A DNA stretch of 64,000 nt from positions 547,875 to 611,874 of the forward strand of contig NW_006920426.1 in assembly GCF_000344685.1 (NCBI RefSeq), given 5' to 3'. Positions 1 to 64,000 of the stretch are shown piece after piece; position 1 is the stretch's first letter; each line of letters starts with the position of its first letter. A program made the translations under genes and the position numbers. Under the pieces are notes generated by a model. That model was given only the letters and a program-made list of their open reading frames with translations. It had not been told where the DNA came from and ran no database searches. The stretch comes from Gloeophyllum trabeum ATCC 11539. Lineage: Eukaryota; Basidiomycota; Agaricomycetes; Gloeophyllales; Gloeophyllaceae.

Positions 1-1220
1 CTCGGCAAGGCCGACGAGGAGCGCACGCGCTATCTCTTCGACGACGACGACGAGCAGCCGGGGCCCTCGTCTCCCGCCCGCCGCAAGACCAGCCTCGACG
101 CCGCCGAGCCCGTCCCCTTCCGCATCACCTGGCGTGGCGGCGGCAACGAGGTCTTCCTCATCCGCGCCGGCGACGACAACTGGGAGGGCCGCCAGCCCAT
201 GGACAAAGAGTGCGTATTCGCGTCTCTACACACCGGATCACTGACTTAGGATGTCTGACTTCACCTAACTTCCAGACCCGACGGCACATTCTCCGCAACC
301 GTCCCCCTCCCCCGCGGGACGCACCACCTCAAATTCATCGTCGACGGCACAACCCTGACCGCCGACGACCTCCCCACCGCCGTCGCCGACGACGGCACGC
401 TCGCCAACTACGTCGCCGTCCCCCTCCTCCCCTCCTCCTCCTCCCCGCGCTCGCGGCCCCCGTCCTTCTGGTCCGACTCGGAGCGCACCGAGCGCCCCGA
501 CGCCGCGCCCAGCGACACCGAGACGTGGACGCAGGACGTGCCCGAGGCCCTCGTCGCCGCCGCGCGCGAGGAGGAGGCGTACCTCGCCGCGCAGAGCGAC
601 CCCGCGCGCCACGCGCACCCCACGCCCGCGCCGAACATCCCGCCCGCGCCCGTCCTCCCGCGCTTCCTCGACAAGCTCATCCTCAACGCGCGCCCCGGCG
701 CCGACGCCAAGGACGAGCGCCGCAAGGGCGCGGGGCGCGCCCGCCAGCCGGTGCCGATCCCGATCACCACGGCGAGCGGGACGGATCTGACAAGGGAGAA
801 GGAGCGGGAGCGGGAAAAGGAGAGGGAGCGGGAAAGGGAGGGCAATAGGGAGCTCGCGCTCGACGGGCCCGGGCTCGCGGACGACGCGAGCGTGCTCCCC
901 GTCCCGAGCCACGTCGTCCTCCAGCACCTCAGCACGAGCGCGATCAAGAACGGCGTCCTCGCGGTCGGCACGACCATCCGGTACAAGCGGAAGGTGAGTA
1001 ATGTGCGTCTTGTTTCTTCTTTCCTCCTTCCTCCCCCCTTTCTACCTTCTTTCCTCGCCGACCCCCTTCTCCCCTTTTGCTGGCTCGTGTGCGGCGGGGA
1101 TTGACGCCCACTTTCCTATGCCATTGTTTAAAGCGCCAAATGAGCGATATGCTGATCGACACGCGTCTCTTCCGCGGTTTACAGTACCTCACCACGATCT
1201 ACTACAAGCCCATCTCATAG
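1..1220 (+). CDS. AMPK/SNF1 complex beta subunit (5' truncated by window edge)
   Basis: Scaffold and glycogen-sensing subunit of the SNF1/AMPK energy-stress kinase. The open frame runs in from base 1. Introns are read at 210-275 and 994-1184, and the stop is at 1218-1220. Exon 1 and the start of exon 2 carry a CBM48 fold with the core NWEGRQPM and the exit strand HHLKFIVDGT. The C-terminal ASC/AMPKBI part contains VPSHVVLQHLSTSAIKNGVL and, joined across intron 2, a closing stretch ending YLTTIYYKPIS, which matches how Gal83/Sip/AMPK-beta proteins end. Between them lies a disordered Ser/Pro and Arg/Glu-rich linker (about 780-850). The N-terminus is outside the window. Motif order and the exact family-type ending make this call firm. 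Confidence 0.93.
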
Positions 1221-4200
1221 CCGCCAGCCTCCACCAACACCACCACCACCCCCGCGGACCATAGACCACTACTACCCTAGACGCGAGCTGCATTGTATAT
1301 ACGATATACGCGCGGGCCACCGGGTGCGAGGGTGAAAGGGGGATAGAAGATGTACAGTATTAGTGCTGTGTCTTGGATTTTGGATTCCCTTGTCTTTTTC
1401 TTTTGTCCTTTTTTTCTTGATTTTGTTTCTCTTGACCTCGATATCTCTGTTGTAGCCTATACTGAGTACTAAGTACGCCCGCCGGTCCCGTCTCGTTTCT
1501 TCCTGTCTTGTTCTCCTCTCCCATCTACACGCGCACGCATGCATCGCACATATCTACCATCATCCGATCAACTCTCTTCGTACCGTAACTCCTGCATATG
1601 AATGTATGTATCAAGCGGATTTCATGTCTTTCTTGTCATTTCTGTCTACTGGGACTTCGACTGTTTGGGATTCTCGTTCTCTCCTCTTGTCCTCCTCATG
1701 AGCAACGCATCTTCCAATTTGTTACATTACAAGTATATGGCTGACGATCTAAGATCCTCGAAAGAGTCTCTGGTGCTGCTGCCAGTGTATCAAGAGCCTC
1801 AGGCTAAGCTGAAGGGTGATCATTTCCACTACTTTGTTCGGCTGGAAGTTGACAACAACGATTTACTCGAATTCGCTCAGTGCTGATCATACCTAGGATC
1901 ACCCAGCACGATCTGGCTACGCACGCAGGTCCTCGTTCATCCGCGATTCGATACGAGAACAGAAGTTTCATTAGCCTGCGTGCTACATCATGGACGCTAT
2001 GTAGTTAACCGTGAAAGTTGGATCTACGCACACTGGAAGAGGCGACGGACGTTCTCATCCATGTCCCGCCGAACCTACGAATCCGAATCCCTGTGACGAC
2101 GAGCCGCGGTGGATCGGCGCACTTCGAAGAGGGCGCTCGGCACGAAATCTTCTTCACCTGAGACTGAGCTAGTGCTTTCGCTGTTCCGGTGACTTGCTGT
2201 GCTCTCCCACTGTCGGTGTAGCGGAGGATCGTCGCGCGCCAAAGAAGGCGCACGGGAAACATCCGAGCCCGGGGTGAAAGTAGCGAACAGACGCAGCCGC
2301 GATCACCAATGCTTGGGAAATCGAATCAAGAAAGAAGTCGCGGTCTGCCTGTGATATCATCCCGTGCCCGAGCGTGCTAGAAGACCCATGTCGCGCGCGA
2401 AGAGAGGCACGTCACTCGCTCACCGAGCTGAGAATAGAGGGAACACCGGACGCGCTGGGGCAGCTCGGAACAGGGACGTCCGTCGTTACAAGCGCGCATG
2501 TGCGAGCCTATCCTTGCAGGACACTGTGCAAGTAACCTTAAGAACGATGAGTGCCCGATTCGTCTATCTCACGGAACGACTTATCTGCGCATCCATCTCC
2601 CTGACATAGCATAGCATGACGGGCACCCGAATCGTGGCATGAGCGTGTAGGGGCGAGTCGCGAAATGGGGTGTTCTGCGGGGTCCAAGGCTGGTCCAGTC
2701 CCGGACAAACCTCGCCTTTTGGTAGCTAGTCCGACTTTAGCTGATGATACGCGGCCAGTACTAATGGTGGGGCCGCCGTGATAGTGATCCCGCGCGTTGC
2801 CATGATTTGGGGGAGACTTGCAATTGTCTACAGGATGTGCTGCGAGATGAGAGACGATAATCAGCGCGCATATGTTGATCCAAGCATGGCCGGATTTCAG
2901 TTTTCAAAATGTGTTAGTCCATAGCGAGCGAACAATCTCGCAGAATCTCGAATGACGTTGTGAGAACCCTCCAGCGTTACGCACTCAGCTTCGCGGTCTG
3001 GGCTGTCGACGAGCAATAACGCCCGAGCAGAAGGCCCTGATAGATGACGATAGGGTAGGCCTTGTTTCTGCTGGCAGCCTATCACAGCACGCTTCCCTTC
3101 CCTTGATTTGCCAGGGCCAGGGACCCGCCTAGTCCAGCCCGCTCGCGGGTGAGCGTGGACTCACTCTAGATTCGCCTTCGAGCTTGGGTAGACACGCATG
3201 GTAGCGCATTTGGGAGGCGACGATCATGCATCACTATACCGAATGGCTGTAGCTCGGATGAACGGTTGCTCTCTGTCGCAAGGATGTCCCTATATGCTGG
3301 GCGATATGAGAACAAGGAAATCAGCAGCATGTTCACGCTGACCGTGAGGTGTATGATCAAAGTGGACTCACCTTACAGAGTGAAGCGTGGCCGTATGGCA
3401 ACAGCAATGTCTACGCAGAATATGACATACCAGGAACCGACGGTAATCAAAACTTTCGGACGCCCTTCCTTTCCGGTGAGCAAGACCGCCATTCTAATGA
3501 TGCGACGTACCACGGAGGTAATATCGTCGGTCATACCGTATCGATCGAGAAGTGTATAGCATGATGTCGGACGGCTGTTTAGGACGGGATGACGACGACG
3601 CGGGTGTATTGATAGGTATACGCTCACCTGAAGTCTGAAAATATTAAGGTGCCAGGGAAATAGTCGGATAAATGCGGCTTGAGCCGCAACCCCGTCTCGG
3701 ACGTCCAATGAAGCATTGCAAAGGTATCGATACTCCAGTGGATGTCCCGCCGGAGGATATATGTGCTTTATGGGCGCGTGTCTACCGTACCGATGGGGGT
3801 GGTTACCTCCTCGATGAGATAAGCAATCGTTCAGTAATCGTAATCCAGCCTGAGGCACTCTAGGCCCGGTAATAAATAAGTGGCAGCATGCATCTCCGTA
3901 TATCCCAGTGGAATTCGCTAAATCGAACGTTCACTGACAACACGTCGATAGTAGACGGTAAGCTGGGAATTGACTGTGATCCAGATATGATGGCAGCTTA
4001 CCCACGGCCCTTGTGCAGGAATGTCAGGTTAACTGTGTACTTGATTCCCTTTAGTCGAAAACAGTTTACCTTGGACCCCTGTCCCCGGGTATGCGGAAAT
4101 ACGGAGCACAAGCTTAGTAAGGTCGCCATCTCACATATTGTGAGCCTGTGACTGGACGGCCCGTATGATCCTAGCAAAAGTGTACCGGTGGGTCATCATG

Positions 4201-5390
4201 TCATTGCACGATCAGGACGGAAGGAATAACTCTGGACAGGGCAGACCTTCCTGCTCTGCCCATTACGACTGTCACCTCAGTTTTCCCTCGGTACAAGATT
4301 ACAGACTGGCTGGCGGTTTTGCTTGCGCTCTCGAGCACTTGACGGGTAAGCCCCTGTGATCTGCTCCAATCGTAATGAACTGGGGACGCAGAATGGCACG
4401 CTTCACATGTACTTTGACATGAATCTCTGTGATTATATGCCCGTAAGCAGGGTCGATCGGCTGAGACTCGGAGTATAACCAAGAGGGTATACGCGGTGGC
4501 ATCGGTGGAAGGAGACTTACGGCGTTGAGCAGCTATAGCGTTGTGTTGCACTATAAGACGGTACTGTCAGACCATACGTATCCCAAGAGAGTGTACTCAC
4601 CGCGCCGCCACACTTCCACTCGTTGAGTAGCGTCTGACGGTTAGTATACTCGCAACGGCCTATGCAGACGCTCGGATCGAGGAGAAATTCTTACACGTGC
4701 ACACAATAGTAACCATCAGTTCATTGGCTCGATCGCTAGTTTGTGAGGTAGCTATATGTAAACTGCATGCGAGTGATCACTTGTATAAATGTCAGCCCCA
4801 TATACTACCCCAGGCCAGCACTATCCTCGCCACGGCAGGAGTCCCCACAGAGGCTATCAACATAAAACCACTCGTTGATCACTTTCAATATCGCCTTCGC
4901 ACCCATCATAGGGGTGTCAGCGGCTGACGCTCCCTAGGGGACGCAGTCAACACAGCTGGACCCTGCTCTTTCCAGCGGTGAAGAAGCCCCAAACAAAAGG
5001 AGCGCCGCTGGAAGAACAGGATGAAGGCAAACGCGCACTCGCTATACATAGCAGCAGCTCGCAGACATCACAAAGGAAGCTAGCATCGACATAAGAGACG
5101 ATCTCGACATTTATGAGCCAGACGTGGGTGCAGACCTCACGCTAACACACCAGAGCAGGGAGTAACGATACAACATCGGACAAACCAGCGCAACAGTTGT
5201 CCCCTAAGAAAATCGATAGAGTACCCAGAGACGGCAAGCAAACTTCAGTCGATCCCGTTGCCGAGGAGGGTTTCATATGATAGAGACGACGGACCAAGAG
5301 GGGCCTTCACGAGAGCCACAGCGCAGCTTGAGGTGACCAGTATCGAGACTTGCATTTTACACTATACACAGGTCTTCTTCACAGTAATGG
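1221..5390. other. Long stretch without a supportable intact gene
   Basis: No ORF here has a recognisable domain, and codon use is mixed. The first few hundred bases are probably the 3' UTR of the AMPK beta gene. On the minus strand, between about 3373 and 4640, several stretches end in good splice-donor words (GTGAGC near 3625, GTGAGT near 4600) and read as protein only when in-frame stops are ignored. This suggests a decayed multi-exon gene. I could not assign it to a family. Confidence 0.4.
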
Positions 5391-8034
5391 TCACGAATGT
5401 CCATTGCTCCCATTCCCGCTTCGTCGATAGTCAGAGTCGGACGGCGGGGAACCGGACAGCCTCGAAGCACCGACAGGATTCATGATGCTAGCCAAACCAG
5501 CAGGCACTGGTGGCGGCGGCGACGTCGACATCGGATGATAGCTCCCGTTGGATCCCCCGGACGCCGCACGATACGGCGGGTGGTTCGTCGCAGGCGACTG
5601 CGGCGGCGGCAACGAGTAGTGGTGTTCACGCTCCCGCTCGCGGTGCATGACGGGCGAGTGCGAGCTCCTGTGACTCCCCGAGCGGTGCATAGGGGACGGC
5701 GGGACGAGTTCTTCTGGGTGCCCATGTCCGTGTCCGTTCCCAAGTTGCTCGCTCGCACGCGAGCTCCTCCTCCGACTCCTGTCCCTCCCGGACATCGACG
5801 GCGGTCGCGACCCCTCGGGATATTCCACACGTATGTTCAACGGCGGCTGCGATCGGGACGACGGCTGCGATGGAAGTGACGCAAACAGGTCGTCTTCGAA
5901 CTGGGTCGCCGGCCTGCTGCTTTCGCGCATATACATCTCTCGTTCTTGATTGGGCGGGTACGCTTCGCCCACAGGGTACCCGGACTGGCTGCCCTCTTGC
6001 TCGTCGGGGTATGCGGGGATCACAGCTGCGTGTCTGCCTCCGAGCGGTCTACTTTAGTGACAACAAACAAGGGGATCATCAACAAAGACCGCAACACAAC
6101 GTAGAAGAAAGATGAGATGAGAAGATACGTCCCAGTGCCAGAAATCAATATCAGATGGTCAGAGCCACAAGCTATTTTGGAACCACAGAAGACGTTCAAA
6201 GCGCAGAAACACAGCATAACGGAGCGCGCGACCGAATGATAACACGAGATCACCCTACTCACCCTCCCTCGACAAAGTGCTGCCACACATAGTCTCTCAG
6301 CATGTCCGCGCCGGGCAGCTCCTGAATCAAGTGCTTGATGGAGTGCTGGGTCATCCCGAAGAAGTCCGGGCCAGAGACGCTATTGCTATGCTGCCGATCG
6401 CGAATAAGGTTCGCTTGCTTGACGACGGTGGCCCACGCGCCAGTAGCGGTCCCGGAGATGATAGCGTGTCCCGGCTGGTCGTCCGGCACGACTTGGAACT
6501 TGGGGCCGTCGCCGCCGTCGAGGATGGAGCAGGTGTAGTTCACCTCCTTGTGCGGGTCTATCATCGAGAGATAGCGCCTGAGACGCGTCAGCCCGGATCA
6601 CACGCACGCCTGCCCCAAGGCGATATACGCACCTTTGCACGACATACCCAACCGGGTAGATATACCTCTCATTATGGAAATGTTCTCTCATACAGACCTC
6701 CCCGAGGGACAGCACAACCATGATGCCGACATTCAGCGGCAAGATCGGCTTCCCCTTCCTATCCCGCGGTATAGTGGGGATGTTGTACACTTTCGACGCC
6801 ACCGTATGCGCCTTCAACCTCTTTGGCTTTGACGTGCGCTCCGCGCGGGGCAAGGCGACCGGGAGCGGGGGAGAGTGGACATGTCCGTGCCCGTGCCCAT
6901 TCGACGGAGCGTGCTGGGGTTGTCCAGGGTGGTGAAAGTACGACTGTGGCGACCGGGGACGAAAGGACCCAGCGGAGGGCGAATGGTGATGCATCTCCCG
7001 CTCGTCGTGGGGCGAGCCGGGAGGGGGGTACGTGTAGTGCTGCTGTTCGTGGCGCATGTCAGGGCGCCCTTGGTGAGGGGAAATCATCGGAGGCTGGCTC
7101 GGCTGGTGAAAGTGGGCTGAGGTGGGATGCTGCATGGGGGATGGATGCCCGTGGCGCGGGCTCATTCCGGGCTCAGAGGGCGGCGCAGGCGGCTTCAGCC
7201 TCAGTCGCGTGCCCCCACTCGACACGAGCACAGGGGGTGTGCCCTCCCCCGCAGAGCCCCCCGCGACGTCCCTCGCTTTGCCACCTCGCGCTCTCTTCAC
7301 GCCCTTCCGTGCGCTCTCGTCCGACCCCTGCATCATTGCGCGATGGCTCTCCCTCATGATCGCCTCGCGGAGCCGCCGGTCGCGCTCCTCCTCGCGTTTG
7401 CGGCCCTGAGGGCCGACGTGTCTGCTGGTGAAGACCGGGTCGATGCTGGGATCCTCGTGCTCGATCTCGTGCCCTGCCTGGCGGAGGTTCGCGACGAAGT
7501 GGTTGCGCCCGGCGTGGTTGAGGAGCGAGCGCGGAAAGGCAGAGCTGGACGGAAATGGGCCGGGCCCATGCGCATGGGATGGGGAGGGGATGGGGCCTTT
7601 GGTTAGGGCTTCGAGCTCGATGATACGGTCGAGGAGAATGCTGTGCAGCACTCAGATACTGCGACATGTCTTCAGAATCAAGAGCTTACCGTCGCTCCTG
7701 CCCGAGTCGCACATTCCTCTCTCCCGAGCGTTGTAATTCTGCCGTAGCCTCTTTGTATTTCTTTTCGAATAGAGACGGTATGAATATACCCACGGGCGCT
7801 TAACATGAAAACACTCACCTCTTCAAGATCGAAGTACTTTCGCTTAAGACTGCTGTATTTCGCGACCACCTCTTGCTCGTTGGGCTTTGGCGTCGGTGTC
7901 AGATTGACGGTCATCTGCGGCGGCACTGGCGGCGGTCCCATGACGACGTCTCTATCAGGCGGCGGCCCCATCGTCGTCGGTGCCGACGACGACGTGCTGG
8001 CCACAGACTGAGGTTGTGCACCTCGACGACTCAT
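5391..8034 (-). CDS. FYRN/FYRC-domain nuclear protein
   Basis: Five exons are read on the minus strand: 7819-8034, 7690-7760, 6633-7640, 6263-6577 and 5391-6033. They join in frame to a 750-residue protein. The start is the ATG at 8034. A coiled-coil-like segment follows (KYSSLKRKYFDLEEKYKE on to an RRILLDRIIELE helix), then a long disordered region rich in His, Pro and Ser. The FY-rich domains come next: FYRN around NERYIYPVGYV-VQRRYLSM, and FYRC around ISGTATGAWATVVKQAN and GPDFFGMTQHSIKHLIQELP. The tail is Ser/Pro-rich. FYRN and FYRC are typical of chromatin proteins such as TBRG1, and in other contexts MLL and JmjC proteins. Here there is no SET or JmjC domain, so the TBRG1-like arrangement fits best. 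A chromatin role is inferred from the family. Confidence 0.85.
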
Positions 8035-10896
8035 TTTTTGCGGGGAACGACGGGTTGCGAATGTCGCGCCGATGTATGCGCTGGCTGTGAGTTGGTGGTT
8101 GGCTGGGAAGCGGTGGACCCCTCCTGTAGGTTCTTTCCGGCGGATTGATTGCTTCCCAATCCGTCGACGTCTCAGGCTATGTCAGTACCTTTCGCCGCAA
8201 TTCTGACCCTGCAACTTCTTGGCTTGCGCAACAACGATAACAACAACTATAGATGTGTACTTTACAAGTCTTTACCAACAAACGTATCGGCTGTATTCCC
8301 TCTGTGAGGCCTGAAAACCCGAACGAACGTCCGCACTGTGTCCGTGCTGCGATTTCCAGCATCCCAGAAAAGGGATTCTACGCGCCTGATGAACCGGGAT
8401 TGATGGAGGTGCACTCCAAATTTGGGACTACTGACGCCGAAACCTTGTTCCTGCTACGTCTTCTCCTTTCTCTTCGAATTTCATACTGAACGCCCAGGAG
8501 CGCATAGCCGCGGGCCCACAACGCATGCCCGTTCTCTGCGGCTTGTCTTACGTCGATAGCATGACTATGGTATGCGATAGCTGAAATCCCGTATTTCATG
8601 CGTCCACGCCCTGTCGTACAGCAGAAAACTTACGAAGTCGTCGACACCGGGAGGTATCATGATTCACATACGTACGTAGCATTCTTCGGGCTTCTCATTT
8701 TGCCTTTAGTCATGAGCTGGGAAGTTCGGAGGTCATTTTGGGCGCAAGTCAGGCGGGCAAACTCCAGAGCATCATCTCCATGTGATCAGCATCATCCGAC
8801 TCGCAGCGCCGCGTTGCCTTGAGCTATATCAGCCCATTGACAGAGAGCTAAAACCAGCTCGACGCCACCAGCGGCGGTTCTCATCAGCTCTCCTATCCAG
8901 TTCGGGCAGGACACCTGCCTATTCGGGGTAGGATAGATACGGTCTGCATTGCAACGTGTAGATTGTGGCTGAATGCTAAGGTTGTTCCTGCGGGTATTGC
9001 TCGCATTCAGCTCAGTGGAAGGTATCACAGGATGCGCCGCGTAACTCAGAGCCCGGTGCACGCACCCAGACATGCTCTTGGATCCCTTCGTACGTGCACT
9101 TCCGAAGTTCGTGGATCAACGCAGGCTTGTTCTCGTAGATGTCAAACCGACACGTGTGGGCGTCTTCGTCGTAAATCCGCTTCCTCTCATTCCACGGTAT
9201 ATATATACTGACGGTTCGCGGCCGGTGCCCTTCACAGATCATGTCAGATCGCAGTCAGTCTCGGTCGTGTTGACGCCCACAGCATACAGGCGAGCTTTTG
9301 TGATTTGACACCCTTACATATAGCGAACCAGCTCGTTGCTGGGACCGATGCCTGCTGAGTTTTGAAGTCGTTACAACACTATGGTTGACTGCCGTTGCGC
9401 TTCTCTTCCTACACTTTGACTGTATGAGCCTCTATATCAATCCCACGAAACCGGAACTCGGGTCCGCGAGTCATTCTTAGGTCTTGCGACCGGCCAAATC
9501 TGATGTGCCAGCGGTCAAAGTAGTAGTAAGTCAATGGCCTTCATACAACTCGAAGTATGCCTGACTTCTGACAGATGATAGACGAAGCATCCCAGACGTT
9601 TCATCACGCCGACCCGTCGGTATCGGTCGCCACCTGTCGTGTCTGAATGCTCAGCGCTGATATCGTTCAGACTGTCGCCACTCCAAGAGAAGGCGGCAGG
9701 CAACCGATATCTACTCTTCGCCCGTGTGCCTCAGCCGGACTTCCCGGGTTCGTGGTGACTATGCGGTGAAGTTATGAGAGGTTTCGTTCAGTTCCTTCAA
9801 GTCCGAGCAATACGCGTATGGTGAACGACGGAAGAAAACCGTTAGCAGCTTCGCTTCGTCGTCTAATCCCATCGAGCGCATATTGCGAGTGAGTTGTTCC
9901 CCTATCGTCAGCAATTCATCTGCTCTAACGATAGCTAACGCCTCCGAGCACTCCGTCTTTGTCTGCGAAACCATGTTAATCCCGAGACGACTAGGTGAAT
10001 TACTTCAGACGTACCATCATCACGGACACACCTCTTTTCCGGATTGCCAAGTGCATTCGGCAGGGACGTAAGGTTTAGCCTCGGCCACTGCGAGGGCTGT
10101 AGCTAGGCCCGGAACTCTCGTATTATGTTTGTTCTGACCGCGTTTCTAGGCGTAGAGCTCCGTCATAATGGGTATTTTGGGGTGACGCGCGTGGCAATCT
10201 GATACTCATAATCGAGGAGTACAACCTGATTTATGTTTCTTGTGAGCGATATCATCGCCTGTCTATGTTGATCATGAGGTGACAAGTAGCAGACGCTGAT
10301 GGACGCCGAGCCTTCCGGTACAGATGGACGTTGTGACCTTCGGTCCAAAGGTTCGAGTCACGCCGCTATAGGTGGCTTCGCCATATGATTGAAGTTATAC
10401 TGAAGTGCACATGGGCCACTAATCTAGGTGAAAACTCCTTGGAGGCAAACCTTATTCTTCCCTGTGGATCTTGATATCCGCAGCAAATTCCGAGAAGCAC
10501 TCGGTGAGTAGCGACCTTGCGCCATCCTTCCAGCTTGCCGTTGATCTCCAACAGATCAGCTTGCTTTGGCAAGATCCTGGCGCAGCTAATGGATATCTCG
10601 TACGTCGATTTCACTGTACCACAGTCATGACAGTCGCCAGGTCTTGGATTGCAAGGTCTTAAACTAGTGAAGCAGAAGGTTAAACTCGACTCTGTATAGG
10701 CTCGCCGCACGTAATCCCACTCCTCCCTCTTCGTCCTCTTTTTGGTAACTTTCCTAAGTCGTGCAGTCTCCGCACGCAGCCCGTTGCATCGTCATGTGCA
10801 CCGTCGAAGACCGTTGGCCCTGCGCGGATATAGCGCGACTGTGAGTATTCTCTCGCTCAGTCAAGATGAGGTCAACTCACCAGGTAACATGTGCCC
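8035..10896. other. Intergenic region with minus-strand coding-like fragments
   Basis: No complete gene could be built. Four minus-strand stretches look protein-like in composition (about 8792-9242, 9759-9974, 10163-10348 and 10366-10745), with runs such as FDIYENKPALIHELRK and DELLTIGEQLTRNMRSMG. They carry no domain I recognise and cannot be joined into one frame by clear splice sites. They may be relics of one decayed gene or chance ORFs. Confidence 0.3.
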
Positions 10897-11043
10897 TCAA
10901 GGTGATACGAAACACAGGTCCGGGCAAGGTCCCTTTGTGGGACATGGTATACATGAAGTAGTAGCGGGCTCCGGAGCAGGGGCAGCAACGGCAATGCTCG
11001 CCAATGCGAGAAGGGCAAGTTGGATGATGCGAGTCGAGAGCAT
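10897..11043 (-). CDS. Small secreted cysteine-rich peptide, divergent member (48 aa)
   Basis: Minus-strand single-exon ORF. I chose the ATG at 11043 because it starts MLSTRIIQLALLALAS, the same N-terminus as the other family members. An in-frame ATG at 11088 lies only about 17 bp from the TATA box and may be upstream of the mRNA start. Residues 1-20 form a hydrophobic secretion signal ending AVAAP. The mature part has four cysteines (C31, C34, C40, C44) in a CIPCPTKGPCPDLC pattern, without the CC pair of most relatives. It ends FVSP, so it may be truncated or spliced at its 3' end. Its function is not known. Confidence 0.7.
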   Translation of the reverse strand: MLSTRIIQLALLALASIAVAAPAPEPATTSCIPCPTKGPCPDLCFVSP

Positions 11044-11104
11044 GGTTAGGTCCTTCGCTGTGCTGCTGAGCTTTGCTTGGGTCTTCATGCTTCGCTCTGA
11101 AGAG

Positions 11105-11113
11105 CCTTTTATA
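11105..11113 (-). promoter_or_regulatory. TATA box of the peptide gene at 10897-11043
   Basis: The minus strand reads TATAAAAGG, about 60 bp upstream of the preferred ATG at 11043. Confidence 0.6.
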
Positions 11114-11843
11114 CTGAAACCACGGTCTGGCCGATCAAGTCATTCCATTCACAATCTACTGACGCCGCTCTCCTAGTGGATGAATCATGAAACGTGTTCC
11201 TGATTGGGCGTGCCAGCCGCGACGCCAGACCAGTCGAAAGGAGACGTCGGGATTGCGTACCACGGTAGCAAACGCTCTAGATGAGCTCAATTACACTTCC
11301 TTGGTTTAGATTTAGAATGAACTGTTCGACCCCTCGCAACTTCAGCGCAACTGAGCATTTTGGGCCCCGGACTTCAAACATTGAATTAGTATTGGCCGCA
11401 AAATTGACGGCAAGCGCGGGTTACATGGCAAGAGTGTGCATCATTCTCTGAGCTTGCATTTTGGTAAGACTGACAACACTCCGCTTCACAGGTCCGTCCA
11501 TATAGGCTACAGCGACAGAAACGCAATCAAGCTCCATAAAGGTACCCCTGAGTCTGATCCGTGTTGCGCCACACGCTGCGGACGATGCATAGCTCCCCGT
11601 ACAAAGAAACACAAAGGCGCCCTGACATCGACCACGAGCGTGGTGGGCACATGGATAAGAATAGATACAGCGGTCAAGTGGGATTTGTGTAGTCCCGAGG
11701 AGGATAGGTGGCTCGAGAAGTCTCCCCACCTAGCGTTCTCCGCGTAAGTGGACAGTCAGTGACAAGGTGTAATGATTTAACAATACATACCGTGTTTCGT
11801 ATATCCATGGAATCCCTCCCTCTCTCCGTCTCTTGTTCAGAGA
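11114..11843. other. Divergent intergenic region between two peptide genes
   Basis: The region separates a minus-strand and a plus-strand peptide gene, so both promoters lie in it. The overlapping ORFs at 11421-11747 on opposite strands have no recognisable domain and are probably chance. I see nothing else. Confidence 0.4.
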
Positions 11844-11845
11844 TG

Positions 11846-11853
11846 ATATAAAG
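11846..11853 (+). promoter_or_regulatory. TATA box of the peptide gene at 11896
   Basis: ATATAAAG, about 44 bp upstream of the ATG. Confidence 0.6.
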
Positions 11854-11895
11854 TCCCCAAGTGTCGAACGATTATGCCTGTTACGCTACGAAAGA

Positions 11896-12063
11896 ATGCG
11901 CACCTTCCTTAGCACCACACTCGCCATCTTAGCTCTAGTTGGATACGCCGCCGCGGCGCCTGGCACGGAGAGCGGTGGTTACAACTGCTGTTGTCAGTCA
12001 ATGGGAACTGCATGTCGAGAGTGCAAACCATGCATCATCCCTCCTCCCGTTGACACCGCTTAA
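11896..12063 (+). CDS. Small secreted cysteine-rich peptide, CCC variant (55 aa)
   Basis: Intronless ORF with ATG at 11896 and stop at 12061-12063. Residues 1-21 are a hydrophobic secretion signal (LSTTLAILALVGYAAAAP). The mature part contains three adjacent cysteines (31-33) and then C40, C43 and C46, i.e. CCC-x6-C-x2-C-x2-C. This is a shifted version of the family pattern CC-x-C...C-x2-C-x-C. The tail is proline-rich and ends PPPVDTA. Length, signal and six-cysteine count match the relatives at 17199, 18075 and 20881, but sequence identity outside the cysteines is low. Function unknown. Confidence 0.75.
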   Translation: MRTFLSTTLAILALVGYAAAAPGTESGGYNCCCQSMGTACRECKPCIIPPPVDTA

Positions 12064-12333
12064 CCGAGAGGTGAGTTGTGTTTACTGTGCTACCGTGATT
12101 TGCTCGCTGACGAACATCTGCGATGTGTTCATGGGTATAGACAAGCTATATCATGATGGCGCAGACTGCGAAAGGAACTCAAACCCAAGTCAAACGTCTC
12201 ATTGACGGAGCACTCATAGCCTTGAATTACTTGTGTCAAACTCAACGTGGCCACTGGCAATCATAAGTGAAAGATCGTTTTCATTCATTGCAGACGTCCT
12301 GTACCGATCTTTGGTACATCCACCGTTGGATTC

Positions 12334-14642
12334 TCAGTTTGTTGGCCATGGAGTGCCATAGGGCCATGCATCGGGCTCCGGCATGACTTTATCCTCCATT
12401 GTGTATGCACCCTCACTCAGAGCTTTCATAACATCCTCTTCCATCCATATAGCCTTCTGTAAAGCCGTATCACGGCCACCCATTGCCATGGCGGAGTGCT
12501 CCCATATGCGCTTCATCTTATCCATGGAGGCGGTGATGCGCTTCATGATGGGAAGAGTGACCCTGAGAGGCGTTCCCGCTTGGAACAGGTTCTCCAGCGC
12601 GCAGTATAAGAACCCTACATACACGTGGTAACCAATGTATAAAGTCATCGTCATCAAAATACGGTGGACAAGAGACCTACAAGCATGCTGCTCATCATCT
12701 TCCGGGTATGTTTCGGCAGCCGCGAGATGGTACTTCGCAGCGTTACGAAAGTGATCATGGACCTCTTCTTTGCTTCGGGCCGTGCTTGACAGTACCATCT
12801 GCTTGTGATAGAACCCCTTCATCCTGCACGTCCGTGAGTCTGCGCCCTGAAAAGGTGAAGACCACTTACGACAGTGCCTGGCCGCGAGGGTAAATAGTGA
12901 AGAACGAGATGAACCCTGGGTCATATTCTATATCTCTCCTCAGAGGGCGCGAAACGACATCTTCAATGATACAGTCGGACTCCTTAAGGATCTCCTTCAA
13001 CTTGTCCATCGACTCATCTCTCGACCTCTTCGAGAGGCCTTCCTGAAAATCCTGCAGCAGACTCATAGCGCGTAAGAACTTACGAGCTCTTCCAGCAACC
13101 TACAATCAAAAGGCGTTCAAGGCGCAGACATCGGACGCCGCGGACGAACGTGTCTTGAAATATTGCGCCTCGTTGATCATCTGGGATTCCAGCCCACTCA
13201 GACCGACCCCACTCCAGGACCTCCAGGGCGCGCCCAAGAAACTCGGGCGCCGATGAGTTGTTCATGCGTACATGACCCTCAATAAATCCTCGCATAATCC
13301 AACCCCTACTCATAAGAATCAGTGAAGCGGCCATGTCTTGCAGCAGAATGGTACTGGTAGTAACCTAATAGTGGTGGCTAACGCAGGGCGTACGTCGTTC
13401 CAGCCCTTCTGACGAAGTCAGGCCAGTGCAGCCTTCTTGACAGCCTGAGGTCCACCCATTGTCCAGGCCTTGAACTGGGACGATTCCATGATCACTGTGA
13501 AGAATGCATGAGACGATATATGATTTCCATATTCATTGCAGAGAAAGAAATACTTTGATCGTTGAAGTATTGCGTCCAGTTAGGATCGTCTATCGTAAAG
13601 GCCCGATGATCTCTCAGGATGCCGTTAGTCAGACTAGTAATGGCCTACATATGCCTGGTTTCCATTCCGAGTTACACAGCGAATGAGATAGACGTACACC
13701 TGTGGCCCCAGCATACGCTACGCCCGCTGGAGTTTGAATCTTCTTCAAAGCTTTCATGGTCTCGACTCCCGTCTTGAACTCCTGTGATTCGGACCGGTCA
13801 GACTGGAAAGCTTCATGCCCAACAACAGTTTCATCTCGTATGCTCCTGATATTACCCAAGCCTGAGTGAAGCCGATGTTGTCAATTTGAAGGAACGCAGC
13901 ATGAAAGAAGCCACGCACACTGCTAGAATAGCCGGCAGGTCCTCGTGCCATCAATTCGGCCTTCATAGATTCAGCTCGTTCCCAAGGTAATTGTCCTTTA
14001 CTTGGGGTCATATGATATCCAGGAATCGAAGAGGACCCTTGCAAGGCTAAGGCAGTTCTAGCCGTACGCAAACCGTTTTCATACTCCTGCAGTTGCTTGA
14101 CTTCGTTGAGACTCATCGAGGAGGGATTCTTGACCTTCATAGCAGCCACGGCTTTCTCCCACGATGCAACACTAGGCGTAAGCTCATGCAGTGCCTGTTC
14201 CCAGTCACTAGTATCATATCATGACTGGGGAAGAAGCAAAGCATGGGAGTTGACCTGTTGCGCCGTCGCCAAACGACCCCAAGCCTTGGCATAACCGGAA
14301 TTATACTTTGTGGCCTGCAGTAATATTTGAAACATTAAGCAGAGTGCTGTTTCATTATCATATTTACGAACTTTACGTGCATCACTGGACGCATCGAGGT
14401 AACTTGCGGCAGGAGTAGATAGGTCGGCACGATGTACCCGAACCATACGGGCGTGTTGGCGAGACCGACCTTTTGAGATACAGAAGACACGCTGCGCGAT
14501 TACCGTACAGTACTGCAACGGCCTCTGGGTCATCATCTCCGGTGGTAGTATCGATCGCCCGCGTGTACTTGGCCTGAGCGGCCTCGTAGTCTCCCCGAGA
14601 GAACAGGGAATTTCCCTCATCTTTCAACTTCGACCAAGACAT
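12334..14642 (-). pseudogene. TPR-domain protein with an in-frame stop (possible pseudogene)
   Basis: About nine exons on the minus strand, from the ATG at 14642 to a stop at 12334. The N-terminus is a clear tetratricopeptide module: SWSKLKDEGNSLFSRGDYEA, then AVLYGNRAACLLYLK, then (across two introns) YNSGYAKAWGRLATAQQ. TPR modules of this kind usually bind other proteins. The long C-terminal part (for example DFQEGLSKRSRDESMDKLK and NLFQAGTPLRVTLPIMKR) has no domain I recognise. The exon reading WTMGGPQAVKKAALA runs into TGA at 13418-13420 and continues in the same frame with LRQKGWNDVRPALATT, which is what a single CGA to TGA change would produce. A 33-nt intron could also remove the stop, but that would be unusually short. 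The rest of the frame and splice sites look intact, so the lesion is recent, an allele, or a sequence error. Confidence 0.7.
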
Positions 14643-15673
14643 TGCAGAAAGGCAAGAAAATAGCCACAGTCCGCTGCGAAGGGGTATTACGGTACAGTTT
14701 GCACCGACCTTATGTCTTTATTACTTCATTGGCCAGGCGGCGAACCGACCATGACATTGGCGCCGATATGAGAGCAGATCCCTTGAAGCGCCCGCGCCGT
14801 CTGGGCTCACATTCCCGCTACCGTAGGTAGTGGGTCTTGGACCCCCCGGCCGTTCGCAGGTTTCCTGCGATCGTTTCAAGATCTACGCGATCTATTTGAC
14901 ACTATTTGGCACTTAACCGTATATGGCGGACGGCAGGACCGGCACACGGCTTTGGACCAATCAAAGATGGGGTCCTCAAAGGACCCCGATCGTAGAACCA
15001 CGTGGCATCTCTCTTTCCATCTTTAGCCAAGGTGGCGGATGCTGGTCAAGGGACTCAAGAGAACAGACATGACCTAGCTTGGGGCGTTGGAGATGCGGTC
15101 TCCAGGTGAAAGCAGCATACTTCAATGTCAGCTGTTTTACATAAATGACTTGTATACTCAGAACCTGAGGGAGGAGTGAGTGGACATCTCTTCAAATCAT
15201 TGAGGTGAATGCTCAGTCGGAAATCATGACAACTGCTTTCGCAAAATAAATATATTAGTATATGGTGCTGCTCAGGATGTCAAGTTTTCAGCTTGCTACC
15301 AAATCTTATCTATGTCTACGGTAGCGGGCTCTGCCGCTCGCACGGCCCTACCGCCTTATACGGTATGTGAGCCCAGACGGAAGTTGCCGGCACGGTTCGT
15401 GCATAACTGGGACAAGTGAGTTGTTCCAGCTGGATAGAACAACACTGAAGGAGAATGGTTCCAGACGTTGTCAACCAGAGAATCAGAGATTACATAGTGA
15501 TATTAGCACCGGTTAACGTCAGTGGACCGACTATCTCCGAGTCTACACGGCGCATCAACTAGGATAGCTTCGCTGCGTCTGCATGAACGTAGGGCACCAG
15601 CTGACGGTTGTATAGGGAAGAAGGAAGGACACTGGTGGAGTCCCCACTACAATTGCCGCACTCACAACCACCC
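14643..15673. other. Upstream region of the TPR gene, no gene seen
   Basis: The promoter of the minus-strand TPR gene must lie at the left edge. Beyond that I see no supportable ORF, RNA gene or repeat. Confidence 0.4.
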
Positions 15674-15870
15674 ATGCACGGAAGCCGCATCCCCGATTTG
15701 CATTTCTGATCCTTGCGGGCGTAGCGTTAACTACACCTGCCGCCACGATTGCAACGGCCAGCCACAGTTTACCGTGCTGTACTTGCGCCGACCCGGGTGA
15801 AGGAGATTCGTGTATCGACGCGGAAGTCGTTCCATGCAAGAAGTGTAATATCAACCTTCAACATATTCAG
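15674..15870 (+). pseudogene. Broken copy of the small secreted cysteine-rich peptide family
   Basis: From about 15694 one frame reads RFAFLILAGVALTTPA, a typical family signal peptide. It is followed by LPCCTCADP, then a spacer and PCKKCNINL. LPCCTC is identical to the relative at 52165. That frame has no ATG: a stop lies upstream, and the only nearby ATG (15674) is in another frame and hits a stop after about ten codons. The frame also does not terminate at the usual place after the last cysteine. The simplest reading is a decayed paralogue with a frameshift in the signal peptide. An unusual splice event is an alternative. Confidence 0.5.
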
Positions 15871-17110
15871 GTATTGTTGCATCCGCTTGTGACCAGCGTG
15901 CGAAGTCACATGTTTGGAAGAGTATCGGATAGAGCCTTGATCATGCCGATGCCGGAGCTCGAGTAGAAGGAATATGGGAACTGTCTTCTGTCATAGTACG
16001 CGGGAAGGGCAACGGTGGCTTGAAAGCAACTTCAAAATGCCACTCTTTCTTGTCAAACCTCAGAGCAAAAGGGGCAAAGCCGCATATGATTCAGAACGGC
16101 CAGGCTCGGCTCTAGCGCGTAGCTGTATGACGTCCTGACAATTAGTTCAAAATCCACATATCAGATAGAGATACCATACCTGCGTGCGTTTACTCGGTGG
16201 TAGCAGTCGTCGTCTCAACGGGCAGAAGTATAGTGCTCGAGTGTTTCTCCACAGAGAAAAGGACGGGAATATGATCCTCGCCATCGGGTCTCATTTGTTC
16301 TTCTTGAGATGTACCCCACATATGCGTATACCGTCCGTCCTAAGTGCATCGCGTGTCGGTGACTCAGGTCTTCAACTCTCCGCTGATGAACTTCAATGAA
16401 ATCTAAGAAAACGGCTGTCGGAGGTCCACTACAGGAAAATACACACTGCCATCTGTGTTGTTACATTTTCCGAGACCCGAAAGTGGAAAGCTGGAGGACG
16501 GTCAGGTACTGATGCCTGAGTGCAGAAAAAAGGCACTGACATTTCACCTTAGTTGCCGCTGAATTGGCCTGTGAACAACAGCTATAGGCCTAGTACGAAG
16601 GCGACGCCACGTATGTAAGACTTCTCCGACTTCATCGGCGAGAAACTTGGGATGATACCTGGCAGTTGCTGAACAGTCAGGGGCACTGTAACAGAATGGA
16701 GCTGCCATGCCGTAGATCGCAGTAGCGCAGGAGCAAGGTATCATTAGTGAATATAAATGCGCTGTACTAGAACCTCTGTGAGTGATCGCATCAGGTACAG
16801 TCGGACCAGATACCTTTAACTCTAATTTGCGCCCAGGTACAAGTCCTAAAATAACTGCATTCTAAGCTACATTTCTCCCCATCTGTGCTCCGGCCCCTGT
16901 ACCCTCCGCGATTAAAGCAGAGACAGTCGGGGCGGACATGCGCGGGAATTTCGCGCCTGCGACGAAGCGATCAGGACGGCGCTAACAACCGTCCCTTTAC
17001 TCGGCGAAATGCTGCCTCGTGCCATTCGAGTTATTCCTGAGCGACAGCAACTGTATGACCGACCCTGTGTGCTTTCTCTTCGTCTGGCACGAGTCCTATG
17101 TTGGTACAAA
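15871..17110. other. Intergenic, nothing recognised
   Basis: Only short ORFs without domains are present. The right edge holds the promoter of the next peptide gene. Confidence 0.4.
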
Positions 17111-17120
17111 CGCGAACACC

Positions 17121-17127
17121 TATAAAA
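17121..17127 (+). promoter_or_regulatory. TATA box of the peptide gene at 17199
   Basis: TATAAAA, about 75 bp upstream of the ATG. Confidence 0.65.
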
Positions 17128-17198
17128 GGCCAGCGGTGCTCGCGTGTAACTGCAGCGGAAGCCCGCAGCATATCCTCAGACAAGATTGAATCCCTACA

Positions 17199-17366
17199 AT
17201 GCTAAGCACTCGCCTGTTGACCATCGTCCTCGCCGCCTTCACTGGCTTTGCCTTCGCTACCCCCTCTCCTCAGAACACCGATCTCGCATGCTGCCCGTGC
17301 CCCCCTATGAATCCCAAATTCGGCATTGGACCTGAGTGCCGGGATTGCGGACCCTGCGACGCTTGA
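17199..17366 (+). CDS. Small secreted cysteine-rich peptide, group A (55 aa)
   Basis: Intronless. ATG at 17199, TGA at 17364-17366. Residues 1-21 (MLSTRLLTIVLAAFTGFA...) form a secretion signal with cleavage expected near ATP. The mature peptide is about 34 residues with six cysteines at 31, 32, 34, 47, 50 and 53: ACCPCPPMNPKFG, then GPECRDCGPCDA. The next gene downstream (18075) has all six cysteines at the same positions and shares CCPCPP and NPKFG, so the two are a recent tandem duplicate about 700 bp apart. The protein should be exported. Disulphide pairing or metal binding by CC-x-C and C-x2-C-x2-C are both possible, and no function is known. Confidence 0.85.
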   Translation: MLSTRLLTIVLAAFTGFAFATPSPQNTDLACCPCPPMNPKFGIGPECRDCGPCDA

Positions 17367-17984
17367 TTAAATCCGTACCCTCATTCTGTACGTACCAACG
17401 CCCTTTGACGTTCTCAAGCCGCCCTGATCCCCTCGTAGTCAGCGCCAAAACGCAGACGATGAACACAATAAGGACATGGGCGAAAGAGGAACAGTACCTG
17501 CCAGAGGTCAAAGGAAAATGACGTTCACAAAATATTATGCGCATATGTACTCACTCATCTATGGCCACATAAATTATCTCCCTCCCCTTTCGCTCGTGTA
17601 GTACACTGAATACATTACCGCGGCTCACGCCATCCCAGGATACAAATATTAGTAATGTCCGTACTTGAAACAGCATCGGCGTGCACGTTGTTTCTCTGCT
17701 CGGACAGCATCCCGGAATCCCATCTAGCGTATATACGATAGCCTGTCACTTGATCTCAGAGATACTCCGATCAGCGCCATGGGTTCATCACGATTGGCCA
17801 AGGCTGTACGTACGCGCTGAATCGGAACTCGGTGGGCCCGACGTGACTGGGCGGATCGGTTGTTGGCGAAATAGAGGACAGACGCCACACAATGCACTTA
17901 CGTTGGCGGCGCTGCGGTACCTTAAACCTGATTCACGGGGCGGCCTTGTTCCCTGTACGTGCCCGACAGTAGGATCGCTGAAGA
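17367..17984. other. Spacer between two tandem peptide genes
   Basis: It contains the 3' UTR of one peptide gene and the promoter of the next. No other feature is seen. Confidence 0.4.
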
Positions 17985-17990
17985 ATATAA
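17985..17990 (+). promoter_or_regulatory. TATA box of the peptide gene at 18075
   Basis: ATATAA, about 85 bp upstream of the ATG. Confidence 0.55.
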
Positions 17991-18074
17991 GAAGTCAGAC
18001 GAGTGCGAAAGGTATCACAGCTAAACACCCAGACCAAACACACACACCGTAGCACCATCTATTTCCACTCGACA

Positions 18075-18242
18075 ATGTTAAACACTCGTGTCCTCTCTTT
18101 TGTCCTCGTCGCCTTCGCAAGCCTCGCTGTCGCGACACCTACCAACGAAGCGAGGGAGCTACCGTGCTGCCCCTGCCCGCCTTTGAACCCGAAATTCGGA
18201 CACGGCCCAGCCTGTCAGCCATGCGGGGTTTGCGATGCTTAA
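18075..18242 (+). CDS. Small secreted cysteine-rich peptide, group A (55 aa)
   Basis: Intronless. The ATG at 18075 is preferred over an upstream in-frame alternative because it begins MLNTRVLSFVLVAFAS, the family start, and lies a normal distance from the TATA box. The signal peptide ends near AVATP. Cysteines are at 31, 32, 34, 47, 50 and 53 (LPCCPCPPLNPKFG, then GPACQPCGVCDA), in exact register with the gene at 17199. Divergence lies mainly in the pro-segment (TNEARE versus SPQNTD), a pattern often seen when mature parts are constrained. Function unknown. Confidence 0.87.
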   Translation: MLNTRVLSFVLVAFASLAVATPTNEARELPCCPCPPLNPKFGHGPACQPCGVCDA

Positions 18243-19147
18243 CAAACGAAGCGTAAGCTGAGAGTATATCTTGGACGAGGGGATTAACTGATGGAAACAC
18301 CAGGAATATTACCCTGATAAAGAAGTAGTTGCTGCGTCGCCGATGGGCGAAAGAGCGGGTAAAGGAGGGCATGCGGTTGTTGAGAGATAATAAACGTCTA
18401 CATCACTATAATGCTGGAATTCATATGCTCCACTTCACATTTGTACGCGACCGGCAATACATGCGACGTAATTCTCCCTATGTTCGAGTGTAAGCCCATG
18501 TACGGCACACAACGCTAGAACAGAGAAGCTCACCATGGATGTATATCGTCCCTAAGCGGTAGTTTAAGTGGTACGTCAGTTTGTAGAAGGCACGAGACAT
18601 GACTGCTTTACGGAGTACACATCCACCATGGGTCGCGCGGATGGCCACATTTCTGTAACGTTGCATCGTATTCAATACCGGCATCTAGAGCTGAAACTTG
18701 TATCGGCTCTCCCATCGATGCGACCTGCGAACCGTCCGCAGTGACCTGCCGCCCCAACACTGGACAGGATCTATACTCAAGGAAGTCGTCCAGACGCAAT
18801 TCACCGGTTACTGGGGGACGAGCATCAGGCACCACAACGGCGATACCGCTGCAAATTTACGCTGCTGCAGCGCCTTACAATGAGTCCATTAAGACGAGTC
18901 TGGTCCCTGAATCTGTGACATATGTATCCGGCTCTGCATCACATCAGAAGGCTGGTGAGTACGAGCGGTACCATAGCATAACTCAGGCACTCACTCAAGC
19001 AGCAACATACATCAAACTCGAGAACGAATCTTCGTCACATCTGCAGGCAGCACGCCGTGTCCCGCGAGTCTAATCCGGTGGTGTCGCAGGCGACATGACC
19101 ACCTTGTCGGACGTTGTCAAACAGTACTATCATTGAGGGGGTTCTGC
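18243..19147. other. Intergenic, nothing recognised
   Basis: Overlapping short ORFs at 18608-19073 on both strands carry no recognisable domain. No RNA gene is seen. Confidence 0.4.
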
Positions 19148-19156
19148 AAAAAGTAT

Positions 19157-19193
19157 ACGAAATGCAATCCTCCCAACAAAGCTGAGGACGCGC
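19157..19193 (+). repeat. Left terminal inverted repeat of the MITE
   Basis: Begins ACGAAATGCAATCCTCCC and ends GAGGACGCGC. It matches the right end with two mismatches. Confidence 0.85.
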
Positions 19194-19856
19194 ATTACGT
19201 AACGGGACCCCGCGCAGCGCGAAGTGTCACTCCGCAGGGCAGCGCGGGGTTGGCTCAGCGGGTTAGCCTATGCTTGGCCGTATATAGATAACAGTAGACA
19301 CTGCAAGCAATATATAAAATTGAATATCTCTACCTGATATGTTCCTGTAGTGTTGATGGTAAGCGTCTTGCCGGGATTGGAAAACCTGAAGCTCGAGGCT
19401 GCGGGTTCGACTCCCAATCCGTTTGTTTCACGCATTGTTGTTTTTTGCCGACGGTTTTTGTCAAGATGTATGCATCATTTGTGAATAAGACTCCTTACTC
19501 TTGGGGCTTCGATTTATTTCATCATCACTCAAGATACACTCCACACCATCCTGATATTATGCTGACAAGCCTGTACTTAGTGCAGGAGAAAACCTTTGAT
19601 ATCAGTGTTTCAAGAGTCACAGCCGCCGCCTGCTGCAACCTCCCTTTTCATCCCAACGAGATTGTAATTCTCAGTACATATCACAAAAGATACTTTGTAT
19701 ACCTCCCTACCTACTCTATGTAAGTATGTATATGCGCCGTTCTGGTGTCGAGACTCGACTTCAAATGGCCTGAGACCGTGGGAACACTGCGCAGACTTGC
19801 CGCACAGCCGTCTGTGCAGTCACTTCACGATGGCCTCGACCTTCCTTTTACGGGCC

Positions 19857-19893
19857 GCGCGTCCTCAACTTTGTTGGGAGGATTGCATTTAGT
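19857..19893 (-). repeat. Right terminal inverted repeat of the MITE
   Basis: The reverse complement begins ACTAAATGCAATCCTCCC. It is followed directly by the second copy of the 9-bp target duplication. Confidence 0.85.
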
Positions 19894-19902
19894 AAAAAGT
19901 AT

Positions 19903-20880
19903 CGAATTCGGCCTGTAGCATTCCGCACACTTGACGGATTCTTACCGGATCTTCCGCATATTGTGTGTAACTTAGTGATGACAGCCGTTTGCAGAACAAT
20001 GGGCCCACTTTTCAAAAATCATTTACAGTCGGACCACGTCGGACAAGCAATTGTAAGTCCCCGAGAGACGGAAACCAGACCATTTGGACTTCCCCACCTT
20101 CTTCCGATGTCCCTGGCACCCACTCCGACCCACTCCGACTATACACGATTTTCTGAATTGGTGGTCTATCGATCTGCAAACGGCTGTAAGAGTGAACCCA
20201 GCGTGTACTGTAGATGCGCCTCCCAATGATCCCTCAGTATAGGTCAGGCTGGAAGCGTTCCGGCAAGCTCCGGCAGAACTCCGGATCCGGCTTAGCTTAG
20301 ACTCGTGTGAGCTGAGTCGTAACCACTTGTACTGGCTGACTGGTATGTATCCTGCACCATATGAATTCGTGAAGTTCGCTCAAATTCGTCTGGGATACTG
20401 TCTCCGATAAGGGCGACCTATGTTTATGCAGCATTTGCAAGCCGTGGCTACATTTCTCAGGCGACAAAGGTGCGAACACAATACTGGATTTATAGGCCTT
20501 AGAGTCGGACTCCTTATCCTCCAAGGGAGCTTCCCGTGTGCTGGTGAGATATTTACTAGTAAACCTTGGAGCGATGCCTCTCCGATCACTACCGTCAATG
20601 GTAGGGTCACCCTGCCCTATCCATTCAAATTGATGCAAGAGCTGTTGAATTGGGCCCGCAATCATGATTTATGAGCTAGGACACCATGCTAATCGATCGT
20701 TCCAATTAGATATGTCCCTGGCTAAGAACGCTGCTGCTCGCCTCTCCGTCCCCCTCTGCCCTATCCGCCCGTAGTAATGCATTGTGGCTTTATATGACCA
20801 GGAAGCTTCCAATATCCACTGGGTCTGATTAGCGCTGCAACAATGCTCAGTGCAGATGTTGCGTACCCGTAAGGCAGACT
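19903..20880. other. Intergenic, nothing recognised
   Basis: Overlapping ORFs at 20297-20674 on both strands have no recognisable domain. The 3' UTR of the minus-strand peptide gene is at the right edge. Confidence 0.35.
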
Positions 20881-21045
20881 TCAGTTCTCAGGGCACGCGC
20901 ACTCCTGACAGGCAGGACCGTGACCGTCAATGGGCGGCAACGGCGGGCAAGGGCAACATGGTAGGTTGCTCTGAGGCTCGGGGGCGGCAAAGGCCGTAGC
21001 AACCAGAGCGAAGAGGGTGAGCGTGATGATACGAGTGCTGAACAT
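20881..21045 (-). CDS. Small secreted cysteine-rich peptide, group A (54 aa)
   Basis: Intronless, minus strand. The ATG at 21045 starts MFSTRIITLTLFALVATAFA, and the stop is at 20881-20883. A more upstream in-frame codon exists, but it lies closer to the TATA box and does not match the family start. The signal ends near AAP. Cysteines are at 30, 31, 33, 46, 49 and 51: LPCCPCPPLPP, then GHGPACQECACPEN. The GHGPAC segment is shared with the gene at 18075, while the C-x2-C-x-C ending is like group B, so this member bridges the two groups. Function unknown. Confidence 0.85.
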   Translation of the reverse strand: MFSTRIITLTLFALVATAFAAPEPQSNLPCCPCPPLPPIDGHGPACQECACPEN

Positions 21046-21094
21046 CTTGCTAATGGGTTTTCTGGATAACTGGATTTTTACCGACTGCTGTCGC

Positions 21095-21104
21095 ATTTAT
21101 ATAA
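21095..21104 (-). promoter_or_regulatory. TATA box of the peptide gene at 20881-21045
   Basis: The minus strand reads TTATATAAAT, about 50 bp upstream of the ATG. Confidence 0.6.
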
Positions 21105-22068
21105 CGTCTGACGAGTCCGCAGCCATGGCCACGTCCCAACCTCGGTTCGAGTTATGGAGCTACAAGCCAGTGCACTCGCATCGCATGCGGATTGCAGGCT
21201 CCCTGGCCTTCACTACCTGGGGAAGTCGAGGAGCGTTCGCAGGTCACGTCCTGAAGCGACTCAGAGCACTGTTCCGATCTTGTCGGACTGCGATTATTGT
21301 TACTCCCATGGTCGTCGGGAAGGATTTTAGCCGCGGGATCACTGACCGCCCGGCATTCAACCATTCCCTGCAATGCAGCGCTTTTCGGCCGAGCTGCTCC
21401 ATGGGCTCTGGCAAGCGTTCCAATCGCAGTGCCTCGAGACGAATCGTCGGTCAAACTATTGAAGCTTGCCATTGGTCGGTGTTTACTCTGCCTCATTGCT
21501 CCATGTGAACCTCCTACAGGCTTTGCGGTTATGTATCACAGGACAGGCCGCTGATGGACGTGTCGGTTCGCTGTCTACAAGCTGCCTCAGTGCAGAATAA
21601 AGGGCCCCCAATAGCTGCGATGATAGTACTTGCCGTCGCCGATCTCCTGGCTCGTACATGCGGAACTCATCTACGAAGATAACCGTTTGCGCCTCGCATT
21701 GCTTTTACCCTGGACAGGGCCTGTCTGATACCGGATGAGTGATATCGTGCGAGGCATGCCGAGTGGGAGTGAGTGTAACACTGACATCGGCATGGTTATC
21801 TTTCTCCGGACGCATATGAGCTTCATCACTTGCCTCGCAGACCTTGCGTGCCGGCTTGCTGTCGTCGATCCGCTGTTGACCCATGGGCAGAGTCAACTGA
21901 CAGTTATCATATTCATCGGCCCAGTCGGAAGCTAGACTTCACCCGAAGAATCTACAATGCAATTCGGTACGTCCATACCACATGCCCATGATCACAAGTC
22001 CTACAACTTCGATGCAACGTATCAATATCATTACACGCCGGCACCTCTCGCATAAATGGCGGAGTAGA
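21105..22068. other. Intergenic, nothing recognised
   Basis: Short ORFs on both strands without domains. The 3' UTR of the RecQ gene should be at the right edge. Confidence 0.35.
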
Positions 22069-26176
<4,108 letters not shown>

Positions 26177-26537
26177 CTCTTGGACACGCAGAGACTTGGA
26201 CGAGCAGTCTACAGTGAAGGGTAGTGTCTACAGGGAAGATAGAAATCAAATTCAAGACGCGTCAACACACGGGATCGCGTTTATAGCACGTGACTGCACG
26301 GACTCCGGACAGCCCTAGGTGTGATATAATCATGATGATTCTACATATCTACAACCCATCTACGAAGAGACCCTCTCTTATTGGACAGGGACCGACGCGT
26401 TATTCCAGTATAATGTTGCACCGCGTCCAAGTCATCCCCGCTGACAAAAATTTCAGAAAGATTTCAGTCGTACAGCAACGCTCCGCTGGACGGTGAAAAA
26501 CCATGGGTTGACAGTTGATGCTCACCGTTCAACGGAA
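26177..26537. other. RecQ promoter / MDE1 3' end spacer
   Basis: Head-to-tail spacer of about 360 bp. The RecQ promoter must be here. No TATA word was obvious. Confidence 0.4.
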
Positions 26538-27616
26538 TCACGGGTAGCTCTCGAGGATAGTTGGGAGCCCTGCTAACTTCATCTTGACACCGACCTCAAA
26601 GAGGTAGTCCAGGCACTGGGAGCCGTCAATAATGCATCCTGAACGAGTCGCCGCAACCCAAGCTTACCTCAGTCTGCGCCTTCGCCTTCTCCCAATCTGA
26701 GCCTACGACCCCGATATGAGCCTTGAGGCATATTAACAATATAGGAAGAAAGGAAAGCACACACCCCATACATATACCCCGTGCCTCCGCACCAGCACAC
26801 CAGCAGCGTCAGGGTATTTGACCATCGCCTCGTGCATGCTCTCCCTCAGGTCTTCCTCATTCGGCGTGTTCTCGATGATGGGGACGACAAGCGTATCGAG
26901 GAAGGACAGTGCCCGCCCGGTGCCGCCGATGCGCACGCCTTTGATCATCTGCAGGCAGAAATCACTCGCCGGTCCCCATCTGAATGCATCCCGACACATA
27001 CCTCCTAACGTAACACAATCCCATCCCACCCTTATCAGCTCTCTGCACCGCCCACCGCAACTCAACAAACGAAACGAAACCAACACCCACCTGATGCGAG
27101 ATCCGAAACTCCTTCTCCGGCCAAAGCAGCGTCGCCATGACCGCATGCTGGCTATGCGTATGTATGCAGCTCCCCGCGTCCCGCAGCTCGAACGCGTTCC
27201 AGAACAGCGGCGTGCACGCGCTCTCCTTGAGGTTCTGCGCGGGGCGGCGGAGGAAGACGCGGTCCGCGTGCGGGGACGGCTGCGGGTAGGGGAGGACGAA
27301 CATGTGGGTGGGGTGGATGCGCTCCTTCTGCACGCCGGAGGGGGCGATGTATACTTTATCACTGTCGGTTTCCGCCAGCTTTCAGCATAAGTATCCCTGA
27401 GTGAAATCGAAGATATAAAACACACCCTTGGCGGATACTAATGCCCCCTCCAGTCCCAGTAACCCATCCCAGATGATAAAACCCTCGACAGAGCTCCGGA
27501 ATCAAATTCGCCGGCTACCTCTCTCATTCAAGAAATCCCCTACCAACAGGCAGAGATCAACTTACATGAAGGGGGTCACTGGAAGTCACCAGCGCGTCGC
27601 TATCGCTCGATGCCAT
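26538..27616 (-). CDS. MDE1: Methylthioribulose-1-phosphate dehydratase (methionine salvage)
   Basis: Class II aldolase-fold, zinc-dependent enzyme that dehydrates methylthioribulose-1-phosphate in the cytosolic methionine salvage pathway. Six exons (27566-27616, 27426-27514, 27091-27361, 26765-26948, 26668-26702, 26538-26615) join in frame to 235 residues, the usual fungal length. Diagnostic runs are [45 protein letters not shown], the zinc-binding HTHSQH, and [20 protein letters not shown] with a third metal histidine. The end reads [18 protein letters not shown]. Nothing is missing. The neighbours are functionally unrelated. Confidence 0.95.
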
Positions 27617-28045
27617 GGTCAATGTTAGTAGGGAACAAGAAACTGCAGGATGAAGTGCACATCGATTCCTGCGTCTGAGGAGATAGAATCGAGGGATGGC
27701 GAGATACGAGGACCCTGGGCACCCATTGAACATTCACTATATCGGGGATTTTCCGGTGTGTCGGACAATTCGGATAATTCGGACACATTCCTCCCGCCAG
27801 ATCTCCTCAGATCCCGAGGGGCATTGCAAGTGCCTCAGCCAAGGAAACCGGAGAGATCAGGATGGCGTCCACCAATCTGAAGGAGTCGGGGGCAGATCCC
27901 TCTCGTCGCCTCCAATCTTTCTGACTATTCAAAGGATACCTCGATAGTTGCATAGATATCAGTAACGTCGTTCGAGCATCTACCCTACAAATATAATCAC
28001 TGCATTGTGCATACATAGAAAAGATCTACTTCGTTTCATCGTCCC
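27617..28045. other. Spacer between MDE1 and TRM61
   Basis: Both neighbours are on the minus strand, so this holds the MDE1 promoter and the TRM61 3' UTR. It includes a short imperfect repeat (AATTCGGA words near 27765-27785). Confidence 0.4.
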
Positions 28046-30214
<2,169 letters not shown>

Positions 30215-30851
30215 CGCGGGCGGAGCGTGCAGAGACAAGTGGCGGCAGCGCCGGGGCCGAGATGCGGACAGGCCTCTGAATCTGATGCCGGCTCAGAACG
30301 TTTGAGTGATCAGAACGCCGGTCCGCTGCAAGATTCAGCGCGCTGGCTGGATCTGAGTCTGTGAATACCGCCGATAAAGTGCGCAGGGCGAAGCGAGAGC
30401 GCGACAAAAGACAGAAAAACACGGGCAGGCAGAGACACAATGGGCTGGGGACGTCGAGGGGAGCGCCGGACGCCAGGCATGTTACGGCAGGCGCCGGCGT
30501 ATTTTGTGCGAGGCCGGGCGGGCGGCGGGAATATATATGGAAGTGCTAGCCGAAGCAGGCTGTCCTCTCCGTCCGCGTCAGTGCCCGCGTCGTTGCCCCC
30601 ACCCGTCCCCGTTGCCTGCGCCAGCGTCGACGGCCTGCTGCTGCCTCTCTGTCGCCGCGACAAGAGCATCAGAAAAGGACGGCGAATATAGCATGATCTA
30701 GGCGCTGCCCGGTTCTCACCCGCCACGCAGCCGTCCACGTTCGGATCGTCTCTCTTCTTTTTATATTCCCTCCTCTGCAGCGCGCCGCCATCCAGCTTAC
30801 CCCAGCCTGCTATCGCGCCACGCCCGCCCGCCAACCCACGGACCAGCCAAG
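30215..30851. promoter_or_regulatory. Divergent promoter region between TRM61 and the PAS gene
   Basis: The two genes start 637 bp apart on opposite strands, so both promoters lie here. An AATATATATGG word (about 30529) and a TTTTATATTCC word (about 30758, upstream of the plus gene) are TATA-like candidates. Confidence 0.45.
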
Positions 30852-32425
30852 ATGGACGCCTCCAACCGCGTCTCCTTCAGTGCGTCTGCTTCCCTGCTGC
30901 GTTCGATCCCGCCCGCTGACGCGCCCCCCAGTCGGTATCGTGGACTTTACGGAGAACGTAAGCCCAGCCCAGTCCGCTGGGCCGCAGCATGCGCTAATCC
31001 TATCGCCCACCAGGCCCGCTGGGTGTTCGCCACCGCGTCCTGCTACGACCTCCTCGGTGCGCTCTTCACTTTTTCACCCGCGGCATTTCTGCTGACTGAC
31101 ACGAGCGCCACCCGCAGGCTACGAACCTCACGAACTCATCGGCATGCCCTCGCTCGACCTCGTCCACCCGGACGAGTTCGCGCAGGTCAAGAAACTGCAC
31201 TAGTACGCGCCCCGCTCCCCGCTGACTTTGCGATGCTCACCCGCTGTCGCACAGCGACACGATCCGGCAGGACAAGGCCGCCGTCCTCGCCTACTTACGA
31301 ATGAAACACAAGGACCCGTACAAAGGCTACATCCTCTGCGCTATCGTAAGTCTCCGCTTGTTGCCAGCGGCCGGCGACATCGGGTGGGCTGACGCGCGCG
31401 GCGCTCCGCTAGTCCCGCACCGTCGTGCACAACATCCTCGTCGGCAGCGTGTCCTTCGCCACGCCGGGCCCCAAGGCGATGCACAACGCCTCGACCGCGC
31501 AGGAGGTCACCATCATCACACCGAATGCCACGAACTTCCAGTTCCGCGTGAGTACACGCCACCCGGGCCTCCATCACCCCCGCGGTGAGTTAACCAACTC
31601 TGTCTAGCGCTGGAACGACCCCTCGCCCATGCCGCCGAGCCCCATCCCCGACACCGCGCCCCCGCCGCCTGAAGACTCGGACAGCGAAGGCGAAGACTCG
31701 GGCACCGAGTCCGACGCCACCGAGCGGGACCGCGAGCACGACCGCGAGCGCAACGGCGCGCGGCGCCGGCACAGTGGCAGCGACGACGAGCGCACCGGCA
31801 ACGGTAACGGCGCCGTCGCGCGGCGTCCCTCGAACAGCACGCCCGTCATCTCCTTCGCGCCGCTCCCGAAGCAGTCGATGCGCGTCGCGCTCATCCTCGA
31901 CCGCTTCAGCATGTCCTGCCCCATCATCTACATCTCCAACGACTCCCTCATCAGCACCACGCACGCGATGGGCCGCTCGTTCTTCGACTTTGTCGCGAAG
32001 AAGGACGAGGAGCTCGTCCGCAGCTGGATCGACGTCATCAAGAGCTGGGGCGTCAACGAGCGCGGGCAGCCGAGCGACGGCGGGTTCGGCTTCGGCAAGT
32101 TCAAGTGCTGCACCCAGGGCCGGGACTCGAGGTTTGCTTGCTTTCTTGTGTGCTTTGTGTCTCGCTTACATGTTGGTATTACAGCATTCGCTCTCCAGAA
32201 CCCGCCGCATCGAGACACCGGCAGGGCACGCGCGACCGTGACCGCCTCCACCTCGCCTCCCCGCTCTCCGGGCGCTCCGCCGCCGCCTCCAACCCCACCG
32301 CGCCGGCCAGGCAGCGCGCGCGCACCCGCGGCGGCTCCGACCCCGACGGCGAGACCGTCGTCGTCGACTCGATCTTCTCCGCGCACTCGGACGGGCTCAT
32401 GGTCATCCTCCGCCGCGCGACGTAA
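30852..32425 (+). CDS. PAS-domain sensory/signalling protein
   Basis: Several exons from the ATG at 30852, with a first exon of only 28 nt (MDASNRVSF) and stop at 32423-32425. The N-terminal PAS domain reads IGIVDFTENARWVFATASCY, then DLLGYEPHELIGMPSLDLVH and PDEFAQVKKLHYD. A second PAS-like segment begins ALILDRFSMSCPIIYISNDS. Between them is an acidic, Asp/Ser/Arg-rich linker, and the C-terminus is basic and Ser/Pro-rich, ending VDSIFSAHSDGLMVILRRAT. No kinase, GATA finger or bHLH is present, so it is not a complete white-collar protein. PAS domains bind small ligands or partner proteins, and neither can be predicted here. Confidence 0.85.
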
Positions 32426-32885
32426 CACGCTCATGTGTGCCGATGTCGTATACCCGCAAAGTCCTTGTCACGCCTGCTTACGCTCGTTCATACCCCGCTC
32501 GTTTATGCCTCATATCCGCGCCCCGCTCCTCGCTTTTGCTCAGAGTCAGTTCCGCGCCCCCGAGGCGTGTCGCGTACGTGTATCCCGCTGCCGACGGATG
32601 GACTGACTGCTAGGCCGTTCTCTTTGTTTATGCCTTCTTGTACTATATGGGTTGTCGTCCGAGGTTTGCAGTTAGGTCGTATATGTATATATAGCTCGTT
32701 CTCGTTCTCGTTCCCGCTCATGCGTATCTCTATGTACGATGTGGTTGTCACTCTATCTGTTGCTTGTTTGCTTGCTCTTGTAGACCCTGCCCCGCCTCTT
32801 CGTACATGGTTGTATCGAATTGTAGATGCCTGTCACCCCCAAAATTGGTAGTTCAGCCATCGGTGCGTATGTATGCTCTGCTGCA
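32426..32885. other. Convergent 3' spacer between the PAS and GH27 genes
   Basis: The two genes end toward each other, so the region should be mostly 3' UTRs. A short TCTCGT repeat lies near 32696-32715. Nothing else is seen. Confidence 0.4.
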
Positions 32886-35169
32886 TCACGATATCTGCAC
32901 GCCCAACCTGTAGATGTCTGGCGCCCAAGCGGAGGGATTGGCAAATTCGACCGTATTATTCTTCCCAGGCTTAAAACCACCCAGCGTCACCAGATATCCT
33001 TCAAACAAGATATCCCGGCTCTGCACTCCGACTCAGCATGACCTCCCTCAGTCTGAAGAGGCAGTAAAACTCACCTGGCCTGAGAGCGGCATCTGCACCT
33101 GCTGCGCCGGCCCGCCGTTGACGCTGACGAACGCGTTGCGGCAGTTCGAGCAGTCCGTGTTGCGCATCGTGTAGTCCGCGTTGATGTAGTCTATAGACAC
33201 CAGCTTGGACCCGCCCGACGACCCGCCGTCAACGCCGGTGAACGTGAGGGTGCCGCCGTTGCCGATGTCGCCGACTACGGTGACGGATGAGTTCGCGGTG
33301 CGGGGGGAGGCGCCGCCGGATAGGGTGTTTTTGGACGCGGAGGCGGGGTAGTAGGTGAAGCGTGGTGCAGGGGATGGAGTTGTGTGGGAGAGGCGGAGGA
33401 CGAGCGGGCCGTGGGCCGAGATGTTGGTCGTGTAGCTGTAAGAGGTGCACTCGCGTAAAAAGGGCGAGAAGGAAATGGTGCACGTGGTGACGGGCATACC
33501 TGTTTCTTATTATCCCCAGGTCTTTGCCGGACCAGAGGTCGGTGGCCTTTGCTGAGGTAAAGCCGACGTCGGAGAGGTTGAAGGTCAGAGATCGGGACTG
33601 GTTCTTCCAATTCAGTACCACTGGGCGAATGAAAGTAGTCGTAGTTAGTCATAGTATGCCGCAGCTTTACAAGCGGTCGCATGCTTACAGGCAACGGTGG
33701 ACCCATCTGCGAGGGGACCTGACCAAACGTCATAATCATTAGTGTATCGGCGTTGGAAGCTGATGGATTTGCCGAGGTCATCTTGCTGTTGCAATCCCTG
33801 CTGTCAGCATTGGTTCTCGCAAATGTTTCCAAGGCTCTTACATTCAGCGCAATTATCCTCTTGTTCCCTAGAATATCCAAAGTATCCTGGCTCGGCCTCG
33901 ACAGGTCAGTCGAAATCAGTAGCGGTGACCTGGTCCAGGCTTCCTGTCGGCAAAGCCATCCTTAGGGCTCACTTAGGCATAACTCTACTGACTTGATAGC
34001 TGCCCAGAACGAAAAGTGGCTCTTCTGCTCTGGCACAGTCATCTCCGCATTCCCGACCTCAAGCAGATCCAGATCGTTCCAAGCGCCGGGCCCCGCGAAG
34101 CCCGTGATCGGGACGACCTGGTTGATGATCCGCAGGACGTTGTCCCAGGAGTTTGGCGGGCCAATGTCGTTCCTATAGCACAGCAACAGTGGGTATGCAG
34201 AATTGGCATGTGAGTAACGGAGGATGATCTCTGGACATACGAGATGCGCCAGGAGTTGCCAACTGCGGGTGCCCAGCGCGCAGGATCTTGGACACCCCAT
34301 TCACAGACTGAGTAGACAACTGGGCGCGAGGTACGGGAGAGTGCATCGCGCATCGCAGTAAAGTGAGGCTGCCGACGGTCAATTCAGTTCAGCACATCAG
34401 CATAAATATGATTTCGGACGTACTTCAAGGTTGAACGGCGGATTGTAGTCGACAAAGTCAGTCTCGTTCACAGAGTAACAATTGTCATACTTCCACACAC
34501 AGGTTATTATTGGATCTCATTTACGGTCTTGGACAAACGTACCTTGAGATAGTCTGCGCCCCAGCTCGTGAAAGCAGCTGCGTCGGCAGCTTCGTGACCG
34601 AGGCTACCTAACCAGTGCGCAGCTCCGTTCACGAAGTCACAGGAATAGTATCCCCTACATCAATCTTAAGCCGGACGTATATGAATTCCGTCGATAAATG
34701 ACGTACGCATCGCTGTATACTCCGAATTTCAGGCCGAGACTGTGGACGTACGATCCTAGTGCAGGAACGCCAGATGGAATACGAGTGGTGTTCCACGTGA
34801 AAGTACCGTTGGCTGTGCGGTTGGTTCCTTGCCATCCACAGTCACTTGAATCGGGTGTAAGTGCAGTGCTTCAGCCGCGATATAAGCGGGGAGCTCACAG
34901 ATTGAAGTAGTTGTACCCTACGGAGGGAAGCGCGGATGCCACGAGGTCCTTCGCGGCAGCACGGTACTGGGATTCATCCGTGTCGCATCTGGGAGAAATC
35001 CAGTGATTTCCATGCGTACGCGCTTCATAAGCGTGAAGACATACAGGAAGACGTTATACGGATTCCATCCCATAGGCGGTTTCACTGCCAACCCATTGTG
35101 CAACGCGAGGATTGCGTGGATGAAGCAGGCAGTCGATATGATAGACAAAGGGACTCTCATGGTGAACAT
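32886..35169 (-). CDS. Secreted GH27 alpha-galactosidase with C-terminal CBM35-like module
   Basis: Hydrolyses terminal alpha-galactosyl groups, for example of galactomannan or raffinose sugars, outside the cell. Many exons run from the ATG at 35169 to TGA at 32886-32888. The signal peptide is MRVPLSIISTACFIHAILA. The GH27 barrel follows: NGLAVKPPMGWNPYNVFLCD (across intron 1), YNYFNLDCGWQG, FGVYSDAGYYSCDF, nucleophile strand WGADYLKYDNCY, VVYSVCEWGVQDPARWAP, WRISNDIGPP, and acid/base strand GFAGPGAWNDLDLLEVGN. Both catalytic aspartates (YDN and NDLD) are present. A beta-sandwich domain is followed by about 140 residues resembling a CBM35 galactose-binding fold (RFTYYPASASKN, GDIGNGGTLTF, FEGYLVTLGGFKPGKNN). 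An alternative ATG three codons downstream is equally compatible with secretion. Confidence 0.93.
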
Positions 35170-35568
35170 CCACGAATTTCACCTACATCATCTCAACCGC
35201 TTATAACAGATGGACGCAACTTCTTCTCATATACGACGGCCCGGGGAAGGTCGACCCGTGAAGCGCACAGTTGATCCTATGACCTACGAGCCGGCTTGCA
35301 AAAGGTCAGTCGATGACGCTGGAATCAGCATCAACGAATATGCAGTGCAATCCACGAGGTTGAGATCTCGTCTGTGGGATACACAGGTTATGTACTGTCA
35401 GAATGGTGATGGAGGAGAAGATGCGCGATGGCTGGTAAATTCACGTGCCAAACCCATCGATGGAAGCCACAGCAACTCTGAGCCAATTATTAGTCAAATT
35501 GTGGCAGTAAAGAACCACGACTGGGAAACAAGAAGGCTACTGGTGCGGACGATAACATAAAACATAAG
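35170..35568. other. GH27 promoter / RAD4 3' spacer
   Basis: 400 bp between two minus-strand genes. It should hold the alpha-galactosidase promoter. The plus-strand ORF at 35210-35560 has no recognisable domain. Confidence 0.4.
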
Positions 35569-38500
35569 TTACTCCGCCACGGCTCGTCTATACGCCAACT
35601 CCCTGTCCCGCTCCTCTTCCACCTCTGCAGCCGTCTTGGATTTCCGTACTCTCAATACCCTGTCAGATTTGACTGGACTGGCGGTGTTCGGCCTACCCCT
35701 GACCTTCTTGACAGGTGAAGATTCCTCACTTTGCGCGTTTTCGAGCTGATCTTCCCCCAGATCAGAATCGGAGAGTTCCCCGCGGGCACGCTTTCTTCGG
35801 TTGTTTCGACGACCGACGCCACTCTTTCTTTCAGTAGTAGTTGATGGTGTGTTTCTCGTACTGTTACCACGGGAAGACCGAGTGGCCCGTTGTTCTGCAC
35901 TGTTTACTGGAGCGGGAGCCGGGGAAGGCACCGTAGTTGGTAGCTTCTCTGCCATGCTTGCATCGGGCTCTAGTGAAACGCTCGTCTTCCGTGCCGATTC
36001 CTCCGCAAGCTCGCGCATGGTTTTCGGCACGCCCGAAAGAACAGGAGCAGAGACAGGTATTTCCTCCATGTCTTCGCTGGCATCGCCATCGTCACCGATA
36101 ACCTCCATTATCATCGGAGGTATGTCATCGCTGGCGGCAGTTTCAATATCGCCATCTTGTTCAACAGCTCCGCTACCATTGGGCCGAGACTTGGCAACAA
36201 GGTCCGCAAGATGCTGATACTTCGGTAACGTAAATGGCTGAACGATATCATCCACAGCTGTGAGATATCCTCCCGGCTCCACGAAGGCTTCCTGAGCCAA
36301 GCATAATCTTAGGGATCCGTTGAAAGAGATCAGAAGTGTATGACTCACTCTCTCCTGCTCCTCCCCATTATCAATGTCGCCTTCGCGGACCTTCTCATCT
36401 GATTCCGTAGTCGCTGTATTGCTACCAGCCCCGCGATTGGCGTACTGCTTCTTCAACCTCTCCCGGATCTTCAGACCTTGTATCAGACGTGTCCACCGTT
36501 TGAGAGCTTGGTCGTGCCGCTTCGCTTTGCGCTTCTCCTCTGCATCACGCTCCATCTCCCAATATGCCTACAGAGCAGGTTATAAGGCATTCGAGGAAAT
36601 ACCAAACCTTCTAAGCGGAACGACACGAACCTCCAGTAGTGCAGCTTCGTGCTCGGCGGCTATGACCACACCAGTGATAATCGGGGTTGCACGCCGTTTT
36701 CTAAATTCAAAACCTGTCTACGGAGGAGACTAAGTAGACGTCGTCATCCGAAAACAGATTTCGTACTCACCACAGCCTCGGCATAGTCGAATCCAAGAGT
36801 CCTTGCTATCTTTGCAGCTCCCTTAACTGGGCACATCCGCAAGTGAGGGTTCGGAGCATCGCTCAGAATGACGGAGATCACATACATGGAACGTGCACGG
36901 CTCCTTCAGGTAGCATGCTAGGTACATATAAATCGATGTTCCCGAAGTCGTTCTTTGGTATTTTACCCTAGTTAAAGCACGCAGATATTAGTACGATGGT
37001 CACAACTGATCCCAATTACGACAACGGGTCGGACTCACATTGACCACCGGAGGCGGTTTGTATACCTCCGTCTGGAACTCCGCATAGAGTCCCTGCATAA
37101 TCCCCTCATCTCCCTCCGTCCTCTGCCCCGGGAGGTCCCCGTCCAAATCAATCTCTAATCCCTCCCCAATCCCCTCCCTCTCTTTCCCTTTCCCGTTATC
37201 CGCACGACCCCCGCCGAAGACCTCCAGCTCCCTGCGTCTGTTGATGGTACTCGCCCTCATCTTAATGGTCTTCAGCGGCTGCTCCCCTGCTTTGACCGCC
37301 CTCCCGTTGCGCATCCAGTTCTCCGCCGTCTTAAGCTGGACGACGTTTGACCGCGGGTACACCGGCTCGCCTCTGAATCGCCCGATTTCTTCCAGAGGGT
37401 AGATTGTCTCCGTTTGCTTAAGATGTCGTTCAAGGACGAAACTATGGGGAAGGTGAGTTCCGCACTACGATTACCACAGGGCGGAGGATCTGCTTACACT
37501 TCGTGCCCTTTGAAGCCGGCCATGCTACTCGGCATGCCCTCCCTCCTCAAGACCTCTCGGAAGCCTTCATCTTCCACTTCATCTCGGTTTAACACATAAG
37601 GTCTGACAGAGTCATGCGCGATGGATTTATCACGGAGGAATTTACCTTCGTGGCGCTGAGACGCACCTCTTAACCATGCCCATAATTCTCTCCCACCATT
37701 TACGACGGTCTGCAGCACTACTACCACTAGCAGCCGTGCTCGAAGTCGTCGCAGCACCCTGGATCAATGAAACCCGGGACAGGAAATCCGTTGCATACCG
37801 CGGAGTGACATCCCTCGCGAACCTGGATAACGGCAGCCCACCGAGAAACGTCCCCAACAATTCCACTAAGGGCAACAGCCTAAGCGCACTCACCCGTCTT
37901 CTTCGAACCCGACGACGTACACCATCCGATTTGCCTCGGTCCGCCTGGCCTTCCCCTTCTTGTCCCCGCCCGGAGCGTACTCGGGGTCGAACTTCCGCCG
38001 CTGGTTCACCAGGCCCCGCACAGGGTCGACGGGGATCCACACACCGTCGGCCCGACTGAAGACCTCAGTCCAGAACACTGGCGGAGAGGTCAACGGATCC
38101 GGGTCTGCGGAGAGGAGCAGCTTCGACGAGGAAGGTTCGGGCGGCGGGGACTCTGAGCGAAGCTTCAGAATCGAGACAGGAAATGGGGAGAGGGAGAAGC
38201 GTACCGTTGAGTCTGCGGCCTCCGGCTTTCGATTTGCGCAACTTGATCACGGGCTTAGCTTTCGCCTTCCCGTTACCCGTCGTGGGAGGTATGTAGCCTC
38301 CATCGAGTCTCTGCCCCTCCCCATCAAAAACCTCCCGCTCCTTCCCTTTGCCCTTCGAATGTCGCGAAGCGGTCGATGTCCCGCTGTTTGAATTTGTGGT
38401 ACCTGTGGGAATATCTACCTCCTCCATATCCATTTCCTCATCCTCGTCGTCGTCCGCCTCCCCATCGGCGTCTCCTTTTCCCTTCGCCTTTCCATCTCTC

Positions 38501-39530
38501 GTATCACCTTTTCTCTTCTTCGTAGCCTTGGGTTTGTCCCCCCACCACCCGACACTCTGCAAACTGACCACCAGCCGTGCTGGCACCCCGAGCGCTCTGC
38601 AGAGGCCGGTGAATAGCTGTGCACTTACATCTCGGCTCCCGCGCCTCATGAGGAGGTGTTTCGCGAGAGACTTGGGGCCCGAGGCAAGGGGCGGTTCCGT
38701 AGCGAATAAGTCGATGACTTCTTCAGGGAGCTCGATCGCAGGCTGGTCAATCCCAGAAAGACCTGTACGAGATATCGATGAGACCTGACCATTTCCCTTC
38801 TCCTGCCCTTTCTTCCTGTCCTGCACGAACGAAGGGGGATACTGCTCCAACACCCTGCGCACCTCTGCGTAACTCCACCTCCTCACGCCTAGGTCATCGA
38901 CCTGGAACCATTCATTCGCCCACCAGTCCACGAGCCTGTTGATAGCTTGCTCGAACATGCGGCCCCGCTGCGCGGATGAGGGCACGACGCGCTTGGACGG
39001 CGGGGAAGAGAGCGACTGCTGTAGGTGGAAAGGCGGGATGGAGAGCAGACGGGCCTGCAGCAGCTGGTCGTTTATCCATTGATTGCGGATAGCGGCGTTG
39101 GCAAGCAGGGTGACGGTGTGAATCTTGTGACACCTTATGCGGGAGAGACGGGTAGCTTGGGCTTGTTTCGCTTTCCTGCCCGAATGAAATGAAGTTAACA
39201 GATGTCGACACGCGAAGTATCAGTGGGAGTGGTAGCACGCTCAATAGAGGGAGATAATATCGCGGCGAAAATTCAAACGGTATTCGTATTCAAGACGTAC
39301 TGACTCGCTGCTTCTTTCTGCCCCTCCTTGCCCTTGCCCTTTGCGCGTTTCAACGTGATTTCTATACTCCTGCCACCTTGCGCGGTACCAGTGAAGCCAT
39401 TGTCGTTCGTTGTTCTGTCTGTCACCGCACTACCTAAGGTCGCGAGTCCATCAGCTGCGGGCATGTCGACTTCCTCCCATTCCATGTCTTCGTCGTCAGT
39501 ATCTAGACCATGGTCTGGAGTAGCAGACAT
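35569..39530 (-). CDS. RAD4: Rad4/XPC nucleotide-excision-repair protein
   Basis: Damage-recognition factor that opens lesion-containing DNA in global nucleotide excision repair, normally with Rad23. Multiple minus-strand exons, ATG at 39530 (MSATPDHGLDTDDEDMEWEE) and stop at 35569. The order matches the family. An acidic N-terminus and a basic stretch (ITLKRAKGKGKEGQK) lead into a transglutaminase-like fold with HKIHTVTLLANAAIRNQWIN, SAQLFTGLCRALGVPARLVV, DPPVFWTEVFSRADGVWIPV and RMVYVVGFEEDG. Beta-hairpin domains follow: VLNRDEVEDEGFREVLRREG, EEIGRFRGEPVYPRSNVVQL, KTAENWMRNGRAVKAGEQPL, then IDLYVPSMLPEGAVHVPF and ARTLGFDYAEAVTGFEFRKR. The C-terminal tail is long, acidic and Ser-rich. The start is chosen because the track upstream is opened only by a GTG. 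Confidence 0.92.
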
Positions 39531-40442
39531 GGTCGTACTATCCTGCACGCGTTATTATACGACACTGCGACGAGGAAGAGGCGGCTAGAACTGCAGTAAC
39601 GCTCTTAGAACTTATGGGTGTGGCAGTTGGTGTGGCGCGGACCGAACGCGTACGTCTGAATCAGAATCGCGGCACTCGGTCCCGCTCCACCACTACAACA
39701 ACCACAAATAACTTTCGGTCAAGGTTTTTGGCAGTTGGCGGGTTAAGTATACCAGGACCAATCTTATGGAGATCTCGGGATTTGCGCAAACGTATATAAG
39801 TAGAACCAACAGCCCTCATGATCATACCAATGAAGGATTGTGGGTATATCCCCGCAGGCTATCGCGATGCCAACATGTCTCATCACTTCGACACCATCGA
39901 CTATTTCATCTGGACGATTTCCTTGAGTATCATGTTTGGCTCTATCATTGCCATAGCCCAGGTTGCCGAGTCAGCATCTACCGTTCCCAGCTCTTGTTCA
40001 CCCACCTAACAGGCTAAATTCCAAGCACCCCAGGCCCTTCTAGGAGAGCTGAAGAATTGGGGAGACGAACGCTAGTCAGCGATGTGTTACAACAGGACAT
40101 GAACACACCATGAAGTGGTGGCGACGAGATAGCCGAGTGCTTGGAATGGAATGCTACCCAACTCGTGCCCTGCCTGTGGATACTACGTTCCATCTTCCTC
40201 CTGAACTAAGACCTGATAATGCAGCGCTCAGGTGTGCACCATGCTAGTGCCTGCGGGAGCAACCTCGCCGGTCCACAAATTTCATAGCCACGGTGTAAAA
40301 GAGGTTCTGTTAACGTAGACCTGAGTAGCATGCACGGCTGCCACAAGTGATCGAACAAGACTCGAGAATGGCAGAGGTATAAGTGATATCATCCGCTTGA
40401 ACCAAGCATTCTGGGCAACGCCCTCAGACATTAGAATAGAGC
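39531..40442. other. Spacer between RAD4 and the amidase gene
   Basis: Holds the RAD4 promoter and the amidase 3' UTR. A plus-strand TATA-like word (GTATATAAG, about 39790) is followed closely by an ORF at 39818-40009 that is listed separately as doubtful. Confidence 0.4.
39818..40009 (+). CDS. Possible small membrane or secreted peptide (63 aa), doubtful
   Basis: ATG at 39818, about 20 bp after a TATA-like word. An internal Met (MSHHFDTIDYFIWTISLSIM) starts a segment with one hydrophobic helix (YFIWTISLSIMFGSIIAIAQ), then a short Ser-rich tail ending CSPT. That tail is not a convincing CaaX prenylation box, so I do not call it a mating pheromone. No homologue comes to mind, and it could be a chance ORF. 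Confidence 0.22.
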   Translation: MIIPMKDCGYIPAGYRDANMSHHFDTIDYFIWTISLSIMFGSIIAIAQVAESASTVPSSCSPT

Positions 40443-41707
40443 CTAGATGGTCCAGACTCGTAACCCCTCCTCCCTCCGTCCCATGACATCAAGCAATTGC
40501 GGCTTGCCCAGCGTTCTGCTCATAAGGTACGCCGCTGACGACCCAGCAAAGGTGACCCCTACGCACCGCCATTAGCGTCTCGTTTCACTATCTATAAATA
40601 CCATAACAAGACTCACCGTTCTCTTCTCCACAACGATTACATACTATCACCTTCACCCCATCATTCCGTTCCGCCTCTCTGTCTCCGTCCTTCCTCGCCC
40701 ACAACGGCCGGAGCCGCGCCGCCCAATATCTCACCACTTGCCAATCCTCCTCCTCTTCCTCCTCTTCCCCGTCGACAGAACCTGAAGCTAACCACGCATT
40801 CAGCAGCACCAGCGTCCGCGAGCCCGTCTGCAGCGTGTGGTCCGCGAGCTCATACGGCCCGCCTTCGAGGGACCAGGTCGCGCCTGGGACAGGGTTGAGG
40901 TCCATGCAGATCCCAAGGGTGAGGGTGCCGAGCGGTGGTGGGAGGTCGAACGTGGCGAAGCCCGGGCCTGCATGGGGTTAGACAAGCGTAACGAGGGTTC
41001 GGGGTGTACGGAGCGTACCTGGCTTGGCCCATGTCATGTCTGTCTTGTAGAGGTTCGTCTTGCGGTACCCGCCCACCCACTCCCCGCCGGGGCCGTACAG
41101 CACCGCGCTGTTCGCGCCCACCCGATCAACAAGCTGCCTGTCTCTTTCCCTCTCTCTCTCCTCCTCTGAGTCACTATTCCAGTCAGAGTCCGCGTCGGCC
41201 CATTCGCGCGGGAGTGTGACGCGCCGCTCGACTTCGTGCAGGGCGAGTCGTTCGGGATACCCGGCTAGCACGTAGCATTCGAGCCGGGAGGAGAGGTACG
41301 CGCAGAATTGCGATGTCGGGCCGGATTTGGGGTGTTCGAGGTAGGGTTCAATGGAAGAGGCGTCGGGGAAGACGTATCCTGCAGGGCGAGAGAATGATAT
41401 GAACTCGAGAGACTACATGAGGAAAGGATGGGCACATACCGGTGAAAATCATCTCAGGCAGACAGACAAGGTCTACCGAGCGCGGTTCCAGTCTGCCGGC
41501 ATGTCATAGTTTGAGCTGGCCTCGTATAACCGGACGCAGGACGCACTGCGCACAGAGTTGTCGTGCCCGCTCAATATTGTGCTCGACTTCTGCCAACTAT
41601 AAAAGTTCGCTACACGCTCAATGTGCATCTCTCCAATGTTCAAGGACTGGTACCTTGGGCCAGAACTGAACCACGGCCACTCGCAATGGCAGTCGCTGCG
41701 CCTCCAT
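40443..41707 (-). CDS. NTA1: Nta1-type protein N-terminal amidase (nitrilase fold)
   Basis: Deamidates N-terminal Asn and Gln, making substrates for the Arg/N-degron pathway. Minus strand, ATG at 41705-41707, stop at 40443-40445. Exons join as MEAQRLPLRVAVVQFWPK, then LAEVEHNIERARQLCAQ, LEPRSVDLVCLPEMIFTG, and YVFPDASSIEPYLEHP through YRKTNLYKTDMTWAKPG. The catalytic stretch LGICMDLNP and the closing GEENGVTFAGSSAAYLMSRT follow. The nitrilase triad is visible: Glu in LPEM, Lys in RKTNLY and Cys in GICMDL. Two acidic or basic low-complexity inserts (SDSEEERERERDR and GEEEEEEEDW) enlarge the fold. A Tc1 element ends 228 bp upstream of the start codon. Confidence 0.92.
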
Positions 41708-41935
41708 CGTGAAGCTTCGAGGGCGAAAAGCCTGCTTGCGACGCACGGCAGTCACAGCGCTGGTGATAGCGATATATGAACGAAGCGTTACGGCGATGGA
41801 CTGGATAATAGCGTTGTATTGTGTAGAGTTGCAGGCTCAGCGCTGTCCGTGTACGCGTCCGCGCGCGTCGGACGAAGAGTGCGGGGAAAGAGTTCGGAAA
41901 CGCGGTCCGGAGCTCCGAACTGCCTATTGAGTCTA

Positions 41936-43496
41936 CAGTGGCGGACAAAAGTATCTGCACTGCCGCATCTTCGGGGGAAAAGCGGCTGTCTTTGTCTCGT
42001 AGCTTACACTTTCATTCCAGAAATTGTATGTACATGAAGATAGTCTAATATACTACCTTCCCCACCAATTTTATGGGGTGGCAGCTTGGAGGATTATGAG
42101 CCAGGGAGTCATTATGCCTCGACGTGTGACAAGAGTGACTGTCACAGCGCTGTTTCCGTCGACAACCGACCGAATCCTACCCTCAACTTGACTCCCCTGC
42201 CCGAACTTTGCTCACATACAGACTCTCTATGACCTACACATCACCATCCAAATGTGGCAGGATCGTCGAACTCTACAACTCTGGGTGCAAAGCCGATGAC
42301 ATTGCGAAGCGGTTCAGCATCTCAAAGCGGGCCATGTTCGACATCGTCAAACGTTACAAGACTACTGGGAGTTGCTATCCCCGTCCCAAATCAGGCCGTC
42401 CAAGGAAGCTCACACCCCAGGACTGCAAATTTGCTGCCCAGTTGCTTGACAGAGGCCGGTGCCGTAATGCCGTCGACCTGCGGGACAACTACTTTGAACA
42501 TGTCACTGCCCGGACTGTTCGCCGTGCCTTGCACGAGGAAGGACTTCATGCTAGGGTTCGTAGGAAGGTCCCCTTCCTGAATGCCAAGCATCGGGCTGCC
42601 AGGTGGGCTTGGGCGCGTTGTGTTGCAGGTTGGAGTGTGGGGGTCTGGAAACGGGTCATTTTCTCAGATGAGTCCAAATTCAATTTATTCACTTCGGATG
42701 GGCGGGATTATTGTTGGAGGAGGCCAGGAGATGCAATCCAGGAGCGGTATACCCAGAAGACCTGGAAGCATGGTGGTGGGCATGTGATGGTGTGGGGATG
42801 CATGACGTGGAAGGGCGTTGGGCGTCTTGTTTGGATCGAGGGAACCATGACAGCAACAGAGTATGTCCAGATTCTTCAAGGACAGCTTCTAGGGACCATG
42901 TCGGACTATAGGATGAACCCCCGGCATTTTATCTTCCAGCAGGACAATGATCCAAAGCACCGCTCACACCTTGCCTGAACCTGGTTCGAAGATAATCTTG
43001 TCCGTGTTCTCCCCTGGCCAGCTCAAAGTCCCGACATGAACATCATTGAGCATCTATGGGACCACCTCAAGCGGAAAGTACAAGCCTGAGACCCAGCTCC
43101 CAAGAATCTAGATGAGCTTTGGGCTGCGATTGTGGAGGAGTGGTACCGGATTGATGTCGCCACAGTACGCCACCTATACTCGAGCTTACCCCGGAGGGCC
43201 CTGGCTCTGAAGAAGGCTAAGGGTGCTAATACAAAGTACTAAATCAGGTCAGTCATTCAGGCCGAGAATTATTTTTTATAAATTTATTGATTCCATCTAA
43301 CCAGTTCTGAGGGTACCGGGTTCGAGATGAATTTACCTCCTGGAAGCAAGGAATGGGGCATCTAGGGCTGAAAGTCTGTATGCATTTATCTTACATAGAG
43401 TAGTTACAAATCATGAATATACATCGATCCATGTTGCCCCCGATCTGCCCAGAACCGTGAAAGTGGTGGCAGTGCAGATACTTTTGTCCGCCACTG
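41936..43496 (+). mobile_element. Tc1/mariner (DD34E) DNA transposon, 1561 bp
   Basis: Perfectly identical 29-bp inverted ends (41936-41964 and 43468-43496, outer end CAGTGGCGGACAAAAGTATC) are flanked by TA on each side (41934-41935 and 43497-43498). TA target choice and duplication are the rule for this superfamily. Inside is one transposase frame with two stops. Identical ends suggest a recent insertion or mobilisation by another copy. The insertion lies 228 bp upstream of the NTA1-like start codon. Confidence 0.95.
42229..43242 (+). pseudogene. Tc1-type transposase, broken by two in-frame TGA codons
   Basis: The ATG at 42229 starts MTYTSPSKCGRIVELYNSG. A helix-turn-helix region (KADDIAKRFSISKRAMFDIV) is followed by the GRPRKL linker typical of Tc1 transposases and a second HTH (TARTVRRALHEEGL). 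The catalytic core has all three acidic residues: D in FSDESKFNLF, D in FQQDNDPKHRS and E in [13 protein letters not shown], with 34 positions between the last two. The frame runs 337 codons to TAA at 43240-43242 but is interrupted by TGA at 42976-42978 and 43087-43089. Everything else is in frame, so decay is recent and this copy is probably unable to make its own enzyme. Confidence 0.93.
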
Positions 43497-43713
43497 TAAA
43501 ATACTGACGTGCAAGTCGACTCGTATATCAACGATGCATTCTCAGCGCGTCCATAGCTAGGGACATAGTCCATCCAAATACGTCGATGATTATATTCAGA
43601 TGAATAAAAAATCCTCATGATAGCAGGACAACAGATTTCGGCCTTAACAAGCTTTCATCCTTGCACGTCTCCTAGAACGTATATCTCCCGGTGTTCCCTT
43701 CTTCATCCTTTAT

Positions 43714-44172
43714 TTACAGCTCGACGACAACGCAGCCAATGGAAATGAGAGAGCCTAAGGTGGAGATAAATCAACACCGTCCCATAAACAGATCGAACGC
43801 GACGATGATAAATCTTACCATAAGAGTTATTCTCGCAACAAACGGGATGCGCATCGCTACAACATAGCTTGTTAGTTGACCAACCCGACTTCAAAAGTAA
43901 TTCTAGTTTTACCAGGTGCTACCGCTCCCGATGCCGACGACGTTGATGGGGGAGCAGGTCAGACCGACGAGGGCCGTCACGTCCTGCAGGACAACTCCGA
44001 GGGAGCCGAGGATGGTGGCGGCAGCGGGGTCGTTCGCCTGCGTGACGGTGTTGCAGCACTGGATGGGGCCGGTGGTGCATTGCCCGGCAGGCTCAGTGCC
44101 AGTGGGGGTAGGCGTGGCGGCAGCAAGGATGCTGAGGGCGGACACTGCGAATAGCGAGAGCTTGGAGAACAT
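43714..44172 (-). CDS. Class I hydrophobin (112 aa)
   Basis: Secreted amphipathic protein that coats aerial hyphae and spores at air-water interfaces. Three exons (43913-44172, 43819-43856, 43714-43754). The signal peptide is MFSKLSLFAVSALSILAAATP. The eight cysteines follow the class I pattern: C-x6-CC (QCTTGPIQCC), a long loop to LTC, C-x13-C (LTCSPINVVGIGSGSTC), C-x5-CC (CDAHPVCC) and a last GC (SIGCVVVEL). Joining across intron 1 gives STCDAHPVCCENNSYG, close to the basidiomycete consensus, so the splice sites are well supported. An ACATAAAATC word about 85 bp upstream may be the TATA element. Confidence 0.95.
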
Positions 44173-45495
44173 GCTGCTTGATGGAGTCGAAGGCACGCTG
44201 TGGTGAGAGGACTTGGGATGGGACAGCGACTGCGGGCATCCTGATTTTATGTGTGAAGGGTTCACAGGGACGATGAAATGACCAGTTCGGTACCGCCAAG
44301 GCTCATCAATGCCTACGTATTCCCGCTATGTTTGCGGACTCTGTGCCTTGCCTATGTCCACCGCAGTGTACATTTTCGGAATACAGACGTTCAAGTGGAG
44401 CTCCGAGATTTTGCAGTGGGAATCGAGGGTGAGCACGAGGGTCGTACCAAGCGTCGACCGCGCTGTAAGGTACAGCGGTGGAGAGCGAAGACTGGCTCTG
44501 CTCCACGAACCTCCTCCTGTTGCAAGGTACGTCTTCTTGCAACGATCCTCCGAAAGGCAATCTCTATGTTGTATATCTACTCCAGACGTCATCAATCAAG
44601 CTGGTGATAGAGTACACATAGACGCACCGTTTAATTCAGGCGTTCCTCATGATCAGAGCGGGATCAGCAAAGCGTTACCAAGGCGGTCACTGGACCGTGC
44701 TATGACCGTGTCCTCATGAGAATGCCAGAGTCATAAAGCGAGCAGTACCTGCACCATCAATTGCGATGAAAGGGAGGGTAATGCGTTTCCCATGTCCAGC
44801 CCGCGTGCCTACGTTAATGAATGGGGGAGGACAAATTTGCTCCGCATTATTTGACTACCCGTGAGGGATGGTGATGGAGGTGAAGCAGAGAAAAAGTTTT
44901 TTTTTCTTTCTTTTTTTGCTGATGGTTGTTGTCGGTGCAATGGTATACATAACTTCTGTTAGAAGGATTCACCAGTTGACCAACGAGTTGGCGGAAGCAA
45001 ATAGGGCACTTGAAGCTGCGTACGTAAGCAGGCGTAAGCGAGGCGTTGAGTTCCAAAACGGGTGATTCCTGTGGACGTCGGATTCTGCGTTGTCGCCCAA
45101 TGGTTCCCCTCTCCTCGCATCTTGCCACACACGGTGATACAGCAACAAAGACTGGCCAACGGTCTCGAGTCTCTGAGTATCTGGGCCACATTTCAATGTG
45201 GTCTGTTTGCGGAAGGAGTCTATCGATGCGACCGGCGTCCGAGACGTGTCTGTCATAGTCTTCGCTCAAGATTGTATGCCTATGCTTCGAATTCACCATG
45301 CCCAAGTTGCAGTGTATGTTATACACATGGTAAATTATTCTTCGCCGATGCAGCTATGTACAGTAGCGCCGCTGCTGTTGCTGTCTCGTCTTCTCCAGTT
45401 CCATATCTTCCAAGAACTCTAGATCTCGTCAGCCAGGCTGGTCTCTGTCTGAACTGTATATTTACCTTCGATCGAAATTCCAGACCATTACACGG
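44173..45495. other. Intergenic between hydrophobin and peptide gene
   Basis: Overlapping ORFs on both strands (44306-44719, 44847-45326, 45062-45601) show no domain. The one at 44868-45065 has a membrane-like start and is discussed under rejected items. Nothing is supportable. Confidence 0.35.
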
Positions 45496-45681
45496 TCACA
45501 GAGGGCAAACACATATCTGGCAGTTTGCGCCGGGCTCGATCACGATCCGTTTTGCTATGCTTGGAGAAACTGTATATATACGACACGGGCAGCACGGGTA
45601 GGTCGTCGCTTCCTGAGCCGAGGTGTATGCCAACACGGCCAATATTGGAAGAACGAATGCGAAGCTGCGCACGCTGGCCAT
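45496..45681 (-). CDS. Small secreted cysteine-rich peptide, group B (61 aa)
   Basis: Intronless, minus strand, ATG at 45681. The signal peptide is MASVRSFAFVLPILAVLAYT with cleavage near SAQ. The mature part has six cysteines at 30, 31, 33, 54, 57 and 59: YPCCPCR, a 20-residue spacer, then NCQICVCPL. The CPL ending and the C-x2-C-x-C signature are shared with the genes at 52165 and 53041, which have similarly long central spacers. A TATA-like word (TATAAG, 45738-45743) lies about 57 bp upstream. Its N-terminus differs most from the family start. Function unknown. Confidence 0.82.
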   Translation of the reverse strand: MASVRSFAFVLPILAVLAYTSAQEATTYPCCPCRIYTVSPSIAKRIVIEPGANCQICVCPL

Positions 45682-45737
45682 GGCTACTTGGTGAGGTGAG
45701 TGGAGTTTTCCTGAGGTCGTGGCGCGCGCTGACTTTT

Positions 45738-45743
45738 CTTATA
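45738..45743 (-). promoter_or_regulatory. TATA box of the peptide gene at 45496-45681
   Basis: The minus strand reads TATAAG, about 57 bp upstream of the ATG. Confidence 0.5.
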
Positions 45744-46786
45744 CGTTTGGACATATGGGCCTAATGCAGATGCTTCAGGTGTGGCATGCGATATCACCCT
45801 CAGATTTTAAGTTAACCATGAATTGTAGCCTGTTCGAGGTCGCCTCTCTTCACGTACGATCGACATATTGTGGTGGTGGGTTCCTGTGGCGTTAATGATG
45901 AGCCACATCCGCCCGTGCATGATTACACACGAGCAAGTATCTCTGCGCTTCATACCTGCTGCGCAGCTTCACGTTATTATTAATGATACACTAAGGCGAT
46001 AATTGGACGGCTGGTGTAAAGTTGCGGTAGTAGACAAGATCAACTGCGGCCATGGTGAGTGAGCTGTCCTTTGGTGACGGTCTGAATGGGGCCCCCGAAT
46101 ACTTCGAGCCGCCCTTGCCAGAATCACAGATACTACTCACACATTTATCCGGAAGGCTACCCCACGCAGAGGTCATTTCACTCCTGCATCTCGGCACCCA
46201 TCTCATGCCTGAGTACCGATCGCAGGCATGTATATTGTAGCTTCGGCCCATCATCCACCTGAACACGAGCTATCCGGGCTTACCCCATCTTGTTCTGCTG
46301 ACTGGAGGCCAGTTACGCATTTTTCTGTAGGTGTGACGCGGTACGGTGGGTTTTCGACTGCCCGGTTTCGGAGGAGTTAACCCGACCCATGGTCCCAGCG
46401 GGTGCTCACGCTATTGATATGTTTCCTGACAGCTGACGAACGCAGCATTCCATCGGGCACAATTTCGGGCCATTGACAGCTGTCGCATGTGCGCCCCTGT
46501 CGCCCATTAACATATTAATATGTACCCTCCAGGACATTGCTCTTTAGACAAACAAAGGTCATTTGACCATAATCTCGGGATTAGAAGGCATGCGTCAAAT
46601 GCACATATGCGTATGTACAAAGGTGTCCACCCTTCAACTGAACTCAATTGTACACTTCAGCGGAGCGATGAATAGTCTGATGCAGTGACCCTCCTAGATT
46701 ATCCCAGCGGTTGAGCACTGCTCTTGTCCCTGTGCAGAAATAGTGTGAGACTCATGAACGTGGTGTCCATGCAATGGTGACTTACT
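45744..46786. other. Intergenic, nothing recognised
   Basis: Short domain-free ORFs (45991-46266 region, both strands). No repeats or RNA genes seen. Confidence 0.35.
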
Positions 46787-47002
46787 TTAAACCGTCTCGA
46801 TTGGGCAGTTGCATTGCTGACGGACGTGCAGGGGTGTCGTCGGCGAACAGTGGCATGTTTGAACGGGCTCGATAGGACAGTGGCAAATCTGGCGCGCTCG
46901 AATCGCCGGTGGGGCAGAGCAATCGCATGTCGGGGTGGGTGTGGCCATGGCGATACCTGCCAATGCGACGGTGAAAGAGATGAGAACACTGAAGCTGCGC
47001 AT
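46787..47002 (-). CDS. Secreted peptide with four CxC repeats (71 aa)
   Basis: Intronless, minus strand, ATG at 47002 and TAA at 46787-46789. The signal peptide is MRSFSVLISFTVALAGIAMA, cleaved near ATP as in the neighbouring family. The mature part is built of repeats: CDCSAPPAIRARQI, CHCPIEPVQT, CHCSPTTPLHVRQQ, CNCPIETV. That is two alternating units, each starting C-x-C, with CPIE[PT]V recurring. Eight cysteines in four C-x-C pairs suggest metal binding or a ladder of disulphides. Both are inference. It could be an internally duplicated relative of the CC-x-C family or a separate invention with the same signal. Confidence 0.75.
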   Translation of the reverse strand: MRSFSVLISFTVALAGIAMATPTPTCDCSAPPAIRARQICHCPIEPVQTCHCSPTTPLHVRQQCNCPIETV

Positions 47003-47060
47003 GTGTGTCGATTGTCTCTGAAGAGGGACGCTTGAATGCTACCTTTGCTTTCTCTGCTCC

Positions 47061-47070
47061 CCTTTATAAG
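47061..47070 (-). promoter_or_regulatory. TATA box of the CxC-repeat peptide gene
   Basis: The minus strand reads CTTATAAAGG, about 60 bp upstream of the ATG. Confidence 0.6.
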
Positions 47071-48391
47071 TTGATTCCAGGGCGGTTCACTTTAATTCCC
47101 AAAGCCCAAACGTGCGTGTTCGTGACATATGTGTCTTTCTCTGATGCTGTATTTGTGTTCCCAGGTTCAAACCACGTTCGGCAATTTGAGCGCATCTGGC
47201 TTGTCCTTCTCGCCACACGACCCACCGACATCAGCGCCGTAGGTCGCATGTGTCATGGAACTGCGCAGGCCAATAATCTACGCCGCCTCCAGGCACGCTC
47301 ATATTCCCGCTATGCCGGCACTTGCGACTACGCATCGTTCAGCGGATGTATCACCGGGTCACTACGTCCTTTGACGATTGAAGTCCCTTTGAAGGATCCC
47401 TCCGTCAATTCATACGTTAGCCGTCAATACCGCAGCGTCGCTCAGAGGGCTTTATCCGCAGAGGGCTTTATCCTGCCGCAAGTCAGGAGCGCTAGCCCCA
47501 AAGACTCTATTCGACCGCAGTTGGGCAGTAACCTTGTCCGACCGTCTTATTGGATCACAAAGAACCCCACTGACTCAAGAGCAGCGTACCGCTCGTCCCA
47601 GGAGCTATTACACTTGCCCCAGTCAGGTCAGATCCTCCCTGCTCAGAGTTTGTTATATGACGGTCATCATGTTGCCCGTGCAAGTCACCGGAGAGGGGTA
47701 TTCTGCACCTCATTCTATTTATACCCTGCCACTGATCCGCTCAGCCTTCTGACTAACCCTACATATTGGAACTTGGACTCGGCATCTCGTACAAAGCGTG
47801 TCGCGCCGATGTATTCGGACGCGGCAGGACCTCGGGGTACTATTCTGAAGGATGACTGGGCTGGCTGGTATGGCCAGTTCTAACCACGTACCTGGACCCG
47901 GCCCGTGCTCAAGGTTACCCTTCTTCATACTCTTTGTGGTCACCGTTGTGTCTGTCCAGCCTCGGTAGCGATTCAGTTGTGTACGTAATCTATACTAAGT
48001 CCGTCAGTTTGACGTACTGATGTATATCAACACGGAGGCACCCCTGGCGTCAGCAGTATCGAGTCAATGTCAGAGTGCCGGATACACAATGTTTTAGCAT
48101 TATTGTGGCGCATCAAGGGGTCCAGACGATGCCGCAAATGGGCAGCAGTAAACTCCGGCACCGCCGCGATCGCGAGCGCCCCAGCCGTCTGTAAAAGTGA
48201 GTAGGGATGCGTTCTTTGCTTCGTACGGCCCGAACGGTACTTATGTCAACTCCTTTCTTCATACGTTCTAACACGCGCACGTTCCTCCGTTCGAACAGCG
48301 GGGTGTCTGGTCAACTCCATGGCGCTGCTGGGGGGCGGTCCAATACACGAAGCCTTCACGAACCTAATAGAATCACCCTAAGCTTACAGAC
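47071..48391. other. Intergenic, contains a 16-bp tandem duplication
   Basis: A 292-codon plus-strand frame (47005-47883) is open but has no ATG start and no domain, so it is not called. Inside it CAGAGGGCTTTATCC occurs twice in tandem (47443-47474). Confidence 0.4.
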
Positions 48392-48398
48392 GTATAAA
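48392..48398 (+). promoter_or_regulatory. TATA box of the SnoaL-like gene
   Basis: TATAAAA, about 70 bp upstream of the ATG at 48465. Confidence 0.55.
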
Positions 48399-48464
48399 AT
48401 CCCCAATGAATCCTACAGAGCATACTCCCACACCCCGTTCACGCATACCACCAGCACAACCAAT

Positions 48465-49125
48465 ATGTCAATCGTACCTCCCAGTCTCACTCAGTGGACC
48501 GAAGAACACTTGTCCGCTATCTTCGAGGCCACTAATTCTCAAGCATTTAACCAGGCCTTCGACGCCTTCATTGCTCCTGACGCTGTCATCACAGTCAATG
48601 GTGTCAAGACATCTGTTGCTCAATACAAGCAGCAGTTGCAAGGAGAAGCTTTCCTGGAAGCCTCTGCCACCGTCAAGTACGACGGTGCCGTTGAAGTACC
48701 CGACAGCGAGAAGTCGCCCACAGAGGTTAGTCCGAGAGTCGAATGCTCCACACTCTTACTCAGCTTCGTTCCTCCTGCAGGCAGGAACTGTGGGCGTCTT
48801 CTATGAAGCCACCTTTTACAGTGAGTTAAGGGTCTTCGGAGGTGCGCAGGCATCCACTGCCAGCTCTTCCGTGAATGTCATGTATGTTCTCTTTGATTTT
48901 ATCTATTAACCGTGGTTGTATCACTGACTTGAAATACCACCTAGAATCAAGCAATACCGAGACATCGACCCTACTCCTTTGCCTTTCAAGAGCTCCGGAC
49001 AGACGCCGTTCATTGGAGGCCCCGGACCAGTCAGGCTCCCTGACTACCGCAAGGTATCCGCTCTGAACCAGGTTATTGTTGATAAGCCTGTCCCTATTGT
49101 ACCTCCCGGATCTATGACCCACTAG
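48465..49125 (+). CDS. SnoaL/NTF2-like small protein (180 aa)
   Basis: Three exons (48465-48725, 48781-48881, 48945-49125) join in frame. The start MSIVPPSLTQWTEEHLSAIF is chosen because it sits about 70 bp after a TATA word and an open frame further upstream looks non-coding. The fold resembles the NTF2/SnoaL cone: helix TEEHLSAIFEATNSQAFNQA, then the strand pair FDAFIAPDAVITVNGVKTSV, AQYKQQL, AGTVGVFYEATFYSELRVFG, and a C-terminal extension GPGPVRLPDYRKVSALNQVI. Such proteins are common in basidiomycetes, often of unknown role. No catalytic residues can be assigned and there is no signal peptide. Confidence 0.75.
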
Positions 49126-50661
49126 TCGATTATCGCATGTATTAGTATCGGGCATCGGAATCTTACAGGACGGTTTTCTCTTACTGTAGCACTTGTCAGA
49201 GGAATACATTGATGTGTAGTCTCATTTCCACCGGCGACAGGATATTATGTATCTCGGAGATGCATCGAAGTTAACATGAAGAGTGCAAGCTGCCTCGCAT
49301 TACAGTACACATCATTGACATTTGTTCGTGAAATGGACTACGTTGCTGAGAAATTCGCCCAAGTCCATAATAATCAACGTCCATCCTCTGTCCATTCTGA
49401 TATTAGTCCGTCTGCTCGAATAGAATATTCTTCCCTTGCTCGCATCTTGAATGAATATCAGACATTCACAGGGACACAGCCGAGAGAGATATTCCAGGTG
49501 GCAGAAACCAAGCATTAGCGAATGTAGGTTGCAGACCCAAACTTCGAGATAACGAACGTACCGTCTCAGCCTCCCAATGTCTGTCTCTGTAATATTATTC
49601 AAAGGACTCAGGAGTCTCTCCGAGACATTGGCAGGTTGCGCTTGACTTCGAAGCGTCTTGTCTTGCTCGTATCACAGCCTATTGAAGAGTAACACGTTGT
49701 AGCTCAAGTCCTAGTGCCAATGAGGCCGCCGAATGAATAACGCTTAGAGGTCTATGAAACCCCCCCTCCCTCTTGCTCTGATCTCAAAGTGATTTCTATT
49801 TTCTTATATGTTTCGTTCGCCGTTCCCGAGTCAACCGATGAGACACCCCGGACTCCACATACTTATATAGGTCGTGAAAGGCACAAAACGGAGTAATGAC
49901 TTCATTACGGCAAGACGGATGAATATGTTCGCCTCTGCAAACCATCGCGGGTTCTACATGGCCTGCGTATTGCGAATTCTGCTGTTAGTCAACTTGAAGG
50001 TCAAGTCACCTGGATGCTGGCTGCGGCACCACTTTTTTAGTCTTGTCAGGTGGTGGAGCACCAGAGACATGATGGTCGCCGAGTTTCCACCAGTGAATGT
50101 GGATCACACAGACCCTAAGAACGTGCATTGAAATTCATCCTCGAACCAGCGCAGTTCATCCTATTATTTTGAGCGTGGGGAGCAAGGGCACATATGCATT
50201 GGGAACCCTTAAGCATGGCTCCCGGGCGCGAAACGTTCCAATTCAGTTTGAACTTCAAGGGATTGTTGTTCGTGCTGACGCACGTGCAGTGGCACCAAGT
50301 TCGTGGCACTAGGCAGTATTTGCTTCATCTGGAAGAAGCAGGGAACACTAAATAACAAGAGCCACACAAGCAGCTTACTTTGCTGCCCCATTGCCACCGC
50401 AATGATTGGGAGGTGAGCCAGCTGTTCATCCAGAATCTGAATATGCAATAGAATGACGGGTACCTAGCACCCCCGACCTTCAGGAGATGTCCTCTCTCTG
50501 CGTTACGGTCGAAACTAATCCGGACTCTTCGGTACGCACATTCCAGGAACGCAAATTCTCGCACTGAGGGCGCTAATTCGATACGGGAGAACGGCGAGAA
50601 TGCGTGACAGACATAGGATATAACGTCGTGGACTATATGTCACAACTGACTTGCTTAAACG
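49126..50661. other. Intergenic, nothing recognised
   Basis: Several short ORFs without domains on both strands. No TATA-ATG pair with a signal peptide was found apart from the gene at 50727. Confidence 0.35.
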
Positions 50662-50667
50662 TATAAA
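50662..50667 (+). promoter_or_regulatory. TATA box of the peptide gene at 50727
   Basis: TATAAA, about 60 bp upstream of the ATG. Confidence 0.6.
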
Positions 50668-50726
50668 GATCGGGCCGTTCAGCAAAATAACGCAAGCCAC
50701 ATACAACGGCTTACCAGACCCTCGAG

Positions 50727-50894
50727 ATGTTCACCACCCGCCTGGCAGGATTATTGCTCGTCGCAGTCGCTGCCATAGTTTCTGTCAGCGCTGTAGCCCT
50801 ACCCGAACCGTCACCGTATTGCTGCCCGTGCCCTCCTATCAAGTACGGTGTTGGCCCTGTCTGCACGGTATGCGAGGTGTGCAATGCTGAGTGA
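50727..50894 (+). CDS. Small secreted cysteine-rich peptide, group A (55 aa)
   Basis: Intronless. ATG at 50727, TGA at 50892-50894. It starts MFTTRLAGLLLVAVAAIV, the family N-terminus, with cleavage expected around SAVALP. Cysteines are at 32, 33, 35, 46, 49 and 52: YCCPCPPIKYGVGPV, then CTVCEVCNAE. The spacer between the CC-x-C block and the C-x2-C-x2-C block is ten residues, the shortest of group A. This is the only group A member in the second cluster, 30-33 kb from the others, so the two clusters are of mixed type. Function unknown. Confidence 0.85.
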   Translation: MFTTRLAGLLLVAVAAIVSVSAVALPEPSPYCCPCPPIKYGVGPVCTVCEVCNAE

Positions 50895-52120
50895 AAATAT
50901 GCCGATGTAAGTGCTCGTTACGTTGCAAACAGTGACCCTTACTGATTCTCGAGCGTTCCTCCGGTCCAGTCAGTCTACTTCGAAACAGTCCTCATAACGG
51001 TCGAGTAGGCAGGAAACAGGTGGTACGGACAAGCACGGCGCACCGGCGGCGGTGTCTGCGGACTGAAAAATATGTATCAGCAAGACTGACCCTCATACGT
51101 GGACCTGTAACATGCATTCGCTCCTTGGAGTAATTTTTGTACATCTGCCGGCATAAAACGTCCGATGCAAGTGCCAATACATTTGACTTGAAGCGGCGGT
51201 TGAATGGTAATCGGGAGATCGAACGGTATAAAACGATATTGTACCGAAGGGAATAGTACCTTGCCCCGCCGTACATTGTCTTCGAAGCCCAGTTCGAGCA
51301 TTACTGAATTGCCCTGCCAACATGCTCCTTAACATCAAGGTACGCAAGTGAGACGGCACAGTTTCTGGACGGGTGGTCCGCGCCGAGCGGAGAACACCTT
51401 GATATTGGATCGCCCGAGGAAGGCAATGCTGCATTCGCCCTTGTACCGTGGCGGAATCGAGGTACGACTTTACCGCAGCCAAACTAGCCAGCGTGAGGTG
51501 AAATTGGGTGCCTGTGGCGTTCTATTCAAGATTCAACGGTATGACGTGTACGCATCACAATGTCATCGGTAATCTGCCATTGAGTGGTAGATGCTACCAA
51601 ATGTTCATCAACACCCGCTCATATCATAGCCCGGTTGCCGTAGATTAGCTCACCTGGTATGGAGCTCACTGAAACAGATATACTGCTCTTGGTGCACCTG
51701 TACCAAATGAGAACCGAGGCGTCGGTGGCAATCCCTGGGACAGAGTGTCTAACTGGCCGTTGACATATGCAGTAACAAAGCCTTCACGAGAGCATTCCTG
51801 CGAAAGCGTACCTGAATATCTCAATGCAATGTATATGAATAATACGTCGTCGGGTGCAGTGCCATCCAGAGTCATTGCGAGACTTGCACGGTTCGCACTC
51901 CGGATAATGCATTCTTGTCGGTCGAAGACACGTTTGGATGCGCTTTTGTGCCTGGATCAACTTGACATTCGCCAGCGGTAGTGCCATGGGAAGTCGCTAA
52001 CGATGGCCGTGAGCACTAGGAAATTCATGTCATTTTCCATAGGCAGCGTTGGAATGGGAGCACGGGTATAATACGCATCGGCTAGCTCCGGCAAAGTAGC
52101 AGTTGACGCAGCGCGCGGAC
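50895..52120. other. Intergenic, nothing recognised
   Basis: Overlapping minus- and plus-strand ORFs (51093-51572, 51666-51987) lack domains. The promoter of the next peptide gene is at the right edge. Confidence 0.35.
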
Positions 52121-52128
52121 TATATAAG
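52121..52128 (+). promoter_or_regulatory. TATA box of the peptide gene at 52165
   Basis: TATATAAG, about 40 bp upstream of the ATG. Confidence 0.65.
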
Positions 52129-52164
52129 TCGAGAGCGAATACGGATACTTATTTACTCACCAAC

Positions 52165-52353
52165 ATGTTCACAGCGCACTGTCTTCGAATCATGTTGCTC
52201 GCTCTCGCTGGCCTTGCGCTGGCAACTCCAGCTCCGGTGACTACGGCAGTGCTGCCATGCTGTACTTGCCCTCCAGGCCCTACAATTGCAACCATACCAA
52301 TCGAGGCACACGCCATATCCCGGCATTGTCAGACCTGCGCGTGTCCCCTATAA
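52165..52353 (+). CDS. Small secreted cysteine-rich peptide, group B (62 aa)
   Basis: Intronless. Signal peptide MFTAHCLRIMLLALAGLALA, cleaved near ATP. The six mature cysteines are at 32, 33, 35, 55, 58 and 60: LPCCTCPPGP, a 19-residue spacer containing ATIPIEAHAISR, then HCQTCACPL. It pairs with the gene at 53041 less than 1 kb downstream (same strand, same CCxCPPGP and CACPL ends), a second tandem duplicate in the window. There is an extra cysteine (C6) in the signal peptide. LPCCTC also appears in the broken copy at 15674. Function unknown. Confidence 0.86.
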   Translation: MFTAHCLRIMLLALAGLALATPAPVTTAVLPCCTCPPGPTIATIPIEAHAISRHCQTCACPL

Positions 52354-52983
52354 GGGTACGCTGGAGATATGAATTAATTGCGACGATGGACGATAACATA
52401 AACGGAAATTCGTTTTCAGCTTACACTTGAAAGCCATGGGCCGCAAACAGTATCGAGGGGTTATGGGGAGAGGATTGCCTGAGAATAAAGAAGATTTACA
52501 AGCACGCACCCGTCCGTTGATTGCAGAGTATCCGCAGACGCTTGCTTGTAATTCTATACTATTCGACCGTATGAGCAGAGTACCACTATCGAGCGTGTCA
52601 ACAATGCCGGACGAACCTGTTGATAGACTACGCACCAGCGCGGCAGGGGACGTGTGATCGTTCTGTTGCGAACGACTCGCAGACTCGCAGACTCGCAAGT
52701 TGCGTTAGTCTTTGGCAGAATCCGCAATGGGAAATGTCATGGTTGGCCACAAGCTCAGTGCGCCCATGCGTCTCGAACCCCCATCGATCGACACTTGCGA
52801 GAGAATCCACCTGCCGCAGATACGCTGGCCCGAGTTCTCTCAGGTCCGTGCTGGTGAAACACAGTGTCAGTCATTCTTCACGCACTAGCGACTAGTCACT
52901 TCGCACCGTAGGTCCATCATAGTCGGAGATATCAAAGGGGACCAGTCAATCTATAGATGCCTCTCTAGGTGCACTTGCTAGGG
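52354..52983. other. Spacer between two tandem peptide genes
   Basis: No supportable feature apart from the promoter at its right end. A short GACTCGCA direct repeat lies near 52674-52696. Confidence 0.4.
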
Positions 52984-52996
52984 ATATATATAAAAG
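52984..52996 (+). promoter_or_regulatory. TATA box of the peptide gene at 53041
   Basis: ATATATATAAAAG, about 45 bp upstream of the ATG. It is the strongest TATA match in the family. Confidence 0.7.
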
Positions 52997-53040
52997 CCCG
53001 CCAGCTCAGGTAGAGACTAAGAAACAAGAACCACACAAAC

Positions 53041-53232
53041 ATGCTCACCACCCGTCTTACGCAAATACTGCTAATCGCCATGGCAGGCTTCGCAGCAGCC
53101 TCCCCGGCATCCGAAACACCAGTACCAACTTTGCGCCCCTGCTGCTGGTGTCCTCCAGGCCCTGTCCGAGCGGGACCTCAGCCGACACCAGTCATTATCC
53201 CGAACTGCCGGCCGTGTGCATGCCCGTTATAA
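53041..53232 (+). CDS. Small secreted cysteine-rich peptide, group B (63 aa)
   Basis: Intronless. MLTTRLTQILLIAMAGFAAA forms the signal, cleaved near ASP. Cysteines are at 34, 35, 37, 56, 59 and 61: RPCCWCPPGPVRAGP, then NCRPCACPL. The 5' end (ATGCTCACCACCCGTCT) is very like that of the gene at 50727 (ATGTTCACCACCCGCCT), which shows that the MxTTR start is conserved at DNA level too. The spacer is Pro/Val/Ile-rich and differs from the neighbouring copy, whereas the cysteine blocks hardly change. Function unknown. Confidence 0.87.
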   Translation: MLTTRLTQILLIAMAGFAAASPASETPVPTLRPCCWCPPGPVRAGPQPTPVIIPNCRPCACPL

Positions 53233-54420
53233 GTACGTGTCATCGGAAGATACTTCAGGAGAGACGGCGACTGACTGCGTAAACTGCTCACTAGCTCAGA
53301 TTGCATCGGCTTAGGGACGGGCGGACAATTGCGCTATATGCGCATAACTGTCATACGTGTGGACGAGGGACCCTGTTTATAATTTCAGGCAGAACGCGGA
53401 TCCGATCTTCCTTACATGCCAACTAATATCCCGTGTCGAAAATCTTCAGCTGGTCACTGGCAAACGATTCCTGCCAAAGTCATGGCTTGCAAAGTAGACA
53501 TACCGTGTACCATGAGATGCTGTCGGGAGACGAGCTCTGAAGCGAATCATGGTTGCCGCATAGAATGTCCACGTCCAGTGGTCGAGATGCAGCAACATCC
53601 ACACATCTTCGGCACCTTTGACAGTTGAATGGAGTGGAAGCAGGGAGATTCGTTAGGGACCACCCAGAACCAGACAGGAGTCGGCGTTACGCACAAGACG
53701 GTTAGAAATAGAGGGTGTAGCAGTGGAACAGCATGGGATGGCGCATAAACGCGAAACGTCGATGAAAGAGATCAGACCTCGTATAAAGCATCACAGACCA
53801 TACATAGCGCAAGAGAGAAGCAGAAAGCGGGAAGTATACCAGAATCTCCATCGTATAACCACTGTTCTCAGATTCTCCTCACTAACTTCTCCCTTCTTCA
53901 GATCAGTGCAAGGGCGTGGAGGCAGGAGGAGAGGGGGAATAACGGAGAAAAGACGTCGCCTGCTGTTTTCGCTCCGTGTTAGCCCCACCGGAGAATATAG
54001 ATGCCTCTTAAATCCATCCTCAATAAAATGAATGCAGAGACCTCGCGTGTACGTCGTGGTTCTAGAAGTCCAAGTTCAAGATGCGAGTCCAATCACAGTC
54101 GACACGAGCGTTAGATTCCGAGGACATGATTTTGCCGCCGTGTATGACACATCGCCTTTTCTGCGCCACTTCAGACTTTGCAAGTTCTGAAACCAGCCGT
54201 ACAGGCGACGTATCATACAATGGATGAATTGATAGAGGGTGAAGTGTATGGCGGTCAGGAGACAAGTTGACCGCATAGTGGTGACGGCGTCACGCAATCA
54301 ATAGAGGGGCAGGCATTGACGTTGGTGAGTGGCATCCCAAGGCACTCGTGCGCTGTGGCCAAGACACCAGCTAGCGAGTGACCAAGAGTATGACAAGGGT
54401 ACTGGTCCATAGAGCCCAAA
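53233..54420. other. Intergenic, one doubtful Cys-rich ORF
   Basis: A 70-codon ORF at 53416-53628 has an ATG, a TATA-like word upstream and seven cysteines, but no signal peptide, so it is only noted. The rest shows no gene. Confidence 0.35.
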
Positions 54421-54960
54421 GCACTTATACCAAGTGTCTTTGACACTCCTCAGTAGTGCCGGAGGCACGCATCTGGAGTGCTAAAGACACTTGCCCGTAG
54501 TGAGTCTACTAGTGACAAAGGCACTTCCGGTGAGTGACCAAGGCACTTGTCCGTAGTGCACAACGTTAATACACTTATAGCAAGCGTCTTGGACACTCCT
54601 CAGTTGTGCGAAAGACACCCATCCGAAGTGGCAAAGACACTTGTGCGTAGTGCCCGAGGCACTTGTTCGTAGTGGCAAAAGCACTCCTCGGTGAGCGACC
54701 AAGGCACTTAGAGCAAGTGTCTTGGACCCTCCACAGTAGTGCCATAAGGCACGCATATGAAGTGGAAAAGACACGCATCCCAAGCGGCAAACACACTGGT
54801 CCGTAGTGGCAAAGGCACTCCTTGGTCCCGACATGTGTGATCAAGGCACTCAGAGCAAGTGTCTTGGACGCTGCTTAGAAGAGGCAGACACTCACGCGTA
54901 ATGGCAAAGACGCTCATGCATACTCACATACAACGCTGGCGGCGCTTGGCACTCAGACAA
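54421..54960. repeat. Nested minisatellite (about 20-bp unit within a roughly 135-150-bp unit)
   Basis: A degenerate short unit of the type AAAGACACTTGTCCGTAGTG recurs many times. On top of it a longer block starting GCACTTAGAGCAAGTGTCTT and running through GGACACTCCTCAGTAGTGC recurs at about 54421, 54571, 54704 and 54846. Minus-strand ORFs through it (54481-54917) merely translate the repeat and are not genes. Confidence 0.85.
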
Positions 54961-55307
54961 CCGTGCCATACAACGTACGATGCCGGTCCACCCCACTGTC
55001 AGGTTGGGCCACAAACACGCATCTATTGACGGGTAATCTATCTACTAGTGGTATGCACGACAAGCGGAGAGGAAAGCGAGAGATGAAAAATGCGAGATAT
55101 AGCTACAGATGGAGGGAGAGGAGGGACACGCGCAGTCAGCGATCCTGGACGAGACGAAAGACATCCGTAAATGCAAACGTGAACGCGAACCGAGGCCTAC
55201 GACGATACAGGGGTATGAGTACAGAAGGGTAGGGGGGATATTAGCGACAACGAGATGAGAGGAACGCAAGGAAGACGAAAACAAGGAGACGAGGAAGCCA
55301 CCCGCGA
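54961..55307. other. 3' flank of the HAD phosphatase gene
   Basis: Probably contains the 3' UTR of the minus-strand HAD gene. The frame continuing left to 55045 is not needed for the protein. Confidence 0.4.
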
Positions 55308-56583
55308 TCATAGGTAGACCGTGAACTTGAGCTTCATATCCTTCCCCTCGCCCACGGGCTCGCACTTGACGCGCTCCATGTTCTCCACGATATAGTGCGC
55401 GCCGCAGTTCTCGATCTTGCTGCGCGTGTGGCTCGTGCAGACGGCGATGACCGTCGCGCCGCTCGCGACACCGGCCTTGATGCCCGACGGCGAGTCCTCG
55501 AAGACGACGCAGTTCTTCGGGTCGAAGCCGAGGCACTCGGCGGCAAGGATGAACGGGTCCGGCGCGGGCTTGCCGGCTTTGAGGCGCTTGTCGTCTGCGG
55601 TGATGGTGACGGGGGGCGGGGTGATGCCAACGCGGGTCATGCATCCGTAGGCTGACGGGAAACTGGTGAGTATGCGATTCTATGAGCCAAGAAGGACCGG
55701 CAGACTCACCATATGTTTTTGCGCCGGACGTTGCGACAGCGTAGCGTCCCTCGGGGATACTACTGATCATCTTCTTCACGCCGGGGAGGATCTTGACCGA
55801 GCGGTCGACGCTCGCCGCCTCGAGCTGCCACGCCTGCAGCATGTGCTTCGCCTCCTTGCTGTCCGCCGCGATAATCTCCTGGTGGTCCTCCTCCATAATC
55901 GGGTCCTCGAACACCGCGCTCTCGCTCTCGGGGAGCGCGCTCATCGTGAGCATGTTGTTCAGGCGCGTGCCGAAGGACGGGCGGCGGAAGGACTGGGTGT
56001 ACTGCGACTGCACGGTCGCGAAGGGGTTCGGGCGCTGCGAGACGGAGAAGGACGACGAACGCGAAGGCGGGGCGGAGCTCGCGGGCGTGCGCGACAGCTC
56101 GGGGGTGGCCGCGCCGGAGGAGAGCGGAGTGGAGACCATGGGCGTCCAGCTGCCGGGCGTGGACGGCTGGGAGCCCGGCCCGTGGAGGTTGTACGCGTCA
56201 GCGAAGTAGAGGATGGTCTCCTCGAACTGGCGCACGGCGTCGTCCATCTCGTGCTTCTTGATGTCAGGCTTGAACTCGGCGAGGTTGTCGATCGCGCGCT
56301 TGCCGTGGGTCGCGGCGATGACGTGCTTCGGGTCTTGACCGATGTCCTTTGCGACCTTGCCCCAGGCAGCCTCGACTGCTGCGATAGAGTCGGTTAGGGT
56401 GCCATCCTGTCAACACACTACCGCAGTTAGCGATCGGTCCGAGACAAAGGATAAGTAAGGAATGATGGGAAGGATACACACCATGTCAAAGAGGACGGCG
56501 TCGGCATAGAACGTCTTGACATTGTCGCTCGAGGGAGAGGCAGAGCGGGTCGAAGACGGTGAGTTTGAGAGTGGTGAAGACAT
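55308..56583 (-). CDS. HAD-superfamily phosphatase with a Ser/Pro-rich insertion (380 aa)
   Basis: Phosphomonoester hydrolase of the HAD subfamily that includes glycerol-3-phosphatase and 2-deoxyglucose-6-phosphatase. Three exons (56482-56583, 55710-56406, 55308-55651) join in frame. Motif I is split by intron 1: AVLFDM, then DGTLTDSIAAVEAAWGKVA, giving DMDGT. Motif II is YAVATSGAKTYAYG, motif III the lysine in RLKAGKPAPDPFILAAECLG, and motif IV CVVFEDSPSGIKAGVASG. All catalytic residues are present. The family normally has about 240 residues. Here the cap domain is interrupted by about 110 residues of low-complexity Ser/Pro/Thr sequence (PGSQPSTPGSWTPMVSTPLS...). The substrate cannot be fixed. 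Confidence 0.88.
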
Positions 56584-59199
56584 TTTCAGACAAGAGTCGA
56601 GTGGAAGAAAGGAGTCGTTGGTATGTTTCGACGATTGTCTGTTTGTTGTTTTTCCATGGCAGGCAGCGCAGGCTTATATAGCGACAGAGGGAGTGTGACG
56701 TCAGGGGTTATGAAAACTGGATAAAAGACAGAAGTGTTGGAGCAGCGAGCAGGTTAGCGGCCGAAGACAAAGGGCGTTGTGGTCGCAGGGAGCCCTCAGA
56801 TCGCATATGCACACAGGAGCCCGAGGGAGCGGTTCCGGAAACTTCCCGTGCATCATCGCCCTCACCGAACGCAACGCTGAGGGGCGCGCAAACTTGGCGT
56901 CTCTCTGATCTTTCCTCCTTTGGACGACATACCAGCCCATCGATGGACGCACTCCTCCCGGAAAGGAAACTGGCGGGCGTTAACCCGTTTGCGATCACTT
57001 GCAATTTGTAGTTGGAGCACCCGCCGTTTATCGGCAGAGCAGATGTTTGACGGGGGTTGCTTATCCGAATGACTCCGGTAGCTCCACCAACCTAATCTCA
57101 CTCATGCCGTTCTATCTAACGACGTCGGCATTCAAATTCCAGGGTGCGAACTGCACGCAATCAGATTGCATGTATATGCTCGGACAGTCTTCGCTGCAAG
57201 TAGACCCAATGGCGTATTCAATGAAACTGAGGCAGGAACTGTTCAAGCACCCCGAGGTCATCGGCTACCACAAATGAAGTCACAAATCCCGAAAGGTGGA
57301 TTACATATCGGGCCAACGGAGCTCAGGGGAGATTGTGGCTGTACAGCTTCGCGAAGCTCAGAAGCCCGGCGTTTGGCGTAACGCCGCTCCACTTCCATAC
57401 TCGTCATACCCGCCGCCAGAGACGCTGCCTACAAACGCACAGGATCCGCTGCAGCCTGCTGGCGTTTCCGTCACATGGAGGGAAGGTATACTGAACGCCA
57501 GCTTGTGTGACATCTTGACAGGTAGGGTGCGGGCTTTGTTGTAGCTCGCATTCCTTTGGGGTTTCACCGCTCCACCCGCACGTAAAGATGGGACGAACGT
57601 TTGTACGTTTCTACGTACATGTGCGTTTTCGTGGTACGATATCAGTCCGATATCGAGAGGAAGCTGCGTTGGTTGCGAAATAACAACACGGCTCCACAAC
57701 ATCTGGGGGAGCATGATGAGTTGGCACTGTGATATCGTTGCAGGAGTGGAGCACAAGTGCTTTCATCTGAGTTTCCTGCACTCCGCGCATTTCACGACGA
57801 CAACAGAAGCCATCGTCTCGTTCCCATGTGATAAATCCTCCGACGGCGCTTTTTGAGCCAGTCATCTCAGATTGGGCATAGATGAACGACAGCGCGGTTT
57901 ACAACGATTTGGAGGATAAGGGGCCACCCTCGAAGTCACGTATGGACTAGCAACTAACCACGGTCGGTTATATCGGCGCATCACACGCTTTCTTCCCTCC
58001 AATCTGCGCTCTCCTGGCAGATGACAAAGGCGGGGGGAATCAGGGTACGATTGTGTCCTTGTTCGCGAAGGGAATACTGGTCTGCATGCTGAGGGCGTCT
58101 TCGAGGACTGATGCTGTATGCGCTCATGACTTGTGTTGCCGACCTTGCCCGCAGTTATCCCGCCCGTCGACGGTCTTGGCTGCACGCACTTACTTCTGTG
58201 TCGCGGGAGTCGGTTTCTACTGGCGTGCGACTCGTATCTTCATCACCGCTATCCTGGCGGCAGCCATGTGCTGTTTCCTTCATTTCCGCCCTCGGAGAAA
58301 CAAGGATCGAAGTAATCAGGGCACACTGGCAGCGGGAGCTTGTGCTAAATTTGAGGGCTACTTCTTCGGTAAGTCTACAATCTACGGAATGATCGCTCGT
58401 GGCTAAGATGAATAGTCGGCGACGGCAAGTTCCTATTCCCGATTAATGCGTGAGTACCTCTCTTGTTTATCGCTCTTTCGACTTTCAACCCGTAGAAATG
58501 CTCGTCGACCCGCCTACTGCGGGTGAATAGCGAGAACCGGTTTCGTATGCAATCCACAGCACGACGCAATGCCTTTGACATGACGCGATTCCCGCCCCAA
58601 ACAGGAAACAAACCGCCTTCGAGTCGGCGTCTGTCGCCCCGTGATCATCGACACCGACAGCACCGAGCAGATCGGCACAGCCAAGTCCCGCCCACCCATA
58701 CATACGTTCATCCCTTATCTTCGCACTCACCACGCCGGCATCGCCATCCCATTGTCTCTCGCCTCCCAACCGCAGAATGCCATTTACCATTCACCGGCTC
58801 ATATCCTGACACGTCGGACCATAACCACATTCATCTCCCGTCGCCAGCGTATCTCGTCCCACCTCTGACAACAACCCATTCGCGAAGTCCCCCTCGGTCG
58901 ATCACGATCGACCGAGGGAGGTTTCGAATGCGGTGCCAATTCATTTCCGATTGACCACGAGACCAGCAGTGCATAGATGCTGTGAACACCACGAGACATA
59001 GGTACGTTATGCTACTGTATTTCTCGGTCGGGACAAAGTGAGTGTGGGTCCGATATCTCTCACTCTCAGAGTGAGTGAAATGGGGTACATAACATTCAGA
59101 TCGTATTGAATACTATAGATATGAAGCTCACATCCAGGTGACAGCCGTCTACGAGACCAAGTTCTCATGTTATAGCAAGAAGCAAAGCACGTACGTACC
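56584..59199. other. Gene-poor stretch with a short palindrome
   Basis: The HAD promoter lies at the left and the 3' UTR of the RBR gene at the right. ORFs at 57000-57540 and 58050-58950 have no recognisable domains. A perfect 12-bp inverted repeat with a 4-nt loop is at 58891-58918. Confidence 0.4.
58891..58918. repeat. Perfect inverted repeat, 12-bp arms, 4-nt loop
   Basis: CCCTCGGTCGAT, loop CACG, then ATCGACCGAGGG. It could form a hairpin or be a dyad protein-binding site. No gene is assigned to it. Confidence 0.8.
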
Positions 59200-60839
59200 T
59201 TAGAGACGGTTCCTGGTGCACCGAACACACGCTAGCATCCGGCACCGGGCGCAGCACTACCGCCCTCCATCAGCCTTCTGATAAATCAACCAGCTATCGA
59301 CTCACCAGCAAGAACTGCGGCAAATAATGGCCACACTCCTCGCAGTTGTCGCCGCCAGCGCGGTACCGCCACCTTGGGTGTGAGCAGTCGTGGTTATCTC
59401 GTAGGTAATCCACGGCCTGCGCGACGCGCTGGCGAAAGAGGGGCACCTGTGCCGCCTGGGCGGGCCTCCCGAACTCCGCTCGGACCTGCGCCTGCGCGCG
59501 GTCTAGCAGTCGCTCCTCGTCCCACTCCCGGCATTTGCACGTCTTCCAGCGCGCCCCGCAGAGGTAGCAGAACTGGGCCCTGCACACGCACGTCCTGATC
59601 ATGAGAACGCGAGGGTTCACGTTGATGTGAGTGTGAGTACTATGGAGGGGTAAGGCACGCAAACGCACATGTGGTAACACCCATGCGCGAGCTCCGTGAA
59701 GCGGTGGCACACCGGGCAGCGCTGGTATCCCTCCCTTCTAGCAAGCTCGAGCATCGTCTCGTCGCCAAAGTCAGGGCGGCACTCCCCCAGTGGGTGCTCG
59801 AGCGCCTTGCACTCCTTGCACACCCTTACCGCGCACCGGTAGCACGTCACAGTACCGGCGCCCCCCGCCGCGCCGAGGAAGGCGGAGCACGTCGCACGCG
59901 GGCAGTACAGCCTGTTCGGCGTGTCGTGCTCGATCTCCTTCGCGCGATACTCGAGGGCCTGTTGCGATGTCAGGTGCGGGCGCGCGAGGTCGAGCGGGAT
60001 GGGTTGTTTGCAGCAGCGCGCGGGCATGAGGCTTTCGTCTTTGGTTGCCTGGAGGAAGAGCTCAACGAGGCAGTCAAAGTCGTAGTGGCTGCATCATTCG
60101 GTTTGTTAGCTGATCACAAGGAGTGGTTGGCAGCACGCACTGCCCACAAGGGACCTTGACTGCCTGATCGGAGCCGACGGAGGTCATGCAGATCACGCAC
60201 TCGAACTTGATTATATTCTGCACTGCTGTAATTATCCTAGAGGAATATGAGGTTTGAGCGCGTATATCCAGGCCAACGTCCGACCAACCTTGAGCTGGAC
60301 GCGATACTCGTCCCTTGTCCATCACTTGACGACGTTTGGGATCTAGGTGAAATCGAGTGCTCAGAGACCTCTTTGGTCTTCGGTTGCTGAACAGGCGTCG
60401 GAGTTCTTGTGCTCGTCGCCGACGGACGATAACCCTCCCCCGGCGGCTTTGCTGCAGGCTGAGGTTGCGGCTCTTCTTGGGGTATCTCTCGGCCCTGCGA
60501 GAGCGCAACCGCCAGTTCATGGTCACGACGGGCAATTGCCTCCTCTCGCAAGACCTCCTCCAGGATCCCCGCATCCGCGTCCAGCGCGGCATCCATACTC
60601 TGCGCGATCTTCTGATCTTCAAGGCAGCGCCGCATCGCCTCCAGCTCCGCTCTGTATATGCTGTACACGGTGTCCCCTAACCCGGAGTCGTCGCGGGCTT
60701 TACCTTTGTCGGTGGCTTCCATTGCTTCCAGGTCCTCGAGTTGGAGGGAGATAACAAGACTCATGAAGTCATTGTTGTCGCCCTCGTCTTCGAAGACCGC
60801 AAGCTCGCGAGTCTGAGTTATCACGGACGTCGATGTCAT
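59200..60839 (-). CDS. RBR (RING-IBR-RING) E3 ubiquitin ligase
   Basis: Transfers ubiquitin through a RING/HECT-hybrid mechanism. Minus strand, ATG at 60839 (MTSTSVITQTRELAVFEDEG), TAA at 59200-59202. The N-terminal 190 residues are acidic, helical and then disordered (ALDADAGILEEVLREEAIAR). RING1: FECVICMTSVGSDQAVKVPC and GHHYDFDCLVELFLQ. IBR: YCPRATCSAFLGAAG, CYRCAVRVCKECKALEHPLG. RING2: YQRCPVCHRFTELAHGCYHM, then TCVCRAQFCYLCGARWKTCK. The catalytic cysteine is expected in the HGCYHMTC stretch. The last exon, joined across an intron, gives QFLLCCARCRMLACVRCTRN and ends RL, the usual Cys-rich end of fungal members. Substrate unknown. Confidence 0.92.
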
Positions 60840-61765
60840 GTTGCAACCTGACAGGACCGGCCTTGGTGGCGGCGGGGTGGAAGGTAGGCTGCAGTGCACC
60901 CCAGCGCAACGTGGACCTTATACCACGGGATACGCCGGGTCTCCACAGCTTCAGGAAACTTCTTTTCTTCATAAAGCTAGCGATATCAGCACTCGCAGAG
61001 AAAGAATACAGCGTACGTATCCGACACGGAGGTCAAACAAGGACTCGGGTCGAACAATTGTCTCTCTTAGATACCCTACAACCGTTAACATTTCTACTAC
61101 TTATGAGAGAACATTTACAAATGATGCATTGCTTCATTCATGCAGGCTATCACACGATGAAGAAACTTTTGCTCACCAATGGCGCTCTTATAGCGCAATG
61201 TGGCCGAAGGGATCATGGCATGTGCGGGTCTATTCCTGGACTACACCCAAACCAGTGTAGCCGTGGAAGAGGAAGCGGTGACGCACAAGGTCATGAGATT
61301 GAGAACTAGGGTATCACATCGAACTGGATCCGAAGCAAGATGATGCAAACAAGTTGGGGACACAGCAACAATGAAGGAAGAAATGACGCCTTCAGGATAC
61401 GGATGGCGGGCAATTGTAAGTCGAGGAAGGGGGTCGTGGTAGGGATACGAAGGATATTAACGACCTCTCTGTCGTGGTCCAAGGAGGGTGGGCATGCAGG
61501 GATGACGTTGGAAAGTTCCGGTCCGTCTGGCCCGGATTCGTGCTTCGTGTTCGTCTGGTCCCCGACATGATTGATGAGTGGTCATGCGAATCGACTTCAA
61601 GATGAGCGCATTGCGACGGGTGGTGTAGTACAAAGTTTAGTGATACTGCATGAACATTGTGATACAACAAGATATCTAGTCAACAAGGCTGACTGCCTGC
61701 AATGACAATCTCTGACTACGTACCCTCGTCTAGCAGTCCCATGAAGGTGGGAAATCGCACGAATA
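60840..61765. other. Spacer between RBR and TPR genes
   Basis: Both neighbours are on the minus strand, so this holds the RBR promoter and the TPR-gene 3' UTR. No other feature is seen. Confidence 0.4.
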
Positions 61766-62272
61766 TCAGGACTTCGAAGGCAGCTTCGATTTATCCAACT
61801 TGCTGAAAATGTCCCCGTGGTACTTGGCCAGTGAACGACGATAGCACTTGAGGGCTCGGGGCGCGTCGCCCAGCTTGAAATATGCATGGCTCAGGGTGGC
61901 TAATGCTTCGGCCGCAGGTGTGTTACCCTCTGGGCGCTATATGAGGGTGAGCGGCAGCGCTACCATCCTGCTGTAAAGCGACGCACTCCTTCGCATAAAC
62001 GGACGACTTTCTCGCAGGCATCTACACTCTTCTGGTAATCCTTGATGTGTAGGTATGCCCCTGAAAAATCCAAAATCAACTGCGACTCCTCGGGCAGAGT
62101 CCAGGGACATACCTCCCAGAGCAACCAAGATCGAGATATCGTCGGGAGATACCTTCCGCGCCTTCTCGAGATGCCGGATGGCAGCCTTGAAATCTTTGTT
62201 CTTGTACGCTGCCAATCCCGTCTTGCGCTCGCGCTCTATGCGTTCAGCCTCACCCGTCTCCGCCTTGGACAT
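61766..62272 (-). CDS. Small TPR protein, Sti1/Hop-like repeat
   Basis: Minus strand, ATG at 62272, TGA at 61766-61768. Introns split it after VSPDDISILVALGG and after VVRLCEG. Predicted product about 130-140 residues: a charged start (MSKAETGEAERIERERKTGL), TPR 1 (AAYKNKDFKAAIRHLEKARK), TPR 2 (AYLHIKDYQKSVDACEKVVR), TPR 3 (LATLSHAYFKLGDAPRALKC, then YRRSLAKYHG), and a basic tail DKSKLPSKS. The arrangement resembles one three-repeat TPR domain of the Hsp70/Hsp90 co-chaperone Sti1, but the DP domains and other TPRs are absent. A chaperone-binding role is inference. Confidence 0.82.
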
Positions 62273-63324
62273 TCGTGTATGAGGAATAGTCCGCGTTGCT
62301 ATCGCGGTGAGACAGTGGACGATGGTGCGGTCGATAAACTATGATGACGGGCATCGGTTATGCAAGAGATCTATTGGTGCCGTGCGTGTCAGTCATATAC
62401 GTCAGATGGGGCTGGGGCTCCAAGGACCGGTCTAGCATCGATATCAACGGGATGTCCTCGGCGCATGACGTCTGTCATTGTAAAGTCCGAACGGATCACT
62501 TGAACAGTCCCGCGGCTTATAGACTCCGACATATGGACCGGACATGTACATCCTCCCGGTGAGACGACTATACACCCCCAAGCGTTATATCGAAACTGAC
62601 GAACGGGGATGGTGTGCAGCTGGGGCTTGAATGAAGCGAACAGGTAAGCGGGACCCGCGTGCGATCCGTCGATTCCATCACTGCTCAGGTGAGTGCTTCG
62701 CCCGAGTGCTGCTGCCGGCGCGCAGTAATATAGAACTCGGTCCTTGGGAGATCCCTGCCGGAAAGATAATCACGCACGAGAAGTCACTTACTAGTGAGAA
62801 ATGTTGATTGCGGTGGAGTTTCGGAGGCATGATAGAAAGCAGTTCATCCTGGAACTGAGACGATTTTGGGCGACCGGGTAAGGTGGCGACATAGGTTTGA
62901 CTCCTTTCGCATGCCTCCAGAGGAAAGTGAACAGTATAGCGACTGGACAGACCTGAATAGGTTTAGAACCGGGAGTGCCCGAAACTCCTCACCTATGCAG
63001 GGGCGAAGTTCTCGCTTCATCAGCTGCACACGACCAGCCGCGATGTGCATCGTGCTTCTCGGAGGGAGCCACTGCTTTGTCAGAATCCGCCTGGAGGCAC
63101 ATTGTGGTAAAACGAGCGTCCAACTGCAAACAGACGCTTGCTTAGCTGGCATCGCTACACGCTGCTCTGAGGTAGAAATCAAGTCAAGATGTTGTTTCAA
63201 TCAAACGATACAGTGCCAGTGTGAGCCACGTCAGCAGGCATTTTATCTAACCCCTCCCTCCTTTCTTGGTCCTTCTTGTCTCGGGGAACGCAGAAGCCAT
63301 CCCCTATGCATGCGGTCATATCGC
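62273..63324. other. Intergenic, nothing recognised
   Basis: Opposing ORFs at 62844-63333 have no recognisable domain. The promoter of the TPR gene lies at the left edge. Confidence 0.35.
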
Positions 63325-63362
63325 GGACCGTAGTTCAGTGGTAAGAGTTCGAGTCCGAGTAG
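63325..63362 (+). pseudogene. Possible tRNA relic (A box joined to B box)
   Basis: GCGGACCGTAGTTCAGTGGT resembles the 5' quarter of a tRNA including the A box. It is followed after only a few bases by GAGTTCGAGTCCG, a T-loop/B-box word. The anticodon arm and most of the variable region are missing, so it cannot be a functional tRNA. Confidence 0.35.
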
Positions 63363-63847
63363 AATCCACGAGCTAAGTAGAGCTGGAAACATCGTGCGAT
63401 AGGATAGTCCCTCGAGATCACGTCCCAATGGCAGAATCTGAGCTATCGATATCGGAAGAGGATCATTGGGCTTTCAAAGGTCATGCCGCCGTGAAGGAGC
63501 GACACGGAGGTCAGTAGTCCGCAAGTACGCATTTGGACTTGGATGGAATAATTTTGCGATTCCTTCATGCATTCCAGCCTCGTCTCTCGTGAGTGCGAGC
63601 TGAAGGAACTGCTAACTGGTTGGGTGAGAATCCTGGTTAGTCGGGATTCGGACGCGGTGCAAGGCGAGGCGCATACCCCACTTGTACCGCGATTTGCAGT
63701 TCCAACAGGTTCACATCACATATGAGCTTACATGGACTGGTATATGATGCATTGTAATGTAATCACTGTATGAATTGGTATGATCATATGTGGATGGTAA
63801 AGAAAAGGTGCGGGTGGGTGGGTTAAATCGAGGTAATATGCCTGCGT
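63363..63847. other. 3' flank of the gene entering from the right edge
   Basis: No ORF with support. It should include the 3' UTR of the partial gene at 63848. Confidence 0.4.
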
Positions 63848-64000
63848 CTACTGTAGGAACGCTTCGTCGTCGGTGAACGTCGTCGTCGAGGTCAGGAAGT
63901 CGAACGACGAGAAAACTGCTCGAGCACTGCCGCTCGGCTGGACGCTACTGCCGGCCTCTCTCGGCTTCGCTAGAGCTCGTCTGGCACTGCCACTATTCCA
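63848..64000 (-). CDS. 3' end of an unidentified gene (runs off the window)
   Basis: A minus-strand frame enters at base 64000 and ends at TAG 63848-63850. It reads NSGSARRALAKPREAGSSVQ, then SGSARAVFSSFDFLTSTTTF and TDDEAFLQ. The Ser/Ala-rich text with strong third-position G/C bias looks coding, like the exons elsewhere in the window. The piece is too short to assign a family. Confidence 0.6.
   Translation of the reverse strand, partial: WNSGSARRALAKPREAGSSVQPSGSARAVFSSFDFLTSTTTFTDDEAFLQ

Follow-up and report, generated by a model that had tools for sequence, protein, structure and literature searches.

In the present study, we analysed a window of 64,000 nucleotides (the whole stretch of DNA) from Gloeophyllum trabeum, in which ten short reading frames are, on the evidence of their sequence, supported as real genes and not random reading frames. 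We hold it somewhat probable that they encode secreted miniproteins that fold by disulphide bonding and act outside the cell, and that their family is an old one with slow turnover of its members. A preliminary description of this DNA had proposed a two-group family of tiny secreted cysteine-rich peptides around an unrelated block of genes, and that proposal was supported here. The family is apparently unnamed and belongs to an ordinary class of fungal proteins.

Gene models

All ten short frames described earlier were present on both strands with the sizes given for them, 48-71 aa, and each combines a signal-peptide-like start with a cysteine-rich mature part. The predicted features, named below by their first coordinate, are as follows (TATA positions are relative to the ATG).

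10897..11043, minus strand: peptide gene (ORF, 48 aa) with 4 mature Cys; TATA at -70; splice donor GTGAGT 16 nt past the stop
10839..10880, minus strand: predicted 3'-UTR intron of 10897, with donor, branch-like site and CAG
11896..12063, plus strand: peptide gene (ORF, 55 aa), CCC...CxxCxxC; TATA at -49; splice donor GTGAGT 7 nt past the stop
12071..12140, plus strand: predicted 3'-UTR intron of 11896
15694..15846, plus strand: probable decayed copy, with a signal-like stretch, CCxC and CxxC, and no in-frame Met
17199..17366, plus strand: peptide gene (ORF, 55 aa), group A (CCPCPP...GPEC); TATA at -78
17388..17438, plus strand: predicted 3'-UTR intron of 17199, with donor GTACGT 21 nt past the stop, branch-like site and TAG
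18075..18242, plus strand: peptide gene (ORF, 55 aa), group A; TATA at -89
18253..18303, plus strand: predicted 3'-UTR intron of 18075, with donor GTAAGC 10 nt past the stop
20881..21045, minus strand: peptide gene (ORF, 54 aa), CCPCPP and CACP; TATA at -58
20819..20866, minus strand: predicted 3'-UTR intron of 20881, with donor GTACGC 14 nt past the stop
45496..45681, minus strand: peptide gene (ORF, 61 aa), group B (ends CVCPL); TATA at -62; the one window gene with no GTRNGY donor past the stop
46787..47002, minus strand: peptide gene (ORF, 71 aa) with 8 Cys and a pair of CxC...CxCPIE modules; TATA at -66; splice donor GTAAGT 1 nt past the stop
50727..50894, plus strand: peptide gene (ORF, 55 aa), group A; TATA at -65
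50907..50969, plus strand: predicted 3'-UTR intron of 50727, with donor GTAAGT 12 nt past the stop
52165..52353, plus strand: peptide gene (62 aa), group B; TATATA at -44 and TATAAT at -98; splice donor GTACGC 2 nt past the stop
53041..53232, plus strand: peptide gene (ORF, 63 aa), group B; TATA at -56
53233..53294, plus strand: predicted 3'-UTR intron of 53041, with donor GTACGT directly past the stop

Evidence that the frames are genes

The window was scanned for signal-like ORFs with at least four mature Cys, and 11 matches were obtained, namely the ten frames and one hydrophobin exon; 10 were left when at least 10% Cys was demanded. As a control, 100,000 flanking bases (50 kb on each side) gave 5 loose matches and 0 at 10% Cys, and 90,571 bases of 28 loci elsewhere in the genome gave 0 of either kind. 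There were 4 loose matches in total among 10 mononucleotide shuffles, and 11 matches at 10% Cys in total among 50 two-mer shuffles. The reversed window yielded 7 loose matches and 4 at 10% Cys, none with a TATA box, hence the scan alone is not decisive and the gene claim is carried by the TATA, splice-donor and selection evidence.

A TATA box lies 44-98 nt upstream of the ATG in all ten genes, as against 4.3% of random stretches, and TATAAA was the top k-mer in an unbiased count (8 of 11 upstream regions, including that of a further copy on contig C14). A splice donor was found 0-21 nt past the stop in nine of the ten window genes, or 10/11 with the C14 copy, compared with 75/668 control ORFs. 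By our own rule, a full intron follows in 7/11 genes and in 16/668 controls; since the 668 contain the family genes themselves, this control is conservative. In 46787, 52165 and the C14 copy the donor is present but the full intron rule failed. Small frames with a signal and cysteines do arise by chance, as in the reversed window, and a single relative was found among database proteins; nevertheless, the TATA boxes, the donors, the codon-position bias and the existence of that relative, from Heliocybe, make it scarcely credible that these are chance ORFs rather than genes.

Cysteine layout and properties of the peptides

A signal peptide was predicted for 10/10 products using our own heuristic of hydrophobicity and an A-x-A site. 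All are shorter than 300 aa with at least 5% Cys, as in the fungal small secreted cysteine-rich class, and 4-8 Cys fall in the mature part. The layout CC-x-C...C-x2-C-x(1,2)-C is common to seven of the ten window peptides and to the Heliocybe protein P0001, and motif reading bore out the earlier count of seven. The peptide of 11896 is an eighth, in the variant form CCC...C-x2-C-x2-C, while 10897, 46787 and the C14 copy stand outside the pattern; the 8 Cys of 46787 are arranged in two CxC modules judged similar by eye. Both groups, A with CCPCPP and GPxC and B with CxCPL, were recovered as described, except that 20881 bridges the two with its CCPCPP and CACP.

The mature parts carry 4, 6 or 8 Cys in the ten peptides and the C14 copy and 6 in the Heliocybe protein, always an even number, although these counts are partly inherited, hence non-independent, and the cut sites were placed by eye. 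In addition, 52165 has a seventh Cys inside its signal. The CxC and CxxC motifs, the density of Cys (as many as 8 within 51 residues) and the duplicated CxC module of 46787 would suit extracellular metal-thiolate chelators of copper, zinc or iron, similar to metallothioneins. We consider this role improbable, because the peptides are probably secreted into an oxidising space, even counts are what disulphides would require and lean against metallothioneins, and no Pfam match of any kind was found.

Wood fungi compete with microbes, and small, Cys-paired, clustered peptides with gene birth and decay (the relic at 15694) could be antimicrobial or competitor-directed agents released to the surroundings. 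This is unlikely but deserves more weight than chelation; the mature peptides are not cationic, their net charge ranging from -4 to +2 with 7/11 negative, no Pfam family was matched at E up to 1, and selection between paralogues is purifying, not diversifying. Mating pheromone-like peptides would likewise be short, secreted and present in several copies. However, none of the ten ends in a C-terminal CaaX box, and to our knowledge basidiomycete pheromone precursors have no classical signal peptide. The STE3 receptor matches were all on contig C6 (33/33) and none on C17, which ruled out the idea of a mating locus and leaves a pheromone role with next to no probability.

The earlier suggestion to predict the disulphide fold brought two poor AlphaFold models. 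The full-length alignment gave pLDDT 62 and pTM 0.23, with only the signal helix formed, and the mature parts gave pLDDT 52 and pTM 0.14. These models are too poor for any disulphide pattern or fold to be supported, and no pairing is readable in them.

Age, selection and kinship

The pairs 17199/18075 and 52165/53041 had been taken for recent tandem duplicates, a view that was not upheld. Both show saturation of synonymous differences (pS 0.77 and 0.80, respectively), and the similarity of their 300-bp flanks is within the range of shuffled sequence; hence we regard both pairs as old. Between 17199 and 18075 pN is 0.24, the differences fall 18, 10 and 33 by codon position, and all six Cys are kept. 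Furthermore, pN was lower than pS in 21/21 pairs of the seven core genes, and dN/dS was 0.19-0.53 in the 10 pairs with computable dS, the other 11 being saturated. The comparison of dN/dS proposed earlier thus pointed to purifying selection and to old, not recent, copies, and purifying selection on the seven core genes can be regarded as supported at the sequence level.

Pairwise matches support a shared ancestor for at least seven window genes (17199, 18075, 20881, 50727, 52165, 53041 and 10897); the query 18075 finds 10897 at E 8.7e-4, with a match mostly over the signal part. The other three are placed in the family by Cys pattern or gene plan. For 45496, single-sequence search found no own-genome paralogue, and its Cys pattern places it. 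Sequence search of the own genome likewise gave no paralogue of 11896 and no convincing one of 46787, and both are linked to the family through their gene plan and overall layout rather than through any significant match in sequence.

Effectors are usually described, in passages of two papers (PMC4759460, PMC7105643), as small, secreted and cysteine-rich, and the present peptides fit this description. Against host-manipulating effectors under arms-race evolution stand the low pN in all 21 pairs and the nearest relatives found, which come from Heliocybe and Neolentinus. These fungi decay wood and have no living host, and we consider an effector role very improbable.

Relatives and comparison with known systems

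The seven-gene profile was searched against 5.8 billion predicted proteins, and of 964 candidates a single one matched with E no higher than 1. It is the Heliocybe sulcata hypothetical protein OE88DRAFT_1657220 (P0001), of 55 aa, 76% identical to 17199, with the same signal, the same six Cys and no structural difference seen. In this single relative cysteines are not randomly substituted, 6/6 being kept. A profile of 46787, 11896 and 10897 gave 0/32 candidates among predicted proteins at E up to 10.

P0001 is named 'CBM1 domain-containing' in UniRef. The CBM1 identity was not supported, as the Pfam scan of its ten paralogues gave no match and P0001 has no precomputed Pfam domain. The Pfam scan gave 0 families for 10/10 peptides at E up to 1, though very weak matches may be lost to HMMER filters. 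At E up to 1 none of the ten matched the hydrophobin profile (PF01185), a defensin or any other peptide toxin or inhibitor in Pfam, and these candidates were also not supported. Hydrophobins are likewise secreted and cysteine-rich, but the ten differ in having 4-8 Cys in another layout. Two PDB sequences matched with E about 1, which is not meaningful. The literature searched held no paper with CCPCPP, none linking Gloeophyllales to small secreted proteins and none on a six-cysteine cysteine-rich peptide of a basidiomycete. The earlier statement that no named family has this pattern therefore agrees with Pfam, PDB sequences and this literature.

The peptides are similar to fungal small secreted cysteine-rich proteins (SSPs) in their signal-like start, shortness, Cys richness and lack of a known domain. 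Most members of that class are well over 60 aa, and the class is not one homologous family. Its operational limit is given as about 300 aa in a passage of PMC4759460. Pleurotus ostreatus ssp1-6 likewise form a family of several genes for small secreted proteins, in a basidiomycete that decays wood (PMC10705924); they differ in size, about 18 kDa (PMC7105643), and are set apart here by description, not by sequence.

Proposed mode of action

For the secreted miniproteins that we favour, each gene would be transcribed from its own TATA promoter into a short mRNA, whose coding part would end just before a 3'-UTR intron. The product would enter the secretory route, cleavage near A-x-A would remove the signal, and the remaining mature peptide, about 28-51 residues long, would fold by oxidation. 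In the six-Cys form, the N-terminal CCxC triad and the C-terminal CxxCx(1,2)C triad may be joined by three disulphides, closing a Pro/Gly-rich loop of 6-20 residues. Since this loop varies, it is the likely contact surface. Metal binding is disfavoured by the even Cys counts, cationic lysis by the near-neutral charge and arms-race evolution by the purifying selection. We favour an endogenous role outside the cell, at the hyphal surface, in development or in signalling between cells, over attack on a host, while nothing observed singles out one particular role. A bolder and less likely reading is a disulphide miniprotein family of Gloeophyllales-like fungi that is so small as to be largely missed when genes are predicted. 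Its old paralogues would have kept one gene plan (TATA, prepeptide and 3'-UTR intron at the stop) and diversified chiefly the loop, serving as endogenous extracellular signals or surface ligands with an undescribed fold.

Genes so short are easily lost in annotation, as 5.8 billion predicted proteins yielded one relative. Should other wood-decay fungi have the family as well, a whole class of peptides is missing from secretome counts, and the shared gene plan, with its donor just past the stop, offers a practical route to such genes. Furthermore, the synonymous saturation shows that old age and protection are possible in a family of this sort, whereas small secreted proteins are commonly pictured as young and quick to change.

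Further copies and neighbouring genes

The earlier roster of ten omitted the relic at 15694-15846 and the copy on contig C14. The former is matched by 52165 (55% over part, E 0.29; the frame was read as it stands) and is probably the relic of a family gene. The C14 copy has both a TATA box and a donor just past the stop. It lies outside the window, to which the family is thus not fully restricted. No other convincing copy was found in the 35.5-Mb genome by protein searches and one motif scan; the protein queries were the C14 copy and the eight window genes other than 17199 and 50727, and diverged copies elsewhere could have escaped. The CCxCPP DNA pattern had 26 genome matches (the reversed pattern, as control, 9), of which 6 are window family genes; the frames around the other 20 have no family layout, although a signal in another exon would escape. 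There was a weak match on contig C4 (E 0.095), and one on C8 (E 0.17) was rejected because its frame, when read, was unlike the family.

A hydrophobin gene (PF01185) lies inside the interval at 43912-44325. For the neighbouring gene at 55048-56247, 7992 candidates were scored and at least three proteins were found at E up to 1e-60; among the matches listed are proteins of Neolentinus lepideus (78% over 45% of the query) and Jaapia argillacea (67% over 45%) and an unnamed protein (53% over 68%).

Results

All ten short ORFs of the preliminary description, named here by their start in the window (10897, 11896, 17199, 18075, 20881, 45496, 46787, 50727, 52165 and 53041), were found, and each has a hydrophobic signal-like start, an A-x-A-like cut site and then a cysteine-rich tail, the signal peptides being assigned by a heuristic of our own, not by SignalP. 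The pattern CCxC...CxxCx(1,2)C, claimed for seven genes, is carried by 7 of the ten. Of the other three, 11896 shares the C-terminal triad of the seven and is a CCC variant, 10897 contains four Cys, and the eight Cys of 46787 fall, as judged by eye, into two similar CxC...CxCPIE modules. The spacing of 6-20 residues between the fixed cysteine triads fits a loop under loose constraint.

The genes between the two groups, which include a GCD14-like tRNA methyltransferase and a transglutaminase-like protein, were described as unrelated, and indeed none of them suggests a common pathway. The following features also lie in the window:

41934-43498: Tc1/mariner-type element between the groups, transposase ORF 42229-42978, 38-nt terminal inverted repeats (92% complementary)
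43912-44325, minus strand: hydrophobin exon between the groups, close to the second (PF01185, E 8.8e-14)
34918-35160, minus strand: signal-like exon with a TATA box, its start perhaps similar to that of an alpha-galactosidase
19156-19894: possible short non-autonomous element of about 740 bp, lying among the peptide genes and flanked by inverted repeats of 52 nt (85%)
54409-54886: 53-nt direct repeat in five degenerate copies, one taken as reference and four matching it at 60-79% identity

A loose scan, which asked for signal-like ORFs 38-110 aa long and carrying four or more Cys in the mature part, returned the ten and one hydrophobin exon from the 64-kb window, and a dense scan, which further required at least 10% Cys, left ten matches. 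In the flanks (100,000 bases) there were 5 loose matches and no dense ones, and neither scan matched anything in 28 loci elsewhere (90,571 bases). Ten mononucleotide shuffles yielded 4 loose matches in total, and 50 two-mer shuffles 11 matches at 10% Cys in total. Since the window reversed without complementing yields 7 loose and 4 dense matches, the composition scan is taken as supportive only.

The window occupies C17:547875-611874 in a genome of 35.5 Mb and 34 contigs. In that genome, the fungus's own, nine single-protein queries and one pattern search confined convincing paralogues to the window, with one exception on contig C14. These searches interlinked 17199, 18075, 20881, 50727, 52165, 53041 and 10897 at E about 0.001 or better, and no link at that level was found for 45496, 11896 and 46787. 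Two further frames were noted:

C14:314326-314490 (5326-5490 of its locus extract, L069): C14 copy, 54 aa, six Cys, CxCxC start, TATA at -66
15694-15846 of the window, inside the cluster: candidate relic with CCxC and CxxC, no in-frame Met, E 0.29

The matches of the C14 copy are weak (E 0.19; reciprocal 0.023-0.038), and its place in the family is therefore carried by the gene plan. The frame at 15694-15846 probably represents a copy that has decayed.

A TATA-type hexamer (TATAAA, TATATA, TATAAG or TATAAT) lies at -110 to -40 in all ten genes, against 4.3% of random 70-base stretches of the window, and no match from the reversed window has a TATA box. For 52165 the hexamer counted is TATAAT at -98; its TATATA at -44 straddles the boundary of the interval. 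Because the upstream regions of five genes had been viewed before the hexamers were chosen, an unselected count of all k-mers was added, in which TATAAA ranks first (8 of 11 upstream regions, C14 copy included; background of 4.1% among 2000 regions drawn at random; p 1.2e-9 with 4125 hexamers). Furthermore, the -3 position is a purine in 10 of 11 genes.

A GTRNGY splice donor stands 0-21 nt past the stop in nine of the ten window genes and 4 nt past it in the C14 copy; among 668 control ORFs, family genes included, 75 have a donor within about 25 nt of the stop. A complete intron by our rule (donor, branch-like site and YAG at 42-95 nt) was found in 7/11 family genes versus 16/668 controls. 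The donors of 46787, 52165 and the C14 copy failed this rule, and no consensus donor was found after the stop of 45496. From these sequence signals we infer a predicted 3'-UTR intron, common to the family by descent.

Discussion

The peptide family is real and apparently unnamed, within a well-known broad class, and what is unusual in it is the small size, the common stop-proximal intron signal and the age. The pairs 17199/18075 (pS 0.77, pN 0.24) and 52165/53041 (pS 0.80, pN 0.32), previously regarded as recent tandem duplicates, are adjacent but old, as judged from pS and from 300-bp flanks whose scores fall inside the shuffle range (17199/18075 downstream flank: 26, where shuffles average 18 and reach at most 33). 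The sole database protein matched, of 55 aa from Heliocybe sulcata, retains all six Cys and stands at 76% to 17199, which is only 60% to its neighbour 18075; 17199 and 18075 thus probably arose by duplication before these fungi diverged. The database seemingly lacks the source genome, as none of the window's own proteins is among the matches listed; Neolentinus is present in it, yet no Neolentinus copy was among the matches listed.

The selection test covered the seven core genes 17199, 18075, 20881, 45496, 50727, 52165 and 53041, and pN was below pS in all 21 pairs, the cross-group pairs being less certain owing to alignment gaps. dS was saturated in 11 pairs, where an output of 0.0 means no dN/dS estimate, and dN/dS was 0.19-0.53 in the other 10. 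A running arms race is disfavoured by this purifying selection, and cationic lytic peptides are disfavoured by a net charge of -4 to +2 across the eleven peptides. Because Cys counts are even (4, 6 or 8) in all eleven and in the Heliocybe protein, paired cysteines are suggested. No linked STE3 pheromone receptor was found, all matches being on contig C6. Taken together, the even cysteines, charge, purifying selection and unlinked STE3 favour an endogenous extracellular role, its exact kind at low certainty. The STE3 matches themselves, 33 exon matches all inside about 62 kb (C6:371218-433089), are a large receptor array.
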